Positions 1 to 64,000 of a stretch of DNA of 64,000 nucleotides are shown here, in pieces (the first letter of the stretch is position 1; each line of letters starts with the position of its first letter). Both the position numbers and the translations under genes were made by a program. Source of the DNA: Telopea speciosissima (lineage: Eukaryota > Streptophyta > Magnoliopsida > Proteales > Proteaceae); assembly GCF_018873765.1 (NCBI RefSeq), contig NC_057917.1, positions 52,879,464 through 52,943,463 on the forward strand, in the 5' to 3' direction. The notes under the pieces are model-generated. The model had not been told where the DNA came from, did no database searches, and worked only from the letters and a program-made list of their open reading frames with translations.

Positions 1-1172
1 ACAATGCCTAAGTCTGGTAAAGTACTACTGCAACACCCTAGGTAGCATTCCCGATGTCGGTACCATAAGCGGATGATATACCGATGATGACAAACCTGAG
101 TTATGGTTGGAAGCCTGCAGTACCGGTCTCGTCCAAGAGATATACGAAAACCCCCATAATAACCCTAGCTCCTTCCCGGTCCCGCGAACTCATCGAAGTT
201 CTCCCGAGTTTTGAGAACGGTAATTCCATCACACAGGATATTACCATCGGTTAACAAACACCTTACCCCTTGTTGATAAGGGGGGTAGTACGGGGTACAT
301 TATCCTAGCCAAATGCATCTATTGTATGAAAAGGGTACGCACATGCATAAGCCAGAGGTCGAGTCCATAGTACCGAAAGACGGTCGACCGGCTATCCTCT
401 CGCCTCTCTAGCCTATACAGACACATACAAGTACGAAATGTGATTACCAAAAGCGATCGGCCGGTTACCACCCCGTTTTCACCTAATACAGTAGACAACT
501 GTAACACAATTATAACTACGATAATCCCAAGCCCAGCACCCACCGACACTTGAATCCCTCTTCTGAAGCCCTAGATGTACATGCCATGAGTGAATCCACA
601 TTATGAAAACCCAGGGTCCATCACCAACCGGCACCCAAGTTCTATAACTAAATCCAATACCATCGCACCATAGTGCAATAGAATAAATAATATCACAAGA
701 CAAGAATGTAAAGTCTTATCAACATCTAAACCCGTATATCATCCTACATCTTAATAATAATAATATAATATAGCACACATGCATGAATGGCATTCACAAG
801 ACACGACACATAAATATTCCATAAATTAAACCGTTTGCTTAACTCACTCACCTTGATTCTCGATCAGTCATTAATATCGAGTTCTTCAAATTGGTGATCA
901 ATGCCAAGTTCACTGTTCCACGTACTAATACTCCATCGAGCCGGGTGAGTCAACCTAAATAGGGTGTACAATGTGGGGTGAGGTTAGTGTCTTAGGGCCA
1001 GAAGAGTTGGGCCCGACAAGTTATCACACAAGGCTGAAAATAGGGGACTAGCACATACAACAAGGCTAGGACCGGCAGATGTTATCTGCCTATCCATGTG
1101 TCTGTCCCTCTATAGATTTAGTTTCTCAGGGACCGGCACTTGCATGTGCCTGTCCATGTGCCTATACATGTG

Positions 1173-1402
1173 CCTGTCCCTGCCGGTCTTGCTTTTCATA
1201 CCATTTCGAGAATGGTTTTGGTTGTCCATTGATTTGGGTCAAAATGGGGTATACCTAAGGTCCTTTAGGGCTTATTGGCCATGAGTACCTGTCCCCGCCG
1301 GTCTTGCTTGTCATACCATTTCGAGAATGGTTTTGGTTGTCCATTGATTTGGGTCAAAATGGGGTATACCTAAGGTCCTTTAGGGCTTATTGGCCATGAG
1401 TA
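1173..1402. repeat. 115-bp tandem duplication
   Basis: Two head-to-tail copies, 1173-1287 and 1288-1402, are identical except for two bases near their starts. The near identity suggests a recent duplication within the surrounding repeat-derived DNA. Confidence 0.92.
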
Positions 1403-1935
1403 TTACTCCATCAAAGGTTCTAATGTACATCAACAACTTGGGTCCATGAATCTAGTGATTGAATGAATTCCTTTACTAAGGTACATATAAGGGAGATGCT
1501 CATGGGAGATGAGCATTGGGGTTCACAAGGCTTCAAACCAACATTATTGGACATTGCTAAAGCCACAACCCTATGGTTTGCTATAAGGGTTGGTGAAGGC
1601 CATGAATGGAGGTAAAACCCCAATTTAGGGCCATTAAATGGAGAGGGGTTTAAAGTGAAATAGAAATCATAAGGGTTCATTGGCTCTCATTACTTGAGAA
1701 TGACACTATCCATTCATGGCTTCCTTACTTAGGTAAGTAATGATCCATCAAGGGTAGTTCATCCCCAAAACCCTAGCTAATAGGAATAGATGTAGAGGGA
1801 GAGAGGCTCAATGTGAGGTTAGGTACCCCCACAAGATATAAGGTTAACCATTAATAGCCTTCCAATTGAGTAGATGGAGCACTCAAGGTGTGCTCAACCA
1901 ATTCAAATCCTAGGTAATAGGATTAGGAAAAGAGA

Positions 1936-1940
<5 letters not shown>

Positions 1941-1967
<27 letters not shown>
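1941..1967. repeat. (GA)n microsatellite
   Basis: About 13 GA dinucleotides, next to a long pyrimidine-rich tract at 2010-2098. Confidence 0.9.
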
Positions 1968-1973
<6 letters not shown>

Positions 1974-2847
1974 CTATCCAAGGGTTGATGGTGGTAGCTT
2001 GAGCTCCACCACACTTCTTCCTTCTCCTTCCTTCTTCCTCTTCTTCTTCTTCTTTCTTCTTCTCCTCTTCTCCTTTCTTCTTCTCCTCTCCTCTCCACGA
2101 TTTAGGGTTGTAATGTGAAGTGAATAGTAGTTTTGGGTCTTCAATAACCCATCTAGGCATTAGGTCTTGTTTTGTTAGTCTTAAGTCCTTAGGTCCATTT
2201 ACTTAGGGGCTTGTTTGGTTAGGTGTAAGCCCAAGGTCTAGTTTAAGTCATTGGGCCATTGGATTCCACTTGGGCCCATGGCCCATGGCCTAAGTTCCAG
2301 TTACAATTAGAAAGAGGCTAAGGTCCTAAGCCCAAGCCCATTTTAGTTCTTATGCTTATTAATGGTCATGCATAGGCATGAATTACTCGGATAGTGACTT
2401 ACTCCCAGTCATCGCTAAGTGGATAAGGGCGATTTAGGTGCGGTCCCGCGGATCCCATCATAAGGGAATTCCAAGAATATGCTTTCGTGGATGATTTTTC
2501 CCCCTGTCTCTGACGGTGAATCTTTCCTCGATGACTTCTTCTGTTTCACGGTCGATAGTCTTGTGTGATGGCTTGAGTATTATGACCCACAGTTCACGAG
2601 CGTACACAACTCTCGATTCTACACAAAAGGTTCAAACCAGACCGGTGGTCAGACAGGGTTTTAAATTGGGTTTTGGACATGGATTTAACCTGGGTAGGTT
2701 GTTAAACCAACAACCTTGTAACTACCCATGTGCACATGAGAAGGTTGTTACAACAACCATATTATAACCACCCATGTGCCAACTTGCATCCCAATCATGA
2801 TAATCATATTAACTATTAATTATTCAATATTCATGGGTGGGAAAGGT

Positions 2848-2860
2848 GACTCTGATACCA
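2848..2860 (-). other. Retrotransposon primer-binding site (initiator tRNA-Met type)
   Basis: On the minus strand this reads TGGTATCAGAGTC, the usual Copia primer-binding motif. It lies 3 bases left of the LTR start at 2864, so it belongs to a minus-oriented element whose internal region would be to the left (below 2848). Confidence 0.65.
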
Positions 2861-2863
2861 AAC

Positions 2864-3856
2864 TGTAGGCTAAAACTACAAACCATGGGATCAGGGCAGT
2901 TCACCTAGGCAAACTGATTATAAACCAATTAGGCTTTTACACCCCTGGAAAATCAATATACTGAAAATTAGGGTTTTGCACCCTGGGGCTAATCCATGGG
3001 AAGCCATGGGTGCCCCTTTTTAAATTTTTAGGGTTTTACATGGTTGCCCATGAAACCCTGGTGCACCCTAAATTCATTATTTCATGTTCCCCATAATTAT
3101 GGGATCTGAACAGAAATAAAACAAACATCTCCGTTCCATCACATGGAGGGAGGGATCCATCCCATGCCCGAATGCGCAGCAGAAATAAATCGATTCGGGT
3201 TTCTTTCGCATCCCATGAATATTAAAATTAATAACAATCAAAACAAATTAATAGAATGTTGCTAACTTGGTGAGCCTCAAGTGTTGCTCCTCCAATAAAC
3301 AGTGGTTCTTCCTTCAAGAAGCACTCCAAGCAAACAGATCTGAACCTCCAATGGTGCTACCAAGGTTCTCCAAGCCAATCCGAAGGTATCTCCAACCAGA
3401 CCTGGGTTTCTAAAACCCTAGCTCTCAAAACTAGAGAGCAAGAAGAAGAGATCACAAGAGAGAGAGAGGGAGAGCCAAAACCGTGGGAGGGGGTGGCTAT
3501 GAAAAACATGGAAGCCTTGCTACCCCTCCTGCGTTTTGGCTTCTATTTATAGATGGATTTCCAAAACCCTGATGGGAAGAATCCCTAAGAAAGTCTGACA
3601 CTCTCTCTCCTGATTGGCTTTATCTGTTTATTTGAGATAGGCTTTATCTGTTTATCTCAGATAAGCTTTATCTGTTTATCTCAGAGTCATTTATTTGGTG
3701 AAGAAACATAATCTAATAAAGAAAGTATTAATTAGTTACTTTATTTAATATTTATAGATAATTACAATTAACACCATATCCAATAATTAAATAAAGAACC
3801 AATTAAAATAGAAAATTTCAAATAACTCCCTATATGATAACAATTTATCATATACA
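2864..3856 (-). mobile_element. Copia-type LTR, minus orientation
   Basis: A 993-bp segment starts TGTAGG and ends TATACA. On the minus strand a TATA-box-like CTATAAATAG lies at about 3543-3552, as expected of an LTR promoter. A primer-binding site touches its left side, and a polypurine-tract-like sequence (GTGGGGGGGT on the minus strand) touches its right side at 3857-3866. An LTR with PBS on one side and PPT on the other sits between two internal regions, not at the end of a simple element. I see no target duplication. Boundaries rest on the TG...CA ends and these motifs. Confidence 0.55.
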
Positions 3857-3866
3857 ACCCCCCCAC

Positions 3867-4760
3867 TAAGAAACACCATCATTATGGAATCTAGAGCATG
3901 TACACATGTACTGCCAAACCCCAATCCATAGTACATGTCCATATAAGAGCGTCTGTGCATCTGATCGGGTCTCGCAAAACTCGATAAAACACTTTGTTCA
4001 AATAATTATAAATAATCTATTATTTTATGTAAAATAGATTTTTGCAAAACCATTTTCAAAATGGCACTGGATTCAGATTCCGATCCGACCATACATAGAC
4101 AATCTCTATCTTGGTGTTCCCCAATTGGGTAGTGGTAACCATGTTAAGTAACTCCTTCACTCACAAAGCGTTCATGCATTCCCAGAACACCGGCTTTGAC
4201 TCACTTGAGTCTCAGTCATAGATGAACCAAAGAATGCGGTCACACTTTGCAGTGACAGGGTTCCCTCAGGCAAAAGGGTGTCGGTGACACATGTCTATCC
4301 CTTCCTACATCTGGCAGTAATACATGAGGGAATCGACAAAGCAGATTCTTCGCCAATACATACATCAACATGTGAGTACTCGCATTCGTACCCTGACATC
4401 ACATGTCTAGGCATACCCAATGCGACGATCATATGATGAGGGTGCTCAGCCCAAACCCTAGTCGTGACTACTATTTTAAGTATAATTTACGAACACATAA
4501 TGCTCAAAAAGTTTATATCGCATGTGATAATATTAAACTAAAATGTATAAAAGTTCAATATAAAAGTAAACTGGGTTGAACCGGACCGAATCGGATTTGA
4601 TGGACACACATATCCAACACGAATAACATCAAAATCAGACAAGGCAAAAGGCTCAAGTTCCCTCCAAAGAAGTCAGTAGGCCGGAGGGACCAGGTTAGCT
4701 GGGGTAGTGGGTATCTCGGGTCCAGAAGAAGGGTGGCTACTAGAATAACCATTTTATTAA
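3867..4760. repeat. Retrotransposon internal-like, non-coding
   Basis: This follows the PPT-like sequence directly and contains no open frame I can assign. It is probably a decayed 3' internal part of a minus-oriented Copia element. I see no matching second LTR further right. Confidence 0.35.
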
Positions 4761-5293
4761 ATATGCATCTTTGGATCTTTCCAAAAATAGAAACCCACTA
4801 ATTACTTTTTTTTTTTTTTTTTTTTGGGGTAATGGCCACTATTACTTTTTGTCTTTTACGAAGAAGGGACAAAATCTTTTTGCATTAAAAACTCTTCTCT
4901 CTTTAAAAGACAATAAATAGAATATGGATTCACAAATTTTCGTAAAAGACTTATTTTATGATGACAACTTTTGTCAAAAGCACTAAGTGAATAGAAAAAG
5001 TCTTTTTTAATGGGGGACTATTCTGTTCACAAAGACGACCTTTTGAGCGCCACCATCGATGAACTCACCCAAAGCTTGTGCGACCCCTTTCATATTTTTT
5101 TTTCTTCTAATTTTTGGTGCGTGACTTGCTTGGCCATGGATTTCCATGATCAAATTTTTTTTTAATTATATTGAGGGAGAAAAAATGTTAACTGGTGCCG
5201 CGTGTGGATGTGTACCGGTGTGCACCATTGTTAGTTTGGAAAAGATAATAATACAAGAAATTTTTTATAGAATAATAATATAGGAACGGATAC

Positions 5294-7366
5294 CATAGTT
5301 AGTAAGTTCGGGTACGGCAATAATATGGGAAGACAATAACATGGTTTCAAAAAATTTGGTGCAATAAAACATGTACGGCAATGATATGGTACGTGTTTAA
5401 TACGTATTTTAATACGGTTGCTCTGTAAAAATCCAGCAGCAAAAATACGGGTTTATATATCCAACTAAAAATCAAGGAGCAAACTGATTTGTTTGCAACT
5501 AAATTTGCTACTAAATTCTAATCTCTCATGCCTTCATGAACACTTAAAACCAATATGACTTTTCAATTTGAAATCATTTCTCATTCTTTTGGATCTCTAC
5601 ATCTAATATTAATTAAGTTTAATTGTGTCTATCAAAACAAATGTTGATAGGTTATCCATCAAACACAATCTTTCATACCAAATAATAACATGTATTAGTC
5701 AAAATAATAATAATAAGTAAACAACCATTTAACAAATCAAAATATCATTATTGAAATTATCTCATCAAACAAGAAAATCTACAAAACATTATCTATAACA
5801 AGATATCATCATTGAAATTATCCCAGGTTTGGATGTTTTCTCACCGGTTTTTGGGTTTTTAGGTTTTAGATTTTTATTTTATTTTATTAAAACTCAGAAA
5901 TCTGTATTAATCTACGATGTTTCCTCAAAGTCGCATATAGAATTGGAATACTTGATAAAATACAGTAACAGTCGGCTTATTGATTCATACAATCAGATAC
6001 GCGTATTAATACGACAATTAATACACGGAATTACTAACTATGACGGGTATGTACAACAATCAAACAGACTGTACAACAATAACACTTTTCAAAAAATTCG
6101 GTGCAATAAAATGTGTAAAACAATGATATGATATGTGTTTAATACAGTTGTATGTAAAAATCCGGGAGCAAAAATACAAGCATATATTCATTGTGCAACA
6201 GACATGTACATATAATAAACACAATAATAGTATTTACTGATGTGCCTAAACATATAGTTTGATTGGTTACCAAGCCTAGATTGGGTTCATTCTTCATTGT
6301 AGAGCTTAGAATGGCCAATCAAAAGGGATGATTGAAAGGAATTAGATATACTACCACATTACAATCTTAATGAATATTACTCAGATCCCTGTTAAAGTCC
6401 AATAATAATAGCTGAAATGAAAGAATAACCAACAGAAAACCAGAGAATTTCTAAAACTGAGATACTTTAGTAAAGCTCATGTTTTCCTTTATGGATCTAA
6501 TGTTATTTATATAGACCCATTAAATAAGGCCAATGTATGAGTTCTCCCACTAGAATACCAGAGAATTTCTAAAATTGAGATACTTATTAGTAGACTTTCA
6601 GAATATAAGATCATTCTTATTTTTTTGATGAAAGTGTAATCACACAAACCACACACCAATCCCAAAGGTCAAATTAGTAGCTAGAAGTTCCACAGTTAAT
6701 TAAAAAAATCTCAATCTCATTTGTTTTTGTATCACATTCGAATCAGTGGAGGGGAAAGGGTTTCAGGAAAATACCTTAAGCTACTGCAATCTGCAATCGC
6801 CGGCCTGAAGAACCACAGTTGCCAGAAGAAGAAGAGATGGAAAAGAATGGAGAAGAACCACAGATGCTGGGCTTTGGTATCCACGAGAAAGTGTTTGGAA
6901 CCAAGAGTTAATTAAAAAATCTATCATTTTTTTTGTACCACAGTCGAATCTGGCAAGGGTGTCCGCATTCAAGAATCAGGGGAGGGAAAGAGGTTTAAGC
7001 AAATACCTTAAGTTGTTGCAATCGCCAACCTGAAGAACCACAATCACCAGAAGAAGAAGAATGGAGAAGATGAAGAACCACAGCTGCTGCTAGGGTTTGG
7101 TATCCGCGAGAGAGGGACCGGTTTGGTAAGATGAAGAACCACATTCGCTAGATTAGTTTTAGAATTTAGACTTTATTTATATTTTTTTAAATTAAATGTA
7201 TTATATAGGTAATATACGCGTTTTATACGTGTATAATATTTCTACCCGTAAGGCGGCTTATTTATCCGAAGCCGACAACTTATACGCAATAGGTCGAGTT
7301 TTTGAATTAAACGTTCGGATTCGCTTATTATATGCGTATAATATGCAGATTTACTAACTATGGCGC
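5294..7366. mobile_element. hAT-like element, long family member
   Basis: The left end (CATAGTTAGTAAGTTCGGG) and right end (TTTACTAACTATG) form a terminal inverted repeat. The interior shares stretches such as 'aaaaaatttggtgcaataaaa' with the element at 23923-24914, which has a clean 8-bp target duplication. The right-hand parts also match, with repeated 'cgtataatat' motifs before the end. A second terminus-like sequence at about 6031-6042, followed by another copy of the left-end interior, suggests a nested or rearranged copy. I could not find a target duplication here. No transposase is visible. Confidence 0.5.
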
Positions 7367-8012
7367 CCACACAGCCTGGTGCGAAAAGACCGCCACACCC
7401 CCTGGAAAGGTCGAAAGGTCCAGAGGTGCGGCAATCTTTTTGCTTTGGACTGTGTCTGGGCGTAGGTATATGTCCACACAACACCGGTTAGCGTTCCTTT
7501 TCCATTATATTAATTATAATAATTAAAAAAAAAACAACTCAGCCTTATCCCAACTAAATAAGATTAGCTATATTGATCCAAAAAAGACAACAAATAAAGA
7601 AAAAAAAAATACTAAAATGAAAACATCACAACAACAAACAATTCAACATTACAATAGTAACAACAACATAACCTTATTCCCAGTAAATGGGGTCAGTTAC
7701 ATGGATCCTTGCTCTCTACTCGTTCTATTCGAAGCAAGGTTCTAAAACTCGGGTTTCGACTAGGTTTTGATCAGCCAAAAATCGAGTTTGTCTCGATTTT
7801 GACGCTATCTCGGTCGAAACTTGGGACTTTCTCCAGACTAACTCAAACCTTGGTTTTGAGGCCCAGAAGTTATTTTTTTGCCCTGATTCTTGTTGTGTTG
7901 CCTATTTTTGACATTTTAAATCCAATCCATGCATTAGTTTCACATAGAGAACACTAAAAATATTATTTATGGTTTTGATCCAAGTTTGATACTGTATATT
8001 GTTCTTGGACAT

Positions 8013-8180
8013 GGTATCAAATAATGTTTGACCGGAACATAACTCCTTTAATATAAATGAGATTTAAGCAATCTTGAATTTGTTAAAAAGCTTTGTTTTG
8101 ATAGCTTTCCAACAAGTCCAAGATTGTTTAAATCTGATTTATATTGAAGGAGTTATATACCAATCAAACTTAATTTGGTG
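8013..8180. repeat. Foldback (inverted repeat with about 70-bp arms)
   Basis: The arms at about 8013-8083 and 8111-8180 are imperfect reverse complements; the core 'taactccttTaatataaat' pairs with 'atttatattgaaggagtta'. The loop is about 27 bases. It could be a MITE or a hairpin-RNA source. Confidence 0.65.
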
Positions 8181-8839
8181 TGTATGAATGCTGTCAAAAT
8201 TGCTCTGAATGAAAATATTATTTTGGATATCAAAACAAATGAATATTTTACCGCACTTTTGGCTTTTAGCAATGTTTTACCATACTAAGATTTATGGAAT
8301 TTTTAGCATTGAGAAAAACCCCAACATTAGAAAGTTGAAAATTGCACCTACCGTTGAAAATCCAGTTTTTTTTCTGGAATTGGGGGTTAACTTGTTTTCC
8401 TTTTGGAATTTGATTTTTTAAATATTTTTATTGGATTCAAATAGGGGGTATTTGCTATTTATGAATAATATCTTAAGTAAATGAAATACAAAAACATTTA
8501 GACAAAACTAAGTGTCTGTCCTGGTTTCTGGCCGTTTCTGGCATAAATACCTGTATATCCTAGTTTCGAGCCAAGTTTCCCTTAGTTTCGATGGGCATAT
8601 GTGTCGAAACCAATCGAAACCTGGTCAAATCTAGGGATTATATAAAATCCCCCTTCAACTCGTTTCAGAAACCTGCGAAACCGAGTTAACTTGGTGGTTT
8701 CGACAGGTTTCGATCGAGTTTTTCTTCCATGATTCGAAGTCATTTTCAAAGTCTTACAGGGTACGAGACCTAGGCTATGCATGTATTTCCTCATGCATAA
8801 CCAAAACAATCAATCAAAAAAAAAAAAGAGATTGCCATT

Positions 8840-9372
8840 GAGGATTGCACTATGAAGAACACGATTGTGAAATTAAGGGTTCTCAAATCGAAACTTTAGA
8901 CTATAGAGAGGGTGGCTTTAATCTGATACAAAGAATCGATCCTCGCGTAGTATATATAGGGTATTTGAACAAATATCTCAATATGGGTTTAGGATTGCCT
9001 CTTGAGTGTCATAAGCGAAGCACCTCTAATGGTTCACAACACTTAAATGCCGAACCCGTAAAGATAGGAATCAATTTTCACTCAACGCTTTGATGAAAAA
9101 GAACGCAATGAAATCCTTCCTCTAACAATGACAATCACCAATTCTTGGAGAGAGAGAGAATTGCACAACTTTTCTCCACTTTAAAGCTATATTTATAGTC
9201 AAACACCAATTCCTTTTCTTATTAGTTTTGCTAGTGACAAGTGATGTGATCCTATTGGGTCTTACACCAAGGTCGCCTATATTGAGAATTGAGTCATCCC
9301 CAGTTGACTAATTAAATTAATTGCACACAAGTGCACCTTATTTTTTTGTAACAACCATAAAACTCATAGTTG

Positions 9373-9406
<34 letters not shown>

Positions 9407-9436
9407 AGGACGTGTAGGTTCCTGCACTTTACAACA
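8840..9436 (-). repeat. Possible decayed Copia-type LTR
   Basis: On the minus strand there is a TATA-like CTATAAATATAG at about 9188-9199, and the right side ends TTTACAACA followed by sequence like a PPT junction. No partner LTR or target duplication was found. The segment contains a long A run at 9375-9404. Confidence 0.3.
9375..9404. repeat. Poly(A) run
   Basis: Thirty uninterrupted A residues; possibly the tail of a retroposed element, but no body could be assigned. Confidence 0.85.
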
Positions 9437-10132
9437 TCTCACAATGGACCTTGGGGCACGAAATTAAATCGCTATTACTACCCTTGTCCATTGAACAATT
9501 AGCATAAAGCATTCTAACCATTGATTGGATAACAAAACAACATGATTAAACATTTATAAAATAATTATTAAATAATAATAGTTTTATAAATTTTTTTTTG
9601 TAAACACTTTACAAACCTCCTAACTCAGAATTTTTGTCCAATCAAGTTTAGGATTCTCTCTCGAGATATTCTTCCTACATGGGAAGTGGATTCTTTATTA
9701 AACGTCACTTTCATTCACAAGCTGGCATAATAGACCCAATATATTGATGTATAATCAATCATATGTATGCATCAACCTTATGTACACTAAAATATACCAT
9801 GTTGGTTTGCAATGATAAAGATCTCTGAGGTCTGGGGACCACATAACTATCATGAGAATCCATGTACACTAAACATCTAACAATAGATCATGTTGGGTTC
9901 TTGAATAATCAAGTCCGATACACAAATTATGTCCACCCACATCTGTGTCTGGAATTTTCTTTCCCACACACAATGCAACAACCATGTAAACGGAGAACCC
10001 AATTCTGTCTCTAGTTGCAAACACTTTGAGGTCATACCTCAGGACACATAATCACCCTTATAAAAGTAAATGTGTATTAATTAAAATAAATAATTTATTT
10101 GGATTTGATGAGCACTATATCCAACATAGGGG

Positions 10133-10133
10133 G

Positions 10134-10161
<28 letters not shown>
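10133..10161. repeat. (GA)n microsatellite upstream of cassette 1
   Basis: A GA tract about 370 bp upstream of the first ectodomain ATG. GA tracts are common near plant promoters; no function is shown here. Confidence 0.85.
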
Positions 10162-10165
<4 letters not shown>

Positions 10166-10527
10166 CTTACTTGACTACTCACCGAAGATGATATCCGATA
10201 GTTGAACAATTTACAAACATAACCTACAATTGAATTGTTTGTGCTTTTCTTTAATTTCTTTCTCACATGTATCTCTAGACCATGTAAAGAAAACTGACGT
10301 TTTGGATTATTATCCTCTCTAACTTTTAAAGTTTGATAATGTACCAGTGTTAGATGGAGATGCTGACACATGGCAGCTCGAACATCCAACGGTCCAAACT
10401 CAACATAAATTACTTTTATAACACGTACAGGAGGGAGACAGCTCCATTTAAAGTTAAAGTTTGGTTGCTCAGTCAATCCGTCTCTCATCCTTCATTCCCT
10501 CTGCCATACGTTCTCCTCCCGCGCGTC

Positions 10528-11377
10528 ATGCCTCAACAACTACTTCTCCACCGTCCTCCCGCTCTGCTCTCTCTCGTCCTTTTTATGTTATTATTGATGA
10601 TGAATAAATCCGATAGCGTTTCCCTGAACATATCCTCCAGTCTCTGCAACTCTTCGTTTGATTGCGGCAACGACATTATCATAAGGTACCCTTTCTGGCA
10701 CATCGACCATACGACAATTTCCTCCTCCGTCGTCTACTGCGGTTACCCTGGCTTTGGTATCTCCTGCTTCGACGACAACGAACCACCCGTTCTTCGCCTC
10801 CCAACTGATGCCTACTACGTAAAGGGTATCAACTATTCCTCCCACACCCTCACCCTCGTCGACACCGATTTCTCCATTCTTCAAACACCATCATGTCTCA
10901 ACCCAACTTGCAACGTTTCTCTCTCATACTTTCCCAACGTAACCTACACTCCTTCGGATCGCAACCTCATTTTCTTATTCAACTGCAACTCCGCATCCTT
11001 CTTTCCTACACACTTACAAGGGCAACACGTGTCTCCCATCTCCTGTCTCTCCAACAATCCCACCAACATGTCTTACGTTTTAACGGAGGCAGAGTTTCTG
11101 AAACTGCAAGGGTGGTTCGATTGGAATCTCCATTGTGAGTTCAACGTGGTGATTCCGGTCAGTTGGTCAGCTAATCTGACGGATCTGAGCACTGGTTATG
11201 CAGAGGCGTTACGTTCTGGGTTCGAGTTGAATTGGGGAAGATTCAGACACTGTGTTGAGTGCGAGGATTCCGGTGGGCGTTGTGGGTACAATCTCACTAG
11301 TACAAACACGGAGATGGAGCTCCTCTGTTTTTGCTCCGATGGAGTTCGCGTGGGTTCCACCTCCACTTGCCACCCCG
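10528..11377 (+). CDS. LRK10L/WAK-like ectodomain exon, cassette 1
   Basis: Encodes 283 residues plus one base of a shared codon. Residues 1-30 form a hydrophobic signal peptide. A GUB_WAK_bind domain follows, with a 'DCG' motif, 'RYPFW' and 'YCGYPGFGISC'. A WAK_assoc-type C-terminal part contains the Cys cluster 'CVECEDSGGRCG' and 'LCFC'. Many N-x-S/T sites fit an extracellular glycoprotein. The frame is open upstream to 10354, but the Met at 10528 is chosen because it aligns with the start of cassette 2 and puts the signal peptide at the N terminus. The exon ends in phase 1 at CCCCG|GTACGT. No transmembrane or kinase exon lies before cassette 2, so the nearest in-frame partner is the acceptor at 30499 (intron about 19.1 kb). 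Read-through would add about 24 residues and stop at 11452. It could instead be an orphan truncated paralogue. Confidence 0.75.
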
Positions 11378-11872
11378 GTACGTTTCCTACCACCCCTTGT
11401 TTCTCTATGATACAAATACCATACAAACCTTCTCTGTTCTCTGTTAGAACTTAGTATAGAGTGGGGATCCTTCTCCTCCGGCCCATATGAAATGATCAAT
11501 CCCCCTTGTTTTTGCTCCCCGCGCCACGGCTGGAGGGGAGACGGGTCCGATCTTTGCTCGGAGAACCAAATTGGGGGATCTTTGCCAATTTGATTCTCCT
11601 CCACATGATAGAAGCTGGAAAATCCAATCCAACAAAAACAGGGGACCCACAATCTATCTCTATATCTTACCTCCCCCGTATAAACACATTTGGATAACCC
11701 TGCCGGCTGCTCCAACTATTTAGTTTTTTTTTTCTTTTCGTCTTTTTTTTAAAGCTATAGTAGACTTTATTTATTTATTTGGATATAACCAATTTACTAT
11801 ATTATTAATAAAAAAACATTTGGTCAACGTCACCACCCTCACGAGTATGTCTCTAACTCAAAATCATTCTTG

Positions 11873-11990
11873 TTTTTTGTGGGGGTGGTGAGGGAACTTA
11901 GACCAGATGAGGAATAAGGGGTCTCGAACTAGAAACCTTCTAGGGGCTAGGCTCTACTGTACTAATCTCAAGCTACCGCTAATCTCTCAA
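11873..11990 (-). mobile_element. tRNA-derived SINE fragment
   Basis: The minus strand has an A-box-like TAGCGGTAGCTTGAG and, about 40 bases later, a B-box-like AGTTCGAGACC, in the order and spacing of a pol III promoter. A T-rich stretch lies just beyond the element on the plus strand's left side. The fragment lies in the DNA downstream of cassette 1. Confidence 0.4.
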
Positions 11991-11999
11991 CTGAACTCA

Positions 12000-12870
12000 A
12001 ATTCATTCTATATTTATCTGTAAAATTTCATTTTTATTTTTCTTTTAATGCATAACAAAAATTTTAATTAAGCAAAACAATGAAAAATATCCAAAGTGGC
12101 ATTTGTTTTTTTTTGTTTTTTCGGTCTTGCATGTACTACAAGATCATAAGCTGGAGCTATTAAGTATCTATCCTAGTTAATTACATGTATATTATAGAGA
12201 AATTGTTCTGACTAGTTTTAATGTCCCACATAATAATAAAGATTTCCCAAGGCTACTTACCATTGAGTATCTTGTTTAATCTATTGCACCAAATCTGTAC
12301 AATCAGTCCAAATGAAAACATCTTCTAATTTGTAATCTCCTAATCTTTGCAATCCTTGTGAGAGCCCCTTTGCTTATGCTCCTTGTGTTATCCCTGCATA
12401 ACCAAAATCTGAATATGCAGAGATTAATTTTTTATTGTGATAAATCACAAAAATCCAGCTTGCCTCCTTTGGATCTTTAATAGAACTTCCATCACAGATT
12501 AGTAAAATTGCATTAGAGGGGGGGAGAGAGATTGGGATCGATCAGTGTCATTAGTGCTAAAAGAAGAGGGTACTAGTTGCAAACCAGAAATCCTTATTTT
12601 TATGTTATGAAGCAATCTAGTTGTTGGATTAGGTTTGGAATTGCAAAATAAGATGGAGTTTCTCATGTTCCAGATAAAATAATAAGTAATAGAGAAAATG
12701 AAAAGAAAAAAAATTCTTATCCATAATCAAAGAAGATAAGACAAAAATAAAAGATTAAAAAGACAAGAATTAATTTGGAGGAACTCAGTCTGTAGGCGTA
12801 GTAACCCCGCTGCCCAGATGTGTTTGTAGAATGAGCAGGAAAGGAATAGATGTCAAGGGGTTTCAGAGTT
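12000..12870. other. AT-rich intergenic or intronic DNA, nothing recognised
   Basis: I see no gene, RNA or clear element here. If cassette 1 is spliced to the kinase module this lies in its first intron. Confidence 0.5.
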
Positions 12871-12878
12871 TTCACTAC

Positions 12879-13035
12879 AAAAAAACACAGTTAACATCAA
12901 TAGGAATAAGTCTATTAAGTTTAATTCGCGTTGGGATACATTCATTGAGGAGCTTCCAATAGAAAAGATGGAACTTTGGATGAAGTTTTACCTTCCAGAA
13001 AAGGTTCCAAAGGAGGGGAGAGGGAGGAAAGAGGG
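12879..13035 (-). pseudogene. LINE reverse-transcriptase zinc-binding domain fragment
   Basis: On the minus strand the translation contains 'LFWKVKLHPKFHLFYWKLL' followed by 'PTRIKLNRL', the pattern of the zf-RVT domain at the C-terminal end of plant LINE reverse transcriptases (W-K-x-K-x-P-K-x-x-F-x-W-K-L-L...P-T-R). Only about 50 residues are recognisable, with no adjoining reverse-transcriptase core. It is a dead fragment inside duplication unit 1, absent from unit 2, so probably inserted after the duplication. Confidence 0.55.
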
Positions 13036-15169
13036 CGGAGCTGGAGCTTGAGGAGAGGGAGGAAGGAGGGGGAAATTTCACAGCCAGGGAAAAGAAAACA
13101 CAATATCTTAAATAATTGGGAAGTGGAATAGGGTGTGGTTCAACCGGATTGATTAAAAATCAAGGAAGAAAGTGTCGAGTTGTCTTCATTATGGTTCGGT
13201 ATGTACTGGTTTGATTCAAACCATTTGCTTTTGAACCAGTCAATTTGAAAGTGTAAAAAGGTGAAAAAGATGGGTAGTTTGGACATTTGATAACATCATG
13301 AGAGAAACAAAGGTAAAAGAATTCACTTTTTCCTTTTCTGTAATGAATCAGAAATAAAATTTAAGGTAGGAAAGTATTAGTAAATATAAGTTAAATATAG
13401 GAAAATGATAGTAATTGCCCCTGCCCTTATCTTTACTATGTTTTCTCCTCTCAATGTGATCTTTCAAAAACCCAACCCAATGATTCAGTCTAGAGAAATC
13501 TTCTTGAAGGCCTAGCTAGTCTAAGTTTGGTCCCAAGGTGGGCTTAATTTGGTATGTACCAAGCCGAGCCCAACTACTTGGGGGTTCTCGGGTAATGTGA
13601 TAATGTCCTTTGGAAGGGCTCTTCAATTAATTTCATGTTTCAGCTCCTGGGTCCTGGGAAGGTTGCTTTAGATGGCATGTATCTTGCTAGCTTTTGTCCT
13701 CTTGGCTACACGGTGTGATATTGGGTCAGGTCAGGTGATATCCTGAGTTCCTGACCCCTTTTTCTTTTCTTTTTTTTTTTTTTTTTTTTTTCCCTCTTTT
13801 TAACAAGTCTCTTCGTTTCTCATTGGGTGTGATTATGTGAATACCCCTAGAGGGTTAAAGGCTTAGATCTATATTTCTCTTTCTTTCCGGCCTCCATCTG
13901 TGAGTTATACGCTTTTACTTCCCAACTTTAGAAACTCTGAGCACATAATCTTGTTCTCTCCCACTCAATTCCCAAACCTGCCATTGTCAACATGGATTTA
14001 GTTATCGATATTGTATTGACCGATATGTATTGATGTCGTTGGTATTAAATATTAATATTTAATCAATGTGTATTGGTAGATAGTATCAAAATATTCTATT
14101 GAATATATCGGTTGGATATGATTGATCGTTCCAATCATATCGGTCATGGTATTGATTAATATATTGTTTAACGTATGAGTATGGTATTGTTTTATACATA
14201 TCGGTATCGTTCCATACTATTGATATGTATTGTTGTTTTTTAAAATTTTTTTGTTTTATTTTATATTATTTTTTGATTGATACAAAAACGGATTCTAAAA
14301 AGATGGCTTTGACAATCCGTATTGAATCATATATATATATAACCAAGCTGAGAGGCATGGCTAAAAACAGAACATATAAATCTATATTATATCATTTGAC
14401 CCAAATGTCATGGAATGTTGTTTTCCTTGTAGTTAAGATATTGAGAATTATAGTCTCACATCAATTTGTTCTGATCTTTGATGACTTCATATGGTTGAAG
14501 AGCTTTCTCCATCTAATGTTTTAGGATTTTGAGTTTGAATCTTAATATATCATCAGATCCCATGACCTTTTGTTAGCGTCCCTAAATATTTTGTCTACAT
14601 GTAGAGTCAAGTTTTCCAAAGCTACATATAAGGGGTAGGGATGGTTAAGTCAATATTTATAGAAATGCCATTGATTGTGGAAATATATCATTTCCACGCT
14701 TTGCATTTAACTCATGCGTAGTTTTTCTAAATTTTTATCCTACCTTTAATTTTCAAATTACATTTATCACTATTAGACAATTAATTAGGTACATATAACC
14801 TACTTCATTACATAGTTCTAGGACAATGGAGGTACGTAGAATTATTAAAAAGAAAAAAGATATTTTCTTTGTTATCTTGCACCTTCTTAGGGATCCTCAA
14901 CACAATACTCTGGGCAATGCCTGAATCTGAAAATTTCGGATCCTATGAACTTAGCCTTAATAGCTAAGAAGGCATAGGAACTCATAAACCCTCAAACTTC
15001 TTTCTCGGGTTGTCTCATGAAACAAAAATACTTTCCTAATTCTTCCATCTTTCAAGCTTCAATTCCATCGTCGGCATCCTGGGGATGGAAATCTATAATG
15101 TGTTCCTCTCTTCTTTTGAGAAAAAGATTATTTTCCAGGTAGGAATGGTCACTCTATACACCCATGGTT

Positions 15170-15544
15170 ATACTACTAGATTCCAATTCATCCACCATTT
15201 GTAGCTCCTTTTCCTCTTCCTAAAGATGCCCCATTATTGGTTGATCAGATTATAAACCCTTTCACTCGATCATGATTTCATTGGTGGTCCCCAGAGATTA
15301 CTCAAGCTATTTTGGCAATCCCTCACCCTTATTTTTCCCGAGTTGATAGGATTGTTTGGACTCCCACTACAAGTGGGGAATTTATGGTAGCATTAGCCTA
15401 CCGCTTAGCAATATGGGAAGAATGCTTTCCCCAACAACATTGATGGCTTAAATTGTGGCATACCCCGATGGCACCGAGGACTCAGATTTTCAGCTAGAAA
15501 ATTATCCACGGCCGAGTCCCTACTGTTGATTTTCTTATCAATTA

Positions 15545-15605
<61 letters not shown>

Positions 15606-15850
15606 CTGGACTGTCCTATAGAAGAAAAAAAAAATTATTTGTATTTGTGTCTTATCTTGGATGATATTCTGTATTTATCTTTCTATTTTGAGTCTTGTAC
15701 CTTTGGATATATTCTAAGGGAGATTAACAATATTGTTGACTCCCTTGCCAGGAGGGCATTGTCACTAACGGGTGAGACAGTTTGACCCAATTTCGATCCA
15801 TGGATTATGGAGATGTGTTCTTCTCCTTATTCCATGTGTACCACTCGATG
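15170..15850 (+). pseudogene. LINE (L1-type) 3' fragment: zf-RVT plus RNase H-like part
   Basis: The plus strand at about 15340-15540 translates, with stops and shifts, to a zf-RVT pattern ('DRIVWTPTTSGEF', then 'LWHTPMAPRT'). After an (AT)n tract at 15548-15602, 15610-15790 resembles the C-terminal RNase H-like domain ('REINNIVDSLARRAL'). Stop codons interrupt the frame. It lies between cassettes 1 and 2. Confidence 0.55.
15548..15602. repeat. (AT)n microsatellite
   Basis: About 27 AT dinucleotides interrupt the LINE fragment, so the tract arose or expanded after insertion. Confidence 0.95.
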
Positions 15851-16490
15851 ACATATAAATAAATTACCCCCTTCACTCATTGAGGGGGGTTGGGGGTGTT
15901 TGTACCCAAAAAAAAAAAAAAAAAAAAAAATTTTCTTGTCCGGCTCAATACTCCAATCCCTCTAATAAGGGAGATGGACACCATCTGAGCAGAGTGTTCG
16001 GATAAGGGTAGAGTGGTCATTATGCCCCCTTGTAAGAATCGTATGTTTTCATCAACTCCAATATTCTATTGTACAAGTTCGAAACCATCCATTCTCATGC
16101 AATTCGATGCTACCGTCGAGCATGGTGAGGGATTCCTCATTCCTTCTTCAAAAAACATAAAGGAAACTACAAGCCAAATACACGTCGTCAACGTAATGCA
16201 TCATGCATCAGCATCAAATAATGGGAAAAATCTCCCCACAATGCTTAATGCAATGTGCAATTCCCTTCTCACCTGATCTTTTTATTATTTTCTCTCTTTG
16301 AAGTATGTAATTGAAAATGATACCTTTTTCAAGATAACCATTGGTACCCATGACCTCTCCCATAAAATATCTAAGAGGCTAGACTACCGCTACAATTTAA
16401 GGTTTCTGTGATTCGGTCAATGCGTCTCTCTTCCTGAGTTCCTTAATTCCCTTCTCTCTGAGCTCTGACGCCTCAACATACCCTCCCGTC

Positions 16491-17304
16491 ATGCCTCGAC
16501 AACCTCTCTACCGTTCTGCTCTGTTCTTTCTCGTCCTTCTTCTTCTTCTTCTTCTACTCTTGATGATGGTGGATCAATCCAATAGCGTTTCCCTGAACTC
16601 ATCTTCCAGTCTCTGCACTTCCTCGTTTGATTGCGGCAACAACGTTACAATCAGGTACCCTTTCTGGCCCATAAACAATCAAACTTCTTCTATCTACTGC
16701 GGTTACCCTGGCTTTGGCATCTCCTGCTCCCCCGACCAACAACCCGTCCTTAGCCTTCCACTTGATGACTACTACGTGGAGAGAATCAATTACACCTCCG
16801 AAACCCTCACCCTCATCGACACCGATCTCTTCCGTCAAACATGTCCCAGGCCAAGTCAAAACATTTCCCTCTCAACCCTTCCAAACGTAACCTACACTTC
16901 TTCTGATCTCAACCTCAATTTCTTCTTCAACTGTACCTACCACCCTTCACCCTCCCAGTTCCCTCCGATGACTTGTTTCTCGACCGGTAAGAATTGGTCT
17001 TACGTGTTTACGGATGGTCAGATTCAACAATTGCCAGCGTTGGATTGGAACAATTTGAATCTCTATTGTGAGGTCAACGTACTGGTGCCGGTCAATAGGT
17101 CATCTAATCTAACGGATCTGATTAATTCTTATTCTGAGGTCTTACAATCTGGATTTGAGTTGAATTGGGGAACGGTCCGAGACTGTGTTGAGTGCGAGAT
17201 TTCTGGTGGGCTTTGTGGGTCCAATAACACTGCCTCCCCCTCCCAGTTCCTCTGCTTTTGCTCCGATGGAGTGCAAATGGGCTTCAACTCCACTTGCCAC
17301 ACTG
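16491..17304 (+). CDS. LRK10L/WAK-like ectodomain exon, cassette 2
   Basis: Encodes 271 residues plus one base. The N terminus has a long Leu-rich signal peptide (residues about 10-28). A GUB_WAK_bind domain follows with 'FDCGNN', 'IRYPFW' and 'YCGYPGFGISC', then a WAK_assoc part with 'CVECEISGGLCG' and 'FLCFC'. It is the closest paralogue of cassette 1 across its length. The exon ends in phase 1 at ACTG|GTACGT, the same donor as cassette 1. If the donor is not used the frame runs 16 more residues and stops at 17355. No kinase or membrane exon lies between here and cassette 3. It would join the acceptor at 30499 over a 13.2-kb intron. Alternatives are a secreted receptor-like protein or a truncated paralogue. 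Confidence 0.75.
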
Positions 17305-17469
17305 GTACGTTTCCTACCCCTTCTATGTACATTACCTTCTCTTCTCTGTTAGAATAGGCAGGAGATCTTGCTGCTCTCCGCGGTCGGATTGGAATCCAGC
17401 TAATTAAGCAGATGCTATATTGCCTATCCATTCCAATCCAATTGTTGGTAACTATTTGCAATTTTAGCA

Positions 17470-17672
17470 CATGCCATTTCTAAATGGGCAGTTTCTTACC
17501 CTCAGTTTTTTTTTTTTTCCATCTTATGCACCGCAATTAGAGATTACTGCTATTGTTGTGGATTTACATCTACGACAGAGTTGCATTGAGTATTGTTCTT
17601 TTCTCTTGTTAGTATATCTAAAAATGTTACTGTCCATGCCATTTCTAAATGGGCAGTTTCTTACCCTCACCA
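17470..17672. repeat. Direct repeat pair downstream of cassette 2
   Basis: A block of about 35 bases ('catgccatttctaaatggg' and onward) occurs at 17470-17506 and again at 17636-17671, both followed by T-rich sequence. It looks like a local duplication; it is not seen after cassette 1. Confidence 0.8.
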
Positions 17673-18530
17673 GATTTTTTTTTGAATTCCTCTTTCTCTA
17701 CAGAATATTCAAGAGCTTGCATGCATGTTTTTGCCAACTCATGGCTAATAATATCTCCCCCTTCTTTAGAAATAATAATAATAATAATTACATCTTACCT
17801 TCCCTAAAATAAATGTTTTGGATAACCACAACTACCTGCTCCATAAGTAGACTTTTCATTTTGTCTAACTATATATATTATTATGGAATTTGCTTGGTGT
17901 AACCACAGCTTGATGCACTAGGTCTGGCACCAAGTCAATGAGCAAAAATGTGGGTTGGAACCTCTATACAATAGGGGTATTTTGGGAAAAAAAAATTAGT
18001 CTCATATTGAAATGGGCTTTGTGTCTTATTTGCTACATATATAGGATGGTCACAATTTTTTGTAACCAAAGATTAACCCTATTATTGATAGATTTGTTCT
18101 TTGTTGACTGTTACATTATTAGTTAATTAGTTAGTTATTGGAAGGTATGGGTGATTATAATCACATAATCACAACCATAATATAGCTGATACATAATGGT
18201 AGCTAGCTAGGCACATTATAGATTAGTGACCCATCATCACCAGTAGAGAATCCCACGCATGGTGACCCTCTGTGGTTGGACTTTAGGGTTATCGATCATC
18301 ACAGTGTCACCCCCAATTGACAAGGTTAAAACTGCCCTCTCTTTGGCCATCTGACACTACCGATTCCCATAATGAAGGAAAACTCAGTCCAGAGAAAGAT
18401 TGTGAACTTTGCTGTCCAAACTTGGTAATCGTAAGGGTCTCACCATTATTTTTGCATTTCAGTTTAGTCGGGCCCTTAATTTTAACTCCTATGTATACTA
18501 AGTATGATACTTAGGGACTTGTAGCATTGT

Positions 18531-18832
18531 ATTTTTTTTTTTGGGTGGGGGTGGTGGGGGATCTTAGACGGAGAATTATCTCTGATTTCCTTCCCAGTAC
18601 AGTTCCCTAGTGCCTCTAATAAGAGTGGGGGGTGGACCTCACCCAGGTAGTATGTTCAGGCAAGGGGTAAGGTGGTCATTTCTGTTCTCCTATAAGAGGA
18701 ATTGCAGGAATTGTACCGAACATGAAATCACAGGGGATAAAGATCCCAGGAGGTCTTGAGCTTGACACCTCTTGAGGACTAACCTCAATGCAATAGCCAC
18801 AAGCCAGCTGCCGCTAGCGCAATTGTTCTCTT
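18531..18832 (-). mobile_element. tRNA-derived SINE-like element
   Basis: On the minus strand an A-box-like CTAGCGGCAGCTGG (near 18815) is followed by a B-box-like AAGCTCAAGACC (near 18755). The plus-strand left end is a T run followed by a G-rich tract. The arrangement resembles the fragments at 11873 and 18884. Confidence 0.4.
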
Positions 18833-18883
18833 GTAGTATTGTACTTGAAATGAGGATAGTATTAATTAGTTTTAAATGTTCGG

Positions 18884-19145
18884 GGTCTTTTTTTTTTTTT
18901 TTTTTCTATTGGAACTAGAGGTGTCCGGCCTTTTGCAGTCTAATTCCCCCAGGGTTCGTGCAGGACCCCACAACACACACGAACCAGAAGATACTGGGGC
19001 CCCCATGTTCACCAGGGAGTTTCCTCTCAGGTGGGTGGTCCCAAGGGGGGGAGGCGGAGTGGAACTTAGGACCTTCAACTTCCTTAGGCCTCCTCCCTTG
19101 CCAACTGCGTTGCCCCTTGGGGTTAATGTGAGGGGTTATATTCTC
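18884..19145 (-). mobile_element. tRNA-derived SINE-like element
   Basis: The minus strand has an A-box-like GCAGTTGGCAAGGG (near 19105) and a B-box-like AGTTCCACTCC (near 19055). An 18-base T run at 18888-18905 marks its other end. Internal open frames are artefacts of this repeat. Confidence 0.45.
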
Positions 19146-19204
19146 ACACATATCATATGATGTTCATGTCTTCACCATTGCTTGAATTTATGAATTTAGC
19201 TATA

Positions 19205-19430
19205 TATCGAGATCTGATCGATTGTATCGGAATACGCATATCAGTTTAATACCGAATCTGTGGTACAAAAATCAAGGAGGGCAAAAGAGTAATAAAAAGA
19301 AAAGAAAAGAAAAGGTATCAGAATCTTTTGGGGCAAAAGAGTCTGATCGGGTTTGATACAACTGATCCATATTGGTATCATATCAATATCGGCGGCAATT
19401 AATATGGTTCCGATATTTTGAACTAAACCT
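19205..19430. repeat. MITE-like sequence rich in 'ccgata/tatcgg' motifs
   Basis: Repeated 'atcgat', 'tatcgg' and 'ccgatatt' motifs resemble the families at 13990-14230, 26084-26313 and 57725-57940. The ends are not sharply defined. Confidence 0.3.
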
Positions 19431-20249
19431 TGCATGGATCATCAGAGTTGGAAAATTTCATATTTGTTTTCTTCTTACCCTACTCGTCACATTTCGGATT
19501 CAATGAGAGGGTGGGAGACAGATTCGTTCCACTAATAGGTGATATCATACAGATTCCTTCCCATGTTAGCAGCGTGGGAAACCCTCTCCCATATTTTTAT
19601 TATGTTTTATCCTCTCAAGGTGATCGATCTCTGTCAAAAAACCTATCCAATGCTCAGTCTGAGAAAACTTCGTCAACGCCTAGCTAAGTCCATATTAGTT
19701 CCCAAGATGGGCTTTCAATTATTAGGCTTGATTTGGTTTGTAAAAGTCCGAGCCCATCTACTTTAGGGGTGGGTTCTTGGCCAATGTCCTTTGGGACTTG
19801 GGAGTATCCTCAATTAGTTTCAGGTTTCAGCTCCGAACCTGTAAAGGTTGCCTTTAAAACTTAGTCAGCTCACTATTCTTATCTTCTAGAATGCTTTTAT
19901 ACATGCTTTAATTGCCCAAAAAAACAAAAAAAAAAGTTTTTTTCGACCCAGAAGGGTGTGAATGGTAATGAGGTTAAGGCTGGATCAAAAGTTCTTATAT
20001 ATTAGTTTTCATATGTTTATTTTACTAAATTGGCATGGAATTTTGTGTAATTTTTGTTGAGATGTTGAGAGTTATAGGATTATAGTTCGTTGTATATTAT
20101 GTCTTTGATGCCTTTATATACTTGAGGAGTTCTCTTCACTTGATGTTTTAAGTTTTAAGGTTTTGGATTAGACCTTCCATAACGTTGTTGAGTCCATGCC
20201 TCTACTTCTCTGTCCACCCATAGAGTCCTTCTTTATCTTTAAACCTGTA

Positions 20250-20688
20250 CAATTAAGACCTATTAGACACAACATGGCACATTGCTAAAGCAAATGAAAT
20301 GTCCACCCTAGTTCTCCCGTAAGAGGAGATAATAAAAAATAAATAATGATGATAATAATAATAATAAATAATTTAAATTACATCTTTGACAAAATTATAG
20401 TCTAATTTAAACTACCATGCGGCAGATATTAGGTTAGAAGGAACCTTCTCCATCATAATTATCATCATTGTCATCATCAACATATTTGTAGGCTATGATC
20501 CATCATGTCTACTCACAGCTCAGAAACAGTTAAATGAGTAAGTCATGAAGCATGAAGACCATTAATATTCTTTGAAGAAGAAGTAAAGTTTGACAACATC
20601 TCCTCTCTGACAAATTATCCTTGAAGCAATAAAGTTTGATAACATCGATCTCCTTTACAACAAATTATCTACTCTTAGCTTCTTCCAA
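20250..20688. promoter_or_regulatory. Presumed upstream region of cassette 3
   Basis: AT-rich sequence with an 'aataataat' tract near 20350 and a short duplicated block ('taaagtttgataacatc' and 'taaagtttgacaacatctc' at 20583-20650) just before the cassette 3 start. I see no convincing TATA box. The regulatory role is assumed from position only. Confidence 0.25.
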
Positions 20689-21487
20689 ATGCATCTGATC
20701 AATCTCCTCTTCCCTTCTCATCTCTTCTTCCTCCCCCTCATCATCATCTCTATTATCAACAATGTTTCGAAATCATCATCAAGTGTAATCGATGAAAGGT
20801 ACTCAAATTGCAGCGAAAACAACTACAACTGTGAGAACCTATCCGGTATCGGTTATCCTTTCTGGGGGAACGGTCGACCTAATTATTGTGGGTTACCTGG
20901 TTTTGAGCTCAACTGCAACAATGGCTCTTCTGAGATAGTGATGGGATCACAAAGGTACCGAGTTCTGGAGGCCTATCTACAACCCCAAATTCTCAGAATA
21001 GCAAGAACAGATTTATGGGAAGATTCATGTCCAAACAAGTTCTTCAACACTACCCTTGATTTCAATCTCTTCAATTACAGTGGTTCTGAAACTAACCTTT
21101 CCCTCTTCTATAATTGTCCTCCTTTAATGGAAACCCTAGCTACTAACAAGATCAGATGCCATTCTGGGGAGGTTTATTTCATGATCTCCTCTTCCAATGG
21201 TACTGCTGATCCATACCAAAGCTTTAACAACTGCAGACACAGAATTGTGGTTCCAATTCTTGAAGCATATGCTCAACAATTGCTGGTCAATCGATCTACC
21301 CTTCTTCCGGAAGCTCTGAAAAATGGTTTCATGGTGGAATATTATACTACAAAGCAAAATCAGTACTGTGGGGAATGCATGAAATCGGTTTGGCGATGCG
21401 GGTATAACTCTTCTTTATGGCATTCTTGCTGCTTTTGCCCTTATCGTCTTTCTACATCCATGAATTCTGCACCTTCTCGTTCCACGG
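20689..21487 (+). CDS. LRK10L/WAK-like ectodomain exon, cassette 3
   Basis: Encodes 266 residues plus one base. A signal peptide (residues about 4-25) is followed by a GUB_WAK_bind domain ('NYNCEN', 'GYPFW', 'YCGLPGFELNC') and a WAK_assoc part with 'YCGECMKSVWRCG' and 'CCFC'; the usual 'SGG' is replaced by 'SVW'. It is clearly more divergent from cassettes 1 and 2 than they are from each other. The frame is unbroken, and the exon ends in phase 1 at CACGG|GTACGT. Unspliced, it stops after 8 more residues at 21514. No membrane or kinase exon follows before cassette 4; the acceptor at 30499 is 9.0 kb away. Confidence 0.75.
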
Positions 21488-21811
21488 GTACGTATTATGT
21501 ACACCTTTTCTCATAGATAATTTGTAGTGTCTACGGGTGTTGGTGACATATAGTTAGTTACTTGGATACCTTCTCCTTAACGACTAGCTTTTAAAGATGA
21601 GTTTATATGAATTTATAAAAAAGATAGGATAGTATTTTGGAAACTCGATCTGGATAGGAATTTCTTCCTTATGCATCCCAGCTCTTCCCATCTGATCACC
21701 ACCTCCTCATCTTTCTGTTGATCATCGTCTTCTTCATCTTCTTCCCATTGTTCTCCTGTGGAGCAGGGCCCATAATCGACAGAGACCTAATGTACCCGCT
21801 TTGATACCATG

Positions 21812-22030
21812 TTAAGATGTGTGAAGAATTTGAATAGAAAACTTATATCGTATGTGATCACATGCTTAATAGGATTAATTGAACTCTACATGGAATGAAA
21901 GATTGTATGAGAGGTTTCCTTATTGAGGAAATTAATCTCAATATCGTCCAATAATTATAGATACCCTTTCACAGAATATGTAGATATAGTTAATCCCACT
22001 CTAATCTCATAGCATAGGCTTTCTTTTGTT
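21812..22030 (-). repeat. Copia LTR-like fragment
   Basis: On the minus strand a sequence close to the primer-binding motif (TGGTATCAAAGC) ends beside TGTTAAGATGTG, which would be an LTR start. The body is short and I see no partner LTR. Confidence 0.3.
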
Positions 22031-22250
22031 TCTCTAGCTGTGGGGCTCGGCCCAGCCCACAAATTTTTAGGCCAGAACTTAGAAAATTTTAAGAGGTAAG
22101 AGGCCAGGGTATAGGTTTGACTTAGTAGCATATATAAGTTAAATGATGGGTCAGGGTTTATACCATTAACTTTCCAAGGCTCTGTTTGTTTACAAGTAAA
22201 AAAACAATGAAGAAACGTAAAAAATCTATAAAAGGGAGAAAGAGCCCCAC

Positions 22251-22407
22251 CCAGTCCCACAGCGCACACTGCCCCTACGCGTAGACACAATGGCATGCGT
22301 AATGATCGCCGCACCCCTTGAAAAGATGGAAATGACTAGGGATGCGGCAGTCATTTCATGCACCCCAGTGTCTGGGCGCAGGGGCAGCATGTGTTGTGCG
22401 CGACTGG
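22251..22407. repeat. GC-rich foldback MITE
   Basis: The left arm (from 22251) and right arm (to 22407) pair imperfectly over about 65 bases, for example 'actgcccctacgcg' with 'gcgcaggggcagcat'. It resembles foldbacks at 7364-7476, 34451-34660 and 35812-35921 in composition and motifs ('gacac', 'gtgtctgggcg'). Confidence 0.6.
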
Positions 22408-23097
22408 ATGGCGTTCTCTTTCCCAAAATAAAAAGGAAAAAAAAAAAACTTTTGTAATCATAGTTGAAAAACTAACTTAAAATAGGGAATCAGAGGAATA
22501 GTACAATTCTGTCGTGCCGATTCATTAGCATGTGGATTTGGGTCCTCCTCTGTAGCATGACATGGTGTGTAGAGCACCATCCGACGGACCGTAGTGCTTG
22601 GGCACGCAACCCAACACACAGCCTGGGTATTATGCCTGTGTGTTGGATTGCGTGCCTAAGCATGACGGTTTGAAACTCGTGACGCCCATTGGTGTAAAAC
22701 TGCACATTAGTGTCAAAGGAAACCCTCTTCCCTTAAAATATTAGTAAAATAGTAAGGGGAAGGTTATCATGCAGGCCACGTGATGCTGAAGAGCTCACGA
22801 ATTCGTCCAATAGCTAGTAGGGAGCTTTTTGTCATTTCGAACCCCTCTTGGTGGTAGACATAACCGTGCACGGAGTATCATCCCTATGGGTCCCATATGG
22901 TGAGAATAGAATATAGAAATGTCATTGTGGGTCCATTGTTTATTATGTGAGGAGGGTGTAAAGGAATCTCTACAAGGGCAGTGTAGCAATCTTTTTCCTA
23001 TAAAGTAATTATATATTTTTACAGAAAGGAGTTTGCTGCTAACCAGCATGGGGCCAATAGGAGTGCGTGCATGGGCAGCCAATGTGAGGACGTACTA

Positions 23098-23488
23098 AGG
23101 GTGTCAATTCGGTGTTGAAACCATTTATCGAACCGGTACCGTACCGAATACAATGCGGTACGATATCAGTATGGAGGTTGATACCGACGGTATATACCAA
23201 TACCGTTCCAAACCGTATTAACATAATATATATTAAATGTATATAATAATTTATATATAAGAATTTAACATACAAAATTTTATATATTTCATACTATATA
23301 TATAATATAATATAAGAAACCGTGTATTGTATCTTATACATACCAAATAAAATCGTACACCGAATCGATACCATACGGTACAATATTAGTATGGAAAAAT
23401 GGTACCGTATTTGGTATGGTACGATATCGGTATGACTATTTGACTTTAGTATTGTACCGGATACCAATACCGTACCAATTGACACCCT
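23098..23488. mobile_element. MITE with AGGGTGTCAATT inverted ends
   Basis: A 391-bp element has ends AGGGTGTCAATT and AATTGACACCCT. Its interior is rich in 'ggtaccgtac' and 'atatcggtat' motifs that pair with each other. The flanks share 'acgtac' close to both ends, so the target duplication is probable but its exact limits are uncertain. Ends of this type are common in hAT-type MITEs. Confidence 0.65.
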
Positions 23489-23776
23489 TGCAACGTACCC
23501 CTATGGGTCAGCGTTCTTTTTCCCTATTTATATTTAGACACATTATTCTCATTCTATTTTTTGTTTTAATTTAATTTACATTAGAGTTTATTTAAGAGTG
23601 GTACGGATATTTGACAAGTTGCTTTTTTTTTTTTTATGGATAAAAAAAAATATAAATTAAACTAAAGAAATAAGAGTTTGTACAATATTGTCTTTGACAA
23701 GTTGAATTAGCCATTTTCGGTGGTTAGAATATGTGCAAGACTCCAAAAGTAGGATCCTTTTAAATATCTAGAGGGT

Positions 23777-23818
23777 GTCTCTCTCTCTCTTTTTTTCTCT
23801 CTCTCTCTCTCTCTCTCG
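23777..23818. repeat. (CT)n microsatellite
   Basis: CT tract interrupted by a short T run. Confidence 0.85.
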
Positions 23819-23922
23819 CCTTTATTTATATGTATATAAATGTTTGGTAGCTAGAGAAGCTGTGCCCCATATTCAAGGAAAGCTATTGAATGCATAGTTT
23901 TTGGAAGAAACCTAGTTTAGAA

Positions 23923-24914
23923 CTTAGTTAGTAAGTTCGGGAATGGTAATTGAACGAAAATGGATATGTAAGATAATTAAACGGACTAAATGGTAATAAT
24001 ACTTTTTAAAAATTTGGCTTCATAAAAGCATACGATAATAATATGGTATGCATTTAATACGGGTATAATATGGTAATAATACTTTAAAAAAACGGACATA
24101 TATTCATTATATAACGTGCATTCATCATCTAATAAATAAAATAATATCATGATTTTATGAACTAAAATAAACACAATAATATAATATACTATATAACATC
24201 TCTAAAATTATCATTTAACATACCAAAATATCAATAATCTACAAGAAATGAATGTAGATTGTCTGAAAATGAGATGAGCAAGTTGATTACCTTATCATTA
24301 AATCATTTTTCCAACATTACATTTCTTTCTATCTACAATGAGATAACCATATATTTTTAATCAGATGTGTTCTTGTGAAGGGGGATGAGTTCCCACTAAT
24401 TAAGCAACACAAGACAAGAGGGAGAGTTCCAGATATGGATCTCCACTGTACACATTAGCTACAAAAGACAGAAAAACAAGAATAAAATAGAATAGAGATT
24501 GAGCCGTTCTCGTCAATATCACACCAGATTCATTTGCTTCACTACCACCATCAAAGTTCAAAGACTAGAGAAACAAGAGGAGAGTCCAAGACTTAAGTGC
24601 CGCTTTGTTAAACAGAGATGGGGAGGATGATTGGAGATGGAGGGCGGCTACTGTTGCGGCAACAGTGTTGCCTGCTACGGTTGGATGTTCAACGCAAATC
24701 GAAAGGGACGAAAGGGAAAGTGAAATCGTTTCTCTAAATTCTAATCTTTTGGGTTTTTTTTTTTTTAAAAAAAAAAACGTATAATATGTGTATTATACGA
24801 ATATAATATTTGATCGATTAAAAAACGTGTTTTTTTATAAAAATACGAAAAAATATAGGGACGAGAGTATTATACATTTAAAAATTCGAATACTATGTGT
24901 ATTTACTAACTAAG
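23923..24914. mobile_element. hAT-like non-autonomous element with 8-bp target duplication
   Basis: A 992-bp element starts CTTAGTTAGTAAG and ends TTTACTAACTAAG. It is flanked on both sides by GTTTAGAA (23915-23922 and 24915-24922), an 8-bp target duplication typical of hAT elements. The interior is homologous to 5294-7366. No transposase is visible. It sits between cassettes 3 and 4. Confidence 0.8.
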
Positions 24915-24922
24915 GTTTAGAA

Positions 24923-25817
24923 GAGCTTAAAACAACTAGGGAGGTTAAAATTACCTAAGAAAGAATAGTGACAAAAAGATATGGATGCCATAGATTTGAC
25001 CTTAAATATGGTAACCACTAACGACCAATAACTCATAGCCCAGGTAAGAAGTCATGAGTTTTACTCTTCCTGGGATCTGACTAGTTTTATTTCCATATGC
25101 TTATTATATCTCATTACATATGTCTTTTGACCCACCTTATTCTAGAGAAGTTGGATTTTCAAAATCCAAAGAGTGGAAGTTGTGAGAGGTTTTCCCAATC
25201 GTACACCAAATAGAAAGGGTTGAAGGTTTTCTGAAGGACCCAAATATTTGATTATGGTCAGGTAAACCCAAGGTCCGTTGTTTACATGTCAAGTTTTAGT
25301 CCAAAGAGATATTGTCAAGTGGCACATAGCGCTTAGAAAATTTAGAGATTAAGAGAGGATGCACTTGCAATATAGGGATAACTAAAAAAAATAAAAACTT
25401 TATGTCAATTACCAAGATATGGAAAAGCATTTGATTGAATTAAGCTTTAAAATTTAACATGTAGGACAGGGTGAGGGTGAACATGGAAGAAGCCCAGCAA
25501 ACCAAAGCAGACGAAAATACCTTTAGATACAGCCTAGCCTGCAATGTGTATTTGAGAAATGGATGGGTGGGTTGGCGCGTGTCAAGGTCGGAGACAAATC
25601 TAGCTTCAGTCTTCACTACAATCCAAAATCACTTTTGACAATTGGACTTATCCTTTCCTGTGTTCCCACTCTGAGTTGGACCCAGACTGGGAATCTTGAT
25701 CAAGAACTCAAACATCGAGTTCAGATCTGCTAGAAAGATGATTCCTTTAAAGTTTGATTGAGCCTCCTAATTTTCTTCTTTAATTATATTCCATATTTAT
25801 TTTTATATATCTTGAAC

Positions 25818-25876
<59 letters not shown>

Positions 25877-26072
25877 GAAGAGGATTCTCTGAGTAAAGGG
25901 CACAGAAATCAATGAGATATATTAGAACAATATCATACATGGGAGGATAAAGAGGTCATTTTATGTCAGAGGAGAGGAATAGATACTGAAATGCTAATGT
26001 ATCCTACATTCCTAATCCAATTATTCAAAACTTTTTCCTAATAATAAAGGAAAGAGATTCTTTGAGCTGTCT
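24923..26072. other. Intergenic or intronic DNA, nothing recognised except an (AAT)n tract
   Basis: No gene or defined element is seen, apart from an (AAT)n microsatellite at 25818-25874. Confidence 0.5.
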
Positions 26073-26083
26073 TATGGTTTTAA

Positions 26084-26313
26084 GTATACGGGCGATACAT
26101 ACTGGATTTGCTAGTCACCCATACCAATATCGTGCCGCTACCATATTGACAACATGGTACGGATAAGGGGTAAAATGATTAGAAAACTCTCTTTTTTAAG
26201 GATATTCAAAGGTAATTTTGTCTGATACAGTCGATCTAAGCCAATACCGTATCGATATTGTATTGGTTTTACGAGTTACCGATGTCCGTTCTAATACCAT
26301 GCACTAAAATCAT
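26084..26313. mobile_element. MITE related to 57725-57940
   Basis: Shares ordered blocks with 57725-57940: 'gggcgatacatac', 'tttgctagtcacc', 'ccaataccgtatcgatat' and a terminal 'actaaaa-cat'. The ends ATGGTTTTA and TAAAATCAT form a short inverted repeat. Confidence 0.6.
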
Positions 26314-26329
26314 GAGTTGTTGGCTAGTA

Positions 26330-26330
<1 letters not shown>

Positions 26331-26374
<44 letters not shown>
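26331..26374. repeat. (CA)n microsatellite
   Basis: About 22 CA dinucleotides followed by a CT tract, about 470 bp upstream of the cassette 4 ATG. Confidence 0.95.
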
Positions 26375-26378
<4 letters not shown>

Positions 26379-26844
26379 CGCTCTCTCTCTCTCTCCTCAC
26401 ATGAAATAATCTCGCTACCTAGTAGCATATAATATTGTTCTGTTGTATTCCCCCCTGTACCGCCTTGCGCCTGGAATGATCGTTGCATGTTTGGTCTTTT
26501 ACACCTTTCCAAAGGGGTGCGCCAGTCATTTTGCACTTGACTGTGTCCGGCATTATGTGACTTTTTTTCTCCCTAATATTAATAATAATAATCTCACCAA
26601 AAAAATAATAATAATAATAATAAAATTTATTATTATTATTATTAAAAATAATAGTGAGAATACTATAAGACGGTGTCACCAAGTCAGTCAAACACGCACC
26701 AACCAAAAGAAGAAGCGTCCCCATCCACTGATAAAGATTCCTCCTCTCATCCTCTGCTCTATCAGCTCCCTTATCTCCATTCACTTAATTCCTCTGTTCT
26801 GAACTCTCTCTTCCTCTGGATTCCTTCGATCTCTTCTTCCCCAA

Positions 26845-27631
26845 ATGATTTACTCGTTGAGGGACCCCTTCCCTGTACTGATCTACACCACCCTTCTCAT
26901 CCTTCTCATAAACTCCGAAATCCAAGAAGCCAAATCACTGGACCCGCAATTCGAAGCTTGCAGTCCTTGGAACTGTGGTAATGGACCGAATATAAGCTAC
27001 CCGTTCTGGCCTCCACTCTTCACAAAACCCTACTGCGGCCGCTACGGCTACGAGGTAAACTGCGTTGGCCACAAACCAGGCCTCATGATTAACGACTCCC
27101 AGCACGAATACCACATCAGAGACATCTTCTACGCTAAGAACTCACTTCGAGTGGTCAACGCCAATGCATTAAAGGAAGATTGCCATGTTCCCCTGCATAA
27201 TCTTACCCTCGATGGCACCCCTTACAGCCTCGACCACCACTCCGTCAATCTCATCTTCTTCTATAATTGCACAAGATCGATTTCTTCCCTGTATTCTTTT
27301 CCGGTAACTTGTTCGACTAAGGAAACTGGGTATCACTCGTTCGCCGTATTCGAGCACCATTTGAATTTGCTGTACAATAAATATTTTTTCAACCAGACAT
27401 GCAACTCTACAGTGAGTGCGCCCGTAGACATGAATGGTACGAGTTTTGTGGATTCTTTACAAGGGAAGAATTACTCGCAGTTGTTAAGGAGAGGCTTTCT
27501 GTTGAATTGGAATGAAAGTGATAATTGCACTGAATGCAGAGCAAGCGGTGGCCACTGCGGATTCCAGAACAAAGAGTTCTGGTGCTTTTGCCCCAATGGA
27601 CGCAGACGCCAAAACTGCCCTGCTGTTGCAG
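26845..27631 (+). CDS. LRK10L/WAK-like ectodomain exon, cassette 4
   Basis: Encodes 262 residues plus one base. A signal peptide (residues about 8-29, 'VLIYTTLLILLI') precedes a GUB_WAK_bind domain ('WNCGNGPNISYPFW', 'YCGRYGYEVNC') and a WAK_assoc part ('NCTECRASGGHCG', 'FWCFC'). The 'NISYPFW' motif is the family consensus. The exon ends in phase 1 at GCAG|GTGAGT, a near-ideal plant donor. Unspliced, the frame continues 36 residues to 27744. It resembles cassette 5 more than cassettes 1-3. The acceptor at 30499 is only 2.9 kb away, past cassette 5, so exon skipping or an own promoter would suffice to join it to the kinase. An upstream 'tactataagac' at about 26659 may be a TATA-like element. 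Confidence 0.78.
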
Positions 27632-28139
27632 GTGAGTCCATCATTTCAGGAGTCTCATCTGCGATTTTCAATTACTCTTTCCATCAACTTTCTTTTTCTC
27701 AATTTTCTTTCAAGGTTTTCTTTCTTTTGATGATCAATGGATAGGCACCGTTGAAACTTGAGAGTTAGTTAAGTCTGAGTTGGGCGGAGAAGTCTGAAGG
27801 AAATTTAAACTTATCCCACAACTGATTCAAGTAAAGGCTTGGTAGAGTGGTGGAAGTTAACAAATTGTTAACGTGTATAACTAGTATACCTTGGAGTCTT
27901 TCTTAATCTTCAAATTTTAAAGTGGGCTTGTTCTTAAATTCAATTCCTAAGAAGATCAAAGCCTTGGAACAGATTTGAGAATCGATAGTTGAAAATTCTA
28001 AGTCAAAGTTAGACCTTCGGTGTACGGGTAGAATGGAGCCAATCAGATGTGAGATATTATATTTGAGTATAGACTTTGGACAGTTCTGACTTTAAGGGGT
28101 TGGGGTTCATAGGTAACCATGAAAGTTCCACTTGCAGGA

Positions 28140-28280
28140 GGGGGAAAAAAAAAAAAAAAAAAAAAAAACCTATCTCAGATGGTGCCGGCTTGTAGCAATT
28201 GGTTGTGTGACGCCCTTGTCTTATGGGCAGCGCCAGCGAGGCTGCCGACCATAAGGACAATTGAACCACGGTGCCCCTGA
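28140..28280 (-). mobile_element. Possible SINE-like element
   Basis: A long A run on the plus strand (about 28145-28167) is followed by sequence whose minus strand has tRNA-like blocks ('GTGGTTCAATTG', 'GCCTCGCTGGCGC'). Boxes are weak. It lies between cassettes 4 and 5. Confidence 0.3.
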
Positions 28281-28441
28281 TGAAGTCAAAGTTAAGACCG
28301 CTAGGGAGCCTTGAGACTACGTGAGGCTCTGGTCCTCACCCGTCATGATCCTCTCTATACCATACACACACAGTCTCTTCTGATATTTTCTCCATCACAT
28401 ATTCATACTCTCCCTCTCTATCTCCATTTCTAAAGTCTAAA

Positions 28442-31400
28442 ATGGATGAGCAAATCCAGTTCATGTCGTACAAGCAATCTTCCTCAACAAGGTCAATGGG
28501 CATAAGCATCCCTGCCTTCTCCTTGATTTTCCTATTACTTCTATCAGTGCAAACAGCTCTATGCGCAGACTGGAGATATGAAGCTTGTAGTAAGGACGTC
28601 AGTTGCGGTGAAGGACCCAACATTGGTTACCCGTTTTGGATTGATGGTAAACAAGATTTCATCTGTGGCATCCCGGGCTTTCAGCTGACCTGCAAGAAAC
28701 GGCAGCCCACCATCAATTTCTTTACTGCTGACTATGTCATCCGTAATATCTCCTACCAAAACCAAACACTTCGAGTCATTGATGCCAAAGTTCAAACAGA
28801 TGGTGGGTGTTCATCTCAAATTCAGAACCTCACCCTGGATAGCACACGCTTCCGCTATGGTCCAAACCATGCAGATCTCTTCCTCTTCCTCAATTGCAAC
28901 CAATCCCTCCCTTCTGAATATTCACTTCACGGGATCAATTGTAGTTCCGTCTCTTCTATGGCGTTACTCGAGGACGATCCCGTGTTGGATAAAGCGAAGG
29001 CTTTGGGGTATTGTAATCGAACGGTAGTCGCACCAGTTGACAGGAATAGTACAAATGGTGCAAATAGTGGAGTCAGCGATGTGTATGGAAATTCGTCATA
29101 TTACACACAGCTGTTGAAGGAGGGGTTTGATTTGATATGGAGTGCTTCTGACTGCAGCAAATGCCAAAGAAGCGGTGGACAGTGTGGGTTCAATTGGACC
29201 ACTTACAACTTTATTTGCCTGTGCCATGACCGCCCACACCTCGTGAGATGCGGTAAATGTATGTTCATCTCGGTTCTCTGTTCTCCTCTTAAAATTTCAT
29301 TCATTCTGCTTTTGATTTCGCATACGAAGAAGGAGAGGAAGAGGAAGAAGAGATAAAGAGAGACAGAGAACAACGTTTTTTCATTTAAAAATGATCAGAG
29401 AGCAACAATGGTTGGTTTTGCCTTCCAAAGTCTTCCGTTTCGCCGAAGCGACCATGTTACTCTGGGAATCTGAGCTCCATAACCCTTTCTTTTTTTCTTT
29501 TGGGGGGGGAGGATGGAATCTGAGATTTATTTATTTTTTAAATTGTTTTCATTTACAAATTGATCAGAAAGCAAGAATGGTTGGTTCTGCTCTGCCTTCC
29601 AAGGTCTTCCATTCCACCGAAGCTAACCATGTTCCTCTGGGAATCTCAGCTATTGAATTTTTGAGAATTTTCAAATATTCGTTGGATCCTAGGGTGACCG
29701 TTGACCAAAACAGTTGCCCGAAACCTAACTTGTTGGACTGTCCTCTCTTCTGTATTCTTGTTCACAATCCTGTATATGCAAGAAGATGGGTTATACCTGT
29801 ACTGCTTCCCATGGCTTTGATGGGTTATACCTGTACTGCTTCCCATGGCTTTGTTGTTGTTGCTTTCTCCTTCGGCCTTCATTTACACCTTCCTCTTTAC
29901 TCAGCTCAGGTGCCCCCACATTGTGCTCCATATCACTGTGGAAGCCCACAACATCAGCTTCCCCTTCTTCAACACCAACCCCTAAGAATGTGGAGGATTG
30001 AGCATTATCCAATGTGAAGATTACCCAAAAACCAATGATCATAATTGAGGATATTTGAGGGAGAAACTTTCTATGATTGGTCTGCTACTAATTCCTTTTC
30101 TGTCTTGGAGGTTGGGTTTTCTCTTGAATGGAGTTACCCTATGCAATGTAAAAGTGTGAGATGACATGTCTATGGGATCCATGTAATTCCTATAAGGCTT
30201 TCGAATGTGCAGATACAGGATAGTATACAGGACATAGACTACCTTTTCTGCTTCTTTTCACCCCATTAGCGTTAATCTGTCCATTAGTTGATATGTTAGT
30301 AGCTAATTGTTTGTAACCAAACCTTTTAAAAAAAGGCTTGAACAGGCAGGTCTCAACTTCTCTTTTGTTTTATTTTACTCCTTTGATCACTGACCAGATT
30401 GAGATTTTGGGGGAGAAATATGCATTCATAATTTACCCTCCTACAGTCATTATTACTTAAAACTAAACAATCTGTTGGCTTTCATGATTTTTTGGCAGGG
30501 AACACTTTCAATTTGAAAAGGAAGCTTGGAATAGGTAACACTTGTTCTGTATTTTCTATTTCTGAATTTAATGGTTGTACTCATTATCATATCTCTATGA
30601 TATGTTAAGTTCTCCATATTTACAAAATAAAACAAAAAATGAATATTTTTTCACAATTGCAAAGACTTGATGAATCGTTAAACTGGAAATTTTGTATTTA
30701 AGATCTCCTGATTCACCTCTTAAGATCGTCAAATTTGTTTCCAATTTCTAAGGCTCTTATTGATCATTCTATTTTATTCTCCTTCTCAGGCTTTGGCTCT
30801 CTTGGTGGGGGAATAATTATAGGATGCCTAATGTTCTTCATCTACAACCGACATCACTATCGCAAGGGGGGCCTATTGAATCTAGTCAGAAGCAAAAACC
30901 TCTCTTCTCCTTCTTTAACACCCCTCTCTGGAATTCCATTCGATCCAACCTCGACAGACCTTGAAAATGGAAGCAACTACTTCGAGTTCGGAGTCCATGT
31001 ATTCACTTACAATGAGCTCGAAGAAGCCACTAACAACTTCAATTCTAATAAAGAACTTGGGGATGGTGGCTTTGGCACTGTGTACCACGGTAAATAAGGA
31101 GAAAGATCTTTTTTGTGTTTTCATCACTAGGCTATCTTAGCCACCCCGGCACACCTCAGTTAAATTTATTTAGGAAATCATGTGTTCTGCATGATGAAGA
31201 TTTCTCCAATTTTGTTTACCAGGCAAGCTCCGGGATGGACGTGAGGTTGCAGTGAAGCGCCTTTATGAAAACAACTTCAAGCGTGTTGAGCAGTTCATGA
31301 ATGAAGTCCAAATCCTTACCCGTTTACGCCATCAGAGCCTTGTCACACTATATGGATGCACTTCACGACACTGCCGTGAACTCCTCCTTGTTTATGAATT

Positions 31401-32148
31401 CATTCCCAATGGAACTGTGGCTGATCATCTTCATGGTGATAAAACAGATACTAGGTCACTCACTTGGCCTATAAGGATGAGCATTGCCATAGAGACTGCT
31501 ACGGCACTGTCTTACCTCCATGCTTCTGATATCATACACCGTGATGTGAAAACCAACAACATTCTCCTTGACAACAATTTCCGGGTAAAAGTTGCAGATT
31601 TTGGGCTTTCCCGTCTGTTCCCCACAAATGTTACCCATGTCTCCACTGCACCACAAGGGACTCCAGGCTATGTTGACCCCGAGTATCACCAATGCTACCA
31701 GCTTACAGACAAGAGTGATGTATACAGCTTCGGGGTAGTCTTGATTGAACTCATATCATCAATGCCTGCTGTAGATATCAATCGGCACCGGCATGAGATT
31801 AATTTGTCTAACTTGGCAATCAACAAAATCCAAAATAAAGCTTTGCCCGAGTTGGTAGACCCCTGTCTTGGATTTGATTCAGATTATATAGTACAGAGGA
31901 TGATAACATCAGTGGCCGAGTTGGCATTTCGTTGTCTGCAACTTGAGAAGGAGATGAGACCTACCATGGATGAGGTGTTGGAGAATTTGAAGCAAATTGA
32001 GAATGAAGACTACAACATGGAGAAGGCGGAGGGAGTCAATCAGACAGACTCTATAGGGTTGTTGAAGACTACTATCCCACCATTTTCGCCTGATTCTGTG
32101 ACCAATAAGTGGGTTAGCCAGTCCACCACACCTAATACCAGTTCTTAA
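28442..32148 (+). CDS. LRK10L1-type receptor-like serine/threonine kinase (cassette 5 plus kinase module)
   Basis: A complete gene of four exons, 28442-29252, 30499-30534, 30790-31089 and 31223-32148, all GT/AG and all phase 1, gives 690 residues. Exon 1 carries a signal peptide and the GUB_WAK_bind ('NIGYPFW', 'CGIPGFQLTC') and WAK_assoc ('CSKCQRSGGQCG') domains. Exons 2-3 give a basic linker, then a membrane helix (residues about 284-301, 'GGGIIIGCLMFFIY'). The kinase has the Gly loop (373-380), Lys394, Glu410, HRD with Asp490, Asn495, DFG with Asp508, and the activation segment 'STAPQGTPGYVDPEY'. All catalytic residues are present, and it is an RD kinase. The family acts at the plasma membrane in stress, ABA and pathogen signalling; the ligand is unknown. 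The Met at 28496 (residue 19) may be the true start, since it places the signal peptide at the N terminus. Confidence 0.9.
29253..29395 (+). other. Intron-retention tail of cassette 5: hydrophobic stretch plus basic cluster
   Basis: If the donor at 29253 (GTAAAT, weaker than the GTACGT or GTGAGT of the other cassettes) is not used, the frame runs on to 29356. It adds about 33 residues with a hydrophobic run ('LKISFILLLIS') and a basic end ('KKERKRKKR'). This has the look of a membrane anchor with stop-transfer charge, but may be chance. Only the open frame is certain. Confidence 0.3.
29390..29652. repeat. Duplicated block inside the kinase-gene intron
   Basis: About 85 bases at 29390-29476 ('tgatcagagagcaacaatgg' and onward) are repeated at 29561-29652 with modest divergence. 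The open frame across this region follows the repeat and has no recognisable product. Confidence 0.7.
29785..29852. repeat. 34-bp tandem duplication in the intron
   Basis: Two perfect or near-perfect adjacent copies starting 'gatgggttatacctgtact', at 29785 and 29819. Confidence 0.9.
29922..30163 (+). pseudogene. Decayed sixth LRK10L-type ectodomain fragment
   Basis: Reading the three plus-strand frames in turn gives an order typical of GUB_WAK_bind: 'CAPYHCG', then 'NISFPFFNTNP', then 'CGGLSIIQCEDYP', and finally 'LEVGFSLEWSYPMQC', which resembles the 'GF-L-W' stretch before the WAK_assoc cysteines. At least two frameshifts and several stops separate these pieces, and the middle of the domain is missing. 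It lies in the intron between cassette 5 and the kinase module, where a further first exon would be expected. Confidence 0.5.
30499..30534 (+). other. Shared 36-bp acceptor exon of the kinase module
   Basis: Preceded by TTTTTTGGCAG and followed by GTAACA. It starts with GG, which completes a Gly codon with the single G left by each of the five ectodomain exons, and then reads 'NTFNLKRKLGI'. Its length is exactly 12 codons, so phase 1 is kept through to exon 3. This is the only exon of this kind seen downstream of the five cassettes. Confidence 0.8.
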
Positions 32149-32523
32149 GTATCCCCTTCTCATTTATGCATCATCCAAAATACATGGGAGGAATAAGTTC
32201 TACTTTCATAGTCAGATGCAAAATTAGTTGATTGTATTTGTAATTTCAACTCCTTTTCATCTGCTTGTGTTTTTGTTGTGCAGTACTCAAGGCTACAGTT
32301 GTAACATCACTGAGCATTAAGGATTGAGGGCGTTGTACATACTTAAAAGGACTATATCATATATTTGTCATTTCTTACTTTTGATGTGCAGCATATCTGA
32401 GAAGTGTTTGCTGATCACTGGAAGGTTGTTTGATCGGTAATAGGCTTTCTATTAATCTACAACTTTGTTATTAGCTTTGCTGTAAATGTACATTATATAT
32501 AATTAAGTTCCATTTTAAGGATA
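32149..32523. other. 3' flank of the kinase gene
   Basis: AT-rich sequence that probably contains the 3' UTR. No clear polyadenylation signal could be chosen. It is shared by the convergent SAUR-like gene. Confidence 0.4.
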
Positions 32524-32895
32524 TTAGCAAGCTCGTTTGGGTTGATTGGTAGCAGGTTGACCCTGTTCATAATGAAAACATAATAAAAAATTCGAAGAGA
32601 GATGCTGTCGGAAAGAATGAAGGAATGGCCAATGGAACAGCAATTCTTTCACTTGACAGGGGATGATGATGGTGCCCTTATGGTCGAATCCATATTCGTC
32701 CTCGGCTTCCTTGAGCAATTGTATGAACAGAGAATGGTTGATGTACATGGCAGGAATCACAAACCTCTCCTGTTCATCTCCTTGACCCACCATGATTGCA
32801 AGGTACCCCTTTGGGATGGCCTTCTGATCCTTCTTCCCATGCTGATGCGACAACTGCATCTGAAAGTTCAATAGGTGTTTGTCTCTGCAACCCAT
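32524..32895 (-). CDS. SAUR-like auxin-responsive protein (SAUR31/32 type)
   Basis: Encodes 123 residues from the ATG at 32895. The core matches the SAUR domain of the SAUR31/32 group: 'IPKGYLAIMVGQ', 'ERFVIPAMYINHSLF', 'LLKEAEDEYGFDHKG', 'IIIPC'. SAUR proteins act in auxin-linked cell expansion; many inhibit PP2C-D phosphatases. The usual 'HVEEF' after the Cys is changed to 'QVKEL', and the following residues do not resemble the family, so the C terminus is diverged or shifted. The frame is open further upstream to 33108, but the Met at 32895 matches the family start. It is intronless, convergent with the kinase gene, and may be a pseudogene. Confidence 0.6.
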   Translation of the reverse strand: MGCRDKHLLNFQMQLSHQHGKKDQKAIPKGYLAIMVGQGDEQERFVIPAMYINHSLFIQLLKEAEDEYGFDHKGTIIIPCQVKELLFHWPFLHSFRQHLSSNFLLCFHYEQGQPATNQPKRAC

Positions 32896-33680
32896 CTGCC
32901 TCCCTGACTCGATCAAGAATACAATTTGAACAAAAGAAAAAAAAAACCCTACTTCCTTTTTGGGTTTTCTTTTGTTGTTTGGGTCTCTTGAATCATTTAA
33001 TGTTACAAGAAGTGAAGCATGGAGAAAAGGCCATGGATCAGAAACAGACACAGATAGATTGAAGAGGTTAAGAGAAGAGTCTCTCCAAGATCTAGGAACG
33101 TTGGTCATGGTCTGTGAAAGGAGACAAATTAGATTAGATTAGATATATAAGCAGACGAAGAGGGAAAAAGGGTTGAATTGCAGAAACTCATTAACAATTG
33201 CAGCAAGCATTTGGAAATCAATGAAATGGCTCGAAAAATAGATGTAAAGTTTGGATTAGATCCATCTCTCTTCCATTTTTCAATTTGCAGAAGAAATTAC
33301 GAGTGGATTGATGGGTGATTGTAGGGTTTGATTTTAGGGTTCATCTTCCCCAAATGGTTTAGGGTTTGATTTTCAGTTTCAAACCATAAACGATTTGTGG
33401 AAGATGAGGGCAATTTGGTCACTTTGCTCTTTAATTTTGGTGGGTTTTTGTCACAAGGGCATTTTGGTCATTAGATTCCCTAAAACTAGTGTCTAACGTC
33501 CTAAATCAACGGACTGGATTAAAGTGCTACATTGTTTTGAATGTAAAGGAGAATTTGCAATTAGAAAAGCTGTTGAGATGCATTTAGACAAATGGGTATT
33601 TTTAAGGGGGCATTTGTAAAAAAACCCGTAATTTTATAAAGCATAACAAAAACCAAAATTACCAAATTCACTCTTCAAAG

Positions 33681-33901
33681 CATAGTTGGAAAGCCAAGTT
33701 TTCTGGCTCGACTTGCCTTTTAGAAATCCTGGTGACTCGGCCTGGTTAAACCTGGTCAAGGCGAGTCATTTTTTTTTTATTAAAAACTAATAATAAATGC
33801 TAAATTGTTATGGAATGGATGATGAAGACTACACTGTGGAGAGAGAGGACTTCTTTTCATTTATATACAAAATTATAAATACTACATGGCAATTTCCAAG
33901 A

Positions 33902-33942
<41 letters not shown>

Positions 33943-34273
33943 AAAACGTTAGTTTTGATAAGCAGTTTTTGTTTTTATTGTTTTACACATTTAGTTTTAC
34001 ATTTATTTATTAGTTGTTAGTTGTTGCTTATTATATTTATTGATATATTCACTTATAATCAAGTAGTATTTATATTATCAAAAAAAAGTCAAGTAGCATT
34101 TATGTATTTAAAAATTGACAAGATTCGCTTAGTTAAAAGTGACTCGGGTGAATCAATACCGAGTCACGTCATTTTTCACCTTGACCGAGTCTACATGACT
34201 TTTGACCAAGTTTTCCAAAATTTTGACTCGACTCGGGTGATTCGATCGAATCAAACTTGGTTTTCCAACTATG
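33681..34273. mobile_element. hAT-like MITE with 8-bp target duplication
   Basis: A 593-bp element has inverted ends CATAGTTGGAAAGCCAAG and CTTGGTTTTCCAACTATG, with the same 8 bases (CTTCAAAG) at 33673-33680 and 34274-34281. The interior has repeated 'gactcgg' motifs near both ends and a (GA)n tract at 33905-33939. No coding sequence. Confidence 0.88.
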
Positions 34274-34450
34274 CTTCAAAGTATGTAGAACAAATATGAT
34301 AAAAATATTAGAATTTGCATTTAAAAACAAGTATGTTATGGCAAATAGTTTGTGTATACATGATTATCACTTCAGCCATCATATAGGCATAAAATGACAA
34401 TTGTTTAACATAATTTCTGCCCCCATAGAATAAACGAGTGGCTGTGTGTA

Positions 34451-34660
34451 TACACACGCAATCCAAATCTTCTATTGCGTGCTGCTCCAACGGCTGTGTG
34501 CCATGCAGACACAGGGTCACGCACAATGACTGTCTTGCCCTCACCTGGGCAAGGCGCTTGGGTAGGGGTAAGACGGTCATTGCATGCGGCCCTGTGTCTG
34601 TGCAGAACAACCGTTGGGGCAGCCCAAGCCGTAGAAGATCTGGATCCATGCACACGACCA
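34451..34660. repeat. Long GC-rich foldback MITE
   Basis: The arms 34451-34550 and 34565-34660 pair over most of their length; for example 'gctccaacggctgtgtgcc' pairs with the complement around 34600-34625, and 'gcagacacagggtc' with 'ccctgtgtctgtgc'. Open frames on both strands here are a by-product of the hairpin. Confidence 0.7.
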
Positions 34661-35550
34661 TGCATGTAGGGAAAACAAATCCTAACAGTCCAAGGCCCTT
34701 ACAGTTGTATGGACCGGTGGTTTTTTTCCATGTTTTTTTGTTTTTGTTTTTTGAGTTTCTAGGAGATTCCATTTGTTTGTTATGTTCATTAATTATTAAT
34801 TACAACTTAAAGAGTTCAAATTATGCTTCAACTTTGACAATATCCTGAGCCAAGGTGAAAATTACTGAATGTGATTTGAAGGGTTTAAGGATAAGAGGGA
34901 GATTGAAGATGAGTTGGGATGAATCAGTGAACAGAGACATTAATATTTGTGAGTTTTCATAGCAAATATATAGCCTTAGTAAAATGGAATGGTTATAAGC
35001 ATGACTGATGCGGCTGATCTCAAATAGGTGGTATTAACTTAGATTTGTTGAATTTACTAACATAAATAATAATTGACAATACATAAAATATTGTAATCTC
35101 TAATAATTAATTACAACAATTCAACCTTATCCCAATTAAATGGGGTCGGTTACATGGATTCTTGCTATCCAATCAAATCAATCACTAGTAATTAATTATT
35201 ATCTAATAAATTGGAATTTAGGGGCAAAAGATTTCAGAAAGCTCTCCCTTGGGATTTGTAAGAACTCTTACACAAATACCCGTTCTAACTATTCCATGAT
35301 AGCTATGTTTTGTTGAAAATAGAATTATTTCTTAACACAAAAATAATAATAATAATAATAATAATACTCACTGTTTTTTTAATTTAGAATTTTTTTTCCC
35401 CATAGTCTCCACTCCAAAGAATATGAAAACATTCTTAAAGTTCTTAGTCAAATTCACTATTATATATATTAAGTTTTTCTTTCACAAGCATAACGATCTA
35501 GTTCTTACTATTTCTCTTTATTATTAGAAAAATAGTTTTCAGTCCAGGAG

Positions 35551-35672
35551 TGTGGCCTACACCAACACTCCCATGTCTATATCTCTGCCCTCCTCAAATC
35601 AAGGGAGTAGAGATATCTTTTCATTTGAAGAGGAGAGAGATAGACTCATGGGAGTGCTGGCATACACCACAG
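35551..35672. repeat. Foldback MITE
   Basis: The arms pair around a short loop: 'gtggcctacaccaacactcc' at 35551 with the complement of 'ggagtgctggcatacaccac' at 35652. Confidence 0.6.
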
Positions 35673-35811
35673 TCCCGAACAAAGTTCTTTTTCCCTTATT
35701 ATTATTAGGGAAAAGGTTGGGCACACTACCGCATACCGCAAGCTAGTGCCCGCCGCATGTAGGCGGTGTGTCTATCTCTCCCTTATTATTATTAGTAGGG
35801 ACGTTGTTCTC

Positions 35812-35919
35812 TATGCCGCAGCGTAAGTTGCACCCAGACACATGGGGTGGGTGCAATGACCACCCTACCCCCCTGCACAGGGTACCCATGTGCCTAGGTG
35901 CAGCCTGCGCTGCGGCACA

Positions 35920-35958
<39 letters not shown>
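35812..35958. repeat. GC-rich foldback followed by (ATT)n
   Basis: 'gccgcagcgtaagttgcac' pairs with 'gtgcagcctgcgctgcggc' (35812-35921). An (ATT)n tract at 35923-35958 directly follows and runs to the left end of the Pack-MULE-like element. Confidence 0.65.
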
Positions 35959-35959
<1 letters not shown>

Positions 35960-36326
35960 GCAAATTACATGCACCCCCTATAGTTTAAAATAATATCAAA
36001 ATACCCCCTAGTTTCACTTCTTACGTGCACCCCCCGGATTTGTGAACAGCTTACAAATAAGCCCTTACCATCAAATGTAAACCATTAGTTGTAGTTAAAT
36101 TTTTCAAAAACCCTATTTTACCCTTCAATAGGACAAAGGGGGTTGTCTTCAATCTCATAAATTCTAAGCCATATACAAAACCAGAAACCAGCGGAGAATG
36201 GAATTCTCTGTCTGGGTTTGAAATAAGCTCTTCTTCTTCTTCTTCTCTACAACTCTTATCATCTTCATACCCTTTTCATGCTTTCTAGTAGTATTTCTGT
36301 GAGAAACCTTTGTTGTTAGAATTTTA

Positions 36327-36761
36327 ATGTCTACGCCCTTAAAACATGATTACATAGGCTTGTTAGAGTTTCTTCTTTCAAGGAAAACTCTGAGAAGATC
36401 TCAACTTTGATCCAATCAACCCGGAACTGAGCTTAGGCTTGGGTTGCCTGGTTCTGAATCCCCAGAAAGGAAGTCTGGAGGTGGGGTTTCACTTCTCAAG
36501 ACTCTCGTTTCTGGGGATAAAAGGGGTTTCTCCGACGCCATTGATGGCTTTGGGAAATGGGTTTTCTCTGGGAACTCTGGATCTGAGGTTGATTTGAGTA
36601 AAGGAGCTGTCTTGTTCTCTCCTGGAGGTGGGAATGGTGGGACGTCTCTCTCTGTTTTGGAGAATACTACTCCGCAGCCTGGTTCGACTGCTACTGTACT
36701 GAAAGACGTTGTCCCAGTGTCGCCAAAGCAAGAGAAGAAACCTTAGATTTCTGCTGCAAAT
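36327..36761 (+). pseudogene. Aux/IAA fragment (IAA8/9/27-like), part 1
   Basis: Starts with an ATG reading 'MSTPLKHDYIGL', the N terminus of the IAA8/9/27 group. It continues to the EAR-type repression motif of domain I, 'TELRLGLPGSESPER', and then the 'GDKRGFSDAI' and 'KWVFSGNSGSEVDLSKGAVLFSP' region; the longer parts are at 36520-36640. In-frame stops lie at 36408-36410 and 36744-36746, and the segment between the ATG and domain I is shortened. Domains II-IV are missing. The protein would be a nuclear auxin co-repressor; this copy is non-functional as such. It is cut at 36761 by the Copia insertion and resumes at 41709. Confidence 0.8.
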
Positions 36762-36942
36762 TGTTGTAACCTCTCATGATTTTATTAAATGACAATAGTG
36801 GAATATATATACCACAGGTGTAGCTCCAGGTGACGTGTACAGTACAAACACAAGTTGGTGAAACAGAAAGAAACACTGATAGATACATGTAACCAACCCA
36901 TAACTAATCTGAGGTTAGCTAGAGTTAACCTTCTCCTTTACA
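36762..36942 (-). repeat. 3' LTR of the Copia element
   Basis: 181 bp, starting TGTTGTAACC and ending CCTTTACA on the plus strand; partner at 41523-41703. Confidence 0.95.
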
Positions 36943-39900
36943 CGCCCCCGCAAGCGCAGAGGGTCAACGATCGCAAGCTTGTCACGTAGGAGCAGAAACC
37001 GTGTACGAGGTAGACCTTTCGTCAGAGCATCGGCCACTTGATCAATGGTGGAGACATAGCGAACATGGAGCCGCCTAGATGCAACTAACTCATGAACATA
37101 ATGAAAGTCAATCTCAAGGTGTTTTGTACGAGAATGGAACACCGGGTTGACTGTGAGACATCTGACCCCCACATTATCGCACCAAACAATAGGTGTGGCA
37201 GGTACAAACACCCCCAGCTCACCAAGAAGAGAGCATAACCAAACTAGCTCAATAGCAGTGGCCGCAACAGCACGATACTCCGCTTCTGTAGAAGACCGGG
37301 AAACTGTGCGCTGCTTCTTAGAGCACAAAGAGATAAGATGCGAACCAAGGAACATACAAAAACCAGTAATAGACCTCCGATCGTCAGGACAACCAGCCCA
37401 GTCTGCATCGGAATAAGCTGATAGGACCACAGAGGATGTAGACCCAAAAAATAGACCATGAGAGGTCGTGCCACGAAGATAGCGTAGTATGCGCTTGACA
37501 GCTGACCAATGAGTGTCCGTGGGAGCATGCATGAACTGTGCCACACGATTAACAGCATACCCAATGTCAGGACGAGTAACCGACAAATATTGTAAGGCCC
37601 CAACTGTCTTGCGATACAGCGTGCCATCAGAGAGCGGACTGCCAGAGTGCAAAGAGAGTGGGGCACCAGAAGCTATAGGTGAAGAAATGGGCTTGGCGTT
37701 GTGCATGTTGGTATGGGAGAGAAGGTCCTCAATGTACTTCCTTTGGGTGAGGTGTAGACCAGCAGTAGTGCGACACACCTCAATTCCAAGGAAGAAATGC
37801 AACTCGCTTAAATCCTTCAAGGCAAACGTAGATGCCAAGGCTCTAATGAGAGCCGAAATTGCTGTTGGATTGTTGCCTGTAACCAATAAGTCATCTACGT
37901 AAACAAGAAACTAAATCACAACACCAGCTTGGCGAAATATGAACAATGATGTGTCAGTACGAAAGGCCGTGAACCCCTGAGATAGCAAAAATGTGCTCAA
38001 TTTAGTATACCACGCTCGAGGGGCTTGGCGAAGCCCATATAGCGACTTGCGTAAACAACAAACATGATCAGGTAACGCAGCGTGCACAAATCCAGGTGGC
38101 TGCGTCATGAACACAGATTCTATAAGATCACCGTGTAAAAATGCATTTGAGACGTCTAACTGTCACACTGGCCAAGCGTGGTTGACAGCCAAATATAGCG
38201 CAACTCGAATGGTTGCGGGCTTCACTACTAGATTATATGTCTCACCAAAGTCGAAACCTGGGCGTTGATTGAAGCCCTTTGCAATTAGGCGCGCTTTATA
38301 GCGCTCTATCGAACCATCAAGGCGGCGCTTGATGCGAAAAACCCATTTGCAACCTATGACATTTTGGTCCGATGAAAGTGAAACTAACACCCAAGTACCA
38401 TTCTTTAAGAGAGCATCAAACTCGTCTTGCATTGCAGCTCTCCAATGGAAAGACTTAGCTGCTTCAGTGTAGCAGGTTGGGAACACTAGAAGCAGTAACA
38501 GTATGTGATGAGATTGAGGCAAGTCGATGGCCGTAGGGATCCAGTCCGTGACCTCATAACCATGGGGTGCCCAACAGCGGCAACAGGCGCACCATGGGAC
38601 TCAGGTGGGTCTGGCCCATCGTGCACTGTAATAGCACCAGTTGTAGGGAAAGCGGCTATTGGAACATTGGACGTTGTAGAGAGCCCATTAGTGGGTAAAG
38701 CATTTGTTGGAACATTGGGCATTGTAGGCCCATTAGCATCATGTCCAATAGAGGCATCATGTGGCCCATCATCAGCATTAGGGGACCCATCAGTTTCAAT
38801 TAATTCAACATTATCCACACCTGGAGAACTCTCATGTGGAGACTCAAGTGTTGGGCCACCATCTGTACATGGAAATAGCACAACTGGGCTGGATCGTAGC
38901 CACGAAGAAATAGGTAACAGGGCTGGTCGAGTGGAAACCATGGTGGAGTATGGAAATTTAGACTCCTCAAAATGGACATGGCATGATATAAAAATCCGTT
39001 TTGTCGAGGGATCAAAACAGTGGTACCCTTTATGCGATGGGGAATAACCCAAGAAGACACAGGGTCGTGAGCGAGGATCCAGTTTATGAATAGCATACGG
39101 CCTAAGCCACGGGTAACATAAGCATCCGAAGACGCGCAATGAATCATAGTCTGGTGAGGTGGCAAAAAGGGGCTCAAAGGGTGTGATATTCCCAAGCCCA
39201 GTGAGGGGCTGTCTATTGATCAAATACACACTCGTCTGAAATGCTGCAGTCCAAAAACAACCAGGCATCCCAGCTTGTAAGAGCATTGCAATACCAGTCT
39301 CAACTATATGCCGATGTTTTCTCTCGGCAACACCATTCTGTTGCTGGGTATGTGGGCAGGAAAAACGGTGTGTAATCCCATGGGAGGCAAGGAATGGAGT
39401 GAGTTTTTGAAACTCCCCACACTCCATCAGATTGAAATGTCTTAATGGAATGAGTAAAGAAATTTTCAACTAAGCACTTAAACCGTTGAAATACAGCAAA
39501 GACATCAGACTTATTACAAATTGGATAGAACCAGCAGTAACGAGTAAAATCATCAATGAAAATGACGTGTAATATCGAAAATTATCAAAAGACACTATAG
39601 GAGCTGGACCCCAGACATCACTGTGGATGATATCCAAAGTGCAGTAGAAGACAGAATTAGGAAACGGTAATCTATAGGACTTGGAACGATAGCATGCATC
39701 GCAGGGAACAGTGGTACTGGTAGCTGGAAGACCATGCGTGCGTAGCAGCTGGTGCGCACGATGACGAGTGGGATGGCCAAGCCGTCTGTGCCAATCCGCA
39801 ACAGAAGGAACAGCAGCAGAGCAGGCTGTGGTAGAAGATTGTAAAGGCGTTAAAGATAAATGGTACAGGCCATTAGCATTCTGGCCGTGGCAGAGTATCT

Positions 39901-41276
39901 GTCGAGTCTGGCAATCCTTGACACAGAAAGACGATGAGTTAAACTCAAAATACACGTTATTATCCAGGCAAAAACGAGACATAGAGAGAAGACTGTAGTG
40001 CATTTGTGGAACGTTAAGAACATTCGAAAGACAAAAGGAATGACCAGAGGAAGACATAGTTGCAGATCCAAAATGAGATATGGTCAGACCTTGGCCATTA
40101 CCGACGATCACATTATCAGTCCCATTATAAGACTCACAAATAGCTAAATTTGAAAGGTCTGCAGTATCATGATTGTTAGAACCACTATCGATAAGCCAAT
40201 GAGAAGAAGAAAATGAGGTAGGCAAAATAGCAGTAGAACAAGATCTACTGAGATAGGCATGGTTGAAGCGCTGTGGGCACTGAGAAGCCAAGTGCCCTTC
40301 AAGACGACAAATCTGGCAAATGTTGCGAGGTGTATTCATAAAAGACGATGAATCTTGTTGGCCGGGTGGAGGAGACGAATCTTGTTGTTGATAGTAGTGT
40401 TGCTGCCTCCGATAGTCATTAGAACGGCCAGATGCAGTACCAGAATTGCCTTTGTAACCAGAAGAATTACCTCTATAGTTTGATGTGCCTTTGTATCCAG
40501 TCTCAGTACTGGAGTTGCGGCCATCAGAATATGAGCGCCGATTGTGAGAGTAATACTGCCGGCGACCCCCGCGAGAACGAGAGCCATTAGAGTTACCGGA
40601 GCCGCGATAGATACCACCAGAACGAGAATTAGCCGTGTTTGCAGTAATAATACCTCCAGTGGCCGTAGCAGAAGAAGTAGCAAGATAGAGTTCGTGACTC
40701 AGCAAGAGACCAGAGATCCAAGAAGGAAACTGGTGCGGCTCGGATTCCAACAGAGGTCGCAAAGTCACGGTATTCATCACCGAGACCACGAAGAACTGCT
40801 AACACCAAGTCTTCATTAGAGATTGGATTGGCTGTAGCAGAAAGTGCATCAGCGAGAGACCGCACCTCAAGAAGATAGTCTATTATCGTAGAGGAACCTT
40901 TAGTGATGCGAAGGAGACGATCTTTCAGATCCATAATGCGAGATCGCGATGATGGAGCAAAGATCCGTTCCAGAGTGTGCCAAGCGTCGAACGACATCGG
41001 AGCACTGATGACGTGCGGAATCGTTTCCTCAGATAACGAGGAGATCAGCTAGCTTAGAATCAGCTGGTCTTGTCGATCCCAGAGTTTGGCAGCGGCGTCA
41101 ACCACAGAGTCCGACGATGGAGACGATGGTCGTGGAAATGTGCCGTCGACATAACCGAGCAAGCAATGACCACGCAACAGAGGAAGGAATTGCGCCTTCC
41201 AGAGAGGATAGTTTGTGCCGGTGAGTTTGAGAGGCACTGCCGGAGAGACATTCAGAGAAACAATGGAGGACGACAT
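36915..41276 (-). pseudogene. Copia Gag-Pol polyprotein, interrupted
   Basis: On the minus strand, in Copia order: Gag from the Met at 41276 ('LTGTNYPLWKAQF'); a CCHC zinc knuckle ('CQICRLEGHLASQC'); protease ('DSGSNNH' in place of the common DSG-TNH); the pre-integrase 'HRRLGHPT'; integrase ('HSDVWGP', 'QQNGVAERKHRHIVE'); reverse transcriptase ('WVFRIKRRLDGSIERYKAR', 'YVDD'); and RNase H ('SDADWAGCPDDRRS', 'VADALTKGLP'). Integrase before reverse transcriptase defines Copia. The frame is broken by in-frame stops at about 41049, 39470, 38163 and 37911 and by shifts near 40720-40790, 39420-39590 and 38490-38520, so it cannot make a full polyprotein. Confidence 0.93.
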
Positions 41277-41522
41277 TGCCTGGAGCAGCAGAGGACAATG
41301 ACGGCTGCAAGAAAGCAAGAGAGATCGAAAGGAACAAAGCGATCGCTCGCCGGAGAAGAAGAAGATGGAAACTGTTGTAACAGAAGTCACGCAATGAAAA
41401 GTAAGAAACCAAGAATCGCCGGAGAAGAAGAAGATGGAAACTGTTGTAACAGAAGTCATGCAATGGAAAAGCAAGAACGCAAAAAAGAAGAAAACTCGTA
41501 AGAGGAGAGGGCTCTGATACCA

Positions 41523-41703
41523 TGTTGTAACCTCTCATGATTTTATTAAATGACAATAGTGGAATATATATAGTACAGGTGTAGCTCCAGGTGACGTGTA
41601 CAATACAAACACAACTTGGTGAAACAGAAAGAAACACTGATAGATACATGTAACAAACCCATAACTAATCTAAGGTTAACTAGAGTTAACCTTCTCCTTT
41701 ACA
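41523..41703 (-). repeat. 5' LTR of the Copia element
   Basis: 181 bp. Its left side is preceded by the primer-binding site (41509-41522), confirming minus orientation. Confidence 0.95.
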
Positions 41704-41708
41704 CAAAT

Positions 41709-41735
41709 GACCATGGAATGGCTCCTGCTGCTAAG
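41709..41735 (+). pseudogene. Aux/IAA fragment, part 2
   Basis: Continues the frame of part 1 after the target duplication, reading 'DHGMAPAAK', which in IAA8/9/27 proteins precedes domain II. The next bases 'AAGTATGAG' could be the original splice donor (AA|GTATGAG), which would mean the capture was from genomic DNA. The similarity stops here. Confidence 0.7.
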
Positions 41736-41774
41736 TATGAGCTATTCTCTCCAACTTACATGGATGAGGGTGTT

Positions 41775-42200
41775 TACCAGATTCAGCTTTGTGAAATCAA
41801 GCGTTAGGGTTTGGGTTTGGGTTTGGATTTGGATTTGGCTTTGGGGTTGTGGTTGAATGACCGTACTCGCAGTTTGAGTCGGAGTTGGGTGTGGATTTAA
41901 GTTTAGGGTTTGAGACTGATGTGGAGCAGAGGAAGAAGAATAAGAAAAGGAAGGAGAAGGTCCTCGACGAAATAAAACATGGCCGGTTCGATTCAGAAGT
42001 GAAATTACCTTCTTGAACTTGAAGACTGTGAAATCTGTGACTTCTCTGCAATCTAACTGGTTCTACTGCTGATTCTGAGAGCTTTGATGGGAGAGCAGAC
42101 AGATTAGATGTTCTATGCTCTTTAGTCTAGCCGAAGCAGCTTCTTGGATGGCTATCTGCTCATCCATCTTCGAATACCTGAGGTAGTCAACCATCGCCAT
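41775..42200 (-). pseudogene. WRKY group IId fragment (WRKY7/11/15/17-like)
   Basis: On the minus strand from the ATG at 42200, a single frame reads 'KMDEQIAIQEAASARLKSIE' then 'HLICLLSHQ', a stop at 42064-42066, and then '[19 protein letters not shown]' and '[14 protein letters not shown]'. This is the N terminus and plant zinc-cluster region of group IId WRKY factors. A Gln/Thr-rich tract and '[10 protein letters not shown]', also typical, end near 41775. The WRKY DNA-binding domain is missing. In intact proteins this region carries calmodulin-binding and regulatory functions in defence gene control. The antisense of its Gln-Thr codons looks like a telomere repeat at 41805-41840. Confidence 0.82.
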
Positions 42201-42536
42201 TAGAGACGACGAAGATAACGGATTAAGACGAAATGAAACACAAGGAGAAGAAGACTTGACGAAGCTCAGGCTGCCATAAATGTTTGGGATAGGGCTCTGG
42301 GTTTTAGATCGCCCTTTGGTGGAAGAATTAGAATAAAGGTAAAATGGAAATTTAAATTAGATCACTGAACTAAAAAGGATAAAACGATCTTTATACTGAT
42401 AAAACTAATAGTTTACTAACCCCCGTGAACCATTAGGGGGTTTTTTGTAAAAGTGAAACTAGGGGTGTTCTTTACCAAAAAAAAATTAAGGGATTTTTGG
42501 ATATTATTTCAAACCATGAGGCTGCATGTAATTTGC

Positions 42537-44715
42537 TCTTATTATTATTATTAAAAGAAGAAGAAGACAACTTTGATGCCAATCCTTAATTGCTTTATAC
42601 ATTAAAATAATATTATTTTAATAATTCAACATCACTCCTCTTTCTCTCTCTCTCTATCTAAGTATTCCTAGATGACTCCTCAACCATAGAATATGATAAG
42701 TTGTTGTTCTCATGTTTAGAGGTGAAGTGACAATTCTTTTGTGTTTTTTTTTTTCTTTTGTTGTCAAGAAGGAATTTATTGAATACGATAATCACGTGTA
42801 CAGCGGTTAATAATGGGCGTTTTTTTATTAGAGTTGTAAACGGATTGGATTCGATTCGGATAGTACTATATCCGCATCCGATTAGCTATCAGACGGATTC
42901 GGATAGTGCTAAATGAATACCAACACAAATACGAATCGAATATTTTATCCATTTACATGTAAATATAGTTTTTCGAATAGCTATGATCTATCCGTATCTA
43001 CATTTGTTTAGCTTTCGAATGGATTCGGATAATACTAAATGGATACGGAAACAAATTCCGGCTATTCATTTACACAACCCCCCTCCTCCTTCCCCCTTCC
43101 CCCCCCCCCCCCCAACCCCAAAAAAAAAGTGTTTATAGATCACAAGCTACCAACTGCGTTAGAGACTTGTTCACGTACCCACCTTCTTAGTAGTCTTTGA
43201 ATTTTCAATGCTTAATTTGTTTCTTCTCCAATTTCATTTAGGTTGACAATTGACATGTGAGCAAAGGATCCTCGGTCAACCCATCTGTTAAATTTTAATC
43301 TGGTCCAACATACCACATGGCATTATTAAATGTGCAATCCAAAGATTCCGTGGTAGAATTGCCGTCTAAAAAAAAACCTTTGCTTCTTATTATGGATTAT
43401 CTTTATTAACGGAATGTGTTTTTGTTGTTTCTTTTTCCCCCTTTTTTTAACTCGGAAAAGTTTCACTAGTCTATCCAATTAAATTGGTATCCCTAGTCTG
43501 TTCTATTCTTCTGCCATGTGCTAGATAAGATTAAGTTAAAATGGACTCCCTTGACCTTTTTGACAATTTAACGAACATTTTCTGTGTTTCTAATAATTAC
43601 TTAAATTTTCTTTACTCTTTAAACTTGGTTTCACTTAGTCCCAATCCATTAACGGTGTTAATAAAAAACCTACTGTAATCAAAATGCCTACACCTTTCCT
43701 TTTTTTTTTCTTGTTCTTTCTCCTGCAAACCCACCTGCCCCCACTCCTCTGTAACCCATCCATGCGGGCTGCAACCCCCACTCTCTTATTTTTCTTCTTT
43801 CTTTTTCCTGCAACCTCACCCACCCTCACCCCTCTACAACCCTGCAATCTATAAACCCTTTTTATCAAAATTGCTTCGATTTGATTTATTCAAACTCTCC
43901 AATGGAGGCATATCATGTATACAACATGATGTCCCCTAATACAGCAGGGGAAAAAGAAAAAAAAACCCAAAACCCCTCAAAATTTCCAATCAAAAGAGAA
44001 ACCAGTTCCAGCAAATCTAATTTAATCTATGAATTCCCAACATTTTCATGCAAAACAATCATCAATCAATCGTGTAGGGTTCCCAAAATGTCGTCGTCCC
44101 TATAAAGATGGTGTTCTCAACCAGAATTCGATTCAGGCTCGGAATCAAACGCTTGGCCATCTCTTTCTCTCTCTCTCTCTCTCTCTCTTCCCTGTAATCT
44201 ATAAACCCTATTAACAATCCAATAGCCTAGAAAACATTGATGCAAATCAAATCAAACCAGCGTGGCAGAGACCAAAGCTTAGAAGCATAATTCAAATATA
44301 TCAAAAGGAGCTATACCTGATCAAATATGTGACTCCCATCTTGAGATCCTGAAAACTTCAAGTTTTTTTTTAGATAAATGATAAATCCTTTCTATTTGCA
44401 GATTAAGGGTGAGTAGACAGGTTTTGAGAGGTAGAAGATGACGATGGATTGGGATTGAGATAACTATTCATGGCAATAGGGTAACTACCAAAAGGGAAAA
44501 ATGAGTACTATAGACAGGTTTCCTTTTTTTTATTTTAAATATAACCGTTAATGATCTTTAAAATACTAATGGACTGGGGCTAAGGGAAACCAAGTTTGAA
44601 AAGTATGGGAAGTTTGAATAATTTTAAAAAACGCAGGGGAGGTTCACTGAATTGTCAGAAAGGTCAGGAGAGGTTAGAATAATTTATTAAAAATAAAAAT
44701 ACAAGAAAAGATTTA
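42537..44715. other. Repeat-rich intergenic DNA, no gene recognised
   Basis: Contains a MITE-like segment at about 42830-43080 with repeated 'cggattcggata' motifs like those at 61915-62340, a C run at 43099-43113 and a (CT)n tract at 44161-44188. A minus-strand frame at 43635-43868 is low-complexity, and I reject it as a gene. Confidence 0.45.
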
Positions 44716-44849
44716 GGGTAAATTACTCCCTCTCCCTTCGATTATGCCCGAATGACAAGCCCCAACCTTGGGTATTGAGTAATGACTCTCCCCTCCCTTG
44801 AAATCAAAAGTTTCTATCAACCCGACCCATTCCACCAAAAATCGCTGTT

Positions 44850-44963
44850 AAGTATTAGAAAAAGACCATATTACCCTCTGAGAAGTGTTAGAAAAAGACC
44901 ATATTATCTTCTGAGAGTTAAGTGTTGAAAAATACCATATTACCCTCTGAGAGTTAAGTGTTA
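44850..44963. repeat. Short tandem repeats, about 33-37 bp, three copies
   Basis: The unit begins 'aagtgttagaaaaagacca' and ends 'ctctgagagtt', lying just inside the left end of the Mutator-like element. A related run of stops makes the region non-coding. Confidence 0.8.
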
Positions 44964-45025
44964 GTAATTTTCTACTTCTTTCTCTTTTCCCTATCGTCTT
45001 CAACCATTGGAAAAGAAACTCGAAG

Positions 45026-45115
45026 ATGAGGAGCTGAAACCGCCTGCACCTCAAATCTCTTGTACCTGCAATGAGGAGTTGAAACCGCCTGCACCTCAAA
45101 TCTCCTGTACCTGCA
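45026..45115. repeat. 45-bp tandem duplication
   Basis: Copies 45026-45070 and 45071-45115 begin 'atgaggag'; they differ at a few positions. Confidence 0.88.
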
Positions 45116-45728
45116 ACTCCCATCTCGGCTTGGAAGGGGGGAAAGGCATAAGAAATGCGAAACAAATTACAACGGAATGAGATCAGTAGCAGAGCAGAGT
45201 ACTAAGGCCCAAGCTTACTAAGGAAGAAAAAAAAAAAAAAAAAAAAAAAAAAAAGAAGAAGAAGAAACAAGAACAGAGCTGGATTTGGTCTTCCGTCAAT
45301 AATTCTGACTTGTGATTTGTGAGCAGACAGATACAGAGACGTTGATTGAAAGAAGAAGAGTAAGAAAGAGAGAAGAGCAAGGTAACCAGGTAAAATGATT
45401 TTTTTTCTGCTTCCTTGTAGATCAGAGGCAGAAAGTAAGGAGCAGCAAGCCTGCCGCAGGGATCTGTTCGAGGTGTGGCGGAGGGGCCACCGTTGCAGAT
45501 ATGAAGACTTCCACTAGATTCTGTCATGTTCCCTTCCACTGCAGATACTGGAAAGCTATCATCTGTGGTGCCATTCTGAAATCTTACAGATACATTTATT
45601 TTTCTTATAACTTCACTCTTTTTTTTCCAAACATTAAATATGGAAGATATACAAGATTAGCTGATTCTATGTATTTCAGATGTACTGAAATTCGAATAGC
45701 AATCCATCAAGTGATGTTGAGTAGTGCT

Positions 45729-46125
45729 TGATAGAATAAAACACGCGGAATATTCATGGAGATCAATGAACATACAATAATTCTAGGGGTGTGATTGGCG
45801 TACCTGGATCCATGTTTGTGGAAGCCGAGCTCTTGACGATCCCTGTCGCTCACGGACTGTATTGGTTTGGTCTGCCCTCTTTCACTCAACTTAGGTTTTC
45901 TTCCAAAGATCACTTAATGGGCCAGTGACAACTATTTATAGTGGTGAGGGCAGGGACCAACCCTGTATAGAAACTAGGATTTCCTTCCCATTAAGGAAAC
46001 AATACTTTAGGTCCACACATAGTAACTAGACTCATACCATTAAGGCAGCTCCCATCAACCCTACTAAACCGGTTTTGTTGAAATAAAAGTGGGACTATGC
46101 TAGCCCACCTTATGGAAATCTTACA
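45729..46125 (-). repeat. 3' LTR of the 9.95-kb Copia element
   Basis: 397 bp, TGATAGAA...TCTTACA, same length as its partner at 55284-55680. Confidence 0.93.
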
Positions 46126-46336
46126 ATCTCCCACTTGGGCTGCATATGTCACAAGTTTTGATAAAACGACTCTTCGGTTTAGACAAACTGATTGTGGCCA
46201 CAAAAGATAGTGTTGAATGGGGTACACCTTAAAACTGATGCCTTGGTCCGAATGAAACTACAAACACCCAACAGTGTAGATCGTCACATCTAAAGAGACA
46301 TGGGACCTAACATGTCAAAGTGCTTATGGCCTCACC

Positions 46337-49254
46337 TGTCACGCCCCCATCCCAGACAAGGGATAAAATACATTATAAGGGGTGACTAGGACAACGCTTG
46401 TCATCCTATTAAGCTGCCAGGATCACTGACACAGTGTCCCAACGCACAGTCATAACTAATATTAAAACAATATAATATCAGAGTGCGGAAAGGAAAATAT
46501 TACATTCCAAATGATCAGTAGTTTTGCGGAAGCGTATAAAATCAATAATTACAAGATGATCAAAGCCTAGATGATAAATACTGTAGTTAATCCATTTTTC
46601 ATTACCATCTAATAATGATTAACAATGGTATAACAGTAAATGTTTTTACATGGGCCTACGCCCTAAAATAAAAAAAAAGGGGAACAAGTCCCTAGAGTTC
46701 TCACGGCCCGTAGGCGCAATTGTCACAAGGACACCCGTTGCCATGTTCCTCTAACACAGCTTCCGGCTCCTCCGTACCTGCATCATAATCTAAAAATTGT
46801 GTACACGAGGGGGTTAGCTCTCCACTGAGCCAGTGAGGGAATGGGGATGCACAAACACACAATTCACATAGTCCAATGATGCATGCATATGTTAAGTAAA
46901 TTTTCCACCTAACATCACAACTAAGTCAATGGCATATGCTTTGTGACAACTCGGAGACACTGTGGGTCACTTAACTTATCGCCACAATGAAACCTCAATT
47001 GTCACCTGGGACCTACGCCGATCGAAGCCTCCAAGACCACTCAGTGGCGGACCACGATAACCAATACTACCATGATGGCCTCTCCCACCTCCACAGAATC
47101 CGTGTCGATTACCCAACACCTAAACCCCTGTTGGTAAGGGTCGTAGCATAAGGGTGTAAAATCCTAGCCACGCTACATGCAAGTCCTATCGTCCCGAGAG
47201 GTAATCCGGGCGCATCAACTTTTCATCTGGTTTAGTGCCCGGTTACCAGCACGGCACGGCGCATACAGTTCAACATGACATTCAACATAATTTTTTCATA
47301 AATATATATATTATCCGGGGTTTCGACACCGGCACCGAGACCCATCAAAGTAAAGCCTCTCCAATTAACATCATAACATTCATATATAAAAGTATGCAAT
47401 ATGCGCAAGCATGCTTAATAATTTATAATGATGACATAATATACAATGCAATAATAATATCAAGCCCAAACAACCAAACCCACTCACAACGTATACGCCA
47501 AGCACCACGATTATCAGTTGTCGCCTCGATCAAGCAATAAGCCACAAAAGTGAATATATTAACCTATACAAGGAGTGGAATAAGGTTACACGAGCGAAAG
47601 GAACGGATCCCCAAAAGGTCTCCCATAAACACTTAAGTATAAGGTTTCAGAGACGAAGTGGTTGCAGGAGTGGTTTCATGCCCAAATTCTGCAACCACAT
47701 GTAAATCCTAGGAAACCGGGGTTCGGGACAGTTTTAGTCAAGGTCGGATGCGGATGTGGTTTTAAAACTGAATCCGAGTGTAAATCCGAGCTTCACAGGG
47801 GCTCAGGACAATTTTTGTCAAGGTCGGATGCGGATGTGGTTTCGTAAAACCGAATCCAAGTGTAAATCCGACCTTCACGAGAATCCTTCTCGGGAAGGTA
47901 ATTTCGTGGTGGTTTCTTGCAGTCGAAACCACATGTAAATCCTAGCTAACCAGGGGCTTAGGATAGTTTTAGTCAAGGTCGGATGCAGATGTGGTTTCAG
48001 AACACTGAATCCGAGTGTAAAACCACATACCTGCAGAACCGAAAATTGAAGGGTTTCTCACTAGGGATTCATTTTTCAAGGGGTTTAAAGGTAGGGAGGC
48101 TTCAAGAAAGCTTCCTCCTAGGTCCATTAGGGTTCTAAGACCTCATTAGGTCCATGTAATCCCATGGATTTAAGAGAAAACAAAGAGAACCTAAATTAGG
48201 ACATAATATGTTAGAAACCTTAAATTTCTTAAATGGAAAGAGATTACTTAGGCTTAGGGCTTGTAATGGAGTGAAATAACTCCACCATAGTCTAGGTTTA
48301 GAGGTTCCATTGATTCCTTGGGTTCCAAGAGAACCCTAGGTCGAATTTCTCCCATTTCCCAAACCCCAAAACCCAAAATAGAAGAAAAGAGATGGGATTG
48401 AATGGCTTACCCACCCCAAGGTAGAAGGCTCCATGTTGAGGCTCCAAGAAGTGCTCTTCCAACCTCCAACCAAGTTTCTCCACCCTTCTTCCTCCTTCTC
48501 TCCTTCCTTCTTCCTTCTTCCTTCTTTCTTCTTTCTTCTTTCTCCTTTCTCTCCTCTTTCTCTCCTCCACGATTTAGGTTAGATGGGAGAAGAAATGAAA
48601 TGAATGCTTCTCCCCCCCCTTTGTCTTATTTAAAGAAAATGGACCTTGGATCCTCTAAGTTAAATGGGTCAAATAGCCAAATGGATAGTTTAAGTTAAAT
48701 GGGTCAAGAGTTAAATGGGTGGATCCAAGATAAATGGGTCATTAGGCTAAATGGGTAGTTTAAGTTAAATGGGTCACCCAAGTTAAATGGGTACTCTAAG
48801 TTAGATGGGTCAAATAGAGTCAAATGGGCCTCTTAACTAAATGGGCCTGCCCACAGGTTTCAAATAGAAAAGAACCCACTTGGGGATGGGTCCATCCACC
48901 ATGGGATTATAAGCCCATCACACGCTCCCTTAAATAAGTGGGACCCACAAATGGAATATTCCCAACTCAACTAAAATAGCCCGGGCTGTCCAAATCTTGA
49001 CCCGTACTTCGAGGGCATCAAGAGAAAGGGTAAATAAATAACCTTAAGGGCTAAAACTTACTATTTCCTTGTCATGGTTTGTCCCCCGTGACCCCGAATA
49101 GTTTCCTCCACAGGTAAACCCGCACTGTGGTCAATAATTTTGTAGCTGGGTTTGACCACCAGTGAGAACAGCTCACCAGCATACGTGGCAGTGATAACCA
49201 CACGTCACGGGGAAGAAATAATAATTAATTATGATCCGGGGTGCGGGTGTAACA
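46337..49254. mobile_element. Solo LTR (Gypsy-like), 2.9 kb, nested
   Basis: It starts TGTCACGCCCC and ends GTGCGGGTGTAACA. The identical 5-mer TCACC lies at 46332-46336 and 49255-49259. One long LTR with its own target duplication and no internal region is a solo LTR left by recombination. It contains imperfect repeats at 47640-48030 (units sharing 'tcaaggtcggatgcggatg') and a 'taaatgggtca' repeat field at 48655-48850. Long LTRs with TGTCACGC starts are common in plant Gypsy elements; the assignment is by resemblance. Confidence 0.85.
47660..48030. repeat. Degenerate tandem repeats in the solo LTR
   Basis: Three copies of a block of about 90-140 bp share 'gtcaaggtcggatgc', then 'gatgtggtt', then 'gaatccgagtgtaaa'. 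Such blocks often act as LTR enhancers, but this is not shown here. Confidence 0.75.
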
Positions 49255-49739
49255 TCACCGACTTGAGCTCTATAGTATGAGAGTGTGGTATGGAAAATGC
49301 ATGATGCATGATCAACATGCTAATTTCCAAATTGGTCCAGGCTTGGAAACCAAATGAGCCGCATAAGACAAAAATTGGAGGTCTCATTTACCACAAACGT
49401 CGCCCAAACGCAAACACTTCACATAAGGAAGCTCGTTGGGACTGGGTCTGAATGTCCCAACATACTAGTTCACGTCCTCGAGACCGATTGAGGCTCTTCT
49501 AGTGAACAAAATGTACGTGTATTTACTGAAGGTCTCAGATACCAAAGGAGACAAATGCACCACATAGCCTCAAATATCTGAAGGAGACAAATAACCAAGT
49601 GTACACAATAGAATCTATATGTATTTACTTAATACCTAGATGTGCGTGTATTGACTGAAACCTCGCATACCGAATGAGATAAATACACCACATATGACCT
49701 CAATTAATTCTCTATGAGGCAATTAATCAAGTGTATACA

Positions 49740-50560
49740 CATAAACAAATGGTCATAACAAAGATGCATGTATACTCTCGAGAATAAAATATCACAAAAG
49801 ACAAGAATGTGAAATCAGTTACAACTGTATACATAAGTAAAACTCCCACTAATAAAATACACCAAAGAACTAACAAGTTCCATATTACTAACATACTCCT
49901 GAAAAATTTTAGAGTCAAGTCCTTAGTGAGAGGATCAACAATCATCCAATCTGTAGTAATATAGCCTGTTGAGGTTTTTTTTTGGTAACTCATATACTTT
50001 CTCTCCAACAAGGAAGTATGAATATCAAATTCCTTAAGTTGAAAATTCCTCTGTCATAAAGTCTAAACAGTGACATCACAATAAGTCACAAAACCCTGCT
50101 TGCATAGAGAAAACCAGTCAGTGTCTGTGAGACACTCTCTTAACATATAGCATCATCTGTCATCACAAACAGATATCCATGTATGGTCTTTTAGGTCATC
50201 TTGGCAGTTACCTAATGTGCTACTCCAAGATCATTCAAATATCAATCTATATGTATTCTTGAGGTTACATTAAACTACCAACCTTAGTTGCACAAAGAGT
50301 ATTATTCACCTAAGTTCACTGAGTGTTGGTGAATCTGTTTTCTTTCATAAAAGTCTTTTGAGACAAACCAAACATACACATAATTCTATTACGGTGAATC
50401 TTAATGCCTAAACATAAGAGGCTTCACCAAGATTTTCTTATCAAAAAAGGTTACTACTATTTTCTCTCAAGTAAAATGATAATATTATTACTTACAGTAA
50501 GAATATCATCACTATAAAATATAAGAAAATATTATCTGACTCCCACTGATCCTCAAATAA
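49740..50560 (-). pseudogene. Decayed Copia pol fragment (RT to RNase H end)
   Basis: On the minus strand, 50480-50555 gives an RT-like 'IFYSDDILTVSNN', where functional copies have YVDD. Further along, 49920-49960 gives 'ITTDWMIVDPLTKDL', which matches the C-terminal end of Copia RNase H. Stops and shifts separate them, and no longer domain is readable. Confidence 0.55.
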
Positions 50561-53500
50561 ATATTTTCAAGTAAAGACAAGAATAACTTAATAATATACC
50601 ATACAAGAAAACCTATCAAATATCTTATTTTCATTAAACTCGACTTGTATGACATGATTTATAATATCTATTCACAGAACACACTCACACTATTATAAGA
50701 ACTGAAAGTAAGCAAAACAAAATCCATCTAAGTGTCTTTTAAAGCTCATCATAAACAATGAATCTTTTGTTTATAGGTGTAATGAGTTTCTGTTCCTTAG
50801 CACTCTCAATCAGAATATTACTTTTCTGGATGGTCATGTCCATAATGTATATTATGACTATCAGACATAACCGATTTGACTCCTCCCTCTATTCATAAAG
50901 ATCTTTATCTTCAATAGAGCTGTCAGCCAATGGCTGGGGAGGTTTGTCAACTTTAAAATGGCAAAATTCATACACTGTAGCCACAGAAAACATTAAAGAA
51001 TTCGCTCCATTTCCTAAATTGGAACCATTCAAGATTTTGATGGAAGATAATTGAAAACTTATAGTTGGTAAGCATGATCACAATAAAATTACCAAAACAT
51101 ACAATATGCAATAACTAAAGGCATATCTATATCCCAATAATATGACTGAAACTGATCAATTAGGGCTTATTAATCAGATTTATCCCAATTTTATTTTCTG
51201 TAATTGTAGGAAAACATAAATTGGGGAAAGATCCGACGTCATCGGGGTCACAGCTGTGCTGGCAAGATCGCCCAACACGTAGTGGAATCTCTCACATGTA
51301 AGGCAAGACGCTTGCAACAACACCACTCTAAGGATTCTGTCACCTGTGGTGGCAAGACAAGAACCTCCAAAGTAACGAAGCCCAAAATGTCACCCTCACA
51401 CCGTCAAGTGAAACCGACCAAACGATGACTCACCTGTGGTGGCAAGGGCACATCATTCGCCATATGGTTTCTTTGACTGCAACCCATCCGAATAGTCAAT
51501 GATGATCACATAATCTAAGTAAATAGTCCACTGAGTGAAAGCATAATCACTTAAATCATGAACCCCATAGACTTGGATTGCTACTGAATGCCCATTTTAT
51601 TTCAATAATTTTCATCAATATTGCTTTTTTCATAAAACACACATAGCCAATATATTTACAGAAATGTCACCTAAATTAACCTTTCATGACATTCAAAATT
51701 ATCACAGGATGCCAACATCATGAATAGGCTACATGCAATTTCTCGTGACGAAATCAAATGTCACAGACTGTATAACACCAATGAGCAAGTCAAAATACAT
51801 CAAATCGATTAAACAATTCATGAAAGGCCAGTGTAATGCATATAAATCAATGTGTAATGCATCCATCACCCATAGTAGGATAGAATTCTATCTTCCCATG
51901 GTGACACCATAATAAAACTTCATATAAGATCTAGAACTTGTTCACTATTGAACTAATCAACCTTGTTCGAATCTCTGTTTTAAACCAAAAGACCTAAGAC
52001 GATCATAATCAAAAGACCATACTGACGAGTTTACTGACCCAAAAACAAGTCGACGGACCGGATTATTGAGTCGACTCAACCTAGTGGAATACGATGACAG
52101 ACATACTAGTGCACAATAATAGGACTAACAAGTCAATAGATTCATAATTACGACATCGTAGAGGTTCCAAAATAATGACTCTAAGCACAGAAAGTAATCC
52201 ACAAATGTTTCTTGATAAATGATTTTCAAGATCAGAAATGATATTATAACCAATCTACAGGAACGATTTCCAGAAAAGAAGCCAAACTCCATAATCATAA
52301 GGTTATATCTAGAATTCAAAAAAGGTTATTTAAAGATTAAACTTAAACCGTATGATTTCTGATTCGCTTCCATAGATAATTTATGGTCAATCCATTTATA
52401 AGACTTTTCAAGTAGGTTTCATTACAACTATGATGGAAGTATTTAATCCGTAACTTTATAAGCCCAAGCTTACTACTTTAATTATCCAAAACATCAATTA
52501 TAAGTGGGTATCATGTCCATCTTGTATAGGAGTTACAAAAATTAAAATTTCAATGCTTTCACATATTTATAAGATTGCCTAAAATAACTTTATGGGATAT
52601 AAAAAGATGGAACATATGGCAACAATATCCCCTCAATGACAAATTTGTAAATACCAGATATTACAGATTGTGTTTTCCTAAATGTCACAAATAACCAAAA
52701 GCGTACATCACTGATTATAATACCTCATGACAATACAAAGTGTCACGAGTTCCTTATGTATTATAATACACATGTGGTTTTACTTACTGTCTTGTAACTT
52801 ACTTCGATGTCACAACCTTAATGGCACTGAATCCACACATAGAATAGTCAAAAAATGTGATGTTGTAAAAGTACATGTATGTACTTAATGCAGCCAAACG
52901 GACCCTTATGTGGGAGTTTAATTTAATGTCTCTCAAAATTGAGAGTATACTTTAGCACGTTCCTGACACTGTATGGAACATTAAATTACCCTTGACTTAA
53001 ATTTTATACTCCCACCGGTTCAAGGTACTCTTTAAATTCAGGATTAGAACGGTCCAAAAATGGCTTAAAAATAGCCTTAAAATAATTTAAAAAATCACTT
53101 TTACCAAAACAGTTTCCAAAATGGAATTGTTCCCTGAAATAGAAGTGCATAAATGGTATTCTGAACCAAAAATATTTCTCTGAAATATTTCCATGAATTA
53201 TCTCAACCAGAAATTACTTCTGTAAATAGAATCAACCAAAAAACAATTTCTATGAATATTTCATAGCCTGAATTGAACAAGGTTCATAATTATATTGTCT
53301 CACTGGTCGAACCATATAACCGATTCGGAGTACATAATTCTATCCTCCCACCGGTTTGACCAGTCAATATGACAATATGATAAACATGGCATAAAATGAT
53401 GATAAGCCTTTAACAAAAAAAATTAATACATGTTTATATCCATATTACACATTTTTAAATTTAATGGACTTTATAATAATAATAAGGCACCAAAAAATCG

Positions 53501-55267
53501 AATGGGCTCATTTTATTTTCATCCAAAAGTCCTCTTTAGGCATGTAACAAATATAACTGAAATAAAACTAAGTGTTACCATGCATACTAGTTCCCTATCG
53601 TGCCAATTTGCAACATAACAATGTACAAATCAAACACATAAACGTGTTCCTATTGGAACACCACAATGTACAAGCATTGTCTCATGGTGACAATAACAAG
53701 GAGTCAAGAGATATCCATCACATATGTCCTATTATTACAATATATATCATCAATAATTCGTACTGTATTATGGAACACAAGAGTATAAAACATTTAATAT
53801 CTATATAAGGTGTTCCATCATGCCATTACTAGATCCAACAAGTAAATAATTTTCTATCATAATGACAATCACAAAATCACATTATGTGAAAATTGGAAAC
53901 ATATATAAAATTTAGGTATTAGAAGTTATATGTTCTCTATTGTGACAGTTCAGAACAACACAGATATAAACAAAAATCAGAATTAAAATAGAAAAGTAAA
54001 CCAAAACCTTTTTTTTTTTTTTTTTTCCCTATTTCACCTGTTTTTCTGTTTCTGTTTCTAAAACAAAAACAAAACCAAACTATTTCTATTTCCATTTTGG
54101 TTTAATTTCTGCTCTTTTTTTTTTAGATTTTGTTTTTATGAATCAGAACCGAACCAGGCGAGCCGAAAGAAACACAATCGACCAAAACAACCAATCCAAA
54201 ACCGGTTTGATCAACGGTCAACCCAGTGACCGATCAACGCCTGACCGGGTCGGGTCACTGGGTCAAAATTTTGGGTTGTTGGGTCGGGTCACCAGGTCGG
54301 GTTGTTGGGTCGACCCGAACCGGGCGCACATTTGTAGGCTCTGTTCAGCACAAGTTAGCAGAACCCATCTCTACTTGACCTTTTCACTTTTTGACCTCTT
54401 TGACTTTTGAATTTTCTTTTTTTTTTTTTTTTTAATATTCAAAAGGCTAGGGAATATTCCCCTGTCTTCTTCCGCAAACCAAAAAACGCAAAACACAGAA
54501 CGTATTTTTTAGGGTTTTTAAAACCACCACCATCATCGGCCGCAGTGGCCAAAACAGGGACTGACGACAGCGAAAATGCCAGTGAAGGCTCCCCTCCCTC
54601 CGGCGACCTCAATACCGGTGTTAGATGTCGGTAAAACCCCAACTAGGAAACTTGATTTCAAAAAAAAAATAAAAATTTATGGGCTTAGAAAAACCTCACT
54701 GCCGCCCCTTGCGGTGGCTGAACCAGCTGCACGGCAGCCTCAAAAACATATCAACGAACATTCATCGTCCTTCGGCGACCATAACCCTGGCCTCAATAGG
54801 CCGAAAAACTTAACGATCACCATGAAAAAGGTGAAAGTCCAGTAAGGGTTTCAAAACCCAAAAAAAACTTCAAAGCCGCCTCTGATGGTGGCTGGACTAG
54901 CAACCAGTGGCCACCAATGACACTGGCGAAGGAGCCCTTCCCTCCATCGATCGGCCGAAAAAAACTTTAAAAAACCCCATTAAAGAAAACTCGATTGCCA
55001 AAATGAGAAAAACTGGGATTTTTTTTTCTCTTTAAACTACGACTATGATCAATATTCTAGCCTCAAACACCAGAAAATAAAACCCAGTATCTAATTATCA
55101 TGGAAAATCCAAAATAAAAACCTCGCCTACGGTTTTCCCATCAAAGAGGCTACGGCTATTTTTTCTGCAAGATTTTTCTTCCTTTTTTTCTTCTTCTTCT
55201 TAATCTATCAGATATTTTCACACACAACCAAGAATAAAAAAATGCAGCCCCATTGATCAACCAAGAT
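50561..55267 (-). repeat. Rest of the decayed Copia internal region
   Basis: Expected to hold Gag to RT on the minus strand, but I cannot read any conserved motif. AT-rich with scattered stops. The 'ggtcgggtcac' and 'gggttgttgggtcg' repeats at 54240-54320 and a T run at 54418-54433 stand out. Confidence 0.45.
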
Positions 55268-55283
55268 CAGGCTCTGATACCAT

Positions 55284-55680
55284 TGATAGAATAAAACACG
55301 CGGAATATTCATGGAGATCAATGAGCATACAATAATTCCAGGGGTGTGATTGGCGTACCTGGATCCATGTTTGTGGAAGCCGAACTCTTGAAGATCCCTG
55401 TCGCTCACGGACTGTGTTGGTCTGGTCTGCCCTCTTCCACTCAACTTAGGTTTTCTTCCAGAGATCACTTAATGGGCCAATGACAACTATTTATAGTGGT
55501 GAGGGCAGGGATCAACCATGTATAGAAACTAGGGTTTCCTTCCCATTAAGGAAACAATACTTTAGGTCCACACATAGTAATTGGACTCATACCATTAAGG
55601 CAGTTCCCATCAACCCTGCTAAACCGATTTTGTTGAAATAAAAGTGGGACTATGCCAGCCCACCTTATGGAAATCTTACA
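55284..55680 (-). repeat. 5' LTR of the 9.95-kb Copia element
   Basis: 397 bp, preceded on its left by 'ggctctgatacca', the complement of the primer-binding site (55270-55282). Confidence 0.93.
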
Positions 55681-55828
55681 GTGCTATCTTTGGATGCTCA
55701 AGCTTTGTTATTTCTTATTTCTTCCTCATTCCCTAAAGTTGTTCAACAATGTTCGTAGCTGTTTCTTTTTTTTTTTTTTCTCTGTTTCTTCTCTTTCTTT
55801 CAGAAAACGTTGTTTCAGACGCTAACCC

Positions 55829-55859
<31 letters not shown>

Positions 55860-56196
55860 TCACCAAAACCAAAAACCCCTATGAAAACCAACACCATTGC
55901 TTAAACCCCAGTTCTTATACCTTTGACTCCCATAATTGGTCAAATCGGTAAAAACCTAGACCCCTCCCCTACCTCCAGTCACCAACAAAACCACCAAGCC
56001 TATTTCATCTTTTCGGTCAATCCACACAACTTCCTATTCAGATTAAATGATTGAAACATGCTGTTCTTTTGCCGGAGTGTTCAAATGAAAGGAAGAACTT
56101 CTCTGGTTCTGCCGGAGTGTTCAAATAGAAAGAAGAAGAAGAGAGTTCTCTTTTTTATTTGGGGCAATTACTAACACTACCTTACACTTAGCCTAT

Positions 56197-57408
56197 TGTA
56201 AGTACCGTGCTCCTCGTGTCTTTGATGAGGCCTCCGCAGCCTTAGTGTTTATTGGGATATTAAGGCTGGGTAATGTTGTCAATGTTCAAGAGTGATACCA
56301 AGGGATTGAGATCATGCATAACGCACTGAAGTAATGTGAAGTCGCCACTTAGGGTTAGGGCCTAGGACCCATTAAGTGTAGCCCTATCAGTTGTGAACGG
56401 AATCGGGCTACGTGACACCATATGGTTTGACCAGAGGTTCGGGTAAGGGATCAGGTTACAAGTGTGGGAAGGTGTTAGGCACCCACCTTGCCCGGTCGAA
56501 AACGGTCTTTCTTTGTTAGATGTTACATAATGACGAATATTCTCTCTCTTTTATTACGGGGATGGGAGGCATTGTGAACTACATTAAGACGTTATGAACT
56601 GAATTATAACATAATAAATTACATTATGTATATGAAATATATACTAAAAAGATTGAATACAAAAGGACTACATTGAAACGATAAGAATGCAGTAATTATA
56701 CATGTACGGTTGTATTCCCTTGGCTCAGGGGAGATGGACGAATGGACTGAAGCCGATTCCTTCTGGGCAGAGCAACGACTATTTCAAGTGATTTGGTGGG
56801 AAACAAATAAACAGAATAACGTCTGTAAAAAAGGGGTTTTGATTGTTAGCCATACACTGACAGGATAACAATGCCTAGGAGCGAAAACATTCTATGCTCG
56901 GAGGGATAATCAAAGGATCTATCCACACCGAAGAAACTTTCACTCACTTACTTACTTTGTAGGAGAAAGGGATGGAAAAAGGGTGAAAGAGATGTAAGAA
57001 TCATGCATGGAGGGTCCCCAGCTTGAAAGACCATGAGAAATGAGGGAGGGGGACCCTCCTATTTATAGGGAGGGGGGACCCTCTCCCTTGGGCCGGATAA
57101 GCCCTCCACGGCGCCGTGGGGGAATTTTCCACAGCGTCGTGGGTGACGTCAGTAGGCTGATGTCAAACCCTCTCATGGCACCGTGGAAAAAGTACATAGG
57201 TGTCGTGGTGGGCCCCCACGGTGCCGTGGGAGCACAGTGCCACATTTTCTTTGTTTTTGGGCCTGAAATGGGCTATTTTGGGTTCAGAATGGTTTTGGGC
57301 TTATGGGTCAGGTATTTTGGGTCCAGAAAGAGGGAAAGTGCATCGTCCATCGTCCATGTCCCGTTGTCATCATCGCCAAATAGGGGGTGACAAAAATCAG
57401 TGTCTACA
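56197..57408. mobile_element. Solo LTR, 1.2 kb
   Basis: It begins TGTAAGTACC and ends GTGTCTACA, flanked by CCTAT at 56192-56196 and 57409-57413. Its interior contains 'ggtgttaggcacccacctt', seen in some plant Gypsy LTRs. It interrupts the left inverted end of the element at 56161-60339. Confidence 0.85.
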
Positions 57409-57413
57409 CCTAT

Positions 57414-58632
<1,219 letters not shown>

Positions 58633-58959
58633 ATAGGGTGCATGTGTTTGTAATCTTCTTGGTTACAAACAGATTTTGTAATCAGATTATTTTGTCCTTA
58701 CAGAACACTAAGGTGTCAGTCTCTTAGAGTGTCTATACATGTAAATTCCCTAAAATTCTAATCCTTCCCCAAGACACGCGCTCCCACGTCCTGAGCACGG
58801 CGGCTTTGCCCTCTTGCTCCCAACTCCATCTATTCCAATTTCCAACCACCCAAGAATCCGTTCCCATAATCACTGAGACTCGCGGGTAAAACCATTTCCG
58901 GTGAAAACTCTGTTGGTTGGAGCTTGGCCTCCTTCGCTTATGTAATCTGAAAGACATTC

Positions 58960-59820
58960 AATGGAATTCTCAAAGCCACTTTTTTTTAATAGATATTACA
59001 ATAATCTACTGAAATTGAATAGATCTCGCAGCCTTAACAGGGACGATACTTGCAGGCAGAAGGTCGTGAGCAACCACCAGGATGGAGGTAAAATAGACTG
59101 GGAAATTAACCGTCTCAGTCAGTCAGAGCTTGGCCACTACCCCGCCCTCCCTTGCCGGCTTTGTCTGCCCCTCTCCCTCCCTCCCTCCCTCCCTCCGTTC
59201 CTAGGTGCCGCGTCACCCTCCCCATCGCCCTCCCTCCTGCGACCAACCTCACTCTCTGTTGTAGCCTGTGACACCAAAATCAAAGTCTGACGAACAAACC
59301 ATCGTCCTCCTAGTCGTTGATGTTGATTTGGGCTTCCCGAACTTCTATTTCCAGTCAAAATGGGATTACAGAAGAACGAAAATCACTAAAATCATGATAG
59401 ACGACAGCACCTTCGGATTGCAAACCCATGTTAACTTCGCTAAATCTCCAACTCATCTTCATCCCAGCCGGATCTTGCACTCCAGTATTCTCTACATCCA
59501 AGCTCCCTCAGGTGATTCAACATGAACGACTCAATGACATATTTTTCTCAACCTAAGTGGGCACTCGGTAGATATATTTTTATTTTTCCTTGTTGTTACA
59601 CCTGTAAAAATGGCAAATTGCTTATGGAATGTGGAAGAATGGCGCATGCAATCGGTAGACCAGTCCATTTCGCCAAGTTAAGGGCCTTGGAAAAGATGTT
59701 GAACACGAATTTAAGAACCGTGAAGTGGGTAGTACTAATTTTCCTTCTACCCTGGCCTATTAATCCAAGTCCTCTCTATTCAAAAGGGAAAGATCCTATG
59801 ACAAGTACCCTGCTATAAGG
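58960..59820. other. Unidentified GC-richer segment, possible captured sequence
   Basis: GC content is higher than in the neighbouring DNA and three short open frames overlap, with (CTCC)n-like repeats at 59170-59195. I cannot match any product. Its place inside an inverted-repeat element would fit gene-fragment capture, but there is no positive evidence. Confidence 0.25.
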
Positions 59821-60859
59821 AATGAGAGTCTGAAGAGGATGAAGTGGTGAAACAGGAAAGGATTTAGGAGGAGTGGAGGAGTGTTTTGTGGTCTGGGTGT
59901 TGCCGTTGAATATAGGAAAAGAAGGGTCAAAGAAGTATGAGAGTTTGAGGAAATCGGTTCATACAAAACAGAAAAGCTTTAAGATCAAACGCAGAGAGTT
60001 TGAGTGTACGGTTTCTGAGCTTATTGTTTGATTGATTCATTGTTCAACACCGGAAACCTGAGCCAGAGCCACGTTTGGATAGATCAGATGAAGAGGAGAA
60101 GATAAAGTTTTGGCTTCATTTAAGCCTTTTTTTGGGGGATTGACTTTATTAGCTCAAGTTGAGCCATTTAATCAAGCCAAGCCTGAGCCAAACCAAAGTA
60201 AAATTACCTAACTCGTCCCAATTCCAAATTTCTCAAAAGGGGAAGGAAGGGTTAGAAAAGAGAGGTTACCAAATTTGTTGTAACCAACTCGGTTAGTAAA
60301 TATAGGCTAAGTGTAGGGCAGTGATAGTAATTGCCCCCTTTTATTTTCTCTATTGTTATTAGGAGGTATTATTGATATATCACAAAAATAAGGGCATTTT
60401 GGGATTTAAGTGAAAATATTTAGGGTGATGTCATCACTCAACATTGATTTTTTATGGAATAGGTATGGTTGATAGAATCTTTTATTTTCAGGGGAGGGGA
60501 GAGTTATTACTCAATACCCAAGGGTGGGGCTTGTTATTCAGACATAATCAAGGGGAGGGGGAGTAATTTACCCAAAGATTTATGATAAAATTTGAATCTA
60601 AAATTGACAATTTTTTTTAACTAAAACATTTAGAAGATATCCAATGCTTTTAGTTACCACATAATATTACTTGTGACACTAGTTACAACCAGTTGTACAA
60701 ATTAAAAATACCAATCTAATCTAGTGGATCAAAAAACCTTCAACCTCTTTTTATTGAATCTAATACGCATAAATATCACACACCAATGCACGTCGAATAC
60801 GTGGTATAAAAGATCGACACTTCGCCAAGGATCCAGATTTGTCCACTGCTCCATGAAGG

Positions 60860-61900
60860 ACCCATAACAGATCTGAACCATCCACATTGGGGCCTTTCTA
60901 TAAAAAGCATTTTCCAAGTAGAAAGCTAACTTGATGGCAAATCGGGGAAACTTTCACCAAGAAGATTCCCATTGAAGATCTACCTTCTATTCTTTCCCAT
61001 GTAGAACCAACTTCTATTCAAGGACACCTTCTTAAGGGGACTCACACGACCGCCCTATACAAGGTATAAGTACATGGCAAAGTCCACAGGTACAACTTGA
61101 ACTCACTATTGGCTATTCTTTGCACTCTTGCTCTACCAATTCTAATCACTATTGCTGAAGAAACTGACTTACGTATCGGAGAGTCCCCCCGAAGCCACCT
61201 CTGGTCCTCTTTTGTATCTCTTGTTTCATCTTTGCAGGCTAGCGTAGCGCCACGTCAAAGTAGTCCTAGTTTTTTGCGGAAACAATTTTGGCGCCATCTG
61301 TGGGAAACGACGGTAGAAGCAACAGTGCAACCCCTCCCGCGATACTAATCACAATGTTCTCTGCACAATGGTGAGAACTAGCTCAGGCAGGACTCTCCCC
61401 AAAGATTCCAGCCACCCACCGTGTAGGGGAAATCTGCCTCCTCTGCCTCAGGTGCCTCATGGGAATCTCCCAACTCTCTCGTTGGACCTTCTGGAGCCCA
61501 TCCCCAGGACCCATTGCATACCAACACACAATCGATGATCATCAAAGGCAGATTCTAAACCCGTCAGACCTAGTTCAAAACACTGTCAGGAAAATGAGTC
61601 GCATCCTTAAACCTTCAAATCACTCTCATCATACCCCTTGGAATATCAGAGACAACCTTAGCTGCTCAAGCTCAACTAGCTCCCGTGGGAGACAATCAAA
61701 TCGCAGGAATAGGGAGGCCGACTTGCAACCTAATCGAAGACCCCCATCAAAGAGCCTTAACCTAAATAGTCGAGGATGAAAGACTAAGCAATAACGAGGT
61801 TGTAGCCACTATGCGTTGAGCTCCCTAAAAAGGCAGTGGATGCGAACCGATCCAAAGCACTAGGAATCTTGATCAACAACTCAAGGAACTTAACGAAAAT
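60860..61900 (+). repeat. Gypsy-type retrotransposon remnant
   Basis: 'tttTGGCGCCatctgtggga' at about 61286-61305 is the sequence usually found at the LTR/primer-binding junction of plant Gypsy elements. An ATG 70 bp later (about 61371) would start Gag. The downstream frame is short and broken, and no other Gypsy motif is readable. Confidence 0.45.
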
Positions 61901-61914
61901 GTTCAGAAGGTCGT

Positions 61915-62340
61915 TTGGTAGGCCTATAAATGGATCGGATTAGGCTCGGACACGGATCAGATGTGATCGGATCCAAATATTCCCTGGCAAAATACGGATA
62001 CCTATAAATGGATTCGAATGCGGATTGAATTCGGATTTTCGACCATCCATTTACATCTTTGTCTTGTGTAACCCGGACCTTCCTCCCCTAGCGGATACAA
62101 TTCACTCTGAATCCATGCCTCTTAGATCATGATTCTCTTTTCCTCATATTCTAGAACCAGTTGAATCTTCAAAAACCCTCAAGATCCTTATTTACTTGAT
62201 TTTTTATTATTAAGTATTCAGATTTTTATCGGAGTAGTTGGATTTTTTTCCGTATATCTCTAAACAAGTACGGATGTCTCTAAACAGATACAGATGCGGA
62301 TTGAATTCAAATTTTTGGTTATTCATTTAAAACTCTATCA
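61915..62340. repeat. MITE-like segment with 'cggattcgga' motifs
   Basis: Both ends carry 'ataaatggat' or 'catttaaa' types of sequence and the interior repeats 'gcggattgaattc'. It resembles 42830-43080. The boundaries are uncertain. Confidence 0.4.
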
Positions 62341-64000
62341 TGTGGAACCAGGTGGGAGTAGACAAGCTCCACTTCTCTAATGAGAACGCGCTCTAATGTG
62401 ATTATGAACACTCCACTGCTCGTGGGATTCAAGACCTTAACCTTTGAGATGTATGATGGTTCTTGAGATCCGATAGACCATCTCAACTACTTCAAGATAA
62501 CGATGATCTTTACGGGGGGCCCCAGACCCCATAGATTGTAGAGCTTTCCCAACAACTTTGAAGGGATCAACAAGAATGTAGTTTGCATGCAACTCCAATT
62601 AAACATGACATCACCTTCAACTCAAGGTCAATGCACGGACCCCAAAATTGAGCTACAAATTGGTGTATCTACTGAAAAGAATTTCTAAAACGATGACTCC
62701 CAACTCCAACTGAACATGCATCACTCCATGAGTGTGTTGGTTGTGTTGACATTAATGAGCAACACCATATCCAAGCAACAATACTCAACAAGGCTTTGGA
62801 CATTATGGTGTATGAATTGAGAATTTATAGTGGATTGATAGATTTGGATTGATATTAGATGACATGTCTTGGAACTTGCAATGGGTTGCATAATATATAT
62901 GGATTAGTTTTGGATGTTACAACTGTTTTGAATATTAGAAGCATGTATTCAAGTAAAAATTCCTCAATATATATAAGAATAAGTGTTGTTGTTTTGGTTC
63001 CTTTTTTTTTTTCTTTTTTTTTGAAATATACACGTTTAAAACTGGGATCGTCTATTTTCCATTTTTTACCATTAAAACCTGTACCGCATGTTTCTATTTT
63101 TTTGTCGTTCCGATTTTTGCTGACTATGGTTAGTTAGAAGCCTCAACAAAAACCACAAACTTAACAAAAGGCACACAAAAAAAAAAAACAAAAAAACAAA
63201 CAAAAGGAAATCTGGATGGAGTTTATTGTACTAACAAAAAATATACATTGATACATATTCATTACAAAAGAAGATGAAGACATTGGCCACCACCATCTCG
63301 TTCAATGGCGTATATCCACTTCCTCACAATCGAGGAAGATGAACCTCTAACCCACTGCAAGGCAGAGTAAAAATCAACACCCCGACCCAAGAAGGAACGA
63401 GGATGATGATACAAAAGAGGAAAAGGATGAAATACATAAAGGTCATTATAAAAGAAGATGAAAAGACTTCACAAGAAGAAGTAGAGCAACAGGCTAGTCA
63501 CAGGTGGGATGAGAGAGGTTGCAAGGTTCAACAAGTCTAGGTTCACAGAATAAGAACCTAGATGACAATTACTACAACATTATAACACCTTCCACACCAT
63601 CCCTCTACTGCACAACATGCTCCTCCCCAAAAAATTGTTGGTGTCTTTCCACCTGAAGCTAAAAAACATGTTTGCAGCAAAGTTAGACATTTTCCCTCAG
63701 GCTCATCTTCTCCCCCTTTCTTGCGAGCGATGACGATAAAAAAAGCATTTTTAGCCTGTGACAACATAACCGCCACCGGAGGAGAAGGAGAGGTCCCTAG
63801 ACAACTCTCAGATGCCGGAGCATCGTATTGAATGAAGAGTGATCTAAAGACGGACATATTGACCAAAGAGTGATCCAAACACTAGTCATAGCACCATCAC
63901 AAGAAGTGAAACCCCCACCGACATGGCAAGACTGGGTTTCCAAAGGGGAACTTAGCATGAGCAGCCCCACAGAAGGACACTCTAAAGAAAGAAAACAAGT
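62341..64000. other. No gene recognised to the window end
   Basis: I see no conserved coding pattern. The minus-strand frame at 63558-63878 (106 residues) has no family features. The region may hold untranslated or retrotransposon-derived sequence. Confidence 0.4.

What the first reader, a model, noticed from the sequence alone, without database searches (positions are those of the whole stretch)
10528..32148. Five interchangeable ectodomain exons in front of one transmembrane/kinase module
Five LRK10L-type first exons lie in tandem on one strand, each with ATG, signal peptide, full GUB_WAK_bind plus WAK_assoc domains and an open frame. Every one ends in phase 1, leaving a single G before a GT donor (GTACGT three times, GTGAGT, GTAAAT). 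Only one acceptor module exists downstream (30499, then 30790 and 31223), and it begins with GG, so each cassette would make the same Gly-Asn junction. This would let one locus build up to five receptors with different outer domains and the same kinase, in the manner of clustered protocadherins. I recall that an Arabidopsis LRK10L1 locus was reported to yield two transcripts from alternative promoters; that is the nearest precedent I know and I have not checked it. The phases and frames are seen directly; the splicing is inferred.
Basis: partly seen in the sequence, partly recalled or inferred. Interest (0 to 1): 0.92.

Follow-up and report, generated by a model that had tools for sequence, protein, structure and literature searches.

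The report
Plant receptor gene with swappable ectodomains
This waratah gene appears to make several cell-surface receptors by joining one of up to five alternative outer-domain exons to a single shared membrane-and-kinase part; the trick is already known with two outer domains in thale cress, and here it is larger and looks very old in flowering plants.

Summary
Five intact LRK10L-type ectodomain exons (C1-C5) precede one TM/kinase module. All end in phase 1 before a GT, and each gives an open receptor of 682-703 residues when joined to 30499. tblastn found no second kinase in the window.

The window is Telopea speciosissima. Macadamia isoforms X4, X5 and X6 carry orthologues of C5, C1 and C4 on an identical 420-residue TM/kinase. 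In 14 of 15 isoform groups picked by eye, ectodomains 24-40% identical sit on an identical block of 397-428 residues.

The principle is published for Arabidopsis: AtLRK10L1 (two promoters) and LRK10L3 (peptides for two first exons). What goes further is the number of cassettes and their age. Cassettes read A-A-C-B-B by type; the order A-C-B recurs in 8 of 10 mixed gene models elsewhere, including a monocot, and origin by duplication within one lineage is rejected in the four species tested.

Use of C2 and C3 in Telopea, and five separate promoters, are not shown.

The parts
10528..11377 (+). Cassette C1, type A ectodomain first exon, phase-1 donor GTACGT
   Evidence: Pfam GUB_WAK_bind and WAK_assoc; orthologue is the ectodomain of Macadamia isoform X5, 65% identical, tree support 100/95
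16491..17304 (+). Cassette C2, type A, tandem duplicate of C1, donor GTACGT
   Evidence: Pfam; 59% protein and 78% exon DNA identity to C1, dN/dS 0.53; no one-to-one isoform found in a relative
20689..21487 (+). Cassette C3, type C, donor GTACGT
   Evidence: Pfam; groups with type-C isoforms of Quercus, Tripterygium, Ricinus and others; no Proteaceae isoform found
26845..27631 (+). Cassette C4, type B, donor GTGAGT
   Evidence: Pfam; orthologue of Macadamia X6 and X2, tree support 100/99, 67-68% identical
28442..29252 (+). Cassette C5, type B, donor GTAAAT (ATGs at 28442, 28463, 28496)
   Evidence: Pfam; orthologue of Macadamia X4, 100/100, 72% identical; used by the Telopea database protein P0051
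30499..30534 (+). E2, shared 36-nt mini-exon, phase 1 on both sides
   Evidence: Frames; homologous segment in Macadamia and Mangifera proteins; the Telopea database protein P0051 does not use it
30790..31089 (+). E3, shared exon with transmembrane segment and start of the kinase
   Evidence: matched by P0051
31223..32148 (+). E4, shared kinase exon with the stop codon
   Evidence: Pfam kinase; the only kinase found in the window by tblastn

Best explanation
This is one LRK10L-1-type receptor kinase gene with mutually exclusive first exons. Transcription starts at a promoter just 5' of one cassette. The cassette's phase-1 donor is spliced to the shared mini-exon E2 (or past it to E3), and cassettes lying between are removed with the intron because they are first exons without a proper acceptor. 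Promoter choice thus decides which outer domain is displayed on a constant membrane-and-kinase part. The array is an old inheritance (type order A-C-B) with later duplications within types (C1/C2; C4/C5 older). Shown: anatomy, frames, a single kinase module, orthology of cassettes, isoforms with the same layout in relatives. Inferred: separate promoters, the splicing in Telopea, the use of C2 and C3, and ligand diversity.
For: Anatomy and frames. Macadamia X4, X5 and X6 share their last 420 residues letter for letter; X2 shares a block of 407-408; ectodomains 30-40% identical except X6/X2 (69%); they are orthologues of C5, C1, C4 and C4. Different LRK10L loci in one plant have tails only 75.5% (Macadamia) and 76.5% (Telopea) identical. 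14 of 15 groups picked by eye from the 120 listed rows show divergent ectodomains on an identical 397-428-residue block. Intronless contigs of 2.1-2.4 kb from an unnamed source carry two ectodomains 33-34% identical on tails 98.7-99.2% identical. Arabidopsis: two promoters for AtLRK10L1 and peptides for two first exons of LRK10L3.
Against: No Telopea RNA was seen. In the capped list the locus appears with one Telopea protein only (P0051), which uses C5, reads past its 29252 donor and uses segments between 29568 and 29834 in place of E2. No one-to-one isoform for C2, and none from Proteaceae for C3, was found. Most isoforms compared are automatic predictions. The Populus group shows no divergent full-length ectodomains. 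A crude TATA search found none within 400 nt of any cassette start. C5's donor has three mismatches to CAG|GTAAGT.
Confidence: 0.82

Rival explanations
1. Only C4 and/or C5 feed the kinase. C1-C3 are stand-alone or decaying genes that make short secreted ectodomain proteins by reading past their donors to a nearby stop, like soluble decoy receptors.
For: Each cassette reads on past its donor for 9 to 37 codons to a stop. P0051 uses C5 only. Kinase-less ectodomain models exist in other plants (P0003, P0005, P0006).
Against: The C1 and C4 orthologues are joined to the kinase in Macadamia; type A and type C isoforms are joined to it in Ricinus. The kinase-less models hold two or three cassettes and look like merged first exons. 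Donors are kept in all five.
Confidence: 0.12
2. Cassettes can also be internal exons, so that receptors with two or more ectodomains in a row are made.
For: 16 of 147 ectodomain-bearing proteins carry two or more ectodomains, one of them with a kinase directly behind (P0029). In-frame AGs exist near the starts of C2, C3 and C5.
Against: C4 has none in the stretch tested, and any AG was counted. Fused models are what automatic gene finders make from adjacent coding exons, and an internal cassette would keep its signal peptide in mid-protein.
Confidence: 0.03
3. The layout is an assembly or annotation artefact: kinase exons between the cassettes were lost from the assembly, and the isoforms of relatives are prediction errors.
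For: Most isoforms compared are automatic predictions; the raw reads were not available.
Against: The same layout is implied in many species and by different annotators (for example three Reevesia proteins under one gene name), no kinase remnant lies between the cassettes, and Arabidopsis has peptide evidence for the principle.
Confidence: 0.03

Closest known systems
Arabidopsis AtLRK10L1 (At1g18390), transcripts LRK10L1.1 and LRK10L1.2
   Same: One gene, two promoters and two transcripts according to PMC12479429 and PMC10573068 (passages). The alternative splicing of LRK10 mini-exons in the title of Shin et al. 2015 (title seen) fits the 36-nt E2.
   Different: Two transcripts against five cassettes here. 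The primary paper was not held, so its exon structure was not seen.
Arabidopsis LRK10L3 (PMC13136898, passages)
   Same: Peptides for two alternative-first-exon isoforms with distinct extracellular domains and identical transmembrane and kinase parts; the authors propose the same modular idea.
   Different: Two ectodomains; no evolutionary order or array is described in the passages seen.
LRK10L-1 isoforms in database annotation (Macadamia, Ricinus, Magnolia and others)
   Same: Several ectodomains on one identical TM/kinase; Macadamia carries orthologues of C1, C4 and C5.
   Different: Three or four full-length ectodomains seen per locus at most; present as annotation rather than as a described system in the papers I found.
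Clustered protocadherins and UGT1/GCNT2 variable-first-exon clusters (PMC1885805, abstract)
   Same: Tandem variable first exons in front of constant exons; the variable part faces the ligand or substrate.
   Different: Animal genes, unrelated origin, more cassettes; the rules of promoter choice are unknown here.

Membership tests
LRK10L-1 receptor-like kinases | Ectodomain with GUB_WAK_bind and WAK_assoc | tested here: met
   All five cassettes above Pfam cut-offs
LRK10L-1 receptor-like kinases | Kinase closest to LRK10L-1.x proteins | tested here: met
   Among the 120 best hits of the TM/kinase query, most of those with a family name are LRK10L 1.1-1.4
Variable-first-exon gene cluster | Tandem homologous first exons, each with its own ATG and a donor of the same phase | tested here: met
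Variable-first-exon gene cluster | One set of constant exons and no second copy between the variable exons | tested here: met
   tblastn of the TM/kinase part on the window
Variable-first-exon gene cluster | Transcripts join a single variable exon to the constant exons | tested here: inconclusive
   Supported by isoforms of relatives and unnamed intronless contigs; no Telopea RNA
Variable-first-exon gene cluster | No usable acceptor upstream of the variable exons | tested here: inconclusive
   In-frame AGs found for C2, C3 and C5, none for C4; any AG was counted
Variable-first-exon gene cluster | A promoter of its own for each variable exon | tested here: inconclusive
   Only a TATA pattern search, none within 400 nt of any of the five; start-site data are needed
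Clustered protocadherins (strict sense) | Stochastic, per-cell promoter choice (recalled) | not testable with these tools
   Needs single-cell or allele-resolved RNA
Clustered protocadherins (strict sense) | Variable exons encode cadherin repeats (recalled) | tested here: not met
   Pfam gives plant wall-associated domains; the likeness is in layout only

The most novel reading that the evidence does not exclude
The array is an ancestral flowering-plant device, a plant counterpart of the protocadherin and UGT1 clusters. Three ectodomain types in the fixed order A-C-B in front of one kinase were in place before monocots and eudicots parted. They have been kept in that order while the ectodomains diverged faster than the kinase and copies were gained and lost by lineage, so that promoter choice selects among several ligand specificities feeding one signalling core.
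Probability: 0.5. Interest if true: 0.78.

Novelty: new variant of a known kind. Interest (0 to 1): 0.6.

Why it matters
Plants are usually said to widen recognition by duplicating whole receptor genes. Here one kinase seems to serve several outer domains, and the arrangement looks very old. That makes three questions testable: do the outer domains bind different ligands while signalling stays constant, what selects the promoter, and how many 'single' LRK10L genes in annotated genomes hide several receptors? It also means that a knockout aimed at the kinase would remove several receptors at once, while a first-exon allele may affect one only. It would explain the fused, kinase-less LRK10L gene models seen here.

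Tried and rejected
Considered and rejected: chance open frames; hidden kinase or TM copies between cassettes; duplication of all five cassettes within the Telopea lineage. The recent-duplication reading holds only for C1/C2. The Populus group did not show divergent full-length ectodomains and is counted as a miss. P0007 and P0060 break the A-C-B order (in P0060 the A call beats C by about 3 bits). The 15 groups were picked by eye and are not every possible group in the list (for example the Gossypium rows were not grouped). Twelve rows were dropped before the second tree: they form a fourth set of ectodomains (12 rows, 100/99) seen in Durio, Herrania, Reevesia, Hevea, Juglans, Carica, Mangifera and one species whose name was cut off. 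This fourth set had no profile, so some of its members may have been called C there (Craigia P0075 is one that could be). No solved relative of the C5 ectodomain was found by sequence. An alignment was made but no structure was predicted. Rfam at gathering scores found nothing in the window. The survey of alternative first exons in Arabidopsis and rice (PMC2174465, passages) does not hold the word kinase. Ten literature searches listed no paper that describes a multi-cassette LRK10L array, but only listings of open PMC papers were seen; the primary Shin and Lim 2015 papers are not held.

Full report
What the sequence shows. Five stop-free ectodomain exons lie on the + strand between 10.5 and 29.3 kb. 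Each has an ATG and a hydrophobic start read by eye, and each carries GUB_WAK_bind and WAK_assoc above Pfam cut-offs. All five end in phase 1 before GT: CCG|GTACGT, CTG|GTACGT, CGG|GTACGT, CAG|GTGAGT and GCG|GTAAAT. Downstream are three exons: E2 30499-30534 (36 nt), E3 30790-31089 and E4 31223-32148. Joined to them, every cassette reads to a single stop with the same Gly-Asn junction, giving 682-703 residues if C1 starts at 10528 and C5 at 28442. Skipping E2 also keeps every frame, so ten proteins are possible on paper. tblastn found no other kinase, TM exon or cassette in the window. Stop-free stretches of 301-366 codons exceed the maximum of 197 in 200 base shuffles.

What the genome is. 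A Telopea speciosissima protein (P0051) is 100% identical over 97% of the TM/kinase query and begins with the C5 ectodomain from the ATG at 28442 (compared by eye). Telopea is a genus of Proteaceae.

Does one kinase serve several ectodomains? No Telopea RNA could be consulted, so I used relatives. Their ectodomains are 30-40% identical, except X6/X2 (69%). In the tree of 56 rows, X4 is sister to Telopea C5 (100/100), X5 to C1 (100/95), and X6 with X2 to C4 (100/99). Two different LRK10L loci in one plant do not share tails: 75.5% in Macadamia and 76.5% in Telopea. I picked 15 groups by eye from the 120 rows listed (same species and contig length; Ricinus partly by protein name). In 14 of 15, at least one pair combines ectodomains 24-40% identical with an identical block of 397-428 residues; Populus does not. 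The groups include Magnolia, Vitis, Quercus, Ricinus, Hevea, Durio and Reevesia (three proteins under one gene name). Most are automatic predictions. Transcript-like evidence comes from six 'lgn' proteins on contigs of 2.1-2.4 kb that run from an N-terminally incomplete ectodomain to the end of the kinase without introns. Two ectodomains 33-34% identical sit on tails 98.7-99.2% identical, while two proteins with the same ectodomain type (94%) have tails 99.0% identical, so the tails do not sort by ectodomain (six of the nine lgn rows in the list were compared this way). That these are assembled RNA is my inference from length and lack of introns; the tails are not letter-identical, so close paralogues are not excluded.

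Age and order. With 50 ectodomains, C1 and C2 fall in type A (12 rows, 96/87), C4 and C5 in type B (18 rows, 99/94), and C3 with the rest, which I call type C (20 rows, one side of a 100/99 branch). Twelve rows of a fourth, fast-evolving set were left out of this tree; they form their own group. Ricinus has types A, B and C on one shared tail. A single-clade origin is rejected for the five Telopea cassettes (p-AU 5.6e-21), the three Ricinus isoforms (4.2e-56), the three pieces of an Ensete model (6.6e-8) and the three Magnolia isoforms (7e-4); for Ensete pieces a and b alone it is rejected more weakly (0.011). The test assumes that groups were named beforehand; apart from the Telopea five, mine were chosen after seeing the tree, and Ensete c is a long branch. 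Of 147 proteins with an ectodomain, 16 models contain two or more, probably neighbouring first exons merged by gene finders. Ten mix types, and eight of those follow A-C-B: Ensete ACB, Tetracentron AC, Senna AC, Rhodamnia AC, Eucalyptus ACC, Craigia CB, Cuscuta CB and Nyssa CB. P0007 (CCAC) and P0060 (CA, weak) do not. None of these ten was used to build the type profiles. The fourth set had no profile and could be hidden among the C calls. Telopea reads A-A-C-B-B. Ensete is a monocot. The Ensete model lacks a kinase and is a prediction, so this is good but not final evidence that the array predates the monocot-eudicot split.

Rates. Orthologous cassettes in Telopea and Macadamia are 65-72% identical and the kinase domain 90%. 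C1/C2 have dN/dS 0.53 at dS 0.52; C4/C5 are near saturation. I read this as outer domains that change faster but remain under constraint.

Mechanism. I propose promoter choice followed by splicing of the chosen cassette's donor to E2 or E3, with intervening cassettes removed in the intron. Separate promoters are inferred; a crude TATA search found none within 400 nt of any cassette. E2 is supported by the corresponding segment in Macadamia (GKKRNLVLTLTI) and Mangifera (GNSLDLGRKLGI). The title of Shin et al. 2015 concerns alternative splicing of LRK10 mini-exons and localisation (title seen); that E2 is such a mini-exon is my inference.

Evidence against. The one Telopea database protein of this locus in the capped list (P0051) uses C5. 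It reads past the 29252 donor, then uses segments between 29568 and 29834 in place of E2; by my reading the first of these joints needs a GC donor. No isoform found matches C2 one to one. C3 has support only from type-C isoforms elsewhere. Predicted isoforms may contain artefacts.

What is known. Two papers say AtLRK10L1 makes two transcripts from two promoters (PMC12479429, PMC10573068, passages). PMC13136898 (passages) reports peptides for two first-exon isoforms of LRK10L3 with distinct ectodomains and identical TM and kinase, and proposes the same modular idea. PMC13207577 (passage) notes that the first-exon position differs among three transcript variants of an Lr10 gene in a wild relative of wheat. 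So the principle is published. I found no description of arrays of three to five cassettes or of their conserved order in the listings of the ten searches made, which cover open PMC papers only.

Verdict. Observation confirmed. Interpretation supported: strongly for C1, C4 and C5 through Macadamia, at type level for C3, by duplication for C2. New variant of a known kind: a five-cassette case of a published principle, with evidence that the array is ancient.

Noticed in passing
window 32524-33138 (-): An auxin-responsive (SAUR-type, PF02519) reading frame begins just downstream of the kinase exon on the opposite strand.
   Followed up: partly
window about 36915-41048 (-): A copia-type LTR retrotransposon coding region, split over several frames (gag, pre-integrase, RVT_2 matches).
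   Followed up: partly
window 29568-29834 (+): The Telopea database protein P0051 uses coding segments here in place of mini-exon E2, after reading past the C5 donor. Either a real splice variant or a prediction error.
   Followed up: partly
protein P0063 (Macadamia, contig length 36399236): At a second Macadamia locus a shortened, type-C-looking ectodomain fragment (typed by eye) sits on the same tail as type A and type B isoforms; type C may be decaying there.
   Followed up: no
proteins P0041 (Mercurialis) and P0037 (Nelumbo): C3-like ectodomains on a clearly different kinase, read by eye as the LRK10L-2 kind; ectodomains may have moved between kinase classes.
   Followed up: no
proteins of the 12-row group (Durio, Herrania, Reevesia, Hevea, Juglans, Carica, Mangifera and one unnamed): A fourth set of fast-evolving ectodomains, some of them on the same tail as type A or B isoforms.
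   Followed up: partly
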